In this document: positions 1 to 64,000 of the stretch, piece after piece | How the letters are laid out: each line of letters opens with the position of its first letter | Position numbering within the stretch: position 1 is the stretch's first letter | The notes under the pieces: generated by a model | Told to the model about the DNA's origin: nothing | Seen by the model: the letters and a program-made list of their open reading frames with translations, nothing else | The model's database searches: none | Assembly: GCF_014204545.1 (NCBI RefSeq) | Contig: NZ_JACHLJ010000001.1 | Span: 1,364,001-1,428,000, forward strand | Reading direction: 5' to 3' | DNA length: 64,000 bases | Source: Brevundimonas vesicularis | GTDB lineage: Bacteria > Pseudomonadota > Alphaproteobacteria > Caulobacterales > Caulobacteraceae | Program-made: the position numbers and the translations under genes

Positions 1-1957
1 TGGAGCGTTCCTCGAACCCGTTCAGGCGCACGAAGATGGTGGCGGCGTTGGAGCCGAACGAGAAGCTGGAGCCGTCCAGACCGGCGAAGGCCACGGTGCC
101 GTTCACCCCGGCGGTTCCCTGGATGATCTTGGTGGCGCGTTCCATCACCGCCTGGGTGCGATCCAGAGACGCGCCCGCCGGCAGTTGGATGACACCGATC
201 AGGAAGCCCTGATCCTGTTCAGGGATAAAGCCCGAGGGGGTGTCGACCAGACGCCAGGCGGTGAGGCCCAGAAGACCGGCATAGATGATCAGCACCAGAC
301 CGACCGTGCGCACCAGACGCGCAGTCAGGCGGCCGTAACGGTCCGACAGCCAGTCGAAGCCTTCGTTGAACTTCCGCCCTGCCCAGCCGCCATAATAGAC
401 GACCGTGCCCAGGACGCCCGGCTTGCGAGCGTGCTCGTGATCCTTCTTGTGCGGCTTCAGCAGCAGGGCGGCCATGGCCGGCGAAAGCGTCAGGGACACG
501 AACAGCGAGATGACCGAGGCCGAGGCGATGACGACCGCGAACTGGCGATAGAAGATGCCTGGGATGCCGGGCACGAACATCGTCGGCACAAACACCGACA
601 CCAGCACCAGACCGATGGCGATCAGGGCGCCGGAAACCTCCTGCATCGATCGATAGGCGGCCTCCTTCGGCGTCAGGCCCTCGCTGATGGCCCGCTCCAC
701 GTTCTCGACCACGACGATGGCGTCATCGACGACGATGCCGACCGCAAGGACCAGGGCGAACAGGGACAGGGAGTTGATCGAATAGCCCAGCGCCAGCTGC
801 ACCGCGAAGGTGCCGACCAGGGCAACGGGAATGGCGACGATGGGGATGATGGCCGCGCGCCAGGTCTGCAGGAAGACCATGACCACGATGATGACCAGAA
901 TGACCGCTTCGACCAGGGTGTGCTGAACCGACTCCACCGAGGCGGCGACGAATTCGGTCGGGTTGTAGGGCACGCCCACCTTCATGCCGGCGGGCACTTC
1001 GGACTTGAGGGCCTCGACCTCTTTCAGGACGCGGTCGGCGGTGCCCAGGGCGTTGGCGCCCGGCTGTTGCACGATCGCGATCCCGACGCCGCGCTGGCCG
1101 TCGAAGAAGCCGCGGATGCCGTAGTCCTGGGCGCCCAGTTCGATCCGCGCCACGTCGCGCAGATAGGTGACGCGGCCTTGGGCGTCCGTCTTCAGGACGA
1201 CGTTGGCGAACTCATTGGGATCGCTGAGACGGCCCTGAACCTGGACCGGCAGTTGGAAGGCGGCCGCGCTGTTAGGGAACGGCGGTTGGCCGATGGAGCC
1301 GGCGGCGGCCTGGACGTTCTGGGCGCGCAGGGCGGAGACGATCTCGGGGCCCGTCAGACCGCGCTCGGCCGCCTTGGCCGGGTCGATCCAGACGCGCATC
1401 GAATAGTTGCCGCCGCCGAACACCTGAACCGCGCCCACGCCCTCGATCCGCAGCAGACGGTCCCGCAGCGTGGAGTTGGCGTAGTTGCCGACATAGTCGT
1501 TATCCAGGGTGCCGTCGGGCGACGTCAGCCCCAGGATCATCAGGAAGCCGCTCTCGGCCTTGTTGACCACGACGCCCGTCTGGCGAACCGCCTCGGGAAG
1601 ACGGGGCTCGGCCAGCGCCACCCGGTTCTGGACCAGCACCTGTGCCGAATCCAGGTCCGTGCCGGGCTGGAAGGTCACGGTGATGGCCACCGCCCCGTCC
1701 GATGTGGACGAGGAGGAGATGTAGAGCATGTTTTCGACGCCGTTCACCTCCTGCTCGATGGGGGCGGCGACGGTTTCGGCCAGGGTCTCGGCCGATGCGC
1801 CGGGATAGGCGGCGTTGATGGTGATCGTCGGCGGCGCGATCTCCGGATACTGCGACAAGGGCAGCAGCGGATAGGCGGCGATGCCGATGATGGAGATCAC
1901 CACCGCGATCACGGCCGCGAAGATCGGCCGGTCGATGAAGAAGCGCGAGATGTTCAT
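1..1957 (-). CDS. RND efflux permease, HAE1/AcrB-MexB family (3' part outside window)
   Basis: Inner-membrane proton-driven drug exporter that works with a periplasmic adaptor and an outer-membrane channel. The reverse strand reads from ATG at 1957 and stays open to the window edge, giving about 652 of the roughly 1,040 residues usual for the family. It begins MNISRFFIDRPIFA, followed by a first membrane helix and the periplasmic porter region, then a run of helices containing VGIVVDDAIVVVENVE, the TM4 segment with the proton-relay aspartates typical of AcrB. The start lies 3 bases after the adaptor stop codon, so the two are one operon. Substrate cannot be deduced. The visible part has no frameshift. 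Confidence 0.95.
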   Translation of the reverse strand, partial: MNISRFFIDRPIFAAVIAVVISIIGIAAYPLLPLSQYPEIAPPTITINAAYPGASAETLAETVAAPIEQEVNGVENMLYISSSSTSDGAVAITVTFQPGTDLDSAQVLVQNRVALAEPRLPEAVRQTGVVVNKAESGFLMILGLTSPDGTLDNDYVGNYANSTLRDRLLRIEGVGAVQVFGGGNYSMRVWIDPAKAAERGLTGPEIVSALRAQNVQAAAGSIGQPPFPNSAAAFQLPVQVQGRLSDPNEFANVVLKTDAQGRVTYLRDVARIELGAQDYGIRGFFDGQRGVGIAIVQQPGANALGTADRVLKEVEALKSEVPAGMKVGVPYNPTEFVAASVESVQHTLVEAVILVIIVVMVFLQTWRAAIIPIVAIPVALVGTFAVQLALGYSINSLSLFALVLAVGIVVDDAIVVVENVERAISEGLTPKEAAYRSMQEVSGALIAIGLVLVSVFVPTMFVPGIPGIFYRQFAVVIASASVISLFVSLTLSPAMAALLLKPHKKDHEHARKPGVLGTVVYYGGWAGRKFNEGFDWLSDRYGRLTARLVRTVGLVLIIYAGLLGLTAWRLVDTPSGFIPEQDQGFLIGVIQLPAGASLDRTQAVMERATKIIQGTAGVNGTVAFAGLDGSSFSFGSNAATIFVRLNGFEERS

Positions 1958-1960
1958 GGC

Positions 1961-3163
1961 TTAGCCGGCCGGCAGGCTGTTGGCGAAGGAGGCGCTGGAC
2001 GCTGGCGCCGACTGGGTGACGGGCGCCTGGGACGCATCGCCGGCGACGGGTTCGATCTTGCCGTTCTTGGGCGTGACCTTCGAACCCGGCTGGGCGGCGC
2101 GTTGCAGACCCGCGATGATGACGCGGTCGGTCGGGGCCAGGCCCGAACGGACGACGCGCAAGCCCTGCACGATCGGGCCGAGCTGGACGGCCTTGGTCGT
2201 CACGGTGCCGTCGGCATTGACCACGGCGACAGTGCGGCGGGCCTGATCGGTGCCGATGGCCGAATCCGGAACCAGCAGGGCGTCATAGGCGCCGGCGCCC
2301 GCGACCTGGGCGCTGCCGAACATGCCGGGACGCAGGAAGCCGTCGGCGTTCGGTAGAATCGCGCGCAGACGGATCACGCCCGAGGCGGTGTCCACGGCGT
2401 TGTCCGAGAAGTCGAGACGGCCGGTGTGCTTGTACGTGCTTTCGTCCTGCAGGCGCACGTTGACGACCGCGCCCTGATTGGCGCCGCCCTGACGCAGGTA
2501 TTTAAGCAGGACCGCTTCCGAGCCGTCGAAGACGAAATGGATCGGGCCGCCCGAGATGATGGTGGTCAGGATGTCGCCGGCCGACGAACCGCCGGCGATG
2601 ACGTTGCCCGGATCGACGCGACGGTCGGACACGCGACCCGAGGTCGGCGCGGTGACGCGGGTGTATTCCAGGTTCAGACGCGCATTGCGGACGGCGGCGT
2701 TGCCGGCCGCCAGATTGGCCTGGGCCGCATCGACGGCCGCCTTGTTGGAATCATATTCGGCCTTGGACACAGCCTGCGAGGCCAACAGGGCCTCGCTGCG
2801 GGCCAGGTTGGCGCGGGCCAGCGACAGTTGCGACTGAGCCTGGGCCACCTGGGCCTGAGCCTGCGCCAGCGCGGCCTGCGCCGGACGCGGATCGAGGGTG
2901 AACAGCAGCTGGCCGCGCTGGACCATCTGGCCGTCGCGGAAGTGAACCGCCTGGATATAGCCGCCGAAGCGGGCGCGCACGTCCACGCTCTCGACCGCTT
3001 CGAAGCGCCCGGTGAACTCGTCCCAGTCCCGCACCTGCTGCTTCAGCGGCACAGCCACCGTCACGGGCGGCGCGCCTTGCGCGGGCGCCTCTGCCTTTGG
3101 GGAACAACCATAAAGCGCACCCGTCACCATGACGGATACCGCCGCAATCTTCAGCCCGCGCAT
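1961..3163 (-). CDS. RND efflux periplasmic adaptor (membrane fusion protein), lipoprotein
   Basis: Links the RND permease to an outer-membrane channel. About 400 aa from the chosen ATG at 3163, which has AGGGAGA about 8 bases upstream; a longer reading from 3274 has no ribosome site and runs through the operator. The N-terminus is a lipoprotein signal ending in LYGC (lipid-modified Cys near residue 19). Next come the barrel-sandwich lipoyl halves (VRARFGGYIQAV early; VTAPTSGRVSD after the hairpin), an Ala/Gln-rich alpha-helical hairpin, and a C-terminal beta-barrel and membrane-proximal domain. First gene of the efflux operon. No outer-membrane channel gene lies on this side; it may follow the permease outside the window. 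Confidence 0.95.
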   Translation of the reverse strand: MRGLKIAAVSVMVTGALYGCSPKAEAPAQGAPPVTVAVPLKQQVRDWDEFTGRFEAVESVDVRARFGGYIQAVHFRDGQMVQRGQLLFTLDPRPAQAALAQAQAQVAQAQSQLSLARANLARSEALLASQAVSKAEYDSNKAAVDAAQANLAAGNAAVRNARLNLEYTRVTAPTSGRVSDRRVDPGNVIAGGSSAGDILTTIISGGPIHFVFDGSEAVLLKYLRQGGANQGAVVNVRLQDESTYKHTGRLDFSDNAVDTASGVIRLRAILPNADGFLRPGMFGSAQVAGAGAYDALLVPDSAIGTDQARRTVAVVNADGTVTTKAVQLGPIVQGLRVVRSGLAPTDRVIIAGLQRAAQPGSKVTPKNGKIEPVAGDASQAPVTQSAPASSASFANSLPAG

Positions 3164-3227
3164 CTGCGCATCTCCCTGTCGGAGGTAAATCCCTGTCGTG
3201 CGGACAGAGGCCGATGGGGAGTCGGCC

Positions 3228-3287
3228 TTGTCAACGCGTGGTGACTTAATGGTCGGAGCCGTGGCGCTTGTCAACAGACGTTGACAA
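3228..3287. promoter_or_regulatory. Probable TetR operator between efflux operon and regulator
   Basis: A perfect inverted repeat TTGTCAAC-AGAC-GTTGACAA occupies 3268-3287, and a further copy of the half-site TTGTCAAC lies at 3228-3235, 40 bases away in direct orientation. The half-sites contain TTGACA on both strands, so they could overlap -35 elements of both divergent promoters. This fits a TetR repressor that controls the efflux operon and itself. The sites are seen directly; the regulator assignment is inferred from position. Confidence 0.65.
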
Positions 3288-3331
3288 AGCCATATGTGAT
3301 CTACGGTTATTGTCTGTGGAGTGTCATCACC

Positions 3332-3901
3332 TTGTTATGTCCCGGCCCACGCCCGAGAAACGCCGCCGCCACACGCACGGCCATTCTCGATGCTGCGCGC
3401 GAGAGATTCGCGGCCGAGAGCTATGACGACGTGGGCATGCGCGACATCGCCCGCGATGTCGGCGTCGATGCGGCCCTGATCAGCCGCTACTTCGGCTCCA
3501 AGGACGATCTGTTCCTGGCCGCGCTGGACAGTTGCGGCGACGGCAGCGCCCTTATGCAGGGCGAAAAGGCCGACTTCGGCCGGCGCGTCGCCCACGAGAT
3601 CGTCTTCGAACCCAAGAAGGCCGAAAAGCTGAAAGGCATGTCGATCATGCTGCGCTCGATCGGCTCGGCCAAGGCGTCGGAGATGGTTCAGACCACCTGC
3701 ACCCAGCGCTTCTTCGGCCCGCTGGAGGAGTGGCTGAGCGGGCCGGACGCCACGGTCCGAGCTCGGCTGCTGGCCGGCTTCATCATGGGCATGTCGGTCA
3801 GTCGCGAACTGGGCGGCGGCAGCTTCAACATCGAACCCGTTCAATGCGAGGAGATGCGCGACCGCCTGGCGCCCATTCTTCAGTCCCTGATCGACGGCTG
3901 A
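3332..3901 (+). CDS. TetR family transcriptional regulator of the efflux operon
   Basis: One-component DNA-binding repressor, about 189 aa. The N-terminal helix-turn-helix is clear (AILDAARERFAAE ... MRDIARDVGVDAALISRYFGSKDDLF), followed by a ligand-binding helical domain. No ATG exists in frame ahead of the HTH. TTG at 3332 with GGAG 10 bases upstream is the best start; an upstream TTG at 3281 would sit inside the operator palindrome. It is divergent from the efflux adaptor and shares its control region, so it most likely represses the pump until a substrate binds. Ligand unknown. Confidence 0.9.
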   Translation: MLCPGPRPRNAAATRTAILDAARERFAAESYDDVGMRDIARDVGVDAALISRYFGSKDDLFLAALDSCGDGSALMQGEKADFGRRVAHEIVFEPKKAEKLKGMSIMLRSIGSAKASEMVQTTCTQRFFGPLEEWLSGPDATVRARLLAGFIMGMSVSRELGGGSFNIEPVQCEEMRDRLAPILQSLIDG

Positions 3902-3918
3902 CCCAATCGCCGAAACGA

Positions 3919-3957
3919 AAAAGGGCGCGGAGGCTGTCCCCCGCGCCCTTTGTCTTG
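3919..3957. terminator. Intrinsic terminator between convergent tetR and sugar MFS genes
   Basis: Inverted repeat AAAGGGCGCGG / CCGCGCCCTTT with arms at 3920-3930 and 3941-3951. It is followed on the plus strand by TGTCTTGT and flanked by an A-run, so it can serve both strands. Confidence 0.75.
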
Positions 3958-3970
3958 TCTGGCGACCGGC

Positions 3971-5245
3971 TCAGTGCGAGGCGGTTGAGGTCACTTCGGT
4001 CCGCGCCTTGGTGCGGATGCAGCCGATCGCGAAGATGGTCAGGCCGACGTAGCCCAGCATCGGCACGATGAAGGCAGGCTGAAGCTTGCCGGCCGCATCG
4101 GCGATATGCGCCGCGACCTGGGGCAGAAGCGCGCCGCCGATGATGCCGAACACCAGCAGGCCCGAGGTCGCCGAAGTCGGAGCGGTCGAGCGCTCCAGCG
4201 TCAGGGTGAAGATGGTCGGGAACATGATCGAGTTGAACAGACCGATCGACAGGACGGCATAGGCCGCCGTCGGACCGCCGATTTGGCTGACGGTCAGGCA
4301 CAGGACGGCCGCCGCGACGGTGCAGCAGGCAAGGACGATGCCGGGGCGCACCTTGGTCAGGACGGCCGAACCGATGAAGCGGCCGACCATCGCGCCGCCC
4401 CAGTACAGGGCAACCATCTTGCCTGCCGTCTCGATGGGGGCGTTCAGGATGTCGGGGCTTTCCAGGAAGTTGGTCAGCATGCCGCCGATGGCGACTTCGG
4501 AACCGACGTAGAGGAAGATGGCCAAGGCGCCGAATACGGCCCACGGCGACGACAAGGCCTTCAACGGCGAGACCGCATTGTGCGATTCAGGCGCCGCCGC
4601 ATTGATCTTCTTGCGCGCTGTGAAGATGAAGACGGCGATCAAGGCGAAGAAGGCGCCCATGCCCAGGAAGGCCATGTCGATGCTGCGCAGTGACTGGGTG
4701 CGGGTCGCGGCGGTGACGACGGCGCCAGCGGCGAAGACGCCGCCCGTCAGCAGGACGTGCGAGCCCAGCCAGGGGCCGACGGTGGTGCCCAGCGAGTTGA
4801 AGGCCTGCGACAGATTCAGACGACTGGAGGCGCCCTTGGGGCTGCCCAGCTCGGCGACCAGCGGGTTGGCCGCGACCTGCAGCAGGGTCACGCCCGAGGC
4901 GATGACGAACAGGGCGATCAGGACGCCGGGATACCAGTCGGCGGCGGTGGCGGCCGGCACGATCAGGCAGCCCGCGACCATGACGATCAGGGCGCCGATG
5001 ATTGAGCGGCTGTAACCAAGCTTGCTGAGCACCGAGGCCGCTGGCAGCGACATCAGCCCATAGGCGATGAACCAGGCGAAGGTCGTCAGGAAGGCCTCGG
5101 CGTTGTTCAGGTCGAACACCCGCTTAACCGCCGCGATCAGCGGGTCGATCAGCGAGGTGGCGAAGCCCCAGGCGAAGAACAGCGTGGTGACATAGGCGAA
5201 GGCCAGGCCTGCGCCCTGGCGTTTTCCGGCGTCCGGAACGGTCAT
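3971..5245 (-). CDS. Sugar MFS transporter, FucP/GluP type
   Basis: Inner-membrane proton/sugar symporter of 424 aa, about 12 membrane segments. The N-terminus (FAYVTTLFFAWGFATSLIDPL) and the motif QVAANPLVAELG are typical of the fucose/glucose/galactose permease group. The ATG at 5245 has a GGGGGA site upstream. It lies just downstream of the TonB receptor on the same strand but behind that gene's terminator, so it is probably transcribed separately. In this context glucose released from maltodextrin is a likely substrate; this is inference. Confidence 0.9.
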   Translation of the reverse strand: MTVPDAGKRQGAGLAFAYVTTLFFAWGFATSLIDPLIAAVKRVFDLNNAEAFLTTFAWFIAYGLMSLPAASVLSKLGYSRSIIGALIVMVAGCLIVPAATAADWYPGVLIALFVIASGVTLLQVAANPLVAELGSPKGASSRLNLSQAFNSLGTTVGPWLGSHVLLTGGVFAAGAVVTAATRTQSLRSIDMAFLGMGAFFALIAVFIFTARKKINAAAPESHNAVSPLKALSSPWAVFGALAIFLYVGSEVAIGGMLTNFLESPDILNAPIETAGKMVALYWGGAMVGRFIGSAVLTKVRPGIVLACCTVAAAVLCLTVSQIGGPTAAYAVLSIGLFNSIMFPTIFTLTLERSTAPTSATSGLLVFGIIGGALLPQVAAHIADAAGKLQPAFIVPMLGYVGLTIFAIGCIRTKARTEVTSTASH

Positions 5246-5384
5246 GAAGGATCCCCCAGTGAAATCGAACGGCCGCGCTGTGGTCGCGCGGTTCTCATCC
5301 TTCTTGGTTCGGACATCGCGAAAGGCGCGTCCAGCCGAAAAGCGCGCTTTGTAACGAAACTTTTCCGCCGAGCCGGGGCGCAGG

Positions 5385-5419
5385 CAAAGAAAAGGGCCGC
5401 CTCGCGAACGCGGCGGCCC
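5385..5419 (-). terminator. Intrinsic terminator after the TonB-dependent receptor
   Basis: Reverse strand: stem GGGCCGCC / GGCGGCCC (arms 5412-5419 and 5394-5401) followed by TTTTCTTTG. It lies 26 bases past the receptor stop codon. Confidence 0.8.
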
Positions 5420-5444
5420 AAGTTTGCTCAGAAGAGAGGGGAAA

Positions 5445-8246
5445 TCAGAACTTGTAGTTCAGCCCGACTGCGAAGGTGCGGCCGTAGTGCTGATAGTCGA
5501 TGGTCCGGCGCTCATCGCCGTTCTCGAAGGTCTTGAACGGCTCGTCGGTCAGGTTGTTGACCTGAGCCAGAACCGACAGGCTTTCCAGCGGACCGGACTG
5601 GAACTCATAGCCGACCTGGGCATCGACGACCGTTTCAGCCGCCACCGAACGCAGGGTGCGGCCGTTGCCGAAGCCGGCGACCTCGCCCAGGTAATCCGAG
5701 CGATAGCGGGCCGAGATCCGCGACTGGAAGCCGTAGCGCTCATAGTAGAGCGAACCGTTGATCACGTTTTCCGACAGACCCGGCAGAGCAGTCGGGGCCT
5801 GGGTCGGATCGGGCTGGACCTCGCTGTCCGTGGTTGAGGCGCTGAACTGGGCGCCGAAACCTTCCAGAGCCGGATGGAAGATGTCGAACGGCGCCGAGAT
5901 CGACAGTTCAAGACCCTTGATCCAGCCACCTTCGCCGTTGTCAGGCGCGCCGACCAGGCCCTGGCGCAACGCAGGCTCGGGGTTGGTGGGCGAAATCACG
6001 CCGATGGGATAGCCCGTGAAGTCGAAGATCTGGTTGCGGTTATAAACGTAGCTTTCCAGGTTCTTGTAGAACGCCGCCAGCGAGATGTAGCCCTTGCGGT
6101 TGGCGAAATACTTCTCGAACGACACGTCGATGACGTCCGCGATGAACGGCCGCAGTTCCGGATTGCCGCCGCCGCCGCCCCAGGGGGAACGGTTGATGTC
6201 GGTCGATTGGGCCAAGCTGGGGTTATAGCTGTAGTTCCGCGAGGCGCGCATATCGTCCATGCGCGGACGCGCTAGGGTGCGCGAAACCGCCAGACGCGTG
6301 AACATGTCCTCGCCGGCTTCCAGGATGAAGTTCGCGCTGGGCAGGATCTCCAGATATTCGTCGCCGCCCGTCACCGCGATGGTCTCGGAGACGCCCGGTC
6401 CGACCTGACGCGCCGAGAAGCCGCTGGAGCTTTGATCGGTATAGACGAACTGCATGCCGACATTGCCGGTCAGGGCGCGGCCAAACAGATTGTGATCGAT
6501 GTTGGCGCGGACATAGGCGGTTGAGACCTTTTCCGTCACCTCCCAGTTGCCGGCGGTGACGTCGGCGTTCGGGTTGCGGATGCGGTTCAAGGCGCCGCTG
6601 TTAACTAGGCCGAGAGCGTCATAGCTCAGCACGGCGCTGATGCCGAGATAGCCAAGGTCGGTCGGGTCCAGCAGGAAGGCCGAGGGCACGGTCAGATCGC
6701 CGCCACCGGGGACGCCGAGATAGAACTGATCGTTGACGAAGCTCTTCTGACGCTCGGTGTAGTTGACGCCGAAGTCGATCGACTTGAACGGGCTCTGGTG
6801 CAGTTGGCGCGTGACCGAGAAGCGGGCCGCCTTCAGTTCGTCCTCGATGGACGGCGTGTTCAGATAGCCGGCCTGACCTTCAGGGATCACGTCGCCGCCC
6901 CAGCCCTGCGGGCTGGTGATGCGGATCAGGTTCGGATCGGCGTAGTTCAGACGGCTGGTGAAGCGAGTGACGCCGTCGTCGGTCAGTTCGAAACCCAAAG
7001 TATCCAGCGCGCCGTTGATGTTGCGGCCGGTGCCGGCGTTGGTTTCCAAAATAATGTCGTTACGCTCGACCTTTGAATAGCTGAGGTCCAGGTTCGCCGA
7101 CCAGTCGTCGCTGATCGTGAACTCAGTGTTCCAGCCCAAGGCGGTGATGTTGCTGTCGCGCTTGTTCAGGTCGTTGCGGACGACACCCTTGATGTTGTCC
7201 CAAGTACCGGCGACGATCAGGCCGTCCTGCACGGTGTAACCAGGGCGCAGCGCGGGGCCAGGACGGCAGATTGCGGACGGCACGTTCACGGTGCAGTCAC
7301 CGGAAGAACCGCCCCAAGCCAGTGGGAACTCGATGCCGCGCAGAACCTGGGTGTTCTTGAACTCGGAATAGAAGGCGTCGATCGTGGAGTGGATGCGGTC
7401 GTTCGGGCGCCATTCCAGCACGCCCATATAGCCGTCGCGCTCCAGCTCCGACGACATCACATAGGGCTTCACGCCGCCGGTCAGCAGATTGCCGTCCGTG
7501 TAGTTGGGATAGCCCCAAGCATTGAAGCGCTCGGACTGATAAGGCGAGCTCATGTGGGCGTAGCCCAGGGCCACGCCCAGCGTGCCGTCCAGGAACTGAT
7601 CGATGTAGGAGATGGTGTAGCGGTCGCCGTTGTCGGTCGTACCCGAGTTCAGGGCGCCGATCTCGTTCCACTCATGACGATAGTTCATCGCGATGGCCTG
7701 GCGGCCATAGGCCAGCGGGCGAACGGTGCGCAGGTCGACGGTGCCGCCCAGACCTTGGCCGATCAGGGCCGCGTCCGGGGTCTTGTAGACGACGACGCTA
7801 TTCAGCAGTTCGGCGGGGAATTGGTCGAACTCGACGCCGCGGTTGTCGCCGGTGGTGACCAGTTCGCGCCCATTCAGCAGGGCGGTCGTGAAATCGGGGC
7901 CCAGGCCACGGATGGAGATCGCCTGGCTGCGGCCGTCGAGGCGCTGCATCGTTACGCCCGGAAGGCGCGCCAGGGATTCGGCGATCGAGACGTCCGGCAG
8001 CTTGCCGATGTCTTCGGCCGAGATGACTTCGACGATCGAGGTGTTGTTGGCCTTGGCCGAGATCGCGGCCTCGATCGAACGGCGAATGCCGGTGACGACG
8101 ATCTCATCGACCTGTGTCGCCTGATCGTCGGCCTGCGTTGTCGCGGCGGCGGTTTGTGCGTGGGCCGAGCCGACCGCCATCAGGGCGGCTGCGCCGAAGG
8201 CGACGCCGGATAGCAGGCGCGCGCGCCGGTTGAGACGTTGGAACAT
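5445..8246 (-). CDS. malA: TonB-dependent receptor, maltodextrin type (MalA-like)
   Basis: Outer-membrane active transporter, about 933 aa. The chosen ATG at 8246 has AGGGAGG six bases upstream; longer readings have no ribosome site. Order: cleavable signal peptide ending SAHAQ, TonB box-like DEIVVTG, plug domain (SIAESLARLPGV ... ISIRGLGPDF), 22-strand barrel, and a C-terminal YKF that ends in the aromatic residue usual for outer-membrane barrels. It neighbours amylases, alpha-glucosidases and a LacI gene, as in the Caulobacter crescentus malA region, which supports maltodextrin uptake. The symbol rests on context and family, not on a direct alignment. A putative LacI operator lies about 50 bases upstream. 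Confidence 0.88.
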   Translation of the reverse strand: MFQRLNRRARLLSGVAFGAAALMAVGSAHAQTAAATTQADDQATQVDEIVVTGIRRSIEAAISAKANNTSIVEVISAEDIGKLPDVSIAESLARLPGVTMQRLDGRSQAISIRGLGPDFTTALLNGRELVTTGDNRGVEFDQFPAELLNSVVVYKTPDAALIGQGLGGTVDLRTVRPLAYGRQAIAMNYRHEWNEIGALNSGTTDNGDRYTISYIDQFLDGTLGVALGYAHMSSPYQSERFNAWGYPNYTDGNLLTGGVKPYVMSSELERDGYMGVLEWRPNDRIHSTIDAFYSEFKNTQVLRGIEFPLAWGGSSGDCTVNVPSAICRPGPALRPGYTVQDGLIVAGTWDNIKGVVRNDLNKRDSNITALGWNTEFTISDDWSANLDLSYSKVERNDIILETNAGTGRNINGALDTLGFELTDDGVTRFTSRLNYADPNLIRITSPQGWGGDVIPEGQAGYLNTPSIEDELKAARFSVTRQLHQSPFKSIDFGVNYTERQKSFVNDQFYLGVPGGGDLTVPSAFLLDPTDLGYLGISAVLSYDALGLVNSGALNRIRNPNADVTAGNWEVTEKVSTAYVRANIDHNLFGRALTGNVGMQFVYTDQSSSGFSARQVGPGVSETIAVTGGDEYLEILPSANFILEAGEDMFTRLAVSRTLARPRMDDMRASRNYSYNPSLAQSTDINRSPWGGGGGNPELRPFIADVIDVSFEKYFANRKGYISLAAFYKNLESYVYNRNQIFDFTGYPIGVISPTNPEPALRQGLVGAPDNGEGGWIKGLELSISAPFDIFHPALEGFGAQFSASTTDSEVQPDPTQAPTALPGLSENVINGSLYYERYGFQSRISARYRSDYLGEVAGFGNGRTLRSVAAETVVDAQVGYEFQSGPLESLSVLAQVNNLTDEPFKTFENGDERRTIDYQHYGRTFAVGLNYKF

Positions 8247-8297
8247 GGTCATCCTCCCTGGGGCTGACCGCGATTCTGAACGTCGCGATCTGAAGCC

Positions 8298-8320
8298 GTC
8301 GCAAAAATATGCAAATCTTT
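8298..8320. promoter_or_regulatory. Putative LacI operator upstream of the TonB receptor
   Basis: AT-rich motif GCAAAAATATGCAAATC in an otherwise GC-rich region. It resembles the motifs at 8471 and 13043, the other two control regions of the locus, with core GCAAAAT..TGCAAAT. Confidence 0.5.
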
Positions 8321-8470
8321 TGGAATGTTGCAAGCAGTTAATGCGGAGGTCTGATTTCCGTCGCACTTCCCGCTGCTTTACAGCCCGCTGAGGTCCGAGT
8401 GTGTGCGGTTTCGCGCTGTTTCCATGACGCATTGCAGCATTTCAGCGACGCGTTGACAGCTCCGTTCATT

Positions 8471-8492
8471 GCTGCAAAATCTTGCAAATCGA
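8471..8492. promoter_or_regulatory. Putative LacI operator upstream of the alpha-amylase operon
   Basis: GCTGCAAAATCTTGCAAATC. It shares the GCAAAAT..TGCAAAT core with the sites at 8298 and 13043 and lies about 45 bases before the amylase start. Confidence 0.55.
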
Positions 8493-8535
8493 TCTGGAAG
8501 GCTTTGCACTTTCTAGACGCAAGGGAGTGAGCGTC

Positions 8536-10353
8536 ATGGCGAGGGGAAACCTCAAAAGGGTCGGACTGCACGCGGCGATGGCGGCGGCGGCTCTGTTGAG
8601 CGGCTGTGCAACGCCGAGCGCGGCGGAAACGCGCCAAGCCGAAGACGCCCTGTCGGCCCTGCGTCAACGCCTGCCTCAGGATGAGGTGATCTACTTCTTG
8701 TTGCCGGATCGGTTCGCCAATGGCGATCCGTCGAACGACCACGGCGGTTACGCGGCCGAGCGGCTCAAGAGCGGCTTCGATCCGTCTGACACCGACTTCT
8801 ATCACGGCGGCGATCTGGCGGGCGTGACCCAGCGGCTGGACTATATTCAAGGCCTGGGCGCCACAGCCGTCTGGCTGGCGCCCGTCTTCAAGAACAAGCC
8901 GGTCCAGTCGCACGGCAACTACACCGGCGCGGCGCACCACGGCTATTGGATCACCGACTTCACGGCCGTCGATCCGCACTTCGGCGATGAGGCGGCGATG
9001 CGCGCCCTGGTCGAGGCGGCCCATGCGCGTGGGATGAAGGTCTATCTGGACATCGTCGCCAACCACACCGCCGACGTCATCCAGTATCGCGAATGCCCGG
9101 AAGGCCGCTGCGCCTATCGCAGTCGCGCCGACTATCCCTACACCCGTCGCGGCGGCGTCGATGGCGCGCCGATCAACGAGGGCTTCGACGGTCGCGACTT
9201 CTCGCGCCTGACCCGGCCCGACTACGCCTACACTCCCTATGTCCCGGCGGGCGAAGAGAACGCAAAGGTTCCGGCCTGGCTGAACGACCCTATCCACTAT
9301 CATAACCGGGGCGAGAGCACCTTCACCGGCGAAAGCAGCCTGGACGGCGACTTCGCCGGGCTGGACGATCTGCTGACCGAGGATCCGGTGGTCATCCAGG
9401 GTATGATCGACATCTTCGGCGGCTGGATCGACAAATACGGGATCGACGGCTTCCGCATCGACACCGCCCGCCATGTGAACCCTGGCTTTTGGCAGGCCTT
9501 CATTCCCGCCATGATCGCCCGCGCCGAGGCCAAGGGCATTCCGAACTTCCACATCTTCGGCGAGGTCTATGATCCCGATCCGGCGGTGACGGCGCGGTTT
9601 ACGCGGGTCGACGGTTATCCGGCGGTGCTGGACTTCCCGTTCCAGAAGCAGGCGACCGACGTGGCGGCCGGCAAGGTCGGGACCGACGCCCTCGCCAAGC
9701 TGTTCGACGCCGACACGATCTATGACAAGGGCGCGGAGACCGCCGCCATCCTGCCGACCTTCCTGGGCAATCATGACATGGGCCGGGTCGGCTTCTTCGT
9801 GAAACAGGCCAATCCGAACGCCGACGACGCCGAGGTCCTGGCGCGCATCAAACTGGCCCATGCCCTGATGATGTTCAGCCGGGGCGTGCCCACGCTCTAT
9901 TACGGGGACGAACAGGGTTTCGCCGGCGCGGGTGGATACGGAAACTCGCGTCAGGACATGTGGCCCAGCCGCACCCCGGTCTATGCGAATGAGCCGCCTG
10001 TCGGCGGTCGCCAGCCGGCCTATTCCACGGACGCGCCCCTGTATCGGGCCATTGCCGAAATGGCCCGCGTACGCGCCGCCGAAGCGGCCCTGCGACGCGG
10101 CCGTCAGGTCGTGCGCGCCTATGGCGACAAGCCCGGTCTGTTCGCAATGTCTCGCATCGGCGAGGACGGATCGGAGATTCTGGCCTTGTTCAACACCTCC
10201 ACCGCGCCCGTCGCCGCTCAAGTCGAGGTGGAGCCCGGCTCGCTGCGGTGGCAAGCTCTGCGCGGCGATTGCGCACCCGAATCCTCAGCACCCGCCAGCG
10301 TCGCCGTTCGCGTGCCTCCCCTCGATTACCTCGTCTGCAAGAGCGTGCCGTGA
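8536..10353 (+). CDS. GH13 alpha-amylase-type glycoside hydrolase, lipoprotein
   Basis: Hydrolyses alpha-1,4-glucans or maltodextrins, probably anchored in the cell envelope. About 605 aa from the ATG at 8536, preceded by AGGGAG. Signal peptide with lipobox LLSGC. GH13 regions in order: DIVANHT (region I), GFRIDTARH (nucleophile Asp), FGEVYD (acid/base Glu) and FLGNHD (transition-state Asp), so the active site is intact. The C-terminal part is a beta domain. Its last codons overlap the next GH13 gene by four bases (GTGA), which implies translational coupling. Exact product specificity cannot be read from the sequence. Confidence 0.93.
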   Translation: MARGNLKRVGLHAAMAAAALLSGCATPSAAETRQAEDALSALRQRLPQDEVIYFLLPDRFANGDPSNDHGGYAAERLKSGFDPSDTDFYHGGDLAGVTQRLDYIQGLGATAVWLAPVFKNKPVQSHGNYTGAAHHGYWITDFTAVDPHFGDEAAMRALVEAAHARGMKVYLDIVANHTADVIQYRECPEGRCAYRSRADYPYTRRGGVDGAPINEGFDGRDFSRLTRPDYAYTPYVPAGEENAKVPAWLNDPIHYHNRGESTFTGESSLDGDFAGLDDLLTEDPVVIQGMIDIFGGWIDKYGIDGFRIDTARHVNPGFWQAFIPAMIARAEAKGIPNFHIFGEVYDPDPAVTARFTRVDGYPAVLDFPFQKQATDVAAGKVGTDALAKLFDADTIYDKGAETAAILPTFLGNHDMGRVGFFVKQANPNADDAEVLARIKLAHALMMFSRGVPTLYYGDEQGFAGAGGYGNSRQDMWPSRTPVYANEPPVGGRQPAYSTDAPLYRAIAEMARVRAAEAALRRGRQVVRAYGDKPGLFAMSRIGEDGSEILALFNTSTAPVAAQVEVEPGSLRWQALRGDCAPESSAPASVAVRVPPLDYLVCKSVP

Positions 10354-11993
10354 CTGCCCTGCCCCTCGATCTTTCTACGGCTGACGCCGCCCCCGCATTG
10401 GCGCAGGACTGGTGGCGCGGCGCGGTGCTGTATCAGATCTATCCGCGCAGCTTCGCCGACTCCAACGACGACGGCGTGGGCGATCTGAAGGGGATCACCC
10501 AGCACCTCGACCATGTCGCTTCTCTAGGCGTCGATGGCATCTGGCTGTCGCCCTTCTTCACGTCGCCGATGAAGGACTTCGGCTACGACGTGTCGGACTA
10601 CTGCGACGTCGATCCGATCTTCGGCACTTTGGCCGATTTCGACGCCCTGATCGCGCGCGCTCATGCCCTGGGGCTGAAGGTCGTCATCGATCAGGTCTTT
10701 TCTCACACCTCAGACGAACATCCCTGGTTTACGGACAGCCGCGCCAGCCGCCACGGAGACCACGCCGACTGGTACGTCTGGGCCGACGCCAAGCCGGACG
10801 GCTCGCCGCCCTCGAACTGGCAGTCGGTGTTCGGCGGCCCGGCCTGGACCTGGGACGCGCGGCGCGGCCAGTACTACATGCACAACTTCCTGGCCTCCCA
10901 GCCCCAGCTGAACGTCAGGAACCCCGCGGTTCAGGACGCTCTGATCGCCGCCGCACGCTTCTGGCTGGACCGGGGCGTGGACGGCTTCCGTCTGGATGCG
11001 ATCAACTTCGCCATCCATGACCCGTCCCTGCGCGACAATCCGCCGATCCAGGACGGCAAGAAGCGCACGCGGCCGTTCGACTTCCAGGACAAGATCTACA
11101 ACCAGTCCCACCCGGACATCATCGGCTTCCTGAACCGCATCCGCGCCCTGACCGACAGCTATGAAGGCCGGTTCACGGTGGCGGAGGTCGGCGGCGATCA
11201 CGCCGACCGCGAGATGAAGGAATTCACCGCCGGCAACGACCGTCTGCACTCGGCGTACGGCTTCCTATATCTCTATGCCGATACACTGAAGAGCGAACTG
11301 ATCGGCTTGGGCGATGGGATGTGGCCAGATCAGCAGGGCGAGGGCTGGCCGTCCTGGACCTTCTCCAACCACGATGCGCCGCGCGCCGTGTCGCGTTGGG
11401 CCCAGGGCCGGGACGAGAAGGCCTTCTCGGAAATGGCCTTGCTGCTGCTGATGTGCCTGCGCGGCAATGTCTTCGTCTATCAGGGCGAAGAGTTGGGCCT
11501 GCCTCAGGCCGAGGTGCCATTCGAACGGCTGGTGGATCCCGAGGCCATCGCCAACTGGCCTGAGACTCTGGGCCGCGACGGCGCCCGCACGCCGATCCCC
11601 TGGGTGGCCTCGGCGCCTAACGCCGGCTTCTCGACGGTCGAGCCCTGGCTGCCGGTCGATCCGCGCCATCTGTCGCTCGCCGTGGATGCGCAGGAGGCGG
11701 ACCCGACATCGATCCTGCACGCCGCGCGCCGCATCATCGCCCTGCGTCAGGTCCACCCGGCGCTGCGGACCGGTGAGCTGGAGATCGAGAGCGCGGGCGA
11801 CCTGTTGGTCTTCCGCCGGTTCGAACGGGCCGAGGGCGGCGAGCGTCTGCTGTGCGTGTTCAACCTCGGCTTCGAGGCCGTGGATTGGTCTGCGCCTGCC
11901 GGTGCGCACCGGATCGCGGCGGTCAACTGGACCGAGGCGGACGGATCGACGCTGAGCCCGCTGGCTGGCCTGATCTTCGCCGACGCCGGATGA
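10350..11993 (+). CDS. GH13 alpha-glucosidase (oligo-1,6-/alpha-1,4-glucosidase group)
   Basis: Releases glucose from short alpha-glucosides. 547 aa from GTG 10350, which overlaps the stop of the preceding amylase. The N-terminus WWRGAVLYQIYPRSFADSN is diagnostic for GH13 alpha-glucosidases. Catalytic motifs: GFRLDAINF (nucleophile Asp), VAEVGGD (Glu) and FSNHD (Asp). No signal peptide is apparent, so it probably acts in the cytoplasm on imported maltooligosaccharides. It ends 5 bases before the convergent LacI gene. An AglA-like role is likely. Confidence 0.92.
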   Translation: MTALPLDLSTADAAPALAQDWWRGAVLYQIYPRSFADSNDDGVGDLKGITQHLDHVASLGVDGIWLSPFFTSPMKDFGYDVSDYCDVDPIFGTLADFDALIARAHALGLKVVIDQVFSHTSDEHPWFTDSRASRHGDHADWYVWADAKPDGSPPSNWQSVFGGPAWTWDARRGQYYMHNFLASQPQLNVRNPAVQDALIAAARFWLDRGVDGFRLDAINFAIHDPSLRDNPPIQDGKKRTRPFDFQDKIYNQSHPDIIGFLNRIRALTDSYEGRFTVAEVGGDHADREMKEFTAGNDRLHSAYGFLYLYADTLKSELIGLGDGMWPDQQGEGWPSWTFSNHDAPRAVSRWAQGRDEKAFSEMALLLLMCLRGNVFVYQGEELGLPQAEVPFERLVDPEAIANWPETLGRDGARTPIPWVASAPNAGFSTVEPWLPVDPRHLSLAVDAQEADPTSILHAARRIIALRQVHPALRTGELEIESAGDLLVFRRFERAEGGERLLCVFNLGFEAVDWSAPAGAHRIAAVNWTEADGSTLSPLAGLIFADAG

Positions 11994-11998
11994 CGGGT

Positions 11999-13012
11999 TC
12001 AGCCGCCGCAGGTCTCGCGAACGATCAGCTCGGTCGGAACGCGCTCGGAACGGCCTGCTGCGGCGCCGCCGTGATCCAGCAGTTTGGACACCATCAACCG
12101 GCCGGCCTTCATGGTGTCCTGGGCGATGGTGCTGAGCGCCGGGCGCGAATAGCGGCTGAACGGCACATTGTCGAAGCCGATCACCGAGACCTGACCCGGC
12201 ACCTCGACGCCGGCATGCAACAACGCCCTTACGGCTCCGAGCGCGATCTGGTCGGACGCGGCTACGACGCCATCAAAATCCAGCCCGCGTCGGATCAGGG
12301 CGTCGACGGCGGCCTCTGCGGATTCGACCTCGAAATGCGCAGGCACGATCAGGTCGGCGTCCACGTCCAGCCCGCTCTGGCTCAGGGCGTCCAGATAGCC
12401 GCGATGCCGCTGCATGGCTTCGGGCGGATCCAGATCGCCAAGAAAGACGATGCGTTTTCGCCCCAGCCGCGCCAGATGAAGCGTCGCGCGGCGGCCGCCC
12501 GAGATGTTGTCCGATCCGATGGAGCAATAGTCCTGGTCCGGCAGTTCGGCGCCCCACACGACGAAGCGATGGTCGGCGTCGACCAGACGGTTGAAGGCCG
12601 AATGCAGGCTGGATTGACCCAGAAAGATCACGCCGTCCGCCCGGCTGGTGTTCAGCGCGGCCGACAGCTCATCATAGTTGGCGGGCGAGATATGGCTCAT
12701 CAGCAGGTCGCAGCCGCGTTCGCGCGCCGCCTCGCCCACCCCGGCCAGAAGCTCCAGGAAGAAGGGATCGCTGAGGCGCCCTTCGCGCCCCTGCGGCCGC
12801 GGCACCACCAGGGCGATGGTGCCCTGGGCGCCGATCGGGCCGGCCGGCATATGGCGGCGGAACGGATAGTCGTGTTCCTTGGCCAGCTTCCAGATCGTCT
12901 GTTTGGTGCGATCGTTGACGGCGGGGCTGTCGTTCAGGGCGCGCGAGGCGGTGGCGATGGACACGCCGGCGAGGCGGGCGATGTCTTCCAGACGGGTTGT
13001 CTTGCGGCTCAA
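11999..13012 (-). CDS. LacI family transcriptional regulator of the maltodextrin locus
   Basis: 337 aa. N-terminal LacI helix-turn-helix TRLEDIARLAGVSIATASRAL with hinge helix, then a periplasmic-binding-protein-like sugar domain (IGFDNVPFSRY near the C-terminus). It is divergent from the GH97 gene and convergent with the GH13 pair. The effector is probably maltose or a maltodextrin. The shared motif at 8298, 8471 and 13043 is its best operator candidate, which would make it a local regulon master with autoregulation. Regulon membership is inferred from the motif. Confidence 0.92.
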   Translation of the reverse strand: MSRKTTRLEDIARLAGVSIATASRALNDSPAVNDRTKQTIWKLAKEHDYPFRRHMPAGPIGAQGTIALVVPRPQGREGRLSDPFFLELLAGVGEAARERGCDLLMSHISPANYDELSAALNTSRADGVIFLGQSSLHSAFNRLVDADHRFVVWGAELPDQDYCSIGSDNISGGRRATLHLARLGRKRIVFLGDLDPPEAMQRHRGYLDALSQSGLDVDADLIVPAHFEVESAEAAVDALIRRGLDFDGVVAASDQIALGAVRALLHAGVEVPGQVSVIGFDNVPFSRYSRPALSTIAQDTMKAGRLMVSKLLDHGGAAAGRSERVPTELIVRETCGG

Positions 13013-13042
13013 GGTCGCGGGTCCTCACAGCAGCATGGTGAA

Positions 13043-13067
13043 GCTGCAAAATTTTCTGCAAATATTT
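13043..13067. promoter_or_regulatory. Putative LacI operator between lacI and the GH97 operon
   Basis: GCTGCAAAATTTTCTGCAAA, partly palindromic around AAAATTTT. It matches the motifs upstream of the receptor and amylase and is placed to control both divergent genes. Confidence 0.55.
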
Positions 13068-13115
13068 CAGCCACCGTTCGCGGCGGTTGGCAAGAGGCGG
13101 CCTAACGGAGTTCCC

Positions 13116-15182
13116 ATGATGCAGCGCAGATCCTTCCTGGCCCTTGGCGGCGTGTCGATCCTGGCTTTGGGGGCGACGGGCGCGCGCGCCCAGACCGCGC
13201 CGAACCATGCCCGGGCGTCCTCGCCCGGCGGCGTGCTGACGGTCGAAGCCTTCACCGACAACGACGGGCGGCCGATGTATTCGGTGCTGCGTCAGGGTCG
13301 GGTCGTCGTGGCGCCGTCCAAGCTGGGCTTCCTCTTGACCGACGCGCCGGCCATCGAGCGCGGCCTGACTGTGACGGCAGGCCAAGCGATCACGGTCGAC
13401 GACACCTGGGAGCAGCCGTGGGGCGAGCGCCAGTTCATCCGCAACCACTACAACGAATGGCGCGTCGCCTATGCCGAGACCGGCGGCCTGCGACGCCGCG
13501 TGGACGTGGTCTTCCGCCTGTACGACGACGGTTTGGGCTTCCGCTATGAGTTCCCGCAGCAGGCTGGCCTGACCACCGTCCGCATCGGATCGGAAATCAC
13601 CGAGTTCAACCTGGCCGAAAACGGCGAGGCCCTGTGGTGCCCGGCCTGGGAATGGAACCGCGAGGAATATCTCTACAGCCGCACGCCCATCGATGCGGTC
13701 GGCAGCGCCCAGACGCCGATGACGGTTCGAGGCCAGTCGGGCCTGCACGTCTCCATCCACGAGGCGGCCTGCATCGACTATGCAGGGATGAACCTTCGCC
13801 GGTCGGAGCAAACCAAGTTCCGCGCTCAGCTGACGCCGGGCCTGACCAATGCGGCGGTGGTGCGCGAGGCGCCGTTCAACACGCCGTGGCGGACCCTGCA
13901 AATCTCCGACAGCGCCTCAGGCCTGCTGGATTCCAGCCTGATCCTGAACCTGAACGAGCCCAACAAGCTGGGCGACGTCAGCTGGTTCAAGCCGATGAAA
14001 TACGTTGGCGTATGGTGGGAAATGCACCTGGACCTGAAGACCTGGAACGCCGGCCCCAAGCATGGCGCGACGACCGAGAACACGATCAAACACATCGACT
14101 TTGCGGCCAACCACGGCTTCGGCGGCGTTCTGGTCGAGGGCTGGAACAAGGGTTGGGACGGCCAGTGGTTCGCCAACGGCGCGGACTTCAGCTTCACCGA
14201 AGCCTATCCCGACTTCGATATCGAAGCGGTCTGCGCCCATGCGCGGTCCAAGGGCGTGCAACTGATCGGCCACCACGAGACCGGCGGCAACGCCTTCCAC
14301 TATGAGCAGCAGCTCGAGCCGGCCATGGCCCTGTATGAACGCCTCGGCGTCCATTCGGTGAAGACCGGCTACGTCGCCGACGCGCAAGGCGCCCGCGTCG
14401 CCGGGCCGGACGGACAGATGGTGATGGCCTGGCACGAAAGCCAAGCAATGGCCCAGCACCACATGCGCGTGGTCGAGGCCGGCTATCGCCACAAGGTCGC
14501 CGTGAACGCTCACGAGCCGTTCAAGGACACCGGCCTTCGCCGCACCTATCCGAACATCATCAGCCGCGAGGGTCAGCGCGGCATGGAATATTCGGCCTGG
14601 GGCAATCCCGGCAATCCGCCCGAGCATGAGCCGAACCTGGTCTTCACCCGCCTGCTGGCCGGGCCGATGGACTATACGCCCGGCATCTTCGGCATGGAGA
14701 CGCGCAGCCCCGGCGGTGTGCAGACGACCTGGGCCAAGCAACTGGCGCTCTATGTCGTGATCTACAGCCCGATCCAGATGGCGGCGGACCTGCTGGTCAA
14801 CTACGAGGCCAACCCCGCTCCGTTCCAGTTCATCAAGGATGTGCCGGTCGATTGGAGCGAGAGCCGCACGCTGGACGCCGCCATGGGCGACTATGTCGTC
14901 ACGGTTCGCAAGCAGCGCGGTACGGATGTCTGGGCCCTGGGCGCCGTCACCGACGAGCATCCGCGCGTTCTGAAGGCCCCTCTCGATTTCCTGGACGCCG
15001 GCCGTCGATATCGGGCCGAAATCTATCGCGACGGGCCGGACGCCGACTATCGTGGCAAGCGCGAGGACATCGTCATCGAGCAGCGCGAGGTGACGTCGTC
15101 TGACACCCTGACCCTGGCGCTGGCCCCCGGCGGCGGTCAAGCGATCCGGTTCGTGCCGGTCGGTCGGGCGCGACGCGGATGA
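13116..15182 (+). CDS. GH97 alpha-glucosidase (SusB-like), Tat-type signal
   Basis: Exo-acting alpha-glucosidase of the SusB family, 688 aa, likely periplasmic. The N-terminus QRRSFLALGG with a following hydrophobic stretch and ARAQ site looks like a twin-arginine signal. The beta-sandwich N-domain (TVEAFTDNDGRPMYSV) is followed by a TIM barrel with GVLVEGWNKGWDGQW, a late HEPFKDTGLRRT segment containing a likely catalytic Glu, and EYSAWGNP. Start at ATG 13116 or 13119, with GGAG upstream. The last four bases overlap the start of the MFS gene. First gene of a four-gene run. Confidence 0.92.
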   Translation: MMQRRSFLALGGVSILALGATGARAQTAPNHARASSPGGVLTVEAFTDNDGRPMYSVLRQGRVVVAPSKLGFLLTDAPAIERGLTVTAGQAITVDDTWEQPWGERQFIRNHYNEWRVAYAETGGLRRRVDVVFRLYDDGLGFRYEFPQQAGLTTVRIGSEITEFNLAENGEALWCPAWEWNREEYLYSRTPIDAVGSAQTPMTVRGQSGLHVSIHEAACIDYAGMNLRRSEQTKFRAQLTPGLTNAAVVREAPFNTPWRTLQISDSASGLLDSSLILNLNEPNKLGDVSWFKPMKYVGVWWEMHLDLKTWNAGPKHGATTENTIKHIDFAANHGFGGVLVEGWNKGWDGQWFANGADFSFTEAYPDFDIEAVCAHARSKGVQLIGHHETGGNAFHYEQQLEPAMALYERLGVHSVKTGYVADAQGARVAGPDGQMVMAWHESQAMAQHHMRVVEAGYRHKVAVNAHEPFKDTGLRRTYPNIISREGQRGMEYSAWGNPGNPPEHEPNLVFTRLLAGPMDYTPGIFGMETRSPGGVQTTWAKQLALYVVIYSPIQMAADLLVNYEANPAPFQFIKDVPVDWSESRTLDAAMGDYVVTVRKQRGTDVWALGAVTDEHPRVLKAPLDFLDAGRRYRAEIYRDGPDADYRGKREDIVIEQREVTSSDTLTLALAPGGGQAIRFVPVGRARRG

Positions 15183-16690
15183 CCCTGCTCTCGCACCGCC
15201 CGCGCCTGTCCGGCCTGGCGATCTGGAACATGTGCGTCGGCTTCTTCGGCATCCAGATCGGCTTCGGCCTGCAGAACGCCAACACCAGCCGGATCTTCCA
15301 GACGCTGGGCGCCGAGGTCGACAGCCTGGCGATCCTGTGGATCGCCGCGCCGCTGACGGGTCTGCTGGTCCAACCGATCATCGGCCATTTCAGCGACAAG
15401 ACCTGGACCCGGTTCGGCCGGCGGCGCCCCTATTTCCTGGTCGGGGCGATAGCCACCACCCTGGCCCTGATCGCCATGCCCAACAGCCCTAGCCTGTGGT
15501 TCGCCGCGGCCATGCTGTGGATCATGGACGCGTCGATCAACATCACCATGGAGCCGTTCCGCGCCTTCGTCGGCGACAACCTGCCGGAGGAACAGCGCAC
15601 CGCCGGCTATGCGATGCAGAGCTTCTTCATCGGTGCCGGCGCGGTCTTCGCCTCGGTCCTGCCGTGGCTGTTGTCCAACGTCTTCGATATCGCCTCGACC
15701 GCCGAGGCAGGCGTAGTGCCCCTGTCGGTCAAGATCGCCTTCTACGTCGGCGCCGCCGGCCTGTTCTCGGCCGTGCTGTGGACGGTGCTTTCGACCAAGG
15801 AATACAGCCCCGAACAGATCGCGGCCTTCGAACGCGCCCGAGACGACGCGCCGACCGCACCCGTCGAGACCGAAGCGCCGGCCCGCAGCGTCCAAGGCTG
15901 GATGACCTCTGGCCTGGTCTGCGCCGTCCTCGGCGGACTGGGTTTCGTGCTGATCGGCGCGCTCGATCTGGAGAAGGAGCTGCTGATCCTGGCCGGCTTC
16001 TTCGCCGGGTTCGGCCTGCTGCAGATCGCCGTCGGCATGATGCAGCGTCGCCGCATCACCAACGCCGCGACCGAAATCCTGAACGACATCTTCCGCATGC
16101 CCGAGACGATGCGCGGCCTGGCCGTTGTTCAGTTCTTCAGCTGGTTCGCCCTGTTCGCCATGTGGATCTACACCACCGCCGCCGTGACCCGCGTCCATTA
16201 CGGTGCGACCGACACCACCTCGGCCGCCTACGCCACGGGCGCGGACTGGGTGGGGGTTCTGTTCGGGGTCTACAACGGCGTGGCGGCCCTGGCGGCCTTC
16301 ACCCTCCCGGTCATCGCCAAACGGATCGGACGCAAGGCGACCCACGCGCTGATGCTGACGCTTGGCGCCGCCGGTCTGTTCAGCGTCTTCGCCATCCGAG
16401 AGCCGGGCCTCTTGTGGCTGCCGATGATCGGCGTCGGCTTCGCCTGGGCCTCGATCGTTTCCATGCCCTACGCCATCCTGTCGGCGGCGGTGCCGGACCG
16501 AAAGATGGGCGTCTATATGGGCGTCTTCAACATCTTCATCGTCGTGCCGCAGCTGCTGGCCGCCACGGTTCTGGGCCTGATCCTGAAGACACTGTTCAAT
16601 GGTCAGGCGATCTGGGCCCTGGTGCTCGGCGCCGTCTCCTTCGTCCTGGCCGCCGCGAGCGCGCTGATGGTCAAGGAGCATCGCGGATGA
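15179..16690 (+). CDS. MFS sugar transporter, SLC45/GPH-like (MalY-type)
   Basis: Inner-membrane symporter of 503 aa with about 12 helices. The N-terminal WNMCVGFFGIQIGFGLQNANTSRIF, then QPIIGHFSDKTWTRFGRRRPYF (the RFGRRRP loop), are hallmarks of the sucrose/maltose transporter group found in starch-use loci of Caulobacterales and sphingomonads. ATGA overlap with GH97 upstream and with the esterase downstream. It most likely imports maltose or maltodextrin that crossed the outer membrane by the TonB receptor. Confidence 0.9.
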   Translation: MTLLSHRPRLSGLAIWNMCVGFFGIQIGFGLQNANTSRIFQTLGAEVDSLAILWIAAPLTGLLVQPIIGHFSDKTWTRFGRRRPYFLVGAIATTLALIAMPNSPSLWFAAAMLWIMDASINITMEPFRAFVGDNLPEEQRTAGYAMQSFFIGAGAVFASVLPWLLSNVFDIASTAEAGVVPLSVKIAFYVGAAGLFSAVLWTVLSTKEYSPEQIAAFERARDDAPTAPVETEAPARSVQGWMTSGLVCAVLGGLGFVLIGALDLEKELLILAGFFAGFGLLQIAVGMMQRRRITNAATEILNDIFRMPETMRGLAVVQFFSWFALFAMWIYTTAAVTRVHYGATDTTSAAYATGADWVGVLFGVYNGVAALAAFTLPVIAKRIGRKATHALMLTLGAAGLFSVFAIREPGLLWLPMIGVGFAWASIVSMPYAILSAAVPDRKMGVYMGVFNIFIVVPQLLAATVLGLILKTLFNGQAIWALVLGAVSFVLAAASALMVKEHRG

Positions 16691-17628
16691 ACCGTCGGGG
16701 TCTTCTGGCCCTCATGGCCGCCCTGCCCTTCTCCAGCGCGGCGCGTGCTGAAGGCGCCATCGCAGGCGGCCGGTTGGTGCTGCATGAGGCGGTCGCGTCG
16801 GCCCATGTGAAGGCGCGCAACATCTCGGTCTGGCTGCCGCCCGGATACGAAGCGTCCGACGCCGCCTGGCCTGTTCTTTACATGCACGACGGCCAGAACC
16901 TGTTCGATCCGGCCACAGCCAACTTCGGCGAATGGGGTGTGGACGAGCATCTGACAAGGCTGATCGCGAGCGGTCAGGTGCGGACGCCGATCGTGGTGGG
17001 GATCTGGAACACCGACCTGCGGCTGAGGGAATATGTCCCCGCCGACCTGATCGCCGCCCTGCCCGCCGACATGCGCGACGAGGTCCAGGCCATATACGGC
17101 GGCGCGTCCTTGTCCGACGCCTATCTGCGGTTCCTGGTCGAGGAGTTGAAGCCCTTCATCGACGGCGCCTACCGCACCCTGACCGGCCCGCAGGACACGA
17201 TGATCGCCGGCTCCAGCATGGGCGGCCTGATCTCCATGTATGCGGTGATGAAACGGCCGCAGGTCTTTTCCGCCGCCGCCTGCCTGTCCACCCATTGGCC
17301 GCTGAAGGTCGAAGGGCTTGAGCCCGGCGCGACGCTGGACGCCTGGCGCGAACGCCTGGTCGCGGCCTGGACCGGCGTGATCGAACGCGGCCTGCCCGAA
17401 CCGGGCGACCACCGCTTCTATTTCGACCGGGGCGACGAGACGCTGGATCAGTTCTACGCCGTCTTCCAGACCCAGGTGGACCAGACTTTCCGCCGTCGCG
17501 GCTATGGGCCCAGCGACTTCCGCAGCCTGGTCTTCCCCGGCGCCCAGCACAATGAAGCGTCCTGGAACCAGCGCCTGGACGTGCCCTTGACCTTCCTTCT
17601 TTCCCCCGCCCCCACGCGCAACTCGTGA
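16687..17628 (+). CDS. Alpha/beta-hydrolase esterase (esterase D / PF00756 type), exported
   Basis: 313 aa. Signal peptide MNRRGLLALMAALPFSSAARA. The core matches the esterase D group: VLYMHDGQNLFDP near residue 60, nucleophile elbow AGSSMGGLIS, and a late His in PGAQHNEASW. The substrate in a starch locus is not obvious; it could act on acylated sugars or be a general carbohydrate esterase. The start at 16687 overlaps the MFS stop (ATGA) and the stop overlaps an upstream GTG of the GH15 reading frame, so it is embedded in the operon. Confidence 0.85.
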   Translation: MNRRGLLALMAALPFSSAARAEGAIAGGRLVLHEAVASAHVKARNISVWLPPGYEASDAAWPVLYMHDGQNLFDPATANFGEWGVDEHLTRLIASGQVRTPIVVGIWNTDLRLREYVPADLIAALPADMRDEVQAIYGGASLSDAYLRFLVEELKPFIDGAYRTLTGPQDTMIAGSSMGGLISMYAVMKRPQVFSAAACLSTHWPLKVEGLEPGATLDAWRERLVAAWTGVIERGLPEPGDHRFYFDRGDETLDQFYAVFQTQVDQTFRRRGYGPSDFRSLVFPGAQHNEASWNQRLDVPLTFLLSPAPTRNS

Positions 17629-17636
17629 GGACCACA

Positions 17637-20009
17637 ATGCGTCACTTCCGTACCTTCTGCCTCGCCGGCGCCGCCGGCCTGGCCCTTGCACCCGTCGCAA
17701 GCGCCCAATCGGGCGTCGCGCCCGGCGCGCCCGGCGCCCCGCCCGTCTGGTCCAGCGCGGCCAAGACCGGCGCAGGCGCCTCTTACGAGGCTTATGTCGA
17801 CGGCCAATATCGCGACGGCGGCCCGACTGGCGCGGTGTCCAAGGTCTGGTATTCCATCGCCGACGGCGTTCTGACCGAGACTATGTACGGCCTGATCCAT
17901 GCGGCCCAGATCAAGGCCCTGCGCTTCGCCGGCGTGACCCAGGACGGTCTGGTCGTCGAAGGCGACGACACTATCAGCCGCACCGAATATCTGCACGTCG
18001 ACGCCCAAGGGCGTCCGCTGTCGCCGGCTTATCGCGTCACGACCCAGGACAAGAACGGCCGCCTTGAGATCGAAAAGCAGATCTTCAGCGACCCCGACCG
18101 CAACGCCTTGGTGTTGCGCGTCACCATCACGGCGCTGAAGGGCGATGTGACGCCCTATCTGATGCTGGAGCCGCACATCGCCAACACCGGCGTCGACGAT
18201 CGCGGTCGGGTCTCGCGCGACGGCTTCCACGCCTGGGAAGGCGACACCCACCTGTTCCTGAAGCCCAGCGAGGCCTTCGACAAGGCCAGCGTCGGCTTCG
18301 TCGGCGCCTCGGACGGCCTGACCGATCTGAAGGACGGCAAGCTGGACTGGACCTACGCCTCCACCGGCGATCAGGCCGGCAACACGATGATGACCGGGGC
18401 TCTGCCGCGCCTGCGCCAAAGCAGCCGGATCACGCGCGACTTCGTCATCGGCTTCGGCGCTAGCGAAGCTGAGGCGCGCGCGGCCGCGGACGGTTCGTTC
18501 TCGACCGGTCTGGACGAGGCGCTCGCCCGCTTCAACGGCGAGGGCGAGCGCGTGGGTTGGGAGGACTATGTCGCCTCGCTGACCGAACTACCGCGCATCG
18601 CCGAACAGGCGACCGACAGCGGCAAGCTGGCCTACGCCTCGGCTCTGATGCTGAAGGTGCAGGAGGATCGCACCCATGCGGGCGCGCTGATCGCCTCGCT
18701 GTCCAATCCGTGGGGCGATACGGTGGACGCGTCGAAATCCTCGACCGGCTACAAGGCCGTCTGGCCGCGCGACTTCTATCAGGTGGCGATGGCTCTGGCG
18801 GCGCTGGGCGACAAGGAGACGCCGCTGGCGGCCTTCAACTATCTGCCTCAGGTTCAGGTCGGCCCGAACACGCCCGGCAACACCGGCGTCGGCGGCTGGT
18901 TCCTGCAGAAGACTCACGTCGATGGCGAACTGGAATGGGTCGCGGTTCAGCTGGACCAGACGGCCATGCCGATCATGCTCGGCTATCGTCTGTGGAAGAT
19001 GGGTTGGCTGTCGGACGTCCAGATGACCGAACACTATCGCTCCATGCTGAAGCCGGCGGCCGACTTCCTGGTCGACGGCGGCAAGATCGGGCTGATGTGG
19101 AATGACGCGGAGATCAAGCCGCCCTTCACCCAGCAGGAACGCTGGGAAGAGCAACAGGGCTATTCGCCGTCCTCGACCGCCGCCGTGGTCGCGGGCCTGA
19201 CGGTGGCTGCCGAAATGGCGCGCGCCTCAGGCGACGCCGCCGGCGCGACGCGCTACCAGATCGCGGCCGACAGCTATGCGTCCAAGATCGAAGAGCGGAT
19301 GTTCACCACCAACGGCGACTTCGGCGACGGTCGCTACTTCATCCGCATCACGCAAAACGAGAACCCGAACGACAAGGCCCCGATCGGCGCCGCCAATGGC
19401 CAGATCGCGCCGGTGGAAGACCGTGTCGTGGACGGCGGCTTCCTGGAACTGGTGCGCTATGGCGTGCGCAAGGCCGACGATCCGCACATCCTGGCAACCC
19501 TGCCCGTCTATGACGACCAGTCGCTGGATCCGCTCTATCGCGTTCGCTACGACTTCGGTCCCGAGGGCGACAAGACGCCGGGCTGGCGGCGTTATGGCGT
19601 CGACGGCTATGGCGAGGACCATCTGACGGGCGCCAACTATGGCGTCGGCGGGGAGATGAGCCCTGGCCAACGCGGTCGGGTCTGGCCGTTCTTCACCGGC
19701 GAGCGCGGTCACTATGAGCTGGCCCGCGTCAGCGTGAACGGCGCCCCCTCTGCCGCCGACATCGCCGCCATCCGCCAGACCTATGTGCGCGGCATGGAGC
19801 GGTTCGCCAACGGCGGACTGATGCTGGCCGAACAGGTGTGGGACGGCGTCGGAAACCCGACGGCCAAGGGTTATGCCGTGGGTCAGAATACGGACTCTGC
19901 GACGCCCCTGGCCTGGACCCACGCGGAATATCTGAAGCTGCTGCGGTCGCTGGCCGATGGCAAGGTCTGGGACAGCTACGACCCCGTCCACGACCGCTAC
20001 GCCCGCTGA
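17637..20009 (+). CDS. GH15 glucoamylase (glucan 1,4-alpha-glucosidase), secreted
   Basis: Releases beta-glucose from non-reducing ends of starch or dextrin. 790 aa from the ATG at 17637 (GAGGA five bases upstream). Signal peptide ends VASAQ. The N-terminal beta-sandwich is followed by an (alpha/alpha)6 barrel with YKAVWPRDFYQV, the substrate-binding segment of bacterial glucoamylases; GGWFLQKTHVDGELEWVAVQ and a late EQVWDG fit the general acid and base regions. Last gene of the operon and followed by a strong terminator. Confidence 0.93.
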   Translation: MRHFRTFCLAGAAGLALAPVASAQSGVAPGAPGAPPVWSSAAKTGAGASYEAYVDGQYRDGGPTGAVSKVWYSIADGVLTETMYGLIHAAQIKALRFAGVTQDGLVVEGDDTISRTEYLHVDAQGRPLSPAYRVTTQDKNGRLEIEKQIFSDPDRNALVLRVTITALKGDVTPYLMLEPHIANTGVDDRGRVSRDGFHAWEGDTHLFLKPSEAFDKASVGFVGASDGLTDLKDGKLDWTYASTGDQAGNTMMTGALPRLRQSSRITRDFVIGFGASEAEARAAADGSFSTGLDEALARFNGEGERVGWEDYVASLTELPRIAEQATDSGKLAYASALMLKVQEDRTHAGALIASLSNPWGDTVDASKSSTGYKAVWPRDFYQVAMALAALGDKETPLAAFNYLPQVQVGPNTPGNTGVGGWFLQKTHVDGELEWVAVQLDQTAMPIMLGYRLWKMGWLSDVQMTEHYRSMLKPAADFLVDGGKIGLMWNDAEIKPPFTQQERWEEQQGYSPSSTAAVVAGLTVAAEMARASGDAAGATRYQIAADSYASKIEERMFTTNGDFGDGRYFIRITQNENPNDKAPIGAANGQIAPVEDRVVDGGFLELVRYGVRKADDPHILATLPVYDDQSLDPLYRVRYDFGPEGDKTPGWRRYGVDGYGEDHLTGANYGVGGEMSPGQRGRVWPFFTGERGHYELARVSVNGAPSAADIAAIRQTYVRGMERFANGGLMLAEQVWDGVGNPTAKGYAVGQNTDSATPLAWTHAEYLKLLRSLADGKVWDSYDPVHDRYAR

Positions 20010-20015
20010 TACGAA

Positions 20016-20047
20016 AACGGCCCCGGAGATCGCTCTCCGGGGCCGTT
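20016..20047 (+). terminator. Terminator after glucoamylase
   Basis: 14-base perfect inverted repeat (arms 20016-20029 and 20034-20047, AACGGCCCCGGAGA) with TTCTC after it. It separates the starch operon from the convergent porin gene. Confidence 0.8.
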
Positions 20048-20068
20048 CTCATTTCAAACTGACGTGGC

Positions 20069-20764
20069 TCAGAAGGTGAGCTTCACAGCCCCGACGATCC
20101 GATCTTCGGCACCGGGCACGCCGTCCACATCGGAGTCGTGATAGCGGACATCGACGCCCACCTTGTCGGTCAGGGCATAGCCGACGCCGACGTTCCAGGT
20201 GGTGTAGTCGTCGCTGACGTCGAGCCATTGCTTGCCGAGCGCACCTGACACCGTCCACTTGGGCGCCGGCGAGAAGGCGGCGTTGACCTCGGCGTAGGTC
20301 GCCTCGTCGTCGATGCCGAAGAAGTCGGGCGAGTAATAGACGGCCGCGCCGAAGGTGGCCGGACCGACCGCGCGCGAGGCCGCAGCCTTGAACTCGGCGT
20401 AGTTATAGTCCGCGCCGTCCGGCTCTCCGACATACAGATAGCCGATCACGCCGAAGTCGAGCGCGAAACCGCCGGCCTCGGTGCGATAGCCGCCGTAGAG
20501 ATCGACCTCCGCATCGGTGTCATCGCCAAAGTCGACGTTGGAGGCCCAGGCGCCGCCATAGAAGTTGCCCGACGTCAGATCGACGCCGCCCTGAATGGCG
20601 GGATCCTCGCCGGTCTGGCTGAAGCCGCGGAACACATAGTCGCTGACGACGCCGACGTTCCAGGCGACGTCGACGGTGCTCTGGGCCGAGGCCGGCGCGG
20701 CGAGGCCGATCAGACCCATGGCGAGCGTTGCAGCGGCAGCCGCACGGATGGTGATCTTGTTCAT
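20069..20764 (-). CDS. TorF family putative porin
   Basis: 231 aa outer-membrane beta-barrel. Signal peptide ends APASAQ. The family start WNVGVVSDYVFRGFSQT is present, and the C-terminus ends in LTF, the aromatic end expected for a barrel. RBS AAGGGGATA upstream of the ATG. It lies 81 bases downstream of the ammonium transporter on the same strand, so it may pass small nitrogen compounds through the outer membrane; that role is inferred only from linkage. Confidence 0.88.
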   Translation of the reverse strand: MNKITIRAAAAATLAMGLIGLAAPASAQSTVDVAWNVGVVSDYVFRGFSQTGEDPAIQGGVDLTSGNFYGGAWASNVDFGDDTDAEVDLYGGYRTEAGGFALDFGVIGYLYVGEPDGADYNYAEFKAAASRAVGPATFGAAVYYSPDFFGIDDEATYAEVNAAFSPAPKWTVSGALGKQWLDVSDDYTTWNVGVGYALTDKVGVDVRYHDSDVDGVPGAEDRIVGAVKLTF

Positions 20765-20845
20765 AGTCTATCCCCTTGTTGTGCTTGTTCTACTCGAGGT
20801 CGGAAAAGTCGGGCGCGGGGTTTGGGAGCCGCGCCCGATCTCAGC

Positions 20846-22189
20846 TCAGTGTTCCAGCGCTTCGCCGTGAAGCGAGGTGTCCAGACCGGCGGCTTCCTCC
20901 GCCTCGCTCACGCGCAGGCCCGTGGTGAACTTGCAGATGAACAGGATGATCAGGGTGCCGACGGCGCTGTAGACGATGGTCCACAGAAGCCCCAGCGCCT
21001 GGGCGCCGACATTGGCGCCTTCCGACAGGCTGTTGATCGCGGTCGTGGCGAACACGCCGGTCAGCAGGGCGCCGATCAGGCCGCCTGCGCCGTGGATGCC
21101 GAAGGCGTCCAGACTGTCGTCATAACGCAGCAGCTTCTTGATCCACACCGACGAGGCGTAGCAGGCCGGACCGGCGATCAGGCCGATGATAACCGCGCCC
21201 TTGGGATCGACGAAGCCGGCCGCCGGCGTGATGGCGACCAGACCCGCGACGACGCCCGACAGCATGCCGACCAGCGAGACCTTCTTCTTCTCGATATATT
21301 CGACGATCTTCCAGGTCAGAGCGCCTGCGGCCGCGGCCAGGATGGTGTTCAACAGAGCTACGCCCATCAGGTCGTTGGCGGCGCCCGCCGAACCGGCGTT
21401 GAAGCCGATCCAGCCGACCAGCAGCAGCGAGGCGCCGATCATGGTCAGGACGGGGTTGTGGGCGGTGATGACCTCTGTGCCGTAGCCCTTACGGCGACCC
21501 AGGAAGATGGCGCAGACCAGGCCCGCGACGCCCGAGTTGACGTGAACGACAGCCCCGCCCGCGAAATCCAGCACGCCCGCCGAACCTAGGAAGCCGCCAC
21601 CCCAGACCCAGTGGCAGATCGGCGCATAGACCAGCAGCGACCACAGGGCGGTGAACAGCAGCAGCGCCGAATATTTAAACCGCTCGGCGAAGGCGCCGGT
21701 GATCAGCGCCGGGGTGATGATGGCGAAGGTCATCTGGAAGGAGATGAACAGGAATTCGGGAATGCCCGGCAGCAGGGCGTTGGCGGTCTTCAGCGACACG
21801 CCGTTCAGGAACAGCATGTCCAGGCTGCCGACATAGGGCTGAAGCGCCGCATTGCCGTTGGCGCCGAAGGCCAGGCTGTAGCCTGCGATGAACCACACCA
21901 GCGACACCACGGCGAATACGCCGACGGACTGGGTGATGGTGGCGATGACGTTCTTCTTGCGCACCATGCCGCCATAGAACAGCGCCAGACCGGGGAGGGT
22001 CATCAGCAGAACCAGGGCGGTCGAGGTGCCAAGCCATGAGGCGCCGGCGCTGTCCAGCTCAAGCGCAGCCTGGTGGCCGAGCAAGGCGGGCGCGGCGTCC
22101 TGCGCATTCGCCGCGCCGGCAGCCATCAGACAGAGTGTGGGAAGTAGGAGCGCAGCCGCTCCCATAAGTCGTTTCGTGGTCTGCGACAT
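20846..22189 (-). CDS. amtB: Ammonium transporter AmtB
   Basis: 447 aa with a signal-like N-terminus (ANAQDAAP) and 11 membrane segments. Family landmarks include LALFYGGMVRKKNV, the pore-lining FAGGAVVHVNSGVAGL (first pore His) and DAFGIHGAGGLIGALLTG (second pore His). Ammonium/ammonia conduction across the inner membrane. No glnK lies beside it, which is unusual since glnK-amtB pairs are common. No sigma-54 promoter with correct GG/GC spacing was found in the upstream 120 bases. Confidence 0.95.
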   Translation of the reverse strand: MSQTTKRLMGAAALLLPTLCLMAAGAANAQDAAPALLGHQAALELDSAGASWLGTSTALVLLMTLPGLALFYGGMVRKKNVIATITQSVGVFAVVSLVWFIAGYSLAFGANGNAALQPYVGSLDMLFLNGVSLKTANALLPGIPEFLFISFQMTFAIITPALITGAFAERFKYSALLLFTALWSLLVYAPICHWVWGGGFLGSAGVLDFAGGAVVHVNSGVAGLVCAIFLGRRKGYGTEVITAHNPVLTMIGASLLLVGWIGFNAGSAGAANDLMGVALLNTILAAAAGALTWKIVEYIEKKKVSLVGMLSGVVAGLVAITPAAGFVDPKGAVIIGLIAGPACYASSVWIKKLLRYDDSLDAFGIHGAGGLIGALLTGVFATTAINSLSEGANVGAQALGLLWTIVYSAVGTLIILFICKFTTGLRVSEAEEAAGLDTSLHGEALEH

Positions 22190-22297
22190 GAGCTAGTACC
22201 CCCTATGCAATCTCGCAGTTGCGAAGACTTTACCGCATTTGTGATAGGCGCAAGGGGCTAGACCGTGAACGGCGCAACTTTCTTGCAACGGTCACGG

Positions 22298-22339
22298 AGA
22301 AAAAGAACAGGGCCGCACGATCTTGCGATCCTGCGGCCC
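22298..22339 (-). terminator. Terminator of the ilv-leu operon, after leuB
   Basis: Reverse strand: GGGCCGCA / TGCGGCCC stem (arms 22332-22339 and 22310-22317) followed by TGTTCTTTTTCTCC. It lies about 70 bases after the leuB stop. Confidence 0.75.
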
Positions 22340-22406
22340 GATATCAGATTCTTTATGCCGACCAAGCCAAGCTGAGTGGCAGGATTTTCAGCCTCAGTTT
22401 AAGGCG

Positions 22407-23513
22407 TCAGGCCCAGTGCATCTGCACCCGATGCGCTGCCGCCCAATGGATGGCGCGGATGGCGTCGATGACGGCTTCGGTCGCCGCGCGCGTGCCCAGT
22501 GCGCCGCCCAGATCGGCCGTCACGGCGCCGGCCGCCAGAACGGCGGCGACGGCGGCCTCGATGGAATCGGCCTCGTCCTCCAGTTTCAGGCTGTGACGCA
22601 GCAGCAGGGCTGCCGACAGAATGGTCCCGACCGGATTGGCCAGATCCTGACCGGCGATGTCGGGCGCCGAGCCGTGGATCGGCTCAAACAGGCCCGGCCC
22701 GCCCGCGCCCAGCGACGCCGACGGCAACAGGCCGATGGAGCCGCCCAGCACCGAAATCTCATCCGACAGGATGTCGCCGAACATGTTTTCGGTCAGGATG
22801 ACATCGTATTCGCGCGGCTTACGGATCAGGTGCATGGCCATAGAGTCCACCAGGGCGTGCTCCAGGGTGATGTCGGAGAACTCCTCGGCATGGATGCGGG
22901 TCACGACCTCGCGCCACAGACGGCTGGTCTCCATCACATTGGCCTTATCGACAGAGGTCACCTTGCCGCGACGCTGTTGGGCGGTCTGGAAGGCGGCGCG
23001 GGTCACCCGCTCGATCTCCGGAACGGTGTATTCGCAAAGGTCGGTGGCGCGGTCGGCGGTCCGGGTCTTCTCGCCGAAATAGACGCCGCCGGTCAGTTCG
23101 CGGAAGACGATCAGATCGACGCCCTCAACGATCTCCTTCTTCAGCGGCGAACGGTGGGCCAGCACCGGCGACACCTGCAACGGCCGCAGATTGGCGAACA
23201 GGCCCATCGCCTTGCGGATCGCCAACAGCCCCTGTTCTGGACGCGCCTTGCCGCCATCCCATTTGGGCCCGCCCACGGCGCCCAGCAGCACGGCGTCGGA
23301 CGCGACGCAGGCCGCGCGCGTGGCCTCGGGCAAGGGCTCGCCCGTTTCGTCGATGGCCGCACCACCGATCAGATGCTCGGCGAACTCGAAATGGTGACCA
23401 TAGAAGTCGCCGATGACCCGCAAAACGTCTCGCGCGGCCCGTGTGACCTCCGGTCCGACGCCGTCGCCGGGCAGCAGGACGATGTTGTAGGTCTTGGTGG
23501 CGGCGGTGCTCAT
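22407..23513 (-). CDS. leuB: 3-isopropylmalate dehydrogenase
   Basis: Third step of leucine synthesis: NAD-dependent oxidative decarboxylation of 3-isopropylmalate in the cytosol. 368 aa, full length. Motifs: [11 protein letters not shown] at the N-terminus, ELTGGVYFG, the metal and substrate segment DSMAMHLI followed by [11 protein letters not shown], and [12 protein letters not shown]. The start overlaps the leuD stop by four bases. Last gene of the eight-gene operon. Confidence 0.97.
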
Positions 23514-24097
23514 CTTACGGTCTCTTTCGATCGCTCGTAGGCTTCGATTTTAGGCATGTTTGCTTGCAGCCAGCCTAGGGTGTCCACCCCGTCCAGCAGG
23601 CATTGACGGGCGAAGGATTCGACCCCGAACGGCACGGGTTCGGCATTGCCGCGCTGGATCTGATTGGCCTGGAGGTCGATCGTGACCGGCTGGTCCGGCT
23701 GCGACGCCAGATCGTCCCAAACCGCCTGACTGACGACGATGGGCAGCAGACCGTTTTTCAGCGCATTCGATGTAAAAATGTCAGCGATTTCGGTCGAAAT
23801 CACCGCCCGGAACCCATAGTCCAGCAGGGCCCAAGGCGCATGTTCGCGCGACGAACCGCAGGCGAAGTTCCGGCCCGCCAGCAAGATGCGATGCTCGGCC
23901 GGATCGATCCGGTTCAGAATGGCCTCGGGCTTTTCCGAGCCGTCGTCCTCGTAACGCCAGTCATAGAAGGCGGCCTTGCCCAGCCCTTCGCGCGTGGTCG
24001 TGGTCAGGAACCGCGCCGGAATGATCTGGTCGGTGTCGATATTGGCCTGGCTCAGGGTCACGGTCTTGGAGGTCAGCACCTGGAAGGGTTCAGACAT
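23510..24097 (-). CDS. leuD: 3-isopropylmalate dehydratase small subunit
   Basis: Swivelling domain of the isopropylmalate isomerase; pairs with LeuC. 195 aa. Typical motifs [13 protein letters not shown] and [21 protein letters not shown]. Eight-base overlap with leuC upstream and four-base overlap with leuB downstream, so production of the two subunits is coupled. Confidence 0.97.
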
Positions 24098-25502
24098 GTT
24101 CGACCTCCTTCAGAAAGACGCGCGGATCGGTCAGCACCCCGGCAACCGCCGTCGCCGCTGCCGTCGCTGGACTGGCCAGAATGGTGCGGGCGTCCTTGCC
24201 CTGACGCCCTTCGAAATTGCGGTTCGATGTGGATACGGCCAGTTGGCCCGGCGCGACGAAATCGCCGTTCATGGCGATGCACATCGAACAGCCGGGAATG
24301 CGCCACTCGGCCCCGGCGGCGATGAAGACCTCATGCAGCCCCTCGGCTTCGGCGTCGCGACGCACGGCCTCTGACCCCGGCACCACCAGCACGCGCAGAC
24401 CCGGCTTGACCTTCCTGCCGCGCAGCACCTCTGCGGCGGCGCGCAAATCGGGCAGGCGCCCGTTGGTGCAGGAGCCGATGAAGACCACGTCCACCGGCTG
24501 GCTGGTCGTCGCCTCCCCGGCCGTGAAGCCCATATAGGCGATGGCCTTGCGGTCTGAGTCCGACTGCGGTTGCGGCACGGGCGAGCCGATGGGCGCGCCG
24601 GCGTCCGGCGTCGTGCCCCAGGTCGCCATCGGACGGATGGCGGCGCCGTCGATGACGACTTCCTTGTCGAAGACCGCGCCCGGATCGCTGGACAGTTTCA
24701 GCCATTCGGCCGTCGCCGCCTCATAGTCGGCGGGGACGTGCTTGCGACCGCGCAGCCAATCAATGGTCGTCTGGTCTGGCGCGATCATGCCGGCCCGCGC
24801 CCCGGCTTCTATGGACATGTTGCACAGGGTCATCCGCCCTTCCATGTCCAGCGACCGCACCGCCTCGCCCGCGTATTCGATGACATAGCCGGTGCCGCCG
24901 CCGAAGCCGATGGCGGCGATGACGGCCAGGGCGACATCCTTGCCCGAGACGCCGGGCTGCAGCTTTCCGTCCACCGTCACCCGCATGGCCTTGGCCTTGC
25001 GCTGCAACAGGCATTGGGTCGCCAGCACATGGCCGACCTCGGACGTGCCGATGCCGAAGGCCAAGGCGCCGAAGGCCCCATGCGTCGCCGTATGGCTGTC
25101 GCCGCAGACCACGGTCATGCCCGGCTGTGTCAGACCCAGTTCCGGTCCCATGACATGGACCACGCCGCGATCGTCCGAATCCCATCCCGCCAGCGGCACG
25201 CCGTGGGCGGCGCAGTTCCGCTCCAGCGTATGGACCTGAGCCTCGGCCTGGGCCGTGACATAGGGCTTCAGGCCGTTCAGCCCCGCCGGCAGCGTGGGCG
25301 TCGAATGGTCCAGGGTCGCATAGGTCCGGTCGGGACGACGCACCTTCAGCCCGCGCGCCTCGATCTCGCTGAAGGCCTGCGGGCTGGTGACTTCGTGGAC
25401 CAGATGCAGGTCGACATACAACACCCCCGGCGTATCGACCGTTTCCGACCGCACGACGTGGGCGTCCCACACCTTGTCGAACAGGGTCTTGGGATCAGGC
25501 AT
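24090..25502 (-). CDS. leuC: 3-isopropylmalate dehydratase large subunit
   Basis: Aconitase-family [4Fe-4S] enzyme, 470 aa. Begins [15 protein letters not shown]. Cluster-binding cysteines are visible in SCTNGR and the CSMC pair; [19 protein letters not shown] is the classical active-site segment. The start at 25502 is preferred over an upstream reading because it matches the family N-terminus; it overlaps leuA by eight bases. Confidence 0.97.
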
Positions 25503-26745
25503 ATTGGGCCACGACCTTGGACACGCCATCGACCCGGTCGATGATGGCGATCAGTTCGGCGTCATTGATCTCGCCGATCTGATCCGCACGCGACTTGAAG
25601 CCCGCGACCACCGCCGCCAGACGCTCGCCCTCGATGGGACGGCCGATGGTTTCGGCGCGCTTGGCGATGGCGTGACGGCCCGAATGCTTGCCCAGCACGA
25701 ACCAGCTGCCCTCAAAGCCCACATCCTGGGGCCGCATGATTTCGTAGGTGCGGCTGTCGGCCAGCATGCCGTGCTGATGGATGCCCGCCTCATGGGCGAA
25801 GGCGTTGATGCCCACCACGGACTTGTTACGGGCGATGACTGTCTCGGTGATCTCGCACAGAATCTTGGAGGCGCGCACCAGATGGCGGCTGTCGGCGCCG
25901 GTCGTGACGCCATAGCGGTCCTCACGGACCTTCAGCGCCATGACGACCTCTTCGATCGAGCAGTTGCCGGCCCGTTCGCCGATGCCGTTGATCGCGCCCT
26001 CGATCTGACGCGCGCCGCCTTCGACGGCGGCCAGGGAGTTGGCGACCGCCATGCCCAAGTCGTCATGGCAGTGGGTCGAGAAGATGACGTGCGGATGCCG
26101 CTTCTTGATGCGCGCGGCCAGGGCGGCGAACCGCTCGCGCACCTCTTGGGGGGTCGCATAGCCGACGGTGTCGGGCACGTTCAGGGTGCGGGCGCCGGCG
26201 TCGGCGGCGGCCTCCAGCACATCGGCCAGAAACTCCGGCTCGGTGCGGAAGGCGTCCTCGGCCGAGAACTCGACGTCGTCGAACAGGCTGCGGGCGTATT
26301 CCACCGACCGCACGGCCGTCGACAGCACCTCACTGGTGGACATCTTCAGCTTGGCGGAGCGGTGGATCGGGCTGGTGCCGATGAAGGTGTGGCACCGGCG
26401 GTGCGACTTCGGCGCCGGCGCCAGGGCGCGGAAGGTGGCGTCGATATCCTTCTCGTTGGCGCGCGACAGGGAGCAGAAGATCGGTCCCTCGACCTCGCCC
26501 GCCACGCGGCGGATGCAGTCCTCGTCGCCGGGCGAGGCGGCGGCGAAGCCGGCCTCGATAACGTCGACGCCCAGGTCCCGCAGAACCTGGGCCATCTTCA
26601 CCTTGGCCTGGGCGGACATCGAGAAGCCCGGAGCCTGTTCCCCGTCGCGCATCGTCGTGTCGAAGACGATGACGCGGTTGGGATCGGCGGCGATCTCCTC
26701 TGTGCGGGATACGCCCGATACTCGTACGCTTTCGGGGGTAATCAT
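25495..26745 (-). CDS. leuA: 2-isopropylmalate synthase, short form without the C-terminal regulatory domain
   Basis: Condenses acetyl-CoA with 2-oxoisovalerate, the first leucine-specific step. About 416 aa. The HMGL-like catalytic barrel is intact: [13 protein letters not shown] (metal site), [13 protein letters not shown] (metal His pair) and [13 protein letters not shown]. It then ends shortly after the linker, so the roughly 100-residue LeuA dimerisation/allosteric domain that binds leucine in full-length enzymes (about 510-550 aa) is missing. The ATG at 26745 overlaps the ilvN stop (TGATG); a GTG three bases earlier is possible. Homocitrate or citramalate synthase activity is an alternative, but the leuCDB neighbours favour LeuA. 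Confidence 0.9.
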
Positions 26746-26996
26746 CACGCGGCCTCGGATTGAATAATGTCGTTGCTGATGCGGCGCACGCCGAACAGCC
26801 GGTCGATCTGGCGACCCAGGTTGTCCATGCAGCGGCCCGCGTCGCGGCCGCGCACCGTCAGAGCGATGCGGCGGAAGGCGCCCTCGTCAGCCAGGGCCAT
26901 GCCGTCGATGTGGAAGCCCCGGCGCTCCACCAGGCCGATGAGACGCTGAAGCGAACCGTCCGCGCGGTCGATCTGGATGTGGATCGTGTTGCTCAT
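26745..26996 (-). CDS. Acetolactate synthase small subunit, short IlvM-like ACT protein
   Basis: Only 83 aa, one ACT domain (TIHIQIDRADGSLQRLIGLVERRG). The usual alphaproteobacterial IlvN/IlvH is about 160-190 aa with an extra C-terminal domain. The size matches E. coli IlvM, the small subunit of the valine-resistant isozyme II. One base separates it from ilvB upstream. It likely activates the large subunit without giving strong valine feedback; that is inferred from the family. Confidence 0.88.
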   Translation of the reverse strand: MSNTIHIQIDRADGSLQRLIGLVERRGFHIDGMALADEGAFRRIALTVRGRDAGRCMDNLGRQIDRLFGVRRISNDIIQSEAA

Positions 26997-26997
26997 C

Positions 26998-28710
26998 TCA
27001 GGAGCCCTCCATCATTTCAGCATTGCTCTTGCCCGGCGGAACCAGCGGCCAGACGTTGTCTCGGGGGTCGATGACCACATGGGCCAGGCAGGGACCGTCG
27101 GCGGCCAGCAGGCGCTGGATGCCGTCGGACACCTGATCGCGGCGATCGATGCGGAAGGCCTCGATGCCGAAGGCTTCGGCGACCTTCACGAAGTCCGGAT
27201 TGTCGGACAGATCGATCTCGGAATAGTTCTCGGCGAAGAACAGCTCCTGCCACTGGCGCACCAGACCCAGCGACGAGTTGTCGATCAGCACGATCTTCAG
27301 CGGGATGCCGTAACGCTTCAGCGTCGCCAGCTCCTGAATGTTCATCATGAAGCCGCCGTCGCCGGCGATCGTGACGACCGTCGCCGACGGATCAGCCAGC
27401 TTGGCCCCGATGCCGGCGGGCAGCCCAAAGCCCATCGCGCCCAGACCGCCCGAGGTGATGTGGGCCTCGGGCCTGGCGAAGCGACAGTGCATGGCCGCCC
27501 ACATCTGGTGTTGGCCCACGTCGCAGGCGGCGACGAAGTCATCGCCCGCCGCTTCCGAGATTTCCTTCAGCAGGGCGGGCGCATAGACCCCCTCGCCTGG
27601 CGCGTCATAACGGTGAGCGCCCGCTTCGGCCGCACCAGCGCAGTCGTCGGCCCAGGCCTGGATGTCCAGCGCCGCGCCCGACCGCATCCGCGCCGTCAGC
27701 GCCTCAACGCCTTCGCGCAGCTCGCCGATGACGGCGACATTGGCGCTGCGCAGCTTGCCGACTTCCGAAGCGTCGATGTCGAAATGGACGATGCGAGCGT
27801 TGGGAGCGAACTCGGCCAACTTGCCCGTCGCGCGATCATCGAACCGGGCGCCGACGACGATCAGCAGATCGCTGTCCTGCACCGCATGGTTGGCGGCGCG
27901 CGTACCGTGCATGCCCAGCATGCCCAGCATGCCCGGCGCATCCGTCGGGATCGTGCCCAAGGCGTTCAGGGTCGAGACTTGGGGAATGCCGGTCGCGGCG
28001 ACAAAGGCGCGCAGGGCCTGGGTTGCGCCGCCGATCTTCACCCCGCCGCCGATATAGACCAACGGCTTCCTCGCCGCCCGGATCGCGGCCTCGGCGGCGG
28101 CGATGGCGTCGTGATCGACGCGCGGCGTTTTGTTGGGAATCGAAAAACCGTAGTCGTCCGCGGTCGTCTCGAACTGCACATCCTTGGGCAGATCGACCAG
28201 AACCGGACCTGGGCGGCCCGAGGCGGCGATATGGAAGGCTTCCTCGATCGCGGCGGGAACCTCGGCGGCCGAGCGGACCAGGATCGAATGTTTCACAATC
28301 GGCAAGGTGACGCCCAGGATGTCGATCTCCTGAAAGGCGTCGGTGCCCATCAGGCCTTGGGCGACATTGCCGGTGATGCAGACGATCGGCACTGAATCCA
28401 TCATCGCATTGGCGATGCCCGTGACCAGATTGGTGGCGCCGGGACCGGAGGTGGCCATACAGACGCCGACCTTGCCGCTCTTCCTGGCATAGGCGTCGGC
28501 CGAGAAGGCCGCACCCTGCTCATGGCGGACCAGGATGTGTTGCAGCTTGGATCCAGCCAGGGCGTCATAGACCGGCATGATGGCGCCGCCCGGATAGCCG
28601 AACACCACCTCCACCCCCAGCCGCTCCAGGGTGGAGACCAGCAGTCGCGCACCCGACTGGGGAGCAGTCTCGGCTGAGGGTTTAAAGGTGGCGGCGGTCA
28701 TAAAGGTCAT
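26998..28710 (-). CDS. Acetolactate synthase large subunit (IlvB/IlvG)
   Basis: ThDP enzyme that makes acetolactate or acetohydroxybutyrate. 570 aa. Motifs: VEVVFGYPGGAIMPVYD, RHEQGAAFSADAYAR (catalytic Glu), ATSGPGATNLVTGIANA, and the ThDP-binding GDGGFMMNIQELATLKRY. The start may be ATG 28710 or ATG 28701 (MTAATF); neither has a strong ribosome site. It is followed directly by the short ACT subunit. Two paralogous families use this fold; the operon context fixes the role. Confidence 0.95.
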   Translation of the reverse strand: MTFMTAATFKPSAETAPQSGARLLVSTLERLGVEVVFGYPGGAIMPVYDALAGSKLQHILVRHEQGAAFSADAYARKSGKVGVCMATSGPGATNLVTGIANAMMDSVPIVCITGNVAQGLMGTDAFQEIDILGVTLPIVKHSILVRSAAEVPAAIEEAFHIAASGRPGPVLVDLPKDVQFETTADDYGFSIPNKTPRVDHDAIAAAEAAIRAARKPLVYIGGGVKIGGATQALRAFVAATGIPQVSTLNALGTIPTDAPGMLGMLGMHGTRAANHAVQDSDLLIVVGARFDDRATGKLAEFAPNARIVHFDIDASEVGKLRSANVAVIGELREGVEALTARMRSGAALDIQAWADDCAGAAEAGAHRYDAPGEGVYAPALLKEISEAAGDDFVAACDVGQHQMWAAMHCRFARPEAHITSGGLGAMGFGLPAGIGAKLADPSATVVTIAGDGGFMMNIQELATLKRYGIPLKIVLIDNSSLGLVRQWQELFFAENYSEIDLSDNPDFVKVAEAFGIEAFRIDRRDQVSDGIQRLLAADGPCLAHVVIDPRDNVWPLVPPGKSNAEMMEGS

Positions 28711-28729
28711 CCGGTCGTTCAGGCGGTGA

Positions 28730-29743
28730 TCAGGCCGCTTCAGCCTTGGGCGTGTTCAGCCAGGCCATGCGTTCGCGCAGACGCGCGCCGACCTGTTCGA
28801 TCTGGCTCTCGCGGTCCGCCTTCAGCCAAGCCTCGTATTGCGTCTTGCCGGCCTCGTTCTCGGCGATCCAGTTGCGTGCGAAGGTGCCGTCCTGGATCTC
28901 GTCCAGAATGGTTTTCATGCGGGCCTTGGTCTCTTCGGTCACGACCCGCGGGCCGCTGGCGACCGCGCCGTACTTGGCGGTTTCCGAGATGAAGTGGTGC
29001 ATCTTGGAGATGCCGCCTTCGTAAAACAGGTCCACGATCAGCTTCAGCTCGTGCAGGCATTCGAAATAGGCGATCTCGGGCTGGTAGCCGGCCTCGACCA
29101 GGGTGTTGAAGCCTTGGATGACCAGCTCCTTGGCGCCGCCGCACAGGACGGCCTGTTCGCCGAACAGATCGGTCTCGGTCTCTTCGCGGAAGGTGGTTTC
29201 CAGCAGGCCGCCGGTCGCGCCGCCATTGCCCTTGGCGTAGCCCATGGCCCGGTCGCGCGCCTTGCCGGTGACGTCCTTCTCGATGGCGAACAGCGAGGGC
29301 ACGCCGCGGCCGCGCTGGAACTCGCGACGGACCAGATCGCCCGGTCCTTTAGGCGCGACCAGGATCACGTCCATGTCCTCGCGCGGCGTGATGCGCTCGT
29401 AGATGATCGAGAAGCCGTGGGCGAACAGCAGGGCCGAGCCTTCCTTGGCGTTCGGCTCGATGATGTCGCGATAGACGTCGCCCTGAACCATGTCGGGGGT
29501 CAGGATGGCGATGATGTCGGCGCCCTTGACGGCGTCGGCCGGCTCGGCGGTCGGCACGCCGTCGGCGGTGGCGTGTTTCCAGCCCGTGCCGCCGTGACGG
29601 ACGCCGGCGACCACGTCATGGCCGCTGTCCTTCAGGTTCTGCGCATGGGCGCGACCCTGCGAGCCGTAGCCGATGATGGCGATGCGCTGGCCGGCGATGG
29701 CGCCCGGCTTTATGTCTTCGTTGGTGTAGATGGTTATAGCCAT
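28730..29743 (-). CDS. ilvC: Ketol-acid reductoisomerase, class I
   Basis: NADPH-dependent isomerisation and reduction of acetolactate. 337 aa, normal for class I. Rossmann motif [19 protein letters not shown], then [14 protein letters not shown] and a knotted C-terminal domain with metal-binding residues ([22 protein letters not shown]). Three bases after ilvD. Confidence 0.97.
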
Positions 29744-29746
29744 GGG

Positions 29747-31486
29747 TCAGGCGTCCTGAGCAGCGTTGGTTTTGTGGCTAGCCGGGACTTGGGCCGGCGG
29801 CGGGTTGGGGATGGTGACGGCGCCCTGGGCGGCCGAGGCGACCGAGGCGCGGTATTTGGCGAAGACACCTCGCGCCGGGCGGACTACGTGGGGCGTAAAG
29901 CCCGCCCGGCGCGTCGCCAGATCGACGTTGACGTCGATGCGGCGGTTGGTGACGTCGATGGTGATGCGGTCACCATCGCGAATGAGGGCGATCGGGCCGC
30001 CCGCGGCGGCTTCTGGCGAGACGTGTCCGGCGACGAAGCCGTAACTGGCGCCCGAGAACCGGCCGTCGGTCAGCAGGGCGACGTTGTCGATCTTGCGGCC
30101 CTTCAGGGCGGCTGTGACCTGCAGCATCTCGCGCATGCCCGGACCGCCCTTGGGCCCTTCGTAGCGGATGATGATCACGTCGCCCTCGCCGACCGATCCG
30201 TCCTGAACGGCGTGGAAAGCGTCTTCTTCCGAATCGAAGACGCAGGCCGGACCTTCGAACGTATCTACCTTGTGGCCCGTCAGCTTGATGACCGCGCCTT
30301 CCGGGGCGACATCACCATAGATGACGGCGAAGCTGCCGCGATCCATCACAGGGGCGTCGAAGGTGGTCACCACCACCTGGCCCGGGGTCTCCTCGGCCTC
30401 GGCGGCTTCGGCGAACAGGCTGCGGCCGGTGACGGTGGGGGTCTTCACGATCTTGCCGGCCTCGGCCATCCGCTGGGTGACCAGACGCGTGCCGCCGGCG
30501 GCGAACAGATGCGAGGCCAGGAAGCGGCCGCCCGGCTTCAGATCGCAGATGACCGGCGCCTCGACGCAGGCCTGGTGGCAGTCTTCGACGCCGAACTCGA
30601 CGCCGGCCTCCGCCGCGATCGCCGTCAGGTGCATGACCGCATTGGTCGACCCGCCCGAGGCCGAGACGGCGACGGCGGCGTTCTTCAGGCTGGCGCGGGT
30701 GATGTATTTGCGGGCCGTGTCGCCGGCAAAGACGCGCTCGACGATCAGCCGACCGCAGCGTTCGCCCTCTGCGGCCTTGTTCGGATCGACGGCCGGCACG
30801 TCGTTGGCGCCCATGGGCGAGATGCCCATGACCGACAGGGCCATAGCCATGGTGTTGGCCGTGAACTGGCCGCCGCAGGCCCCGGCGCCGGGGCAGACGG
30901 CCTGTTCGACCGCCCTCAGCCCTTCGTCGTCCAGGGCGCCGGCCGAATGGGCGCCGATGGCCTCGAACACCTCCTGGACCGAGACCTCTTTCGTCCCGAT
31001 CACGCCCGGCATGATGGTGCCGCCGTAATAGACCAGGCCGGGGATATCCATCCGCGCCAGGGCCATGGCCGCCGCCGGGATCGTCTTGTCGCAGCCGACG
31101 ATGCAGACCACGCCGTCCAGCTGGTGGCCCTCGATGGCCAGTTCGATCGAGTCGGCGACGACCTCGCGGCTGATCAGCGAGGCCTTCATGCCCGCCGTGC
31201 CCATCGAGATGCCGTCGGTGACGACGATGGTGTTGAAATCAACCGGATAGCCACCCGCCGCGATGATGCCGGCGCGCACGTCCTTGGCCAGGCGGTCCAG
31301 GTGCATGTTGCACGGCGTGACCGTCGACCAGGTGTTGACGATGCCGATCATCGGCTTGTCGAAATCGGCGTCCTGCATGCCGGCGGCGCGCAGATACGAG
31401 CGGGCGGCGGCCCGGTTCGGACCAGCCGTCACCGCCGCGCTGCGCGCGTTGGGCTTTCTGGGCTGAGAGGTAGAATTTTGCGTCAT
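29747..31486 (-). CDS. ilvD: Dihydroxy-acid dehydratase
   Basis: Fe-S dehydratase that forms the branched-chain 2-oxo acids. About 579 aa from ATG 31486. Cluster cysteines are visible in NTWSTVTPCNMH, IVGCDKTIPA and PGAGACGGQFTANT. The first structural gene of the operon lies just after the attenuator terminator. A GTG at 31516 is open upstream but sits at the end of the terminator, so it is not chosen. Supplies both the ilv branch and the leu genes downstream. Confidence 0.96.
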   Translation of the reverse strand: MTQNSTSQPRKPNARSAAVTAGPNRAAARSYLRAAGMQDADFDKPMIGIVNTWSTVTPCNMHLDRLAKDVRAGIIAAGGYPVDFNTIVVTDGISMGTAGMKASLISREVVADSIELAIEGHQLDGVVCIVGCDKTIPAAAMALARMDIPGLVYYGGTIMPGVIGTKEVSVQEVFEAIGAHSAGALDDEGLRAVEQAVCPGAGACGGQFTANTMAMALSVMGISPMGANDVPAVDPNKAAEGERCGRLIVERVFAGDTARKYITRASLKNAAVAVSASGGSTNAVMHLTAIAAEAGVEFGVEDCHQACVEAPVICDLKPGGRFLASHLFAAGGTRLVTQRMAEAGKIVKTPTVTGRSLFAEAAEAEETPGQVVVTTFDAPVMDRGSFAVIYGDVAPEGAVIKLTGHKVDTFEGPACVFDSEEDAFHAVQDGSVGEGDVIIIRYEGPKGGPGMREMLQVTAALKGRKIDNVALLTDGRFSGASYGFVAGHVSPEAAAGGPIALIRDGDRITIDVTNRRIDVNVDLATRRAGFTPHVVRPARGVFAKYRASVASAAQGAVTIPNPPPAQVPASHKTNAAQDA

Positions 31487-31517
31487 CGATCCGGTTCGTT
31501 TCGAACCGCCGCGCACT

Positions 31518-31547
31518 AAAAACCCCGCTTCCTTTCGGAGGCGGGGT
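31518..31547 (-). terminator. Attenuator terminator in the ilv-leu leader
   Basis: Reverse strand: 11-base stem with one mismatch (arms 31537-31547 and 31522-31532), a GAAA loop at 31533-31536, and a T-run ending at 31518. It lies between the leader peptide and ilvD, so it cannot be the end of an upstream gene: the nearest upstream gene (gap) is divergent. Confidence 0.85.
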
Positions 31548-31615
31548 GGTGCGAGGCGATCCTGAGTGTGTCTAAGGTCAGGTCGCGTGCATCCACGCCG
31601 CTTGCGTAAGCAGGC
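31541..31615 (-). promoter_or_regulatory. Alternative RNA structures of the ilv-leu attenuator
   Basis: Three competing pairings can be drawn on the transcript. (1) A pause hairpin at 31615-31597, GCC(T)GCTT-ACGC-AAGCGGC with one bulge. (2) An antiterminator: GCGGCGTGG at 31601-31593 pairs with CCACCCCGC at 31549-31541 in 8 of 9 positions. (3) The terminator at 31547-31522. (2) excludes both (1) and (3). The hungry codons lie just upstream of (1), as in classical ribosome-stalling attenuation. Confidence 0.75.
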
Positions 31616-31730
31616 CGAGAAGTACGAGAGTAATGAGGAATACGGGGCTTTTCAGGCCGACAGGCGCGCGAACGGCTGCGACCGCCTTGGCGGTGCGTCC
31701 CTTCGTCATGTCGCGCATCATCGTGGCCAC
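31578..31730 (-). CDS. ilv-leu operon leader peptide
   Basis: 50-codon reading frame from GTG 31730 (GGGAG with six-base spacing); ATG starts at 31721, 31718 and 31709 are also in frame. Its C-terminal part is SPVFLITLVLLGLLTQ, five Leu, two Val and one Ile within eleven residues (VFLITLVLLGLL region). Several codons there (GTA, ATT, ACT, CTT) are otherwise rare in this GC-rich DNA. The stop at 31578-31580 lies about 30 bases before the terminator. A ribosome stalled on these codons would free the antiterminator. It could alternatively encode a small membrane protein, but position and codons favour a leader. Confidence 0.75.
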   Translation of the reverse strand: MATMMRDMTKGRTAKAVAAVRAPVGLKSPVFLITLVLLGLLTQAAWMHAT

Positions 31731-31983
31731 GGGCGGCTCCCTGTTCTGACGCCAAGAAACCATAGCGGCGTACGCCACACAACCCTTGTCGCAATAATTT
31801 TGCGTAACAGATCGAAAACGACTGCGTCCGGGGTGTTTCTTACCCGAAGCTGGCACGGGCGATTTTGGAAGCGTAACCGTCCATCACATCATGTTACGCG
31901 CGCGGGGTTGAAACCCGCTCACGACCGCTCCATTGAGACGCGCACCTATATAACGCTCGTCATACCGATCACAGGAGCTCTCC

Positions 31984-32991
31984 ATGACCGTTCGCGTCGC
32001 CATCAATGGTTTCGGCCGCATTGGCCGTCTCGTCCTTCGCTCGATCATCGAGCATGGCCGCACGGACATCGAGGTGGTGGCGATCAACGATCTGGGTCCG
32101 GTCGAGACCAACGCCCACCTGTTCCGCTACGATTCGGTCCACGGCCGCTTCCCCGGCACGGTGACCTCGGGCGAGGATTGGATCGATGTCGGCACCGGCA
32201 AGATCAAGGTCACGGCCGAACGTGACCCCGCCAACCTGCCGCACGCCGAACTGAAGGTGGACATCGCCTTCGAATGCACCGGCATCTTCACCTCCAAGGA
32301 CAAGGCCAGCGCCCACCTGAAGGCCGGTGCCAAGCGCGTCCTGGTTTCGGCCCCCGCAGACGGCGCCGACAAGACCATCGTCTACAAGGTCAACCACGAA
32401 ACCCTGACCGCCGACGACATCGTCGTGTCCAACGGCTCGTGCACCACCAACGCCCTGGCCCCCGTCGCCAAGGTGCTGAACGACCTGTTCGGCATCGAGC
32501 GCGGCTATATGACCACCATCCACTCCTACACCGGCGACCAGCCGACGCTGGATACGATGCACAAGGACCTGTACCGCGCCCGCGCCGCGGCCCTGTCCAT
32601 GATCCCGACCTCGACCGGCGCCGCCAAGGCTCTGGGCCTGGTCCTGCCGGAACTGAAGGGCAAGCTGGACGGCTCGTCGATCCGCGTCCCGACCCCGAAC
32701 GTCTCGGTCGTGGACCTGAAGGTCGTCGCCGCCCGCGACGTGACGGTCGAGGAAATCAACGCAGCGCTTCAGGCCGCCGCCGACGGCCCCATGAAGGGCG
32801 TCCTGTTCACGACGACCGACCCGCTGGTCTCGCACGACCTGAACCACATCGCCGCCTCCTCCACCGCCGCCCTGCCCCAGACCCAGGTCGTCGACGGCAA
32901 GCTGGCCCGCGTTCTGAGCTGGTACGACAACGAATGGGGCTTCGCGACGCGCATGAGCGACACCGCGCTGCAGATGGCGAAGTTCCTGTAA
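31984..32991 (+). CDS. gap: Glyceraldehyde-3-phosphate dehydrogenase, type I
   Basis: 335 aa. NAD-binding [13 protein letters not shown] at the N-terminus; catalytic Cys in [11 protein letters not shown] and a conserved His downstream. Asp in [14 protein letters not shown] follows the usual NAD-preferring pattern. The ATG has AGGAG about nine bases upstream. A TATATAAC element lies about 30 bases upstream at 31947-31954, but no convincing -35 was found. Divergent from the ilv operon; followed by pgk and fba, so it belongs to a glycolysis/gluconeogenesis group. Confidence 0.97.
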
Positions 32992-33004
32992 TATCGCAAA
33001 AGTT

Positions 33005-33139
33005 TCCTCCCCACACCGTGGGGAGGGGGACCACGAAGTGGTGGAGGGGCCTTTCCGCCGCACCGAACTCGGGGCCAAAGCCCCTCCTTCACGGCGCAAG
33101 CGCGCCGCGCCACCTCCCATCGCTTTGCGACAGGGAGGA
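33005..33139. repeat. Type A palindromic repeat, copy 1 (gap-pgk)
   Basis: Contains TCCTCCCC...GTGGGGAGG, then GGACCACGAAGTGGTGGAGG with its inner ACCACGAAGTGGT palindrome, and a diverged right half ending CAGGGAGGAG. It lies wholly between gap and pgk and may supply the purine-rich region before pgk. Confidence 0.8.
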
Positions 33140-33154
33140 GACAGGGAAACGATC

Positions 33155-34351
33155 ATGACCTTCCGCACCCTCGACGACGCCAAGGATCTCGCCGGCAAGA
33201 CGGCTCTAGTCCGCGTGGACTTCAACGTCCCGATGGAGGGCGGCAAGGTCACGGACGACACCCGTCTGCGGGTCGCCCTGCCGACGATTCAACGCCTGCG
33301 CGATGCCGGCGCCAAGGTCGCCCTGCTGGCGCACTTCGACCGCCCCAAGGGCCAGCGCGTTCCGTCGATGAGCCTGAAGCCGATCGTCCAGCCGCTGGAA
33401 GAACTGCTCGGCGCCCCCGTCCGCTTCGCCGACGACTGCATCGGCCCTGACGCCGTGGAGGCCATTCGCGATCTGGACGCCGGCGGCGTGGTGCTGCTGG
33501 AAAACGTACGCTTCCACGCGGCGGAAGAGGCCAACGATCCGGTCTTCGCCCAGAAGCTGGCGGATCTGGGCGATCTCTACGTCAACGACGCCTTCTCGGC
33601 CGCCCACCGCGCCCACGCCTCGACCGAAGGCGTCGCCCACCACATCCCTGCCTATGCTGGCGAATCCATGCGGCGCGAACTGGACGCGCTCGACGCTGCG
33701 CTCGGCAAGCCGCAGAAGCCAGTCGTCGGCATCGTCGGCGGCTCCAAGGTCTCGACCAAGCTGGACCTGCTGAAGAACCTGGTCGGCAAGCTGGACACGC
33801 TGGCCATCGGCGGCGGCATGGCCAACACCTTCCTCTATGCGCAAGGGATCGATATCGGCGGCTCGCTGGCCGAGAAGGATATGGCGGGCACGGCGCGCGA
33901 GATCCTGGCGGAAGCCGAAGCCAAGGGCTGCCACATCCTGCTGCCCGTCGATGTCGTGGTGGCGACCGAGGTCAAGCCCGGCGCCGACGCCCGCACCGTC
34001 AAGACAGGCGAGGCCCTGTCCGCTGACGACAAGATCCTGGACGCAGGCCCCGACACCGTTGCTCGCCTGAACGCCGCCATCGACGGCTCCAAGACCCTGA
34101 TCTGGAACGGCCCGCTGGGCGTGTTCGAGGTGCCGCCCTTCGACGCCGCCACCGTCGCGGCCGCCAAGCACGTCGCCGAGCGCACCAAGGCCGGCGCCCT
34201 GATCGCCGTGGCGGGCGGCGGCGACACAGTCGCGGCCGTCGGTCATGCCGGCGTCAGCGCAGACCTGACCTTCGTCTCCACGGCCGGCGGAGCCTTCCTG
34301 GAATGGATGGAGGGCAAGCCCCTGCCCGGCGTCGAGGACCTGCGCGCCTGA
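33155..34351 (+). CDS. pgk: Phosphoglycerate kinase
   Basis: 398 aa. Begins [26 protein letters not shown]; the start at 33155 is chosen because the upstream frame is translated repeat DNA. Substrate-binding RVDFNVP and AHFDRPKG, hinge and nucleotide motifs [12 protein letters not shown] and GPLGVFE, and C-terminal GGGDTVAAV are all present. ATP-forming step of glycolysis in the cytosol. Confidence 0.97.
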
Positions 34352-34360
34352 AGGCTCAGC

Positions 34361-34385
34361 GATGCAGGCGGATCACGCCTGCATC
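34361..34385. terminator. Perfect hairpin after pgk
   Basis: GATGCAGGCG-GATCA-CGCCTGCATC, a 10-base perfect stem 10 bases past the pgk stop. It lacks a long U-run, so termination may be partial before fba. Confidence 0.5.
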
Positions 34386-34495
34386 CTGTCTTCGAAATCG
34401 GCGCTGAAACGGCTGTAACACGGCGTGACTTCGCGCTGTCCGGCGTCTAATCTCTCGCCCAACCAAAAAGACTATTCGGCTCAGGAGACTACCCC

Positions 34496-35581
34496 ATGGC
34501 GCGCATCACGCTGCGACAGCTGCTCGACCACGCGGCAGAGAACGATTACGGCCTGCCCGCCTACAACATCAACAATATGGAACAGGGTCTGGCGATCATG
34601 GAGGCGGCCCATGAGGTCAATGCTCCCGTGATCATTCAAGCGAGCCGGGGCGCCCGCAACTACGCCAACGACATCGTTCTGGCCAAGCTGATCGACGCCC
34701 TGGCCGAGCTCTATCCCCACATCCCGGTCTGTATGCACCAGGACCATGGCAACGGCCCGGCGACCTGCGCCACCGCCATCCAATACGGCTTCACCAGCGT
34801 GATGATGGACGGCTCGCTGGAGGAGGACGCCAAGACCCCCGCCTCTTACGAGTACAACGTCGACGTCACCCGTCGCGTCACCGAAATGGCTCACGCCTGC
34901 GGCGTCTCGGTCGAGGGTGAACTGGGCGTGCTGGGCTCGCTGGAAACCGGCATGGGCGAGGCCGAGGACGGCCACGGCTTCGAGGGCAAGCTGGACCATT
35001 CGCAACTGTTGACCGACCCGGATCAGGCCGTCGATTTCGTCGCCGCCACCAAGGTCGACGCCCTGGCCATCGCCATGGGCACCAGCCACGGCGCCTACAA
35101 GTTCACGCGCCAGCCGGACGGTGAAGTCCTGGCCATGAACGTGATCGAGGAAATCCACCGCCGCCTGCCCAACACCCACTTGGTGATGCACGGCTCGTCG
35201 TCGGTGCCGCAGGATCTGCAGGACATCATCAACCAGTACGGCGGCGAAATGCCCCAGACCTGGGGCGTGCCGGTCGAGGAGATCCAGCGCGGCATCAAGC
35301 ACGGCGTGCGCAAGGTCAACATCGACACCGACAACCGCATGGCCATCACCGGCGCCATCCGCAAAGCTCTGATGGAGAGGCCGGGCGAGTTCGACCCGCG
35401 CTACTATCTGAAGCCCGCCAAGGAGGCGATGAAGAAGCTCTGCATGGAGCGCTACCAGCAGTTCGGCTGCGAGGGTCAGGCCTCCAAGATTCGTCCCCTC
35501 TCCACCGCCCAGATGGCCAAACGCTATGCCTCGGGCGACCTGGATCCGTCCTTCCGCGGCGCATCCGTCAAGGCCGCCTAA
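34496..35581 (+). CDS. fba: Class II fructose-bisphosphate aldolase (Calvin-cycle subtype)
   Basis: 361 aa, zinc-dependent aldolase. Begins [28 protein letters not shown], with AGGAG upstream. The zinc/proton-transfer motif MHQDHGNG, the [12 protein letters not shown] segment and the late [11 protein letters not shown] with KVNIDTD identify the CbbA-type subgroup. Works with gap and pgk. Confidence 0.96.
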
Positions 35582-35591
35582 GGACCGTCGT

Positions 35592-36227
35592 CTAGACCGG
35601 GTAGCGGCCGCTCAGTTCGCGCCGCACCCGTCGAACGTCCCACTCCGCCTGATCCAGCGCGTCGCGGGCCTCTCGGGCATTGCGACGCGCATCGCGGATT
35701 TCGCCTCTGACCTCTTGAATGCGGTCACGAATGCGCTCCCGCTCTTCGTCCGTCAGGCCCTCGCCGCGCAGTTCGCGCTCCTTGGCGTCCAGCTTGTCTT
35801 CGCGGTTCTCGATCCGGGCTTCGGCGCTGTTCAAGGCGCTTTCCGCCGTCTCGTACGCGTCCTCGACCTCATGCAGCATTCGGCCGTCACGATAGGCCGG
35901 CAGAAACGCCTGTTCCTCTTCGGGCCGGCAGACGCCGTAATAGGCATTGCCCGCCCGCCCCTCCTCCCAGCCGCGCTGGAAGGTGCAGTAGGTCCGCAAG
36001 CCATCCTCACGCGCCGAGCCATAGGCGGCCGGATTGGGTGCAATCTGAAACTTGGCGCAGGCCTTGGTGTGGTCGTCCAGCCGCGTCATTGGATAGCCCA
36101 ACGCCCCGTCCACATAGCCCTTCTCGCCCCAGGCGCCGGCCAGGCATTCGTCCTTGCTCATGGTGGTGCAGCTGCTCAGCAGCGCCGCCGCGGCGAACGC
36201 GCCCCCGGCGATCATCAACCGCTTCAT
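35592..36227 (-). CDS. DUF2799 lipoprotein
   Basis: 211 aa of unknown function. Lipoprotein signal with lipobox LLSSC, then the DUF2799 pattern CLAGAWGEKGYVDGALG...R...H..AC and YCTFQRGWEEGR..NAYYGVCRPEEE, followed by a long charged coiled coil rich in Glu/Arg (about residues 120-205). Probably anchored to a membrane on the periplasmic side. Convergent with fba and only 10 bases from it. Confidence 0.85.
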   Translation of the reverse strand: MKRLMIAGGAFAAAALLSSCTTMSKDECLAGAWGEKGYVDGALGYPMTRLDDHTKACAKFQIAPNPAAYGSAREDGLRTYCTFQRGWEEGRAGNAYYGVCRPEEEQAFLPAYRDGRMLHEVEDAYETAESALNSAEARIENREDKLDAKERELRGEGLTDEERERIRDRIQEVRGEIRDARRNAREARDALDQAEWDVRRVRRELSGRYPV

Positions 36228-36310
36228 CGGATGTCCCCAACGCCCCCAAGCTTGACTATCACCTCACCCGCGCCCCTCGCGCAAGCGGCCGGTCGTGCTA
36301 GGGAGACGAC

Positions 36311-37330
36311 GTGTCCGCCCAAGATCTGATCGACGAAGACGAAGACCCCGCGACCGGCGCGCCCGCCGAGGTGCTGCAGGCCCGCATCGACGCGGCCGGC
36401 GTTCGCCTGGACAAGGCCCTGGCCGGCGCCTTCCCCACCCTGTCACGCGCCCGGCTCCAGGCCCTGCTGGCCGAGGGCGCCGTCAGTCGCGATGGCGCGG
36501 TTCTCACCGGCGGTTCCGCCAAAGCTCAGCCCGGCCTCTATGCGGTCGCCCTGCCGCCCATCGCGCCGGCCACGCCCCAGCCCCAGGCCATCCCCCTGAT
36601 CGTCCTCTACGAGGACGCCGAGCTTATCGTCATCGACAAGCCTGCGGGCATGGCCGCCCACCCCGCGCCCGGCACGCCGGACGGCACCTTGGTCAATGCG
36701 CTGCTGGCCCATTGCGGCGACAGCCTGTCGGGCATCGGCGGCGTCGCCCGCCCCGGCATCGTCCACCGGCTGGACAAGAACACCTCCGGCGTCATGGTCG
36801 CCGCCAAGACCGACCGCGCCCACGCCGGCCTCTCCGCCCTGTTCGCTGCGCACGACATCGAGCGCACCTACATCGCCCTCACACGCGGCGCGCCGTCGCC
36901 CGCGACCGGGCGCATCCACACCCGCATCGGCCGCTCCACCTGCGATCGCAAGAAGATGGCGGTCCTCAAGGCTGGCGGTCGCGAGGCCATTACCGACTAT
37001 GTCGTTCAGGCGATCTTCGGGGAGGCCGCGAAAGCTGGCGGCGCGCCGATGGCTGCGCGTGTCGCCTGCACCCTGCACACCGGCCGCACGCATCAAATCC
37101 GCGTCCACCTCTCATCCAAGGGCGCGCCCATCCTCGGCGACGCGACCTATGGCTCGGGCAGCCCCGCCATCCCCGTTCGCACCGCCATCGCGGAAGCGGG
37201 CCTTGTGCGTCAGGCCCTTCACGCCGCCGTCCTGGGCTTTGTCCATCCTGTCACGGGCGAGGCGCTTCGCTTCGAGACCGCGCCGCCGTCCGACATGCAG
37301 CGTCTTGAAACGCGCCTCGCCGATCTCTGA
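36311..37330 (+). CDS. RluA-family 23S rRNA pseudouridine synthase (RluD-like)
   Basis: 339 aa starting with GTG. N-terminal S4-like RNA-binding region (VRLDKALAGAFPTLSRARLQALLAEG), then the catalytic domain with GIVHRLDKNTSGVMV, which carries the invariant catalytic Asp, and RTHQIRVHLSSKGAPILGD. RluD and RluC are hard to separate from the sequence alone; the N-terminal S4 domain and length favour RluD. It lies directly before rpoH. Confidence 0.93.
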   Translation: MSAQDLIDEDEDPATGAPAEVLQARIDAAGVRLDKALAGAFPTLSRARLQALLAEGAVSRDGAVLTGGSAKAQPGLYAVALPPIAPATPQPQAIPLIVLYEDAELIVIDKPAGMAAHPAPGTPDGTLVNALLAHCGDSLSGIGGVARPGIVHRLDKNTSGVMVAAKTDRAHAGLSALFAAHDIERTYIALTRGAPSPATGRIHTRIGRSTCDRKKMAVLKAGGREAITDYVVQAIFGEAAKAGGAPMAARVACTLHTGRTHQIRVHLSSKGAPILGDATYGSGSPAIPVRTAIAEAGLVRQALHAAVLGFVHPVTGEALRFETAPPSDMQRLETRLADL

Positions 37331-37353
37331 ACAGCCGCCCATTCGAGCAGGTC

Positions 37354-37382
37354 TTGAATAGCAACTGACAAAGTTCTATATA
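37354..37382 (+). promoter_or_regulatory. Housekeeping-type promoter of rpoH
   Basis: TTGAAT, 17-base spacer, TATATA. It lies about 180 bases upstream of the rpoH start, giving a long leader with a stable hairpin GTCACGC-TTTC-GTGTGAC around 37420-37437. A second, heat-induced promoter cannot be assigned with confidence. Confidence 0.6.
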
Positions 37383-37560
37383 GGACGTCGATCGGCGCGA
37401 GTGGCGCCAGGGCCACGGTCACGCTTTCGTGTGACGATCCGCCTCTAAAAATGGCGGCAACCCATCGCCACTTCACCGGTTGAGGGGTGAGACGTCGGCG
37501 CACACACCGTGGCCGATGACGAAGAGCCCGCTCGTTCAAGACGGTCGGAGGGACCAGTAT

Positions 37561-38448
37561 ATGGCTGCCAATAGTACGCTCGCGGTGATGTCGCCTGAAC
37601 AAGGCCTGTCGCGTTATCTGACGGAAATCCGCAAGTTTCCGATGCTGACCAAGGACGAGGAGTTCATGCTCGCCAAGCGTTGGTCTGAGCACCAGGACCC
37701 TGAAGCCGCCCACCGACTCGTCACCTCGCACCTTCGTCTCGTGGCCAAGATCGCCATGGGGTATCGCGGCTACGGCCTGCCGATCGGCGAAGTCATTTCC
37801 GAGGGCAACGTCGGCCTGATGCAGGCCGTCAAGAAATTCGACGCCGACAAGGGTTTCCGCCTGGCGACCTACGCCATGTGGTGGATTCGCGCCTCGATCC
37901 AGGAATACATCCTGCGCAGCTGGTCGCTCGTGAAGATGGGCACCACCGCAGCGCAGAAGAAACTGTTCTTCAACCTGCGCAAGGCCAAGAGCCAGATCTC
38001 GGCCTTCGAGGAAGGCGATCTGCATCCTGAACACCTCGCCGCCATCGCCACCAAACTGGGCGTGACGGAGGAAGAGGTCACCAACATGAACCGCCGTCTC
38101 GGCGGCGACGCTTCGCTGAACGCCCCTCTGCGCGCCGACGGCGAAAGCGAGTGGCAGGACTGGCTGGCCGATGACACGGCCGTGTCTCAGGAAACCCAGC
38201 TCGCCGACGACGAGGAAAAGGGCATCCGCATGAGCCTCCTCCAGGAGGCCATGGAAGAGCTGACCGATCGTGAGAAGCACATTCTTACGGAACGTCGCCT
38301 CAAGGACGATCCGGTCACGCTGGAAGAGCTCGCCGGCCAGTACGGCGTCTCGCGCGAGCGCGTGCGTCAGATTGAGGTCCGCGCCTTCGAGAAGCTACAG
38401 AAAGCCATGCGCGCCGCCGCCGAAGAGCGGAACCTGGTCGACGCCTGA
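37561..38448 (+). CDS. rpoH: RNA polymerase sigma-32 factor
   Basis: Heat-shock sigma factor, 295 aa. Start ATG 37561 with GGAGGG. Regions in order: region 2 (LRLVAKIAMGYRGYGLPIGEVISEGNVGLMQAV, then RLATYAMWWIRASIQEYILRSWS), the RpoH box QKKLFFNLRKAKS, and region 4 helix-turn-helix (TLEELAGQYGVSRERVRQIE). Directs transcription of chaperone and protease genes; a DnaJ-domain protein lies 4 kb away but not in the same operon. Confidence 0.97.
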   Translation: MAANSTLAVMSPEQGLSRYLTEIRKFPMLTKDEEFMLAKRWSEHQDPEAAHRLVTSHLRLVAKIAMGYRGYGLPIGEVISEGNVGLMQAVKKFDADKGFRLATYAMWWIRASIQEYILRSWSLVKMGTTAAQKKLFFNLRKAKSQISAFEEGDLHPEHLAAIATKLGVTEEEVTNMNRRLGGDASLNAPLRADGESEWQDWLADDTAVSQETQLADDEEKGIRMSLLQEAMEELTDREKHILTERRLKDDPVTLEELAGQYGVSRERVRQIEVRAFEKLQKAMRAAAEERNLVDA

Positions 38449-38455
38449 GCAACTC

Positions 38456-38487
38456 GGTCCGCTGCGGCTTCAACAGCGCGGCGGACC
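38456..38487. terminator. Hairpin between convergent rpoH and response regulator
   Basis: GGTCCGC / GCGGACC arms at the two ends of a 32-base segment. No U-run on either side; probably a weak bidirectional terminator. Confidence 0.4.
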
Positions 38488-38492
38488 ATCCA

Positions 38493-39329
38493 TCACGACG
38501 CGCGCGCCACCGGCGCCGCTTCATTGGCCGCTCTCGCAGCCGTCACCACCGTGCCGATTGGCTGGGCCAGTCCCGCCTTCGTCACCTGACCGCTGGCCAC
38601 ATAGGCCTGCAATGTCGCCACAGCCATCGCCAGTCGCGCGTCCGCCGTCTTGATGGCCAGACCATTCAGCGTCTCGGCTTGTTGGCGAATTGCGCGCGTC
38701 GCCTGCGACGGATCCTGCTCGAACTGCGACATTGCCGAAACCAGGATTCGCGACGCCTGATCGCGGATTTCGGCAGGGCCGCCTCCGGCCGCGCCATCGC
38801 TGCGGCGCTTGCGGGCGCCTGAATATTCACCTGAGTTGAACCGGCGACGATCCGGCCCGACATAGCCGACGGCCTCGATCCAAGGCCGGGGTTTCAACGT
38901 CACATTCTCGACCCGCTTGAACAGGTCGCCGGTCGTGAACGGCTTTCTTAGGAACTCGTGGATTCCGGCGTCGCGCGCGCCCTTGATCGCCGCGGCGGTC
39001 GCCTCGCCCGTCACCATGATGATCGGCGACATGCGGCACGACATGCTTGAGCGCCGAATGCGCCGCGCCAGCGTCTCGCCGTTCAGCTTGTCTCCGGACC
39101 GTTCTGTAAAGATCACGCCCGGCTCGACGTCGCGCAGCAGCTCCAGCGCGCGTTCCTCGTCACCCTCGGAATAGACCTCGCGCGCACCCATGCCCTTCAC
39201 GATGTCCGTCAGCAGTCGCGCCGACGACAGATTGGCGTCCACGATGACCACCCGACGAAGCGAGGGCTCCATGCGGCTTATGGTTCTGGCGTTTGCGGCG
39301 AACACATCAGACTCCGAAGTTGGAGCCAT
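38493..39329 (-). CDS. Atypical response regulator, receiver domain with Glu at the phosphorylation site
   Basis: 278 aa. N-terminal CheY-like receiver (about residues 25-140): RRVVIVDANLSSARLL, then PGVIFTERSGDKLNG, where the usual phospho-acceptor Asp is Glu76, then IIMVTGEAT (Thr107) and FLRKPFT (Lys129). Only one acidic residue (Asp31) is seen at the metal pocket. The C-terminal half is helical, without a recognisable DNA-binding or enzymatic domain, so the output is probably protein-protein contact. Start ATG 39329 with AAGGATA; MEPSLRR (residue 20) is an alternative. Function unknown. Confidence 0.85.
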   Translation of the reverse strand: MAPTSESDVFAANARTISRMEPSLRRVVIVDANLSSARLLTDIVKGMGAREVYSEGDEERALELLRDVEPGVIFTERSGDKLNGETLARRIRRSSMSCRMSPIIMVTGEATAAAIKGARDAGIHEFLRKPFTTGDLFKRVENVTLKPRPWIEAVGYVGPDRRRFNSGEYSGARKRRSDGAAGGGPAEIRDQASRILVSAMSQFEQDPSQATRAIRQQAETLNGLAIKTADARLAMAVATLQAYVASGQVTKAGLAQPIGTVVTAARAANEAAPVARAS

Positions 39330-39350
39330 TATCCTTACCGCCCACGGGTT

Positions 39351-39371
39351 AAGACCTGTTGAATAGGTCTT
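39351..39371. terminator. Small hairpin between purA and the response regulator
   Basis: AAGACCT-GTTGAAT-AGGTCTT. Short stem with TTTC after it on the plus strand; on the minus strand it lies after purA but lacks a U-run. Function uncertain. Confidence 0.25.
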
Positions 39372-39411
39372 TCTGCGTAGTCCGCCGCCTCACGCCGCCC
39401 CCTTCAGGGCC

Positions 39412-40707
<1,296 letters not shown>

Positions 40708-40773
40708 AACCGTCTCTCCGCACTGGAATGCGGGCGCAGCCTATAGCGAGGGAATCGTCCGATGTCTCCGTAA

Positions 40774-40949
40774 GATCCTCCCCCGTTACGGGGGAGGGGG
40801 ACCACGAAGTGGTGGAGGGGGCGAACGCCGCTTCAACAACGGGCCAAGTCGCATGAATCTGACAGACGAAGTCCGCGAGCTATCCGCCCCCTCTACCACG
40901 CTTCGCGCGGTCCCCCTCCCCCGTTCCGCTTTGCTACTCGGGGGAGGAT
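40774..40949. repeat. Type A palindromic repeat, copy 2 (serC-purA)
   Basis: Full-length copy: GATCCTCCCCCGTTACGGGGGAGG, then GGACCACGAAGTGGTGGAGG; the right half mirrors this with CCCCCTCTACCACGCTTCGC, then GGTCCCCCTCCCCC, and GGGGGAGGAT. Its last bases overlap the serC 3' end and supply that gene's last codons and stop. Confidence 0.85.
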
Positions 40950-42097
40950 TGAAGAGCCGTCTCGAAAGCCCATTCCAGCCAGGGTGTCGCCGCAACCACA
41001 TCGGCCGTCTCGACCGTGCAGCCGCACCATAGCCGAAGGCCGGGCAGCGCATTGCGATGCGGTTCCATGTCGAACACCGCCGCCTCGCCTTCCAGCAGGG
41101 CCTTGAACCGAGTGACAAAGGCCTTCTGCGCCTTGTCGTTCAACGCGGCGATCCGCGCATCGGTGAACTTCAAGCAGACGGAGGTCGTCGACCGTATCTC
41201 CGGTCGATCCGGCAGGAAGGCGATCCAGTCGGTCCGCTCCACCCATTGCGCCAACGCGGCGTAGCTGGCGTCTGTCCGTCGGATCAATTCGCTCAACCCG
41301 CCGATGTCCTTGGCCCAGCCCAGGGCGTCGATCCAGTCTTCAATGGTCACGATCGAGAAGGTGTTGATCGCCACCCCGTCCGCCAGCGCCCGATCGAACC
41401 GTCCCTTGCCGTCGGTCAGCCGCAGCAGTTTCGGAATCGCCCGATCCGGTCGGAACGTGTCCAGCCGCTCGACCGCGCGCGGCGACAGCACCATCACCCC
41501 GATACCGGCCTCTCCACCCAGCGCCTTCTGGAAGCTGAAGGTCACGACATCCAGCTTGTCCCACCGCAGCGGCATGGCGAAGGCGGCGGAGGTCGCGTCG
41601 CAGATCGCCAGCCCCTCGCGATCGTCGGCGATCCAGTCGGCGTCCGGCACGCGCACCCCCGAGGTCGTGCCATTCCACGGGAACACCACGTCCTTGGACC
41701 AATCCGCCTGGCTCAGATCAGGCAGTTCGCCCCACGGCGCCGTCAGGGCCTCGGGCTCCAGCCCCAGATGATCCTTCACGTCCGCCAGCCAGGTCAGGCC
41801 GAAGTTCTCAAACGCCACGACCTGCACCGGCCGCGCACCCAACATCCCCCACAGCGCCGCCTCGACCGCGCCTGTGTCCGACCCTGGCGTGTAGAGCATC
41901 ACATGGCTGTCGGGCACTTCCAGCACCTCGCGCGTCAGCCGCAGGGCATGCGCGAACCGCTCCACCACCTCTGGCGCGCGGATCCCACGCCCCAGCAGGT
42001 CGGACGGCAATCCGCCCAGCGCATAGCCCGGCCGCTTCGCCGTCGGCCCCGCCGAAAACCACGGCCGCGCCGGCTTCACATCAGGCTTCGTGCTCAT
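40934..42097 (-). CDS. serC: Phosphoserine aminotransferase
   Basis: PLP enzyme of serine synthesis, 387 aa, alphaproteobacterial subtype. N-terminal FSAGPTAKRPGY, and the PLP-lysine region VTFSFQKALGGEAGIGVMVLSP. RBS AAAGGA upstream of the ATG. The last few residues (SSPE) and the TAG stop come from the right end of a palindromic repeat, so the original C-terminus has been replaced. The usual partner serA is not adjacent. Confidence 0.93.
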   Translation of the reverse strand: MSTKPDVKPARPWFSAGPTAKRPGYALGGLPSDLLGRGIRAPEVVERFAHALRLTREVLEVPDSHVMLYTPGSDTGAVEAALWGMLGARPVQVVAFENFGLTWLADVKDHLGLEPEALTAPWGELPDLSQADWSKDVVFPWNGTTSGVRVPDADWIADDREGLAICDATSAAFAMPLRWDKLDVVTFSFQKALGGEAGIGVMVLSPRAVERLDTFRPDRAIPKLLRLTDGKGRFDRALADGVAINTFSIVTIEDWIDALGWAKDIGGLSELIRRTDASYAALAQWVERTDWIAFLPDRPEIRSTTSVCLKFTDARIAALNDKAQKAFVTRFKALLEGEAAVFDMEPHRNALPGLRLWCGCTVETADVVAATPWLEWAFETALQSSPE

Positions 42098-42143
42098 GCT
42101 CTTTTCCTTTGGCGCTACCGCGCTTCACGCGACTTGAGCGCGC

Positions 42144-43070
42144 TCACCGCCCCGGCGTATAGGGCCGCTTGGCCCGCCAATCCTCGGCGAAGGCGGTCAG
42201 TTCGGCATCCGGCGCATCCGGCAGCGTCACCATCACCCGCGCCAGCAGATCGCCGCGTCTGCCTTGCGCAAACGCGCCGCGGCCTTTCAGCCTCAGCACC
42301 TTGCCCGAGTTCGATCCGGCCGGCAGCGTCATCTGCACCACGCCCTCGGGCGTCGGCACCCGCACCTTGGCGCCCAGCACCGCGTCAGGCGCCGACACCG
42401 GCAGATCCATCGTCAGGTCGGCGCCGTCGCGCTTGTAGATCGGGTGCGGTTCGATCTTCAGCTCGATCAGGGCGTCGCCGTTCTCGGCCCCGCGCCCCGG
42501 CGAACCCTGACCGCGCAGGCGGATGGTCTGGCCCTCCGAGGCCCCCTTGGGAATGGTCACGTCCAGGGTGCGTCCATCCGAAAACTGGATCCGCCGCGTC
42601 GCCCCGGCGATGGCGTCTTCCAGACTGATGTCCAGCGTCGCCTTCACGTCCTGACCGCGTGAGGTGAAGTCCCGCGCGCCGCGCTGACGCCCGGCCCCGC
42701 CGAACATCCCGAACAGGTCGTCCAGATCGACGCCTTCGAAGTTGGCGCGGCCGCCCGGCCCGCCGCCTTGTCCGAACGGATTGCCGCCCTGGCCGAACGG
42801 GCTGCCGCCAGCGCGACCGCCCCCGCCGAAGCCGCGATACTGTTCGTTGCCGTCGCCGTCGATCTGGCCCGCGTCGTATTTGGCGCGCTTGTCCTTGTCG
42901 CCCAGGATGTCGAAGGCTGCCGTCACCCGCTTGAACTTGTCCTCGGTGATCTTGTCGCCGGGGTTCTTGTCGGGATGCAGCTCCTTGGCGAGCTTGCGAT
43001 ACGCCTTCTTGACCTCGTCCGCGCTCGCGCCCTTCGAAACGCCCAGTTCCTTGTAGGGGTCGCCTGCCAC
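42144..43070 (-). CDS. DnaJ C-terminal domain protein (CbpA-like co-chaperone)
   Basis: 308 aa, GTG start. J-domain at residues 1-70 with the Hsp70-activating LHPDKN tripeptide HPD, a Gly/Phe-rich linker (about residues 75-110), then two C-terminal beta-sandwich substrate domains. No zinc-finger cysteines, so it is a class B DnaJ like CbpA, not DnaJ itself. It lies 38 bases downstream of the GTA hub gene on the same strand; read-through from the GTA operon is possible. Confidence 0.93.
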   Translation of the reverse strand: MAGDPYKELGVSKGASADEVKKAYRKLAKELHPDKNPGDKITEDKFKRVTAAFDILGDKDKRAKYDAGQIDGDGNEQYRGFGGGGRAGGSPFGQGGNPFGQGGGPGGRANFEGVDLDDLFGMFGGAGRQRGARDFTSRGQDVKATLDISLEDAIAGATRRIQFSDGRTLDVTIPKGASEGQTIRLRGQGSPGRGAENGDALIELKIEPHPIYKRDGADLTMDLPVSAPDAVLGAKVRVPTPEGVVQMTLPAGSNSGKVLRLKGRGAFAQGRRGDLLARVMVTLPDAPDAELTAFAEDWRAKRPYTPGR

Positions 43071-43108
43071 GTCCGTTGTCGCTCCAGCTGAAAAAGGTCG
43101 AGAGGCCG

Positions 43109-46100
43109 TCAGTTAAGCCATGCCCCGCCCCGCGCAAAGGGCTGGACCCGTCCTATTTCGTCAGACCGCCGGATTTCCGTCTCGACTTCAGCTTCTGGGC
43201 CCCAGCCAAACCCGTCGCCCCACTGCGCCACGGCGATCCGCACCGTGTCGGTCGCACCGTCCGGCAGGTCCGCCGCTGCATAGAACGCCGACGCGCCCTC
43301 CATCTCGATTGTCCGCACCACGACATCGCCACACTGCACACGCAGCCGGAACCGCATCGGATCGACCGCTGTCGGTTCCCCATCCCAGCTGTCGCCGAAC
43401 AGCCGCGCACGCGGCGTCCATCGGATCGCCAGACCCTCGGCCGACGTCTCGACCGTCAGACCAGACGGCGACCACGGCCGATCATGCACGCCCCTCGGCA
43501 CGAACAGGGTCTCGCGGAACCCCGCGCCGCCCGGCGCCGCACCGGCCGGACCTGCGCGACAGACCAGCGGCAACCCCCGCTCGCCCCTCCCGATCTCCGC
43601 GCGCGCCAGCCGGTCGTCCAGAAACACCATGACCGACCCCGCCCCGGCGCCCGCCCGCATCTCCACCTCGGTCCCCTGCTGCCCGCGCAACAGACCCGTC
43701 AGCCGCCACGTCCCCTTCCCGACCAGCAAGGCCGACCGATACTGAACGATCTCCCAGCCCACAGCGGTCTCGACCGCCAGCGCATTGCCGCCGCCCAGCA
43801 CCGCCGCCTCGACCGCGCTTTGCGGCGCCTCGCCCTCGACCCGCACCACCACGGCGTTGGCCTCATCCCAGCGATGCCGCACGCCCGCTCCCAGCGCCTC
43901 GAGCAGCACCCCGACCGTCGCCGGCGTCTCCACATCGCCCCTCGCCGTCAGAGTCTCAGCGGTCGGCCCCGCATGCAGCCGCATCGTCCGCCAGGGCTCG
44001 GCCGCCACGGCGATCAGGGGGCGCGCGTCCGCCTCGCTCCCCATCAAGGGCGGCAGGTCCAATACCTTCAGGAACGGCGCCCCGACCACGACCGGCGTCT
44101 CGCCCCCGCGCCAGACGCCGTCATCCTCGACCGCCCGCCGGGCCGTCACCGGCTCCAACAATGCCGACGGCGTCTCGTCCGCCGTAATCCGCATCACGCG
44201 CCAGTCGTCCGACCGACCCTCCAGCCGCACCCGGTCCGCCGGCTCCAGCCGCAAGGCTTCCAGCGGCCCCAGCGCCAACGTTCTCATCTCCAGGCTCTCG
44301 CCGTCCAGCGCCCGCTGCGCCGCCGCCTTCGCCAGTCCGCTGCCGCACACTTCCGGCAAGTCCAGATCGACCCCGCCCGCCGTCGCCGCCGCATCGTCCG
44401 ACCGCACGACCACCGCCCCGGTCTGATAGTCCGCCGTCTCGTCGATGAACCGCACCCGCGCCTCGCCCGCCCTGGGCTCCAGCGTCCGCGTCGCCGTCTC
44501 CGCCGCCCCGCCATCGGGCAGGGCCAGCGCCTCGCCCGCGATCTCGACCACCGTCTCCACCCGCCCCAGGACGGCGACCTTTCCGTTCCGCTCGGCCGCC
44601 ACCGCGTCAAACGCCGCCAGCAGCGGCTCCAACGCATCGCGCGTCCGCATCGGCCGGTCGATGACGTAGCCGGCCGCCGACCCCTCGACACCCTCGATCG
44701 CCATCTCTTGGGGCGACAACCCGCCTCGCGCCAGCACCGCTTCGATCAGATCGCGCCCGTCGCCGGCCAGCCGTCCGTTCAGCCAATGCCCGGCGCGCCA
44801 CGCCCCTGCGTCGGCCCAGACATCGCCCCGCGAAGGAAACGCCGGATAGGGCCGCGCGTCCCAGCACCAGGCGTCCGCCGCCTCCAGCATTCGCCCGCCA
44901 TAGACATCCGAAACCGGATTGTTCTCAGCCGTCGCATAATGGCCCAGCACCGCTTCCAGCGCCCCCCGCTGCACTGCGTCGTCGCGCGCGCCCGTTGATC
45001 CCGGCGGCAGTCGGCTCTCACTGCTCTTCGCATCCTGAAACAGGTTCGGCGCATTGCCGCCCCGGTCCACCGCCGCGCAGCCGAACTCCGACAGCCGCAC
45101 CGGCTTCATCCCCGGAATCCAGGTCGTCGACACAGCGCTCCGTACCCCGCCCGGCCGATCATGGTGAAGGTTCGACCACCAGCCCTTCAGGTCCTTGGGC
45201 CGAAACACCCAGTCCTCGCCATACGCCCCATCGACGATGGGCGTCCTGACCTGCGCCGCCCGATCCGCCTCGCTGGCGTAGTACCAGTCGAACCCGTCCC
45301 CGCCCGCGACGCCCGCCGCCAGATAGACTGGGTCCGCCGCCCCGCCGAACGTCGCGGCATCGACCCCGCCGTCGCCGGCTCTCCAGTCCGTCAGCGGCGG
45401 ATACCAGTCGATGGACACATGATCGATGTTCGCATCGGCCCACAGCGGATCCAGATGGAACACCGCCTCCCCGCCCGACTGGCGCCCGAAATATTCGCTC
45501 CAGTCCGCCGCATAGGACAGTTTCACGCGCGGCCCGACCACCACCCGACACTCCGCCGCCAGCGCCCGGATTTGATCGACCGCCGGAAAACCTCCGGCCG
45601 CATCCCGCGTCCAGGTCACGCCCCGCATCTCCGACCCGATCAACAGGCCGTCCGCCCTCTCATCCGCCGCGATCCGGGCATAGTGCAGCGCCATCCGCCG
45701 CAAGCCCCAGTCGTCCGGCCCTCCGAACAGCGCCGCGATCTCCGCCGTCGCCCCCGCCCCATCCACGCCCGCCACACGCCCCCGCCATGGATAGCCCGGG
45801 CAGTCCATGAAGACGAACGGATACAGGGTCACCTCCAACCCCCGCGCCTTCAGCTCGCGGATCGCCTGCCGCACGCTCTCATCCGACGGCGTGCCGCCAT
45901 AGGCCGGCGCCCCGTCCACCTGACTGACCTCATAGGCCTCATCGCGCGCCACGCCCGCCACGGACCAGACCAGCGGTTCGGTTGGCTTGTCGCGCCGCTC
46001 CACCCCTGGCCGCACAACGCATTGCCCGGCCCTCAGGTCGCTGCCGAACCACCCGACCACCAGACTGACCCGCTTCAGGTTCGGCAGCTGCGCCTGAAGC

Positions 46101-46846
46101 TGGTCCAGCGACACGACCAGGTCAGCCCCACCCTCGCCATTGTGCACATTCTCCGCCGCCGTCCGCGTCAGCCCCTCGCGCCGCATCACCGCCTCGGTCG
46201 CCAGGGCGAACTCCCCCGCCCCAGGGATCAGACATACCTCCTCAAGCAAGTCCTCAAGCCGCGCCGTCTGCCCCCTCGGCCGCCGGAACACCTCGAAACT
46301 CAGCTGCGGAACCCGATCCCCGAACGGCCCCAGCGGCAGGTCCTCGAACACCACATAGGCCGTCCCGCGATACGCGGGCGCATCCCCCTCCACCGCCGCG
46401 ATCAGCGGATCCGCCGTCTGGTCCTCGCCCCCGCGATGCAGCCGCATCACGACGCCGGTCATGTCCATCAGCCGCCCGTCGGCCCAGACCCGCCCGACCC
46501 CGTCGATCTCGCCTTCGCACAGGGCCACCGCGAAGCTCAGCGAATAGACATAGTCGACCGTCTTCGGCCCGCCCTTGCCCGCCCGCCCTTTCGACTTGCC
46601 TTCCAGGAACCGCGCCGCCCAGATCACCTGACCCGTCACCCGCGCCCGCCCGAAGACGCAGGCCATCGGCGCGCCTTCCGCCGCGCCCTGAACCTTCAGT
46701 GTCTCCAGCCTCGGCCCTACCTGCCGCGCCGGACCCAGCGAGCCCACCACCCGATTGTCGATCGCCCGTCCAAGGGTCGAGCCGATCACCCGCCCGACCG
46801 GCCCGCCGACCGACTGCCCGACCGCGCTCAAAACGACTTGCGCCAT
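43109..46846 (-). CDS. GTA tail hub / baseplate protein with TIM-barrel-like domain (g15)
   Basis: 1,245 aa, the largest GTA protein (RcGTA g15 equivalent), forming the tail tip. N-terminal segment MAQVVLSAVGQSVGGPVGR with a glycine-rich helix and PMACVFGRARVTGQVIWAARF, a central glycosidase-like TIM-barrel domain (DWSEYFGRQSGGEAVFHLDPLWADANIDHVSIDWY region), and phage-tail beta domains. Start ATG 46846 directly follows the TAG of g14, with GGAGGCG as its ribosome site. Probably binds or opens the recipient cell wall; family-level inference. Confidence 0.93.
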   Translation of the reverse strand: MAQVVLSAVGQSVGGPVGRVIGSTLGRAIDNRVVGSLGPARQVGPRLETLKVQGAAEGAPMACVFGRARVTGQVIWAARFLEGKSKGRAGKGGPKTVDYVYSLSFAVALCEGEIDGVGRVWADGRLMDMTGVVMRLHRGGEDQTADPLIAAVEGDAPAYRGTAYVVFEDLPLGPFGDRVPQLSFEVFRRPRGQTARLEDLLEEVCLIPGAGEFALATEAVMRREGLTRTAAENVHNGEGGADLVVSLDQLQAQLPNLKRVSLVVGWFGSDLRAGQCVVRPGVERRDKPTEPLVWSVAGVARDEAYEVSQVDGAPAYGGTPSDESVRQAIRELKARGLEVTLYPFVFMDCPGYPWRGRVAGVDGAGATAEIAALFGGPDDWGLRRMALHYARIAADERADGLLIGSEMRGVTWTRDAAGGFPAVDQIRALAAECRVVVGPRVKLSYAADWSEYFGRQSGGEAVFHLDPLWADANIDHVSIDWYPPLTDWRAGDGGVDAATFGGAADPVYLAAGVAGGDGFDWYYASEADRAAQVRTPIVDGAYGEDWVFRPKDLKGWWSNLHHDRPGGVRSAVSTTWIPGMKPVRLSEFGCAAVDRGGNAPNLFQDAKSSESRLPPGSTGARDDAVQRGALEAVLGHYATAENNPVSDVYGGRMLEAADAWCWDARPYPAFPSRGDVWADAGAWRAGHWLNGRLAGDGRDLIEAVLARGGLSPQEMAIEGVEGSAAGYVIDRPMRTRDALEPLLAAFDAVAAERNGKVAVLGRVETVVEIAGEALALPDGGAAETATRTLEPRAGEARVRFIDETADYQTGAVVVRSDDAAATAGGVDLDLPEVCGSGLAKAAAQRALDGESLEMRTLALGPLEALRLEPADRVRLEGRSDDWRVMRITADETPSALLEPVTARRAVEDDGVWRGGETPVVVGAPFLKVLDLPPLMGSEADARPLIAVAAEPWRTMRLHAGPTAETLTARGDVETPATVGVLLEALGAGVRHRWDEANAVVVRVEGEAPQSAVEAAVLGGGNALAVETAVGWEIVQYRSALLVGKGTWRLTGLLRGQQGTEVEMRAGAGAGSVMVFLDDRLARAEIGRGERGLPLVCRAGPAGAAPGGAGFRETLFVPRGVHDRPWSPSGLTVETSAEGLAIRWTPRARLFGDSWDGEPTAVDPMRFRLRVQCGDVVVRTIEMEGASAFYAAADLPDGATDTVRIAVAQWGDGFGWGPEAEVETEIRRSDEIGRVQPFARGGAWLN

Positions 46847-47596
46847 CTACGCCTCCAAAGATCCTCCCCCGTTCACGGGGGAGGGGGACCACGAAGTGGT
46901 GGAGGGGGCGACCGCACACCCGACCTCTGATCCTGCTTCACCAAGACTCGTGGGACTTTCGCCCCCTACACCACGCGGCACGCGGTCCCCCTCCCCCGCT
47001 TCGCGGTGGAGGACAGGAAACCGGAACACGGCCGCCAGCCGTCTTCGCCACCACACGCCCATCCAGCTCTCGACCACCGCCCGTCCCCAATAGGCGTGGA
47101 TCATCCTCGGCTCCGGTCCGTCGAGGTCGCTCAGAATGGCGCAGTGCTTCACCGCCGCCCCTGGCGACATGCGAAACAGCAACACATCGCCCGCCCGAAT
47201 CTGATCGACCTCAACCGGCGGCATCCACCGCCCCGCCGCATCCAGCAGCGTCTCGCGCCCACCGACCTCGGCCCAGTCGGCCGAATAGGCTGGCAAGACC
47301 TCCGGCTCTTCGCCTGCCACCTCGCGCCACACCCCACGCACCAGCCCCAGGCAGTCCGCGCCCACGCCCTTCATGCTGGCCTGATGCCGATACGGCGTGC
47401 CGAGCCAGGACCGGGCGGCCGCGACGATCGCACAGCCCTTTCCCTCCCCCCCCGGGGGAGGGTGGTCGAGCCGCAGGCGAGACCGGGTGGGGGCGGCCCG
47501 GCATTGCGTGTCCGGTCGCCCTGCCGTCCCCACCCCGTCGCTCCGCGACGACCCTCCCCGTTCCGGGGAGGGAGATGTCGTCGCCCTACCCCTCAC
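46847..47596 (-). CDS. GTA NlpC/P60 peptidase (g14) with repeat-encoded N- and C-terminal extensions
   Basis: Cell-wall peptidase of the GTA tail. The core (about residues 55-195) has IVAAARSWLGTPYRH, catalytic Cys82 in GADCLGLVRG, His151 in KHCAILSD, and MIHAYWG. RcGTA-type g14 proteins are about 150 aa; this frame has 249 codons because residues 1-53 are read from a type B repeat and residues 196-249 from a type A repeat. GTG 47596 overlaps the g13 stop (GTGA); an internal GTG at codon 22 (GGAG seven bases before) also lies in the repeat. No in-frame start exists between the repeat and the core. Stop TAG abuts the g15 ATG. Confidence 0.85.
   Translation of the reverse strand: MRGRATTSPSPERGGSSRSDGVGTAGRPDTQCRAAPTRSRLRLDHPPPGGEGKGCAIVAAARSWLGTPYRHQASMKGVGADCLGLVRGVWREVAGEEPEVLPAYSADWAEVGGRETLLDAAGRWMPPVEVDQIRAGDVLLFRMSPGAAVKHCAILSDLDGPEPRMIHAYWGRAVVESWMGVWWRRRLAAVFRFPVLHREAGEGDRVPRGVGGESPTSLGEAGSEVGCAVAPSTTSWSPSPVNGGGSLEA
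46860..47013. repeat. Type A palindromic repeat, copy 3 (inside g14, 3' end)
   Basis: Left half with GGGGGACCACGAAGTGGTGG, right half with CCCCCTACACCACG and CGGTCCCCCTCCCCCG. It stays open in the g14 frame and encodes its last 50 or so residues. Confidence 0.85.
47441..47573. repeat. Type B palindromic repeat, copy 1 (inside g14, 5' end)
   Basis: GGAGGGTGGTCGAGCCGCAG, then GCGAGACCGGGTGGGG; the right half is CCCCACCCCGTCGCTCCGCG and CCCTCCCCG...GGGGAGGGA. Open in the g14 frame, so it encodes most of its N-terminal extension. A second type B copy lies at 52335. Confidence 0.85.
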
Positions 47597-48240
47597 CGCC
47601 GGCTCCCGCCGTCGTTTCGCGCACTTCCGGCCGGATAGGCCGTCAAGAAGTCATCCCCCGGCACGTCCGGAAATCCGCGAAAGTTCGCGCCATTCCCGAA
47701 CGTCGCGACGCAGGTATCCCACCGCTTGTCGCAGACCCGCCCCGCCGGCTCCGCGACCCGGCACCTCTGGTCTCCCAGCCGCGCATCGCACATCCGCCCA
47801 TAGGTCCGCCCGACCACCCGCTCCAGCTTGGCGAGGGGTCCCTCAAGCTCGGCGACGAAGCTCTCCCCCTGGCGCCGAATCTTCGCCAGCGTCCCCACCC
47901 ACAACCGCACCTCCAGATCCGGCCGCGCCCAGTCCACGCGCCATAGTTCGACCGTCGCCGCATCGAACAGCCCTGCCGCCACATCCGCTTCCTTAATCGC
48001 CGCGTCGTCCAGTACCCCCGCCGCCGAAGCCGACCCCGCCGCCAGCCCGACCTCGCTCTCGCCCGCCCCCGCCGTCCAGCCGCTCGCCGCCCGACAGACA
48101 ACGCCGTCCACCACCAGGTCCCGGTCGTGATCGGTGAACCCCATCACCACGCCGTCGGCTCGCTCCAGCCGCCAGACATGGCAAAGCGTCGCCGCCCCGC
48201 TCTCGATGCGGGCGGCCATTTCGTTTGGTATGTCGCGCAT
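47593..48240 (-). CDS. GTA DUF2163 tail protein (g13)
   Basis: 215 aa, RcGTA g13 equivalent, a tail-tip component near the hub. N-terminal IESGAATLCHVWRLERADGVVMGFTDHDRDL matches the family start; the C-terminal part has CDKRWDTC and NFRGFPDVPGDDF. Family members are usually about 290 aa, so an internal stretch of some 60-70 residues before the Cys motif seems to be missing. Four-base overlap with g14, three-base gap to g12. Confidence 0.92.
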   Translation of the reverse strand: MRDIPNEMAARIESGAATLCHVWRLERADGVVMGFTDHDRDLVVDGVVCRAASGWTAGAGESEVGLAAGSASAAGVLDDAAIKEADVAAGLFDAATVELWRVDWARPDLEVRLWVGTLAKIRRQGESFVAELEGPLAKLERVVGRTYGRMCDARLGDQRCRVAEPAGRVCDKRWDTCVATFGNGANFRGFPDVPGDDFLTAYPAGSARNDGGSRR

Positions 48241-48243
48241 GGC

Positions 48244-48855
48244 TCAGACCCGAACCTCGATCAGAGGAACCGCCGCCATCCGTCCGGCCTCGAAGCTCTC
48301 CAGCGTGGTCTCGATCCGATCGGAATCGAACCGCACCGGCGTGTCGAACTGAAACCCCGCCGTCACGCTGACACCCGCCTCCGGCGCGCGCTCCAGCGTC
48401 ACCCGCCCGGTCACGAGATCGACCATAAAAGCCGTCGTCTCGACACCGCCCAGCGCCACCCGCACCGATCCCCCGACCGGCTTGGCGATCGGCCGCTCCA
48501 CATCGCCGTAGCGCTTCACCAGATCGAACGCGGTCCGAACCCCGTCGCCCACGCCCAGCGCCTGATCCTCAGACGATACCACCCCACCCGGCGCGCACGA
48601 CTTGAAGTCCGCAAAGTCCTTGAACCTAAACCCGTACAGCCGTCCCCGCCGCGCCTCGAAGAAGGCGACCAACTCGGCCATGTCGTCTAGCGACCTCAGG
48701 TTCGCCCCGATCAGATACCGCCTGCGCCCCAACGCCCAGGGCGTGGACCGCCGCTCGAACCCCGACGCCAGCGTCGTGATCTCCGTCCGACGCTCCACCC
48801 CGCCGGTCGAACCGAACGCCAGCCGCGCAGGCAGGCGCACCTCGTGAAAGGCCAT
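48244..48855 (-). CDS. GTA DUF2460 tail protein (g12)
   Basis: 203 aa, RcGTA g12 equivalent (distal tail / hub component). Begins MAFHEVRLPARLAFGSTGG, with FKDFADFKSC and RFDSDRIETTLE near the C-terminus, all typical. Its start faces away from the DUF805 gene on the other strand, which separates it from g11. Confidence 0.93.
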   Translation of the reverse strand: MAFHEVRLPARLAFGSTGGVERRTEITTLASGFERRSTPWALGRRRYLIGANLRSLDDMAELVAFFEARRGRLYGFRFKDFADFKSCAPGGVVSSEDQALGVGDGVRTAFDLVKRYGDVERPIAKPVGGSVRVALGGVETTAFMVDLVTGRVTLERAPEAGVSVTAGFQFDTPVRFDSDRIETTLESFEAGRMAAVPLIEVRV

Positions 48856-48953
48856 GTCGAACCTGTCCTCTGTTTCACTTGTTCATGGATCGCCGCTCGT
48901 TCATGCTCGCCGCACGGCCAGCTTCGGCCGCATGCCCAAGGGGAGCGACACGT

Positions 48954-49655
48954 TTGCGCGGCGAGATTCTCAGCTACGACACCACCACCGGAATCGGTCT
49001 GATCAGCGGCGACGACGGCGCCCGTTACGACTTCACCTCGGCTGCGCTGCAATCGCCCGCCGTGCCCGCCGCCGGCGTCCGCGTCGACTTCGTCCCCGAA
49101 GGCGCCGCGGCCACCCAGATCCTGATCCTGGCGGGTTCGCCCACCACCACCGGCGTCGCCGGCGGCTATGCCAGCTCGACCTCGACCGCTGTCGCCGGTT
49201 TCGATTGGCAGAAGCTGTTCCTGTCCTTCGAGGGCCGCATCCGCCGCAGCCATTTCTGGATCGGCTGGCTGATCCTGCTGGGCGTCAACGTCGTCATCAG
49301 CTGGATCCCGATCATCAATCTGCTGGGCATCGTGCTGATCTGGCCCAATCTGGCCATTTCGGTGAAGCGTCTGCACGACATGGGCAAGACCGGCTGGCTG
49401 ATCGCCATTCCCTGGGTCGGCTCGGTCGTCGCCTTCTTCGCCGGCTTCGCCATGGTCATCGCCGCCGCCGTCGCCAACGGCTATTCGGAAGACTACTACG
49501 AGGGCAATCCCGCCGCCGTCTTCGCCCTGATGGGCCCGGCCATCGGCCTGTTCGCCATCGCCGGCCTCTCGGGCTTGGCATTCCTGATCTGGATCGGCGT
49601 CGTCGACAGCCAGAAGGGCGAGAACCGCTTCGGCCCGAACCCGAAGGGCGAATAA
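48954..49655 (+). CDS. DUF805 membrane protein with N-terminal cold-shock-like domain, inserted in the GTA cluster
   Basis: About 233 aa from TTG 48954 (AAGGGGAG eight bases upstream); a longer frame from 48879 has no ribosome site. Residues 1-50 (GEILSYDTTTGIGLISGDDGARYDF) look like an OB/cold-shock fold; the rest is DUF805: FLSFEGRIRRSHFWIG, three to four membrane helices, and the ISVKRLHDMGKTGW loop. Function unknown. It is opposite to the GTA genes and has its own terminator, so it is likely expressed independently. Confidence 0.85.
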   Translation: MRGEILSYDTTTGIGLISGDDGARYDFTSAALQSPAVPAAGVRVDFVPEGAAATQILILAGSPTTTGVAGGYASSTSTAVAGFDWQKLFLSFEGRIRRSHFWIGWLILLGVNVVISWIPIINLLGIVLIWPNLAISVKRLHDMGKTGWLIAIPWVGSVVAFFAGFAMVIAAAVANGYSEDYYEGNPAAVFALMGPAIGLFAIAGLSGLAFLIWIGVVDSQKGENRFGPNPKGE

Positions 49656-49679
49656 GTCTTACCGCCCGAGTGACTTCAG

Positions 49680-49711
49680 CGCCGCCCCGTCTTCGACGGG
49701 GCGGCGTTTTT
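49680..49711 (+). terminator. Terminator of the DUF805 gene
   Basis: CGCCGCCCCGT-CTTCG-ACGGGGCGGCG followed by TTTTT. Strong on the plus strand. On the minus strand, which the GTA operon must cross, the hairpin is followed by CTGAAG rather than a U-run, so GTA transcription should not be stopped. It overlaps the g11 stop codon. Confidence 0.9.
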
Positions 49712-50234
49712 AAATCCGCCTGGCGCCCAGGCTGACGGCCCGCGCCAGCATCTGGGCGATCTGCGCCTCGGACCGCAGCAGGGCCGGCGCCCCGCCGTCC
49801 ACCGCCACATTGACCGTCACGCCCCCACCGCCGACCGGCCCGATCTCGCCGCCCGTCGTCGGCCGAAATATCTCCGGTCCGCGCTCGCCGACCAGATAGG
49901 CTGCACCGCCCAGCACCGGCCCGCCGTCCGCCCGAGCCCCGCCGAAGCTGGACATCACCGACTGGATCGCCGCGCTCAGCCCGCCGCCCTGCGATCCCGC
50001 CGCCGCATTGACCGCATTCAGCACCGCCCTCGCCAGTTCGGCCAGCGACACCTCCCCGTCCGCCGCCGCCCGCGCCAGCGATCGCGTCAGACTGTCGCCC
50101 GCCCGCCCGAACGCCGCCTCGATGGCGTCCGCCGCCTCCTGCGCCGGCGCCTTCAGCGCCTCCAGCGCCGCCCCGGCTTCGGCCGCTCTCAGCGCGACCT
50201 GATCGATCCCGTCTCGCCCGAACTCATCCGCCAT
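49710..50234 (-). CDS. GTA tail tape measure protein, short (g11)
   Basis: 174 aa, RcGTA g11 equivalent. Helical N-terminal half rich in Ala, then FGGARADGGPVLGGAAYLVGERGPEIFRP, the C-terminal signature of phage tape measures. Short length agrees with the short GTA tail. Its start overlaps the chaperone gene by 11 bases. Confidence 0.88.
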   Translation of the reverse strand: MADEFGRDGIDQVALRAAEAGAALEALKAPAQEAADAIEAAFGRAGDSLTRSLARAAADGEVSLAELARAVLNAVNAAAGSQGGGLSAAIQSVMSSFGGARADGGPVLGGAAYLVGERGPEIFRPTTGGEIGPVGGGGVTVNVAVDGGAPALLRSEAQIAQMLARAVSLGARRI

Positions 50235-50400
50235 CCGGCCAACCCTCCATCAATCGCGCCAGTCCCTCGCGCCCCAGCGGCGCCGTGCCGCGCGGCGCCT
50301 GCGTCAACATCCGCCACTCCTTCAGCGACAGCCGCCAGAACGCCTCCGGCGCCACGCCCAGCGCCGCCGCCAACCGCAACATCTCGCCCCAGGGCGTCAC
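50224..50400 (-). CDS. GTA tail assembly chaperone, rcc01693-like (g10.1)
   Basis: 58 aa starting with GTG 50400: MTPWGEMLRLAAALGVAPEA... with FWRLSLKEWRML, the signature of the Phage_TAC_6 family. Four-base overlap (GTGA) with g10 and 11-base overlap with g11. Works with g10 in tail tube assembly. Confidence 0.9.
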   Translation of the reverse strand: MTPWGEMLRLAAALGVAPEAFWRLSLKEWRMLTQAPRGTAPLGREGLARLMEGWPDGG

Positions 50401-50675
50401 TTGGCGGCCGCCGCAAACGCCTGCGCTACGGCGACCGCCGCCTCGCGCGGATCGACCGCCGCCACCTCCGGCTCTACATCCCCGCCGCCGCGCAACACCG
50501 CCGCCAGCACGATCATCAAATCCCGCGCCGACAGCGTCTTCATTCGCTCGGCGACCGCCGCCATCCCATCGACATCCAGCCCCGTCTCGATCGCCGCCAA
50601 CGCCCCCAGCGTCAGACAGGCCCGACGCCGCGCGCCGCCGATTTCAACGAGCACTTCACCCCGAACGCCGTTCAT
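50397..50675 (-). CDS. GTA tail assembly chaperone-like protein (g10)
   Basis: 92 aa from ATG 50675 (TTGGAGATGTG upstream). Begins MNGVRGEVLVEIGGARRRACLTLGALAAIE, the gene-transfer-agent gp10 family pattern. A longer reading from 50738 lacks a ribosome site. Confidence 0.9.
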   Translation of the reverse strand: MNGVRGEVLVEIGGARRRACLTLGALAAIETGLDVDGMAAVAERMKTLSARDLMIVLAAVLRGGGDVEPEVAAVDPREAAVAVAQAFAAAAK

Positions 50676-50703
50676 CACATCTCCAAGTTCGATTTCGTGA
50701 GCG

Positions 50704-50759
50704 GTGAATCGTGATGCGTGATCGATGCTTCTCCTCACGATTCACGCTTCACGATTCAC
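50704..50759. repeat. Short inverted/direct repeats between g9 and g10
   Basis: GTGAATCGTG at 50704-50713 and two copies of its complement CACGATTCAC at 50736-50745 and 50750-50759. They can form a hairpin in the g9-g10 transcript. Lower GC than the genes around it. Confidence 0.7.
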
Positions 50760-50763
50760 ACAG

Positions 50764-51174
50764 TCATATCGCGCTGAACCCGATGGCCCCGGCGCTGGCC
50801 AGGCTCAGGGCGAAGGTCGCCTCCCCCTCGTGCTCGCCGGCGTATTCCAGCGCCGCCACTAGGAACGGTCCCTCCAGCACCCCAAAGTCCGGCACGATCA
50901 GCCGCCACCGCTTCGCCGCCTGATCGAAGAAGGCCTCGCGCACCAGGGCGTCCGACGCCGCGTCGCGGAAGATGCCCTGCCCCGACACCGCCGCCGACTT
51001 CACGCCTGCGCCAGCCAGCAGCTCGCGCCACCGCCCCGCGCTGTCTCCGTCGGTCGCATCCACCGTCTTGGCGTTCAACGAGATCGTCCGCGCCCTCAAC
51101 CCCGCCACCGTCGTGAACACGCCCGGCGCGCCCTCGATCTTCAGCAACATGTCCTTGCCGGCCTGTGCCGTCAT
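50764..51174 (-). CDS. GTA major tail protein (g9)
   Basis: 136 aa, tube subunit of the TP901-1/RcGTA g9 family. Begins MTAQAGKDMLLKIEGAPG, then TVAGLRARTISLNAKTVDATDGDS and RELLAGAGVKSAAVSGQGIF; ends GAIGFSAI. Separated from g8 by a type A repeat. Confidence 0.93.
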   Translation of the reverse strand: MTAQAGKDMLLKIEGAPGVFTTVAGLRARTISLNAKTVDATDGDSAGRWRELLAGAGVKSAAVSGQGIFRDAASDALVREAFFDQAAKRWRLIVPDFGVLEGPFLVAALEYAGEHEGEATFALSLASAGAIGFSAI

Positions 51175-51180
51175 CGCTCA

Positions 51181-51340
51181 ATCCTCCCTCGTGAAGCGCA
51201 GCGAAACGGGGGAGGGGGACCACGAAGTGGTGGAGGGGGCGGACACGCGCTCCATCGCCTGATTTCCACACCCGGTCCGCTTTTCGCCCCCTCCACCATG
51301 CTACGCATGGTCCCCCTCCCCCGCTGTCGCGGAGGAGGAT
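51181..51340. repeat. Type A palindromic repeat, copy 4 (g8-g9)
   Basis: GGGGGACCACGAAGTGGTGG left core and CCCCCTCCACCATGCTACGC right core, bounded by ATCCTCC and GGAGGAGGAT. The g8 stop codon lies at its right border. Confidence 0.85.
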
Positions 51341-51753
51341 CAAATCTCTTCCGTGACCGCCCTCAGCCGCACGACCGCATAGGTCCGCCGCCCGTCGCCC
51401 GCGCGGAACACGTCCGCAAATGTCGCCCTCAGGGTCGCCGTTCGCACCCCGTCGGCCTCCAGCACGGCCTCGTGCAGACAGGCCCGCACCGCCGCCGCCA
51501 CCGCCTTGGCCTCTTCCGATCCCGCGAACCGCGACACGCCCGTCAGGGTCAGCCTCTGTTCGACCCCGCCCCCGTCGGCCGCCACCGGCCGGCTCTCGCA
51601 CCGCCCGATCACCAGATGCGGAAATGCAACGTCCTCCGGCGCCCCGAGAGCGGCGAAGTCGAACACCCGCCCGCCCAGCAGCGCCCCGACCGCCGCATCC
51701 CCCTTCAGCGCCGCCAGCACCGCCTTCTGCAACGCGCTTTCATGATCCCTCAT
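51340..51753 (-). CDS. GTA tail terminator-like DUF3168 protein (g8)
   Basis: 137 aa from ATG 51753, which overlaps the g7 stop (ATGA). Begins MRDHESALQKAVLAALKGD; HLVIGRCESRPVAADGG and the late RTYAVVRLRAVTEE are typical. Completes the tail tube at the neck. Confidence 0.92.
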   Translation of the reverse strand: MRDHESALQKAVLAALKGDAAVGALLGGRVFDFAALGAPEDVAFPHLVIGRCESRPVAADGGGVEQRLTLTGVSRFAGSEEAKAVAAAVRACLHEAVLEADGVRTATLRATFADVFRAGDGRRTYAVVRLRAVTEEI

Positions 51754-52046
51754 CGCACCCGCTCCAGATCCAGCCTGACCCGCCCCGGCCGCACATCCTG
51801 GGTCGCAACGATCCGCCAGTCCGCCCCGCCGAAGCGCAGCACCCGCCCGACCGCCAGCCGAGGATCCGCCCGCGCCTCCGCGCCCATCGTCTCGACCGCC
51901 CGCCTCTGATCGCCCTCGCCGCGTTCGGTCTGGCTGCGCGCCCCGCACTTCAGCCAAGCCGACCCCACCGCCTCGAACGTCACGCTCCGCCCGCCGTAAG
52001 CCGTCTCAGCCTCCACCGGCTGGAACAGCCCCGCCAACATCCTCAC
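51750..52046 (-). CDS. GTA head closure / stopper protein (g7)
   Basis: 98 aa, phage head-tail adaptor family. Contains GRVLRFGGADWRIVATQDVRPGRV. Four-base overlaps with g6 and g8. Closes the head and joins the tail. Confidence 0.88.
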   Translation of the reverse strand: MRMLAGLFQPVEAETAYGGRSVTFEAVGSAWLKCGARSQTERGEGDQRRAVETMGAEARADPRLAVGRVLRFGGADWRIVATQDVRPGRVRLDLERVR

Positions 52047-52306
52047 AACCGCACCACGCGATACGGCGCCAACCAGCCCTCGACCGGCTCGACCGCCACC
52101 GGCTCCCCCCGCTCATAGGCCCGCAGCACCAGCATCAGGATCGCCAGCCGCAACGGCGCCGGCGAGGTCGATGTCAGGCCCAACCCCACATCCCCCTCGA
52201 CCTTCGCCTGCGCCGCCTCGATCAAGGTCTGGATCAACCCGTCCTCGGCCTCATGCTCGACCCGTAGAAACAGCTTCGCCTCCGCCACCGTCACCGGCTG
52301 CGCCAT
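52043..52306 (-). CDS. GTA head-tail connector, gp6-like (g6)
   Basis: 87 aa from ATG 52306 (GGAG six bases upstream). VTVAEAKLFLRVEHEAEDGLIQTLIEAA is the gp6-like connector start. Shorter than the RcGTA g6 protein (about 200 aa), so it may represent only the N-terminal half. Separated from the capsid gene by a type B repeat and a run of seven T on the coding strand. Confidence 0.87.
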   Translation of the reverse strand: MAQPVTVAEAKLFLRVEHEAEDGLIQTLIEAAQAKVEGDVGLGLTSTSPAPLRLAILMLVLRAYERGEPVAVEPVEGWLAPYRVVRL

Positions 52307-52334
52307 GGCAATCTCCATTAAAAAAATCAGACCT

Positions 52335-52470
52335 CTCCCTCCCCCACGGGGGGGGGGTGGTCGAGCCGCAGGCGAGACCGGGTGGGGAGGGCCAGGAAAT
52401 CCGTATCCGGTTGCCTTGCCGCCCCCACCCGGCCGCTACGCGGCCTGCCCTCCCCCGCAGGGGGAGGGAG
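52335..52470. repeat. Type B palindromic repeat, copy 2 (g5-g6)
   Basis: GGTGGTCGAGCCGCAGGCGA, then GACCGGGTGGGG, closely matching copy 1 at 47441; right half CCCCCACCCGGCCGCTACGC and GGGGAGGGAG. Lies fully between capsid and connector genes. Confidence 0.85.
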
Positions 52471-52487
52471 AAACGAGCGCAATCAGA

Positions 52488-53726
52488 TCAGCTCGCACTG
52501 AACTTCATCACCTTGATCGCGTCGAAGTTCTGCACCCCGCCGCCCACGCGCTTGGTCGTGTAGAACAGCACATAGGGCTTGGCCGAATAGGGATCGCGCA
52601 GCACCCGCACCCCCGCGCGATCAACGATCAAATACCCCCGCTGAAAGTCCCCGAACGCGATGGACAGGCTGCCCGCCGCCACATCCGGCATGGTCTCGAT
52701 CTCGGTGACCGGATAGCCGAGCAGGCTCGCCGTCTCGGCCAACCGCGTCGCCGGCTGCCAGATGTAGTTGCCGTCCGCGTCCTTGAACTTGCGCACGGCC
52801 GAGACCGTCTTGCGGTTCATCACGAACCGGCCGCTCGGACGATATTGGGCCTTGGGCGCATAGATCAGGTCGATCAGGCGATCCGCCGGACTGGTCGCCG
52901 CAAAGCCGCCCGCCGCGCCCGAGGCGACATAGCCGATCTGACCCCAGACCTGGCCCGCGTCCGCCACGGTCGGATAGGACAGCAGACCCTTGGGCTTGTT
53001 CACCCCGTCGCCATTGACGAAGGCGGCGGTCTCCTGCGCCGCAAAGGCGTCCTCGACCTCGGCCGCCAGCCATTCGTCCAGATCGACCATGGCGTCGTCC
53101 AGCAACGCCTGCGTCGCCGCCGGATTGGCGTAGAGATCGGCCGACGGAAACTCCAGCAGGGCCAGGGTCGCCGGGTCCGTCTCGGGCCGTGCGGCCGTCT
53201 CCGCCACCCAGCCGCAGGCCACGCCCGCCGTCGAAACCGGCTTTCTGAACACGCCGGCCGCCACGGTGCGCACCGTGGCGATCTCGCGCATCGGACTGGC
53301 CGCCATCAGACGCCGCTCGATGGCCCGTTCGGTCTCGTACGGCACCACATAGCCGCCCGAGGTCGCCCCGCCCGACAGGCCCGCCTTGACCTCCAGACCG
53401 CTGGCCAAATGAGGGGACTGTCCCGTCTTCAGATAGCCGTCCCACGCCGCCTTCGCTTCGGGCGCAGACGCCGGCTCGGCCGGTTCGCCGCCGATCGCCG
53501 GGCGACGGCTCTGGCTCATCACCCGGTCCAGCCGCGCCTGGGCCGAGGCGACCGCCTGGTCGATGCGCGCCACCTTCTCCTCCAGCAGCACATCGGCCGC
53601 CGCCTTCTTCTCGATCTCGCCCAGCCGGACGTCGTTCGCCCCTTTGAACGCCTCGAACGCCGCCATCATCTCGCGCACGACATCGCGCGCCTCGGGCTGG
53701 CCCGAAGCCTGTTTGGTCTCTTTCAT
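52488..53726 (-). CDS. GTA HK97-type major capsid protein (g5)
   Basis: 412 aa. Start ATG 53726 with AGGAG. N-terminal charged coiled-coil scaffold domain (about residues 1-100), processed by g4 in the family, then HK97 fold with GLSGGATSGGYVVPYETERAIERR, and C-terminal KPYVLFYTTKRVGGGVQNFDAIKVMKFS. Forms the GTA head. Confidence 0.95.
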   Translation of the reverse strand: MKETKQASGQPEARDVVREMMAAFEAFKGANDVRLGEIEKKAAADVLLEEKVARIDQAVASAQARLDRVMSQSRRPAIGGEPAEPASAPEAKAAWDGYLKTGQSPHLASGLEVKAGLSGGATSGGYVVPYETERAIERRLMAASPMREIATVRTVAAGVFRKPVSTAGVACGWVAETAARPETDPATLALLEFPSADLYANPAATQALLDDAMVDLDEWLAAEVEDAFAAQETAAFVNGDGVNKPKGLLSYPTVADAGQVWGQIGYVASGAAGGFAATSPADRLIDLIYAPKAQYRPSGRFVMNRKTVSAVRKFKDADGNYIWQPATRLAETASLLGYPVTEIETMPDVAAGSLSIAFGDFQRGYLIVDRAGVRVLRDPYSAKPYVLFYTTKRVGGGVQNFDAIKVMKFSAS

Positions 53727-53744
53727 GGTGTCTCCTGCTGAAAC

Positions 53745-53798
53745 GATCCTCCCCCGCGATGCGGGGGAGGGGGACCGCCGAAGGCGGTGGAGGGGGCG
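53745..53798. repeat. Type A' palindromic repeat, half copy (upstream of capsid)
   Basis: GATCCTCCCCCGCGATGCGG, then GGGGACCGCCGAAGGCGGTGG with AGGGGGCGG. The inner palindrome is ACCGCCGAAGGCGGT instead of ACCACGAAGTGGT; no right half is present. Confidence 0.8.
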
Positions 53799-53892
53799 GC
53801 CGCGTCGCGACCTTCCCATTTCGCGAGCGGCCGTCATCGGCCGCCCGAAACCTGTGATTGCGGCGGCTTCAGGCGACCGCTAGGCTCGCCTC

Positions 53893-54219
53893 ATGCCCGC
53901 GCCGATCTTCGTCGAAGCCGATCTCTACAGCCCGCTGCTTCATGCAGCCGCGCTGATCCTTTTCGCGATCCTCTTCCCGCCCGGCACGCTTTCAGCAGGG
54001 CCGCGACGTGTGGCCCGCTGGCCATGGGCGGCGGCCATTGGCCTTCCGGTCATTTTCTACACGATTACCGATATCATCCTTGCCGCCCTGCATCGCGGCG
54101 CGGAGGCTCAAGGCGAAAGCGGCCTGCCCTACCGCGCGGCGCAGGTTGCCATACTCGTCCTGATCGTCGGCATCGTGGTTTTGATGCTGCGTCGCAAAGC
54201 TGCATCCAAGTCGTCCTAG
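53893..54219 (+). CDS. Small membrane protein of unknown function, inserted between capsid and protease genes
   Basis: 108 aa, three hydrophobic segments (about residues 11-30, 45-70, 80-98) with a basic C-terminus. No family recognised and no strong ribosome site at ATG 53893. Opposite strand to the GTA genes; seven bases before the next plus-strand gene, so the two are probably co-transcribed. Confidence 0.6.
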   Translation: MPAPIFVEADLYSPLLHAAALILFAILFPPGTLSAGPRRVARWPWAAAIGLPVIFYTITDIILAALHRGAEAQGESGLPYRAAQVAILVLIVGIVVLMLRRKAASKSS

Positions 54220-54225
54220 CGCCCC

Positions 54226-55044
54226 ATGTCCCACCTGACGCCCCTGGAAAGCGCCGTCATGGACGCCATGATCTGGCAGATGGGCGACAGCGTGCCGGAC
54301 CTGCGGGCACAGGTCGCCGCCAGTTCGCCGGGACTGCGTCGCAACACCGGCGCCGGTCTCTATTCCCAGATCGTCGTCGATGCGGACCGCGCGACCGCCA
54401 ACCCGGACGCCACCGGCCTATTCGGCACCGTCCATGCCATGGTCGCCGGCCTGCCCGACCCCGTCGGCTTCCAGATCGAGCTGCGCCAGGGCCGGCTGAC
54501 GGCCCTGCATGGCCAGAGCTATGGCCAGGACACCCGCGCCATCGACTTCTCGACCACCGCCTTCGAAGAGGTCTTCACCGTCGACGAAGCCGGCCGCTCG
54601 ATCCTGTTCCGCCCCGCCCGGCGCGCGCCGGATCCGATCCCGCCCAGGCCCAGACCCACCGCCCGACCGACCGCTGCGCCCGCCGCCCAGGCCGCGCCAA
54701 AAGCGCAACCCAAACCCGCGCCCCAACCGGCATCCAAGCCCTCCGATCACGCCCTGCCGTCCGCCGCCGCCTCGCCGGGCCTGGCCGAGATCATCGCCGG
54801 CCTGTCCAACCCCACGGCCTCGCGCGGCGGCCAGCTGGCCCTGGTCTATCTCGGCGCCTATGCGCTGGCGGCCGTCTTCATCCTGTTCGCCCACTTGGTT
54901 CTGCACGTCGGCTGGATCTTCGGCCTGGTGCTCGCTGGCTGGGCCTTGCGCTACATCCACGGCAAGAAGGGCCGCGCCCAGATGGCCGCCCTCGCCGAAA
55001 CCCTCGACCGCAACGGCGCTTTCCAGGCCCTCAAGCCAAACTGA
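54226..55044 (+). CDS. Two-domain membrane protein of unknown function, inserted in GTA cluster
   Basis: 272 aa. The soluble N-terminal part (1-130; LTPLESAVMDAMIWQMGD, TVHAMVAGLPDPVGFQIELRQGRL) may be an alpha+beta domain. A Pro/Ala-rich linker follows (about 133-175), then two membrane helices (about 205-245) and a basic tail. The last codons lie in an 18-base sequence repeated at the g4 3' end. No known family recognised. Confidence 0.7.
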   Translation: MSHLTPLESAVMDAMIWQMGDSVPDLRAQVAASSPGLRRNTGAGLYSQIVVDADRATANPDATGLFGTVHAMVAGLPDPVGFQIELRQGRLTALHGQSYGQDTRAIDFSTTAFEEVFTVDEAGRSILFRPARRAPDPIPPRPRPTARPTAAPAAQAAPKAQPKPAPQPASKPSDHALPSAAASPGLAEIIAGLSNPTASRGGQLALVYLGAYALAAVFILFAHLVLHVGWIFGLVLAGWALRYIHGKKGRAQMAALAETLDRNGAFQALKPN

Positions 55045-55045
55045 A
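55028..55045. repeat. 18-base direct repeat, copy 1
   Basis: CCCTCAAGCCAAACTGAA, identical to 55240-55257. It contains the stop of the 54226 gene. The pair brackets about 195 bases. Confidence 0.85.
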
Positions 55046-55105
55046 ACTGGCGCGGCCTTGCGGCCCCGGCTTCGCTTCCCAACTCAAAGCTAGAAGGGGA
55101 GCGCC

Positions 55106-55339
55106 GTGTTTGGATTGTTCTTTCATCCCAAACGATCCGACGCCGTGCGCGCAGTGGCCGTGCGTGTCGTGCCGGGTCAACATTGCGGAGAGACCACGGA
55201 TGCGCCTCCGGCCGTCGTCGTCTCCAAGTCTCTGCCCGACCCTCAAGCCAAACTGAACCGCGCCCTCGGCAGCATCGGAAACGTCACCAACGACACTTCC
55301 CACAGCTCGACCGCGCTCAGCACGCGCAGCCGTCCCTGA
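55106..55339 (+). CDS. Possible small protein, partly antisense to g4
   Basis: 77 codons from GTG 55106, with a good AAGGGGAG site five bases upstream. The first half (FGLFFHPKRSDAVRAVAVRVV) looks plausible as protein; the second half is antisense to the g4 3' end across the 18-base repeat. No family recognised; it may be a fragment left by a rearrangement. Confidence 0.25.
   Translation: MFGLFFHPKRSDAVRAVAVRVVPGQHCGETTDAPPAVVVSKSLPDPQAKLNRALGSIGNVTNDTSHSSTALSTRSRP
55240..55257. repeat. 18-base direct repeat, copy 2
   Basis: Identical to 55028-55045. On the minus strand it encodes the last residues (FSLA) and stop of the prohead protease. Confidence 0.85.
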
Positions 55340-55650
55340 CGCCGGGCCCGCGCCGTGCGGTAGCCGATCGACAGCCCATCCAGCGCCCCGGCCCGGCTCA
55401 ACGCCCCGGCGAACCGCGCCTCGGCCGACCAGTCCTCGATCCGGCCGCGCACGAACAGGCCGCGCGCATCCTCGATGATCTGCTCCCAGACCCCGACCGG
55501 CGCCCGCGCATCGTGCTGGTTCAGCATCCGCACCCCCTCAGCGCCCGTCTTGGCCAGACTGTCCGCAAACGCCCCCGCCTGCACCACGTCCCCGTTCAGA
55601 TCCGCCACGCCCCACAGCGAGGCGTAGCCTTCGATCGCCAAGGTGCTCAT
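55243..55650 (-). CDS. GTA HK97-type prohead protease (g4)
   Basis: 135 aa serine protease (peptidase U35) that matures the capsid. IEGYASLWGVADLNGDVVQAGAF at the start, catalytic His in MLNQHD, Ser in GLSIGYRT, and ELWEVSLVTFPM. A little shorter than most; the end is formed by an 18-base direct repeat. Four-base overlap with g3.5. Confidence 0.92.
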   Translation of the reverse strand: MSTLAIEGYASLWGVADLNGDVVQAGAFADSLAKTGAEGVRMLNQHDARAPVGVWEQIIEDARGLFVRGRIEDWSAEARFAGALSRAGALDGLSIGYRTARARRQGRLRVLSAVELWEVSLVTFPMLPRARFSLA

Positions 55651-55877
55651 TTCCCCTCCAACCGCCGCTCAATCCGCTCCACCGCCGCCGCCGTCGCCTC
55701 GCCCTGGACCTCCAACCGCGCCAGCCGTTCGGCGACCAGCCTCTGTTCCCCGACCCGCTGCTCCAGCGTCGCGATCCGCGCCGCGGCGCCCCCCGCCCAG
55801 ACCAGGCCGCCCACCGTCTGCACGACCACGGCGATCAGCAACGCCGTCGGCACGCGCCGGATTTGATGTTCGGTCAC
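55647..55877 (-). CDS. GTA small membrane/coiled-coil protein (g3.5 position)
   Basis: 76 aa from GTG 55877 in GTGA overlap with the portal stop; its own stop overlaps the g4 ATG. N-terminal hydrophobic helix (TALLIAVVVQTVGGLVWAG), then a charged coiled coil to the end. Position matches the small g3.5 gene of RcGTA. Function unknown. Confidence 0.8.
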   Translation of the reverse strand: MTEHQIRRVPTALLIAVVVQTVGGLVWAGGAAARIATLEQRVGEQRLVAERLARLEVQGEATAAAVERIERRLEGK

Positions 55878-57046
55878 GCCCCCACCCCCGCCATCCGCCG
55901 ACGCTCTTCGTCGGTCAGGAAGCTCGCCCCCTCCAGCCGCGCCCACAGGGCGTCCCGCTCGGGGTGCAACGCCGCCACCGCCTCCAGGTCCGCCCGCACC
56001 TCGCACCCGGCGAACCGCTCGCCCAGCCAGCCCGTCATCGCCCCCGCCGCCTTCCGCACCAGCGGGATCACCGTCTGTCGCCAGAAGGCCGCATTGGCCT
56101 CGCGGTAGTTGGCGTAGGTCGCGTCCCCCGGTATCCCCAGCAGCTGCGGCGGCACCCCGAACGCCAGGGCGATCTCGCGCGCCGCCGCATGTTTGCCGGC
56201 CGTGAAATCCATCTCCGCCGGCGTCAGGCTCAGCGGCTTCCAGTCCATCCCGCCTTCCAGCAGGATCGGCCGCCCGGCGTTCGTCGCCCCGGCATAGACG
56301 TTCGACAGCTGATCCTTCAGCGCCTCGAACTGCCCGTCCGTCAGCCGCTCGCCGTTGCGCGCCCCATAGACCAGCGCCCCCGACGGCCGCGCCGCATTGT
56401 CCAGCAGGGCCTTGTTCCAGGCGCCCGCCGCATTGTGCGCATCGACCCCCTGCGCCGCCGCCTCCATCGGCGACAGCCCGTACCAGTCGTCCAGCGGGTG
56501 CCACAGCTTCAGGTGCATCACCGGCGCCCAGCCGTCCGCCGCCCGCCCGATCCGAACCGACCGTCCGTCCACGGAATAATCCCACGCCTCGGGCCAGCCC
56601 GACCGGCCGGGCACCACCTTCACCCGGTCCGACCGCAGCGCCCACAGCTCGTCCGGCGCCCCGTCCCCGTCCGCATCTCCGGTCGCCTCGACATAGGCGT
56701 TGCCCGACACTTGCAGCGCGCCATAGACCGCCTCCATCAGCTCCGCCCCCGACTGCTCGGGATTGGGCCGTCGGATCAGTTTCGCCAGCGGATGCGCCTC
56801 GTCGCGCGCCCCGTCCACGAACACCGCGAACGGCGCAGCCGCCGCCGCCTCGGCGATCATGCGGATGCAGCGATAGGCCACCGCATTCTTCTGATACCCC
56901 TCGCGCGCCAGGCTGGCGTAGTCGTTGGGCGTCCACCTGGGCCGCCCCACCCCCGACAAGGCGATCACCCCGCCCGCCCGGCTCTCCTTGCCTTCAGGCG
57001 CGCCCACGCGCCCCGCCTGGCCGAACGGCCACCGGATCGAAACCAT
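55874..57046 (-). CDS. GTA portal protein, HK97 family (g3)
   Basis: 390 aa, dodecameric DNA channel of the head. YQKNAVAYRCIRMIAEAAA, PLAKLIRRPNPEQSG, GNAYVEA, and IALAFGVPPQLLGIPGDATYANYREANAAFW are classic portal motifs. Preceded by a type A repeat that separates it from the spike/acyltransferase module. Confidence 0.95.
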   Translation of the reverse strand: MVSIRWPFGQAGRVGAPEGKESRAGGVIALSGVGRPRWTPNDYASLAREGYQKNAVAYRCIRMIAEAAAAAPFAVFVDGARDEAHPLAKLIRRPNPEQSGAELMEAVYGALQVSGNAYVEATGDADGDGAPDELWALRSDRVKVVPGRSGWPEAWDYSVDGRSVRIGRAADGWAPVMHLKLWHPLDDWYGLSPMEAAAQGVDAHNAAGAWNKALLDNAARPSGALVYGARNGERLTDGQFEALKDQLSNVYAGATNAGRPILLEGGMDWKPLSLTPAEMDFTAGKHAAAREIALAFGVPPQLLGIPGDATYANYREANAAFWRQTVIPLVRKAAGAMTGWLGERFAGCEVRADLEAVAALHPERDALWARLEGASFLTDEERRRMAGVGA

Positions 57047-57064
57047 CGCAATCTCCTTTTTATG

Positions 57065-57220
57065 TCCTCCCCCGCCAGCGGGGGAGGGGGACCGCCAAGC
57101 GGTGGAGGGGGCGACGGCGCGCGCTCTGCCAACCGTCTCACACCCAACCCGTTTCCGCCCCCTCCACCCCGCTTCGCGCGGTCCCCCTCCCCCGTGCCGC
57201 TACACGGCTCGGGGGAGGAT
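57065..57220. repeat. Type A' palindromic repeat, full copy (portal-acyltransferase)
   Basis: TCCTCCCCCGCCAGCGGGGG, then GGACCGCCAAGCGGTGGAGG; right half CCCCCTCCACCCCGCTTCGC, GGTCCCCCTCCCCC and GGGGGAGGAT. The acyltransferase stop and last codons lie in its right end. Confidence 0.85.
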
Positions 57221-58240
57221 CTTCAAAAGCGGTCGCTCCACCCACAGATGCACCGCAACCCCCGCCACCAGACTGGCGATCACGGTCAGCCCCACCACCG
57301 CATCCCCCGGCAGGGCGACCATCCCGCTCTCAAACAGCCTTCCCAGCGCCCGGATGACCAGCACATGGACCAGATAGATCGAATAGGACGCATCCCCCAT
57401 GAAGGCCGCCGCCCGCCCCAGCCGCCCCGGCGCCCGATCCACCCGCTCCATCCTCACCACGCCGAACACCAGCAGGGCGCTGGGCAACCCCCAGACCGCT
57501 GCCCGCCTCAACCCGTTCCACGGATCGTTCAGCGCCCGCACATCGTCGATGCCGCCATAGCCGACGACCAGGCCCAACCCGAAGCCGAGCATCGCCAGAG
57601 CGACCGCCCACACCCCAAGCCGACGCGGCGCCGACCGCCACACCCAGGCGATCCCGACGCCCAACAGAAACTCCAGAATGATCGGCGCGCCCCAGAACCT
57701 CAGCACCGGCGCCGCCACGACCAATCCGGCCGCCAGCATCGCCGCATAGACCCCGACCAGCCCCCAGCCGACCCGCCGGCCGCCCGCTATGGCCAGGCCG
57801 AACCCGGCGTAGAACAGCATTTCGAAACACAGGGTCCACCCCGGTCCCAGCGCCGGAAACGTCATCTCCAGCCCGCTGAACGGCCAGAACAGGAAGGTCG
57901 CCACAGCCACCTCTGGGCTCAGCGTCCCGCCCCGCGCCATGCCGATCAGGATCGGCAGCCACAGCAGCCAGTAGATCGGCGCCACCCGTCGAAACCGCCG
58001 CCACAGGAAGGCCCCGGTCGCGCCCATGCCCGTCTGACCCTGTGTCGTCGTGGCGATGATGAAGCCGCTGATGACGAAGAACACGTCCACGCCGACGGCG
58101 CCGAAGTTCTCCAGCGCCCCGCTGGACAGCACCGTCTCCAGCCCCAGCCGCGTCCCCGCAAGGTCCACGGCATGCGTCACGACCACCGCCGTCGCCGCCG
58201 CGAACCGCAGCGCCTGCACCCCGTAAAGCCGCTCCCCCAT
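57200..58240 (-). CDS. Acyltransferase 3 (OafA-like O-acyltransferase) inside the GTA cluster
   Basis: 346 aa with about ten membrane helices. N-terminal LYGVQALRFAAATAVVVTHA carries the conserved R and H of the family; GVDVFFVISGFII, FLWRRFRRVAPIYWL, and ASYSIYLVHVLVI follow. Such enzymes O-acetylate surface or exported polysaccharides. Its last residues ILPRAV and TAG come from the adjoining repeat. It lies 38 bases after the SGNH spike gene on the same strand. It is not part of the RcGTA main set; a role in surface modification is inferred. Confidence 0.9.
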   Translation of the reverse strand: MGERLYGVQALRFAAATAVVVTHAVDLAGTRLGLETVLSSGALENFGAVGVDVFFVISGFIIATTTQGQTGMGATGAFLWRRFRRVAPIYWLLWLPILIGMARGGTLSPEVAVATFLFWPFSGLEMTFPALGPGWTLCFEMLFYAGFGLAIAGGRRVGWGLVGVYAAMLAAGLVVAAPVLRFWGAPIILEFLLGVGIAWVWRSAPRRLGVWAVALAMLGFGLGLVVGYGGIDDVRALNDPWNGLRRAAVWGLPSALLVFGVVRMERVDRAPGRLGRAAAFMGDASYSIYLVHVLVIRALGRLFESGMVALPGDAVVGLTVIASLVAGVAVHLWVERPLLKILPRAV

Positions 58241-58278
58241 CCGCCACGGTTACCACTGCGCGAGCGCGCGCGACAACC

Positions 58279-59406
58279 TCAGATCATCACCCGCGCCCGC
58301 ACCGCCTCGGCGATCCTCGCCTGTCCCGCCGCATTGGGATGGACGGAATCGAACATCAGCCCGCCGGCGAAGCTGCCGCCGAACAGTGCCGTCCCGTCGA
58401 TGGGCGCCGCCAGCCCTCGCGTCGCCGCCACCTCGAACACCGCGTCCCGCAACGCGGCTTGCGCGGCATAGCTCGCCTTGCCCTGGGCCGGGTCCGACGG
58501 ACATCCGGTCATCAGCAGCACGTCCCCCGTCGTCAGGCACCGATCCACCAGCGTCCCCAGCCCGGCCTTGTAGGTCGCGACCGCCGTCCCCGCATTCCAG
58601 TCGTTGATCGTCAGACACACGACCGACAGATCAGCCGCCGCCGCCGGGATCGACCCATAGGCCCGATACGGCTGGTCCGTCGTGATCCAGTCCGCGATCC
58701 GAGCCCCGCCCCACCCGGCGTTGATCACCCGCGCCCGCTTCACATCTGACCGCCACGCGGCCCCGCCCGCGATGAACACCGCACCGCCCGAGGACCAGCG
58801 CACGCTCACCGGCCCGGTCGTCTCGGGAAAGGCTACGGTCGTGACCTCCATCGACGCCGCCTTGGTGGTGTTCACCGTCGCCCGCACCACGCCGTCGGTC
58901 TCGACCGTCAGCACCCCCAGCGCCGTGTTCGTTACGGCCCACAGATCGAACCGATCCACTGGCCGGTCCGGCTGAAAGCTCCAAACGCCCGTCGATGAGG
59001 CCGCGCCCGAGAACAGCTTGCCGCCCATCCCGGTCAGGGCGTTGACGCCCCACCCGGCGCCCAGGGTCACGCGTGGATCATAGGCGGAATAGCCTCCGCC
59101 GGCCCCATCAGCCGCCCCGGCGCCCGCGACCGACGCCGCCGAGGCCGGCAGGCCCCGCCCGCTCATCATAGCCGCCAGCCGCTGGGGCCAGGCGCTCGCC
59201 CGACCGTTCGGCGTCCAGCCGCCGGAGACCGCGCCATAGCCTTGGGTCACGCTGTCGCCGATGCACAGCAGCCGCGCCTCGCGCCCGCCCGCCTGCATCG
59301 TCCTGACCGCCGCCGACCAGACGGGCAGATCGGGCACGGCGAACCGCGACCTCCCCAGCACCCCGCCCGGCGCCGCCGTCGCCGCTCCGATCTCGAGACC
59401 CGACAT
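58279..59406 (-). CDS. SGNH/GDSL hydrolase, probable GTA head-spike protein (GhsB-like)
   Basis: 375 aa from ATG 59406, which shares its A with the spike-base stop. N-terminal 60 residues precede the SGNH block I LLCIGDSVTQGYG (nucleophile Ser); then NAGWGGARIADW (Gly block), TINDWN (Asn block) and DSVHPNAAGQ (catalytic Asp/His). An intervening beta-rich segment (about 130-220) is typical of sugar-binding esterases. No signal peptide, which suits a particle protein rather than a secreted enzyme. It likely deacylates a capsule or S-layer-associated polysaccharide during adsorption. Confidence 0.8.
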   Translation of the reverse strand: MSGLEIGAATAAPGGVLGRSRFAVPDLPVWSAAVRTMQAGGREARLLCIGDSVTQGYGAVSGGWTPNGRASAWPQRLAAMMSGRGLPASAASVAGAGAADGAGGGYSAYDPRVTLGAGWGVNALTGMGGKLFSGAASSTGVWSFQPDRPVDRFDLWAVTNTALGVLTVETDGVVRATVNTTKAASMEVTTVAFPETTGPVSVRWSSGGAVFIAGGAAWRSDVKRARVINAGWGGARIADWITTDQPYRAYGSIPAAAADLSVVCLTINDWNAGTAVATYKAGLGTLVDRCLTTGDVLLMTGCPSDPAQGKASYAAQAALRDAVFEVAATRGLAAPIDGTALFGGSFAGGLMFDSVHPNAAGQARIAEAVRARVMI

Positions 59407-59693
59407 CAGTCGAAGGCCGCCACGATCTGCGTCGCCGTCGTCCCGGTCGCCAGCACCCGGCGCACCTGCACCGGCAACCATCCCACCGGATGGTTGGCGA
59501 AGGTCACGGCGTCGCCATCCTCGGCGCCCACCGTCAGCACACGGACATTGCCCGCCCCGCCGACATACAGCGCCTTGGCGTAGGCCGTCAGATCGACCGT
59601 ATCGCTGGGCGTGACCGCCGCCGCGCGCCTCGCCGGCCCGCCCGCATCGCGCCCATGGTTCAACAATCCGTCCCGCTCGGGAATGGCCGGCAT
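59406..59693 (-). CDS. GTA spike base protein, RCAP_rcc01079 family (GhsA-like)
   Basis: 95 aa from ATG 59693 (AGGAGAGACGAT upstream). The core PSDTVDLTAYAKALYVGGAG, VRVLTVGAEDGDAVTF, and VGWLPVQVRRVLATGTTAT is the pattern of spike base proteins known from the R. capsulatus GTA head spike. Encoded directly before the SGNH protein, with one-base overlap. In R. capsulatus the spike genes lie away from the main cluster; here they sit between terminase and portal. Confidence 0.85.
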   Translation of the reverse strand: MPAIPERDGLLNHGRDAGGPARRAAAVTPSDTVDLTAYAKALYVGGAGNVRVLTVGAEDGDAVTFANHPVGWLPVQVRRVLATGTTATQIVAAFD

Positions 59694-59725
59694 ATCGTCT
59701 CTCCTGTCGTTGAAATCTTGAGGCT

Positions 59726-60898
59726 CTAAAGCCCCCGCAATCGCGGTCCCGCCGACTGCGGCCCCAGCATCAGCCGCGTGATCGCCCACACCAGGGCGTC
59801 GGCCCGATCCGGGCTGGGTCCGCCCTCGCTGCCCAGCGCCAGCATCTCTTCCTCCAGCGCCGGGAAGGCGTCGCAGTGAACCACGCGCCCCTGTTCATAG
59901 AGCAGGGCCACCGGCTCGGCCCGCGCCGCCTTGGACCGCGAAGCGTGGACCATCTCGATCCGGCAAGGACAGGCGCTGATGGCCAGGACCGAGCGCACCA
60001 TGTCGCCGCCCTGATTGCTCTCGGCGACTACCTCATGCGCGCCGAATTCGTGTGCGGCCGCGCTGACCGCCCCGCCCCAGCTCTGCGGCGAGCGCCCCTG
60101 CACCGTCCGGTCCGCCAGCACGAAGGCCTGGCGATCCTTTCGTCCCACCACAACGATGCCGCAGGCGTCTCCGGTCGCGGTCGCGGGCGGATCGACCGCC
60201 ACGACGATCCGGTCCAGTTCGACCGGCCGCGCGCCCCTGGCCCGTTTCAGGTCCGCGATGTGGAACAGGGCGCCCTCGCCCTCGACCACCACGCCTTCCA
60301 GCTCCTGGGCCGCCAGCCGCGTCCCGCCATAGACGTCGTTCAGATGCGCCAGAAAGCCGGGCGACAGGTTCTGCGCGTTCAGCGCCGTCGCCGCCCGTTC
60401 CGTCACCGTTCCGGCCTCGGCCATCAACCGCCTCAGCGCCGGGATCGGCCGGGGCGTCGTGGTCACCGCCAGCAGCGGCGAGGCCCCCAGCCGCAGTCCG
60501 AACCTCAGGTTCGACAGCACCATCTCCGGCCGTCGCCAGGCGCAGAATTCGTCTGCCCAGGCCGCGTGAAACTGCGGCCCCCTCAGACTGTCGGGATCCT
60601 CGGCCGAAAACGCATAGGCCGCCGACTGATTGCCCCACACCAGCCGACGCCGCCCCGCCTCCCAGCGCGGCCGATCGCCCGGCTCCGCCAGCGCCTTGAT
60701 GCCCGACGCCCCCTCCACCATCACCTCGCGCACGTCGTGCAGGGCGGGGCCGACCAGGGCCAGGGTGATGCCGGGCAGCTTTCGCGCCATCTTGTCGATC
60801 CAGACGGACCCGGCGAACGTCTTTCCCGATCCCCGGCCGCCCAGCAGCAGCCAGGTCTTCAGGTCGTCATCCGTTGGCGAACACTGATGCTTCGCCAC
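59726..60898 (-). CDS. GTA large terminase (g2)
   Basis: DNA-packaging motor. About 390 aa from GTG 60898. ATPase domain: Walker A LLLGGRGSGKTFAG, Walker B-like AAWADEFCAWRRPE, and coupling TTTPRPIPALR. C-terminal RNase H-like nuclease: VAVDPPATATGD, VAESNQGGDMVRSVL, DRADALVWAITRLML. The start is uncertain because the 5' end overlaps the TerS-like gene out of frame by about 30 bases and no clear ribosome site exists; a reading from 61045 would overlap by 180. Confidence 0.92.
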   Translation of the reverse strand: MAKHQCSPTDDDLKTWLLLGGRGSGKTFAGSVWIDKMARKLPGITLALVGPALHDVREVMVEGASGIKALAEPGDRPRWEAGRRRLVWGNQSAAYAFSAEDPDSLRGPQFHAAWADEFCAWRRPEMVLSNLRFGLRLGASPLLAVTTTPRPIPALRRLMAEAGTVTERAATALNAQNLSPGFLAHLNDVYGGTRLAAQELEGVVVEGEGALFHIADLKRARGARPVELDRIVVAVDPPATATGDACGIVVVGRKDRQAFVLADRTVQGRSPQSWGGAVSAAAHEFGAHEVVAESNQGGDMVRSVLAISACPCRIEMVHASRSKAARAEPVALLYEQGRVVHCDAFPALEEEMLALGSEGGPSPDRADALVWAITRLMLGPQSAGPRLRGL

Positions 60899-61310
60899 CC
60901 GACAATGGCTGCGATGCAGCCTTAGCTCGCGCCCTTTCAGCTGCCTCAGCGTTCTTCTCTTCCAGAATCCGATCAAGCCGCTCGTGCTCGACGACCAGTT
61001 CCTGTCGGATTCGCTCGTCCTCGGCGGGGTCGTAGGTTCGTCCACCCATCTCGTCCTCTTCGTTGTCGCTCAGGCACAGCAGCCGCATCGCCTCGACCGC
61101 CTTGGCCGACCGCGAGATCACCCCGATCTGGCGTGCGACCTTTTCGGCGACGGCGGCGTCCTTGACGTCCGTCTCACAGACGCTCTTGGCCGTCTCCTCG
61201 ATCTTGGCCTTCATCATCAGGAACAGGGGCTCCATCCACCCTGCGCAGGACGCAGCCGTCTCGCGCGCGCCGCCGCAGCCGCCCTCTCCGTCTTCCTGAT
61301 TTCCCGTCAT
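60867..61310 (-). CDS. GTA small-terminase-like protein (g1)
   Basis: 147 aa from ATG 61310; an upstream start at 61403 (178 aa) is also open. Helical, acidic middle part (WMEPLFLMMKAKIEETAKSV, VARQIGVISRSAKAVEAMRLL) and a charged C-terminal coiled coil. Position and character match RcGTA g1, which recruits DNA for packaging without sequence specificity. First gene of the cluster; its promoter should lie in the 115 bases upstream. Confidence 0.8.
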   Translation of the reverse strand: MTGNQEDGEGGCGGARETAASCAGWMEPLFLMMKAKIEETAKSVCETDVKDAAVAEKVARQIGVISRSAKAVEAMRLLCLSDNEEDEMGGRTYDPAEDERIRQELVVEHERLDRILEEKNAEAAERARAKAASQPLSGGEASVFANG

Positions 61311-61393
61311 GCCCAAACCATAGCGGACCAGCGTACTCAGGCCGGAAGAACGCCCACATAATTCGCCAATGGCTTGTTTTCGCAGCCTTTCAA

Positions 61394-61411
61394 CCAGCGT
61401 CATTGCGCTGG
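61394..61411. promoter_or_regulatory. Inverted repeat upstream of the GTA cluster
   Basis: CCAGCG-TCATTG-CGCTGG, 16 bases after the YcgN stop in minus direction and about 85 bases before the chosen g1 start. It may end the YcgN transcript or bind a GTA regulator; no U-run follows. Confidence 0.35.
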
Positions 61412-61426
61412 CTAGGGGGTGCTACC

Positions 61427-61888
61427 CTATCGCTCCCGGCCCCGTTCGACCGTCCATTCCCGCGCCTCGAAATCCAGCGCATCCTCCGGCTCGGCCAGCG
61501 ACAGCTCCGAAATCGTCTGGCCCCGCACCGACACGCCCGCCGTATGCACCGTCTCGCGACTGCCCGAGATCAGATGATGCCATTTCGCCAGCGGCCGCCC
61601 CTCATGCAGCCGGCGATAGGCGCACGACTTGGGCATCCACTCCAACGCCTCGATATTGCCGGGCGTCAGCTTGATGCAGTCCGACACCTGGGCCTTGCGG
61701 TTCGCATAGTCCGAACAGGCGCAGGCCTTCGGGTCTAACAGCTTGCAATGCACCCGCGTCGGAATGACCTCGCCCGTATCCTCATCCTCGAACCGGATCA
61801 CGCAGCACAGCCCGCACCCGTCGCACAGCCCCTCCCACTCGGAAGGCGACATCTCGGCCAGGGTCTTGGTTTCCCAGTAGGGCTGCAT
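61427..61888 (-). CDS. YcgN/UPF0260 family Cys-cluster protein
   Basis: 153 aa from ATG 61888 (GAGG seven bases upstream; longer start at 61924 possible). Begins MQPYWETKTLAEMS. The Cys set CDGCGLCC, then HCKLLD, CACSDY and a later CIKL, CAYR suggests a metal or Fe-S site of the YkgJ type. Function not established for the family. Codirectional with, and just upstream of, the GTA cluster. Confidence 0.9.
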   Translation of the reverse strand: MQPYWETKTLAEMSPSEWEGLCDGCGLCCVIRFEDEDTGEVIPTRVHCKLLDPKACACSDYANRKAQVSDCIKLTPGNIEALEWMPKSCAYRRLHEGRPLAKWHHLISGSRETVHTAGVSVRGQTISELSLAEPEDALDFEAREWTVERGRER

Positions 61889-61928
61889 GGCGCGCCTCAT
61901 ACGCGCCGCGCCGTCGCTTGTCACAGCC

Positions 61929-62267
61929 TCAATGCCCGACCGTCTTGGAGAACAGGTTTATCACCACCACTCCGCCGACGATCATCGCCAGCCCAACCAT
62001 CGCCGGCAGGTCCAGCCGCTGGCGGAACACCACCGTTCCGATCACCGAGATGAGCACCACCCCCAACCCGCTCCAGATCGCATAGGCGATCCCCACCGGC
62101 ATCTGCCGCAAGGCGATCGACAGCAGATAGAAGGCCAGGCCGTAGCAGACCGCCATCCCCGCCGTGGGCCAGGCCCGCGTGAACTGCTGCGAGGCCTGCA
62201 GCATGGTCGTGCCCGCCACCTCCAGCGCGATGGCGCCCAGCAGCGCGGCCCAGGTGATCATGCTCAT
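61929..62267 (-). CDS. SMR family multidrug exporter, EmrE-like
   Basis: 112 aa, four membrane helices. The essential membrane Glu is in ALEVAGTTML; TGIAYAIWSG-type loop appears as VGIAYAIWSGLGVVLIS, and RLDLPAMVGLAMI matches EmrE closely. Exports cationic compounds by proton antiport as a dimer. Starts ATG 62267 or 62261. 40 bases upstream of the YcgN gene on the same strand. Confidence 0.93.
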   Translation of the reverse strand: MSMITWAALLGAIALEVAGTTMLQASQQFTRAWPTAGMAVCYGLAFYLLSIALRQMPVGIAYAIWSGLGVVLISVIGTVVFRQRLDLPAMVGLAMIVGGVVVINLFSKTVGH

Positions 62268-62375
62268 GACAGGCCCATAGCCCGGCCCGACGCTCGGCCG
62301 CAAACCCACAGCCTGCGGCTCGTAACGCCTTTCCAGTGGCGAAATGGGCCTGAACCCCTTAGATCACACCCGTTT

Positions 62376-62431
62376 CCGCCCCCTCCGCCGCGCTGTGCGC
62401 GGTTTCCCTCTCAGGCGTCGCCCGAGAGGAT
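62376..62431. repeat. Type A palindromic repeat, decayed right half
   Basis: CCGCCCCCTCCGCCGCGCTG, CGGTTTCCCTCTC and GAGAGGATC match the right half of the type A repeat with several changes. It lies just before the ABC-F gene. Confidence 0.65.
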
Positions 62432-62441
62432 CGAAAGTCAC

Positions 62442-64000
<1,559 letters not shown>

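Follow-up and report, generated by a model that had tools for sequence, protein, structure and literature searches.

Gene transfer agents (GTAs) are usually seen as having a conserved core, with their accessory genes scattered. In the Rhodobacter-type agent RcGTA the spike genes are located outside the main cluster (PMC13420450), residues 2-10 of Rcc01080 dock in the spike base Rcc01079 (PMC7296036), and the spike genes, to judge by the gene numbers, adjoin the capsule genes rcc01081-01086 (PMC10218006). CcGTA of Caulobacter crescentus has extra genes (gtaQS) between the large terminase and the portal and also an antisense gene, CCNA_02873 (PMC9632790, PMC11150451); neither of these two papers uses the word 'spike' in its main text. 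SGNH tail fibres have been described as active esterases, with receptor-binding proteins of this kind in Klebsiella prophages and in G7C (gp63.1) (PMC13123978) and, also tail-borne, in Pectobacterium PP99 (PMC6989608). In Sf6, O-antigen acetylation by Oac, an AT3-only membrane O-acyltransferase of a phage-like element, gives immunity to further Sf6 phage, whose endorhamnosidase is hindered by acetylation (PMC9558356). In the open-licence literature we found no paper on gene transfer agent, acyltransferase and spike together, and no relevant paper on gene transfer agent and SGNH.

We analysed a stretch of 64,000 nucleotides from Brevundimonas vesicularis (hereafter the window), whose minus strand carries, between 43109 and about 61400, an RcGTA-type cluster, here in a strain of the vesicularis group, with g2-g15 in order. 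It shares with RcGTA the base family, a next gene whose product probably docks by its N-terminus, and a neighbour concerned with surface glycans (here a glycan-modifying gene). Unlike in RcGTA, the spike genes lie inside the main cluster and the putative spike is an SGNH protein. As in CcGTA, a cluster of the same kind, extra genes stand between large terminase and portal and antisense genes occur; in most Caulobacter loci examined the g2-portal gap was about 500-730 nt, with no base match. Whereas the phage SGNH proteins sit on tails, that of the window would sit on the GTA capsid, on an Rcc01079-type base. The acyltransferase of the window resembles Oac, but belongs to an element that does not spread by itself; receptor masking by it is putative, and the spike would remove acyl groups instead of being hindered by them.

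Identity and upkeep of the cluster

The features of the cluster are collected in Table 1. The order g2-g15 follows from the profiles, with g3.5 placed by position (a Pfam search gave no match) and g7, g10.1 and g11 by position together with weak or sub-cut-off matches. The original prediction of g1-g15 homologues in canonical order therefore stands from g2 onwards; the ORF at the g1 position, a possible small terminase, gave no significant family match in profile searches (dN/dS 0.27-0.53 against six relatives). The match to g13 spans 212-215 residues in four relatives, and g14 has repeat-derived ends, its C-terminal extension stemming from a dispersed repeat.

Table 1. Features of the GTA cluster in the window, with the supporting matches (E-values unless given in bits)
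Feature	Coordinates	Strand	Evidence
g1-position ORF, 178 aa, possible small terminase	60867..61403	-	matched by tblastn in many Brevundimonas loci
g2 large terminase, conserved part	59726..60925	-	PF03237 1.3e-27, PF17289 4.9e-23; ORF extends to 61045, start codon not fixed
Head-spike base, Rcc01079 family	59406..59693	-	NF048002 2.2e-25; solved PDB 6tb9 'Head spike base Rcc01079' 1.2e-7
SGNH spike (putative), 375 aa	58279..59406	-	PF13472 2.6e-15
Acyl_transf_3 (AT3) membrane O-acyltransferase	57200..58240	-	PF01757 1.2e-23; phrog_3333 O-acetyltransferase 2.6e-43
g3 portal	55874..57046	-	PF04860 2.8e-85; TIGR01537
g3.5 small ORF	55647..55877	-	position; dN/dS 0.05-0.17 vs 5 relatives
g4 prohead protease	55243..55650	-	TIGR01543 7.1e-29
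Two antisense ORFs between g4 and g5	53893-54219, 54226-55044	+	no match to a GTA family
g5 major capsid protein, HK97 type	52488..53726	-	TIGR01554 3.5e-115
g6 head-tail connector	52043..52306	-	TIGR01560, PF05135
g7 head completion protein	51750..52046	-	PF05521 weak, 0.031, below cut-off; position
g8 tail completion, gp17-type	51340..51753	-	PF11367 5.1e-26 (ORF 51340-51957)
g9 major tail protein	50764..51174	-	PF06199 8.7e-45
g10, Phage_TAC_11	50397..50675	-	PF11836 GTA-gp10 1.8e-12 (ORF 50397-50738)
g10.1	50224..50400	-	TIGR02216 6.4e-10, below cut-off
g11 short tape measure	49710..50234	-	NF058675 9.5e-4, far below cut-off; position
DUF805 membrane protein gene, antisense in the g11-g12 gap	48879..49655	+	PF05656 2.4e-16
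g12 distal tail protein, DUF2460	48244..48855	-	TIGR02217
g13 baseplate hub, phiJL001 type, short (215 aa)	47593..48240	-	TIGR02218 8.4e-69
g14 NlpC/P60 peptidase	46847..47425	-	TIGR02219 6.6e-57
g15 megatron, GTA_TIM	43109..46846	-	NF048004 1369 bits, cut-off 800

The tight overlaps that had been described for the cluster are broken by non-GTA genes antisense at g4/g5 (53893-55044) and g11/g12, and also by repeat-filled gaps. No GTA family match was found for the two ORFs between g4 and g5 in profile searches, the 272-aa one showing a dN/dS of 0.34-0.48 against five relatives, and the DUF805 gene was found antisense at g11/g12 in 40 of the 43 named loci that hold both g11 and g12.

The core frames are indeed intact, inner stops being absent from the 19 frames checked (g10 was judged on its listed frame, which is open). 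A dN/dS near 1, proposed as a sign of core-gene decay, was not seen for the window either: nearly all computed values were below 0.6, and those of the cluster genes mostly below 0.5, in line with purifying selection, so that decay of this cluster is not supported. The high values were those of g7 (0.75 against L006 and 0.52 against L008), g1 (the 0.53 given above) and, both against the decayed locus L009, the DUF805 gene (0.56) and g15 (0.62 over 182 residues).

In some relatives the cluster has decayed, which the earlier reading did not take up. When aligned with the window's g14, the sequences of L156 and L157 each show one stop, behind the conserved part; one stop is likewise seen in L159 in its alignment with g15.

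We reject the identification of the region as a prophage, intact or decaying, which appears very improbable. Clusters of this kind are entered in IMG/VR as viral contigs, and those of four relatives carry deletions (L154, L155, L009 and L012), but the megatron scores far over its family cut-off, dN/dS is low, and the window, as originally stated, lacks an integrase: none of the nine PF00589 matches of the genome falls in it, the nearest on the same contig lying about 549 kb away. Moreover, g2 was matched at E<=1e-40 in 120 of 131 genomes of the genus (the weaker matches may be prophages), and 53 of 80 named loci have the flanking CxxCxxCC gene upstream of the cluster, in the same orientation. 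An Rfam search of 41000-64000 gave nothing at gathering scores, and a tRNA search of the window found none.

The terminase-portal interval in Brevundimonas

Profiles and coordinates agree with the original prediction of an Rcc01079-type base and an SGNH protein between the large terminase and the portal, and the interval holds a third gene in the same direction, encoding the AT3 protein. The base, which has a single match within its own genome, lies within 30 kb of the megatron on one contig, as expected of a spike module built into the main cluster. Of 289 genomes drawn from across the class, eight had a spike base, and only in the window's own was it found less than 30 kb from a GTA megatron on one contig. 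Within the genus, the portal follows the base in all 29 loci fetched around the main base and g2 precedes it in 25 of these. The dN/dS of the base gene was 0.14-0.30 against six relatives; its phage relatives (77 records) were all below 60% identity. The AlphaFold model of the base was too poor (pLDDT 48.6) and was left unused.

Sequence comparison indicates that the interval is a spike-exchange slot, in which the base is constant and the next gene varies. Across Brevundimonas the slot contains a member of the canonical GTA spike-fibre family, one of several types of SGNH protein or a lectin-like protein, and this swapping of content fits the locally adapted receptor-binding module that had been proposed. 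For instance, L118, L119 and L132 have closely related g2 genes, yet three different slot contents. Three type B slot proteins were compared with NF048003 (GTA_spike_fiber), giving 3.6e-33 (L135), 2.4e-23 (L047) and 0.0055 (below cut-off); a PDB sequence search with one type B spike gave a weak best match (0.038), and the family matches of the lectin-like proteins and of one SGNH slot protein were below cut-off. In the tree of slot changes the counts are slightly too high, as L002, L024 and L026 were scored as having no content because their contigs stop before the portal.

Many slot proteins start with alternating hydrophobic residues, like the base-docking peptide of Rcc01080. For a motif that was set only once the N-termini had been inspected, hydrophobic-small-hydrophobic triplets averaged 1.92 at the N-termini of 13 slot clusters versus 0.61 in inner stretches, the N-terminal value being reached in 0 of 2000 draws. 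A simpler motif score on 34 non-clustered sequences showed a slight excess, 2.35 versus an average of 2.01 in 200 shuffles, whose highest score was 2.38; inner stretches gave 1.85, with a maximum of 2.12. One triplet is present in the representative of the window's type, and none in some slot proteins (e.g. that of L023).

The SGNH protein and the acyltransferase

The SGNH protein contains the catalytic residues of its family (Ser52, Asn268, Asp353 and His356) in conserved blocks, and D51-S52, G231/G234, N268, D353 and H356 were invariant in 20 distinct homologues. It does not appear to belong to the Rcc01080/GTA_spike_fiber family, NF048003 not being among its matches up to E 0.1. The dN/dS of its gene was 0.14-0.41 against six relatives; in B. 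huaxiensis (L003) the frame is split. Nine phage records are related to it at 26-31% identity, and the best match in a PDB sequence search, 9otv, was weak (0.0014). The predicted structure, of middling confidence (pLDDT 63), matches Ape1 (PDB 4k3u, 8gkd) over its full length, the insertion in the SGNH fold included (for 4k3u, Z 23.5 over 301 residues with VIA-align, and 2.5e-12 with Foldseek), at a sequence identity of only 10-18%. By Z in VIA-align, the single-domain acylhydrolase 1yzf (22.6 over 180 residues) is level with Ape1.

Ape1, the best full-length match, is a peptidoglycan O-acetylesterase, and the spike could thus ease the passage of particle or DNA through the recipient's wall, with the AT3 protein acetylating the peptidoglycan of the producer. 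We regard this as rather improbable, since a head spike is so placed that it meets the outer surface first, RcGTA spikes are reported to bind the capsule (PMC10218006), the catalytic domain also resembles numerous other glycan and ester hydrolases (Z 18-23), and likeness of fold does not reveal a substrate.

The AT3 protein belongs to its family by the motifs R12-X10-H23 and R82-x-x-R85, which were invariant in 16 distinct homologues and correspond to the R/K-X10-H and RxxR motifs given in PMC9558356. The dN/dS values of the base, SGNH and AT3 genes are all below 0.5. It seems unlikely to us that AT3 is a chance passenger at a site of the cluster that tolerates extra genes, with no connection to the spike. 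Antisense non-GTA genes are also found in the cluster, AT3 is one of the genes that evolve faster (dN/dS 0.28-0.47 against six relatives), and in G258 its frame is open while the base is deleted; against this, the gene runs in the GTA direction from 38 nt past the SGNH gene, follows SGNH-A in all 23 AT3-bearing loci, and, at an identity of at least 66%, occurs in 20 of the 131 genomes of the genus, with the base adjoining in 19. The linkage of close AT3 relatives to base and SGNH is therefore near-exclusive within the genus. The reverse does not hold: AT3 is missing from 7 of the 30 loci with an SGNH-A-like spike, and the esterase therefore does not need it. A truncated AT3 gene is found in G356. 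Seven other PF01757 matches are present in the genome, and acylation therefore need not concern the spike. Among 50,697 phage records, a search for close relatives of AT3 gave two partial matches. A second copy in G131 (L152, 51% identity) is surrounded by ORFs that by eye resemble those of TonB receptors, two halogenase-like proteins, a LacI-type regulator and a GalE-like protein, a neighbourhood in which no clear clue to the substrate was found.

The two proteins could also form a periplasmic O-acyltransferase between them, each supplying one half, as in the PatA-PatB pair or the AT3-SGNH fusions, the SGNH protein then being no spike. AT3-SGNH is given as the commonest AT3 fusion, and the AT3-only protein WecH could, according to the same source, act with a soluble SGNH protein (PatB) (PMC9558356); the two genes are, moreover, adjacent and conserved together. 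This arrangement is nevertheless improbable here. By eye, the N-terminus of the SGNH protein (MSGLEIGAATAAPGG...) lacks a signal peptide or membrane helix, and it is unordered in the model; the SGNH gene begins on the stop codon of the base, with an overlap of 1 nt (TGATG); an SGNH gene follows the base without AT3 in the seven SGNH-A-like loci and also in L118, L132 and L134; and the viral structural matches of the SGNH protein that bear names include tail fibres, minor tail proteins and hydrolases.

A proposed spike-acyltransferase pair

On the whole the original prediction held for a GTA that is not a prophage and for its built-in spike module, the functional particle that it suggested being putative, but missed the acyltransferase, the antisense genes and the slot. 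We lean, with some reserve, towards a vertically kept RcGTA-type GTA with a spike slot, in which an SGNH O-acetylesterase spike is paired with an AT3 protein acting on a glycan of the producer. The constant base gene would provide an Rcc01079-type pentamer on the assembled capsid, in which the current spike, encoded by the gene after the base, would dock by a short N-terminal peptide of alternating hydrophobic residues. In the vesicularis group this spike would be an O-acetylesterase of the SGNH type that contains an inserted beta domain and that, by binding and deacetylation, may both attach to and unmask an O-acetylated surface glycan of recipients. The AT3 protein, presumably made together with the particle, would acylate a producer glycan, in the simplest case the spike's own target, so that the surfaces of producer and recipient would differ, comparable to seroconversion by phages; the pair might serve self-exclusion or marking.

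More tentatively, the slot may serve as a locus for receptor-binding cassettes, whose exchange lets a domesticated, non-infectious particle shift repeatedly from one target glycan to another. The vesicularis cassette could then be a matched write/erase pair, with AT3 acylating the producer and the head-borne SGNH protein removing the groups from recipients, steering particles away from producers or towards a given acetylation state.

That one fixed slot combines a constant base with unrelated spikes suggests phage-like evolution of the receptor-binding part of a GTA, even though the particle does not spread itself. The slot makes the question of who receives GTA DNA, and why, testable through single gene deletions in laboratory strains, and the AT3-esterase pair is a concrete case in which self-exclusion among GTA producers can be tested.

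The gene cluster and the genes inserted in it

The window carries an RcGTA-type cluster that runs on the minus strand from g15 up to an ORF at the position of g1. The original prediction, made from the sequence alone, had claimed the canonical gene set. Twelve genes were identified by profiles, namely g2 (encoding the large terminase), the portal gene, g4, g5 (encoding the capsid protein), g6, g8, g9, g10, g12, g13, g14 and g15 (encoding the megatron protein); g10.1 and g11 matched GTA families, both below the curated cut-offs, g7 gave a weak family match, and g3.5 and the g1-position ORF had no significant match to any family in the profile searches, leaving g1 assigned by position only. Among named sequences, the terminase is closest to those of B. 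huaxiensis, B. vesicularis and Brevundimonas sp. ASV9 (95-96% identity), and that of the unclassified 'Alpha proteobacterium L41A' is 97% identical.

A spike base and an SGNH protein had also been predicted between the large terminase and the portal, and their presence there was confirmed by NF048002 (2.2e-25), PDB 6tb9 ('Head spike base Rcc01079', 1.2e-7) and PF13472 (2.6e-15). The finding was real and its reading mostly right, but it was incomplete: a membrane O-acyltransferase gene in the same interval (AT3, PF01757 1.2e-23) had been overlooked, as had the antisense ORFs between g4 and g5 and the antisense DUF805 gene.

Features of the cluster in the window
Feature	Position	Strand	Remark
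Whole cluster	43109-61403	-	g15 up to g1-position ORF
Spike base	59406-59693	-	
SGNH spike protein	58279-59406	-	
AT3	57200-58240	-	
Two antisense ORFs, g4-g5 gap	53893-55044	+	no clear family
DUF805 membrane-protein gene, g11-g12 gap	48879-49655	+	non-GTA gene
GC-rich dispersed repeats at cluster junctions	46862-47000, 47433-47568, 51193-51325, 52328-52463, 53750-53803, 57065-57196		

The insertions are shared with relatives. A relative of the 272-aa antisense ORF was found antisense at the g4-g5 position in 18 of 60 named loci, and the DUF805 gene has been retained within the cluster in both Brevundimonas and Caulobacter. Of 43 named loci with g11 as well as g12, 40 have it antisense at the g11-g12 position (there was no match in the other three, L079, L080 and L081), from which it follows that such insertions are old and tolerated. 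C. crescentus, too, has an antisense gene within its GTA locus, CCNA_02873 (PMC9632790). One GC-rich dispersed repeat extends the C-terminal end of g14; by analogy with terGTA of C. crescentus, the repeats might be terminators that need antitermination.

In the window we found no integrase and no dN/dS near 1, either of which had been named as speaking against the original prediction. The dN/dS values (Nei-Gojobori, custom script) against six relatives (L006, L007, L008, L131, L013 and L009) were 0.14-0.30 for the base, 0.14-0.41 for the SGNH protein, 0.28-0.47 for AT3, 0.09-0.16 for the portal (L009 over 162 residues only) and, with four relatives, 0.09-0.20 for the capsid; the highest value was 0.75, for g7 against L006. 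For g12-g15 the range was 0.12-0.30 against L156-L159 (g15 in L157 over 163 residues only). Decay of the cluster was seen in relatives, namely in L154 and L155 and in L009 and L012, where the portal lies directly before g11; the split SGNH frame of B. huaxiensis (L003) may be a further case.

Outside the window, the same genome encodes a DUF2793 protein (493-aa frame, G000:C1:148258-148518), which may be an ectopic GTA tail fibre, since the domain occurs in the RcGTA tail fibre Rcc00171.

The spike base and the swap slot

The base of the window is the only NF048002 match in its genome, and the SGNH gene starts on its stop codon. Among 289 alphaproteobacterial genomes drawn across the class, 8 had a match to the family and 46 a megatron match at E<=1e-50 (28 over the cut-off); the window's genome is the sole one with both on one contig less than 30 kb apart. 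They are hundreds of kb apart in G365 and G498 and on separate contigs in G597, G599 and G607, where nearness is not strictly excluded, and G456 and G500 have a base and no megatron match. Within Brevundimonas a base was found in 43 of 131 genomes, with none recognisable in the other 88, and g2 (E<=1e-40) in 120. A family draw gave a base in 40 of 299 genomes, 30 of them in the genus including the window's own, and we examined the surroundings in the other 39 and those of a second base in G180. The portal followed the base in all 29 same-genus main loci and g2 preceded it in 25, the exceptions being L125, whose contig begins at the base, and L127, L136 and L137, in which base and portal are present and no g2 match was found at the usual upstream place. 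These three read as GTA clusters whose large terminase has been lost or replaced. No GTA portal followed the second G180 base (L147) or the bases of the ten genomes from outside the genus, among which L141 has a distant g2 match upstream of the base and L150 distant g2, portal and g5 matches, in order, ahead of it. In the IMG/VR contigs L215 and L221 the base comes after g5 in a GTA-like cluster that is more distant; bases within GTA-like clusters are therefore not confined to the terminase-portal interval.

What follows the base is variable. Between base and portal, 30 loci have an SGNH protein from a single broad cluster, with AT3 behind it in 23 and absent in 7, and 10 loci have a protein of a second cluster, type B (the counts include overlapping named and unnamed loci). 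Three type B proteins were scanned against NCBIfam; two matched NF048003 ('GTA_spike_fiber', 3.6e-33 and 2.4e-23) and the third stayed below the cut-off (0.0055), so in other loci this slot is filled by a fibre of the Rcc01080 type. L118, L132, L134 and L137 each hold a different single protein, matching PF13472 over the cut-off in L132 and L134 and below it in L118 (1.2e-5), and a lectin-like family below the cut-off in L137; L119 holds low-GC3 ORFs. According to the terminase tree, the base was gained or lost at least 8 times, a count slightly too high as L002, L024 and L026 were scored 'none' with contigs that end before the portal, and the spike type changes 7 times among base-bearing loci, the minimum for 7 types being 6. 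One starred group unites L118, L119 and L132, whose slots each hold something different, and L134, with another SGNH protein, branches just outside the vesicularis group. The slot is a cassette in which the base is constant and the spike is exchanged.

In RcGTA, Rcc01080 docks in the base through its residues 2-10 (PMC7296036), a mode by which unrelated spikes could share one base. Many slot proteins start with similar strings (MLELGVGLAEAGL, MSVSLGLDLDGLVLGG, MGLSLGHPLS, and MSGLEIGAA in the window). When 13 slot clusters formed at 40% identity were each represented by their first member (L003, L130 and L119 left out), residues 2-20 contained on average 1.92 hydrophobic-small-hydrophobic triplets. 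Inner stretches averaged 0.61 and shuffles 0.80, and neither control reached 1.92 in any of 2000 draws; the pattern had been chosen after the N-termini had been read. With genes beside bases in viral contigs added (43 clusters) the values were 1.35 against 0.58 and 0.66 (again 0/2000). A simpler score on 34 non-clustered sequences gave 2.35, slightly more than shuffles (mean 2.01; at most 2.38 among 200) and more clearly above inner stretches (mean 1.85, at most 2.12). N-terminal docking in the base thereby gains support for the slot proteins taken together and is no more than plausible for the window's SGNH protein, because the representative of its type has one triplet. In five viral contigs (L192, L200, L210, L219 and L232) an Rcc01079-like base, near 6001 or 2050, is followed by a large protein that starts with L-x-L repeats (MGSLGLSLSLS, MLGLGLGLAEA, MSIGLGIGN). 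Phages in general may use such a base with a spike that carries a docking peptide.

The SGNH protein and its paired acyltransferase

Asp51-Ser52, Asn268, Asp353, His356 and the candidate glycines 231 and 234 are invariant in 20 distinct homologues of the SGNH protein (two B. huaxiensis fragments left out). The AlphaFold2 model (pLDDT 63, pTM 0.71; residues 1-29 below 50) has an SGNH fold with an inserted beta region, its strands within residues 112-217, and matches the peptidoglycan O-acetylesterase Ape1 over nearly its whole length (Foldseek 2.5e-12; VIA-align Z 23.5, 301 residues, 3.4 A). The catalytic part matches many esterases and acylhydrolases (Z 18-23), among them 1yzf, tied with Ape1 in Z (22.6 over 180 residues); among the matches listed by VIA-align, only Ape1 entries aligned over at least 300 residues. 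The modelled fold is that of an ester hydrolase, best an O-acetylesterase, and does not give the substrate. Named viral structural matches include minor tail proteins, tail fibres and hydrolases, and SGNH receptor-binding proteins of Klebsiella prophages have proved to be active esterases (PMC13123978). In B. huaxiensis the SGNH frame is split near residue 186 (L003, 11512-12646), which may reflect a sequencing error, decay or phase switching.

In the window, AT3 lies 38 nt beyond the SGNH gene in the same direction, and also matches phrog_3333 (O-acetyltransferase, 2.6e-43). The AT3 motifs R-X10-H and RxxR (PMC9558356) show no variation among 16 distinct homologues. AT3 with at least 66% identity was found in 20 of 131 genus genomes (partial in G356 and G308), and in 19 of these a spike base lies no more than about 2 kb away; in the exception, G258, a deletion removes the base and joins g2 to the SGNH gene, with AT3 open. 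G131 has a second copy elsewhere (51% identity), and the window's genome has seven further PF01757 matches. All 24 IMG/VR contigs with a base at least 84% identical, among the best 80 of 282, carry SGNH, AT3 and GTA genes and are GTA clusters filed as viruses. Entries L160-L183 and L240-L261, IMG/VR 'viruses' of 5.6-18 kb, are Brevundimonas GTA clusters, and every matched protein of IMGVR_UViG_2864934081_000004 is identical to its counterpart in the window.

A proposed working of the pair

The swap slot and the paired acyltransferase are the new points; neither was found described in the open-licence papers searched. The capsule is bound by both the spike fibre and the tail fibre of RcGTA, and the spike genes there lie beside capsule genes, an adjacency inferred from the numbers rcc01079-01086 (PMC10218006). 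The data show gene anatomy and homology, to which we add docking, enzyme activity, substrate, co-expression and purpose by inference, as follows. The base would decorate the capsid vertices and the SGNH spike would dock in it through its N-terminus, bind an O-acetylated surface glycan of the recipient and strip off acyl groups as the tail locates its own receptor. The cell that produces the particles would also make AT3, which would acylate a glycan of that cell. Phage Sf6 acetylates the O-antigen, upon which further Sf6 is unable to act on it (PMC9558356). In a similar way, the pair could hold released particles away from producers and producer debris or, alternatively, might mark favoured recipients.
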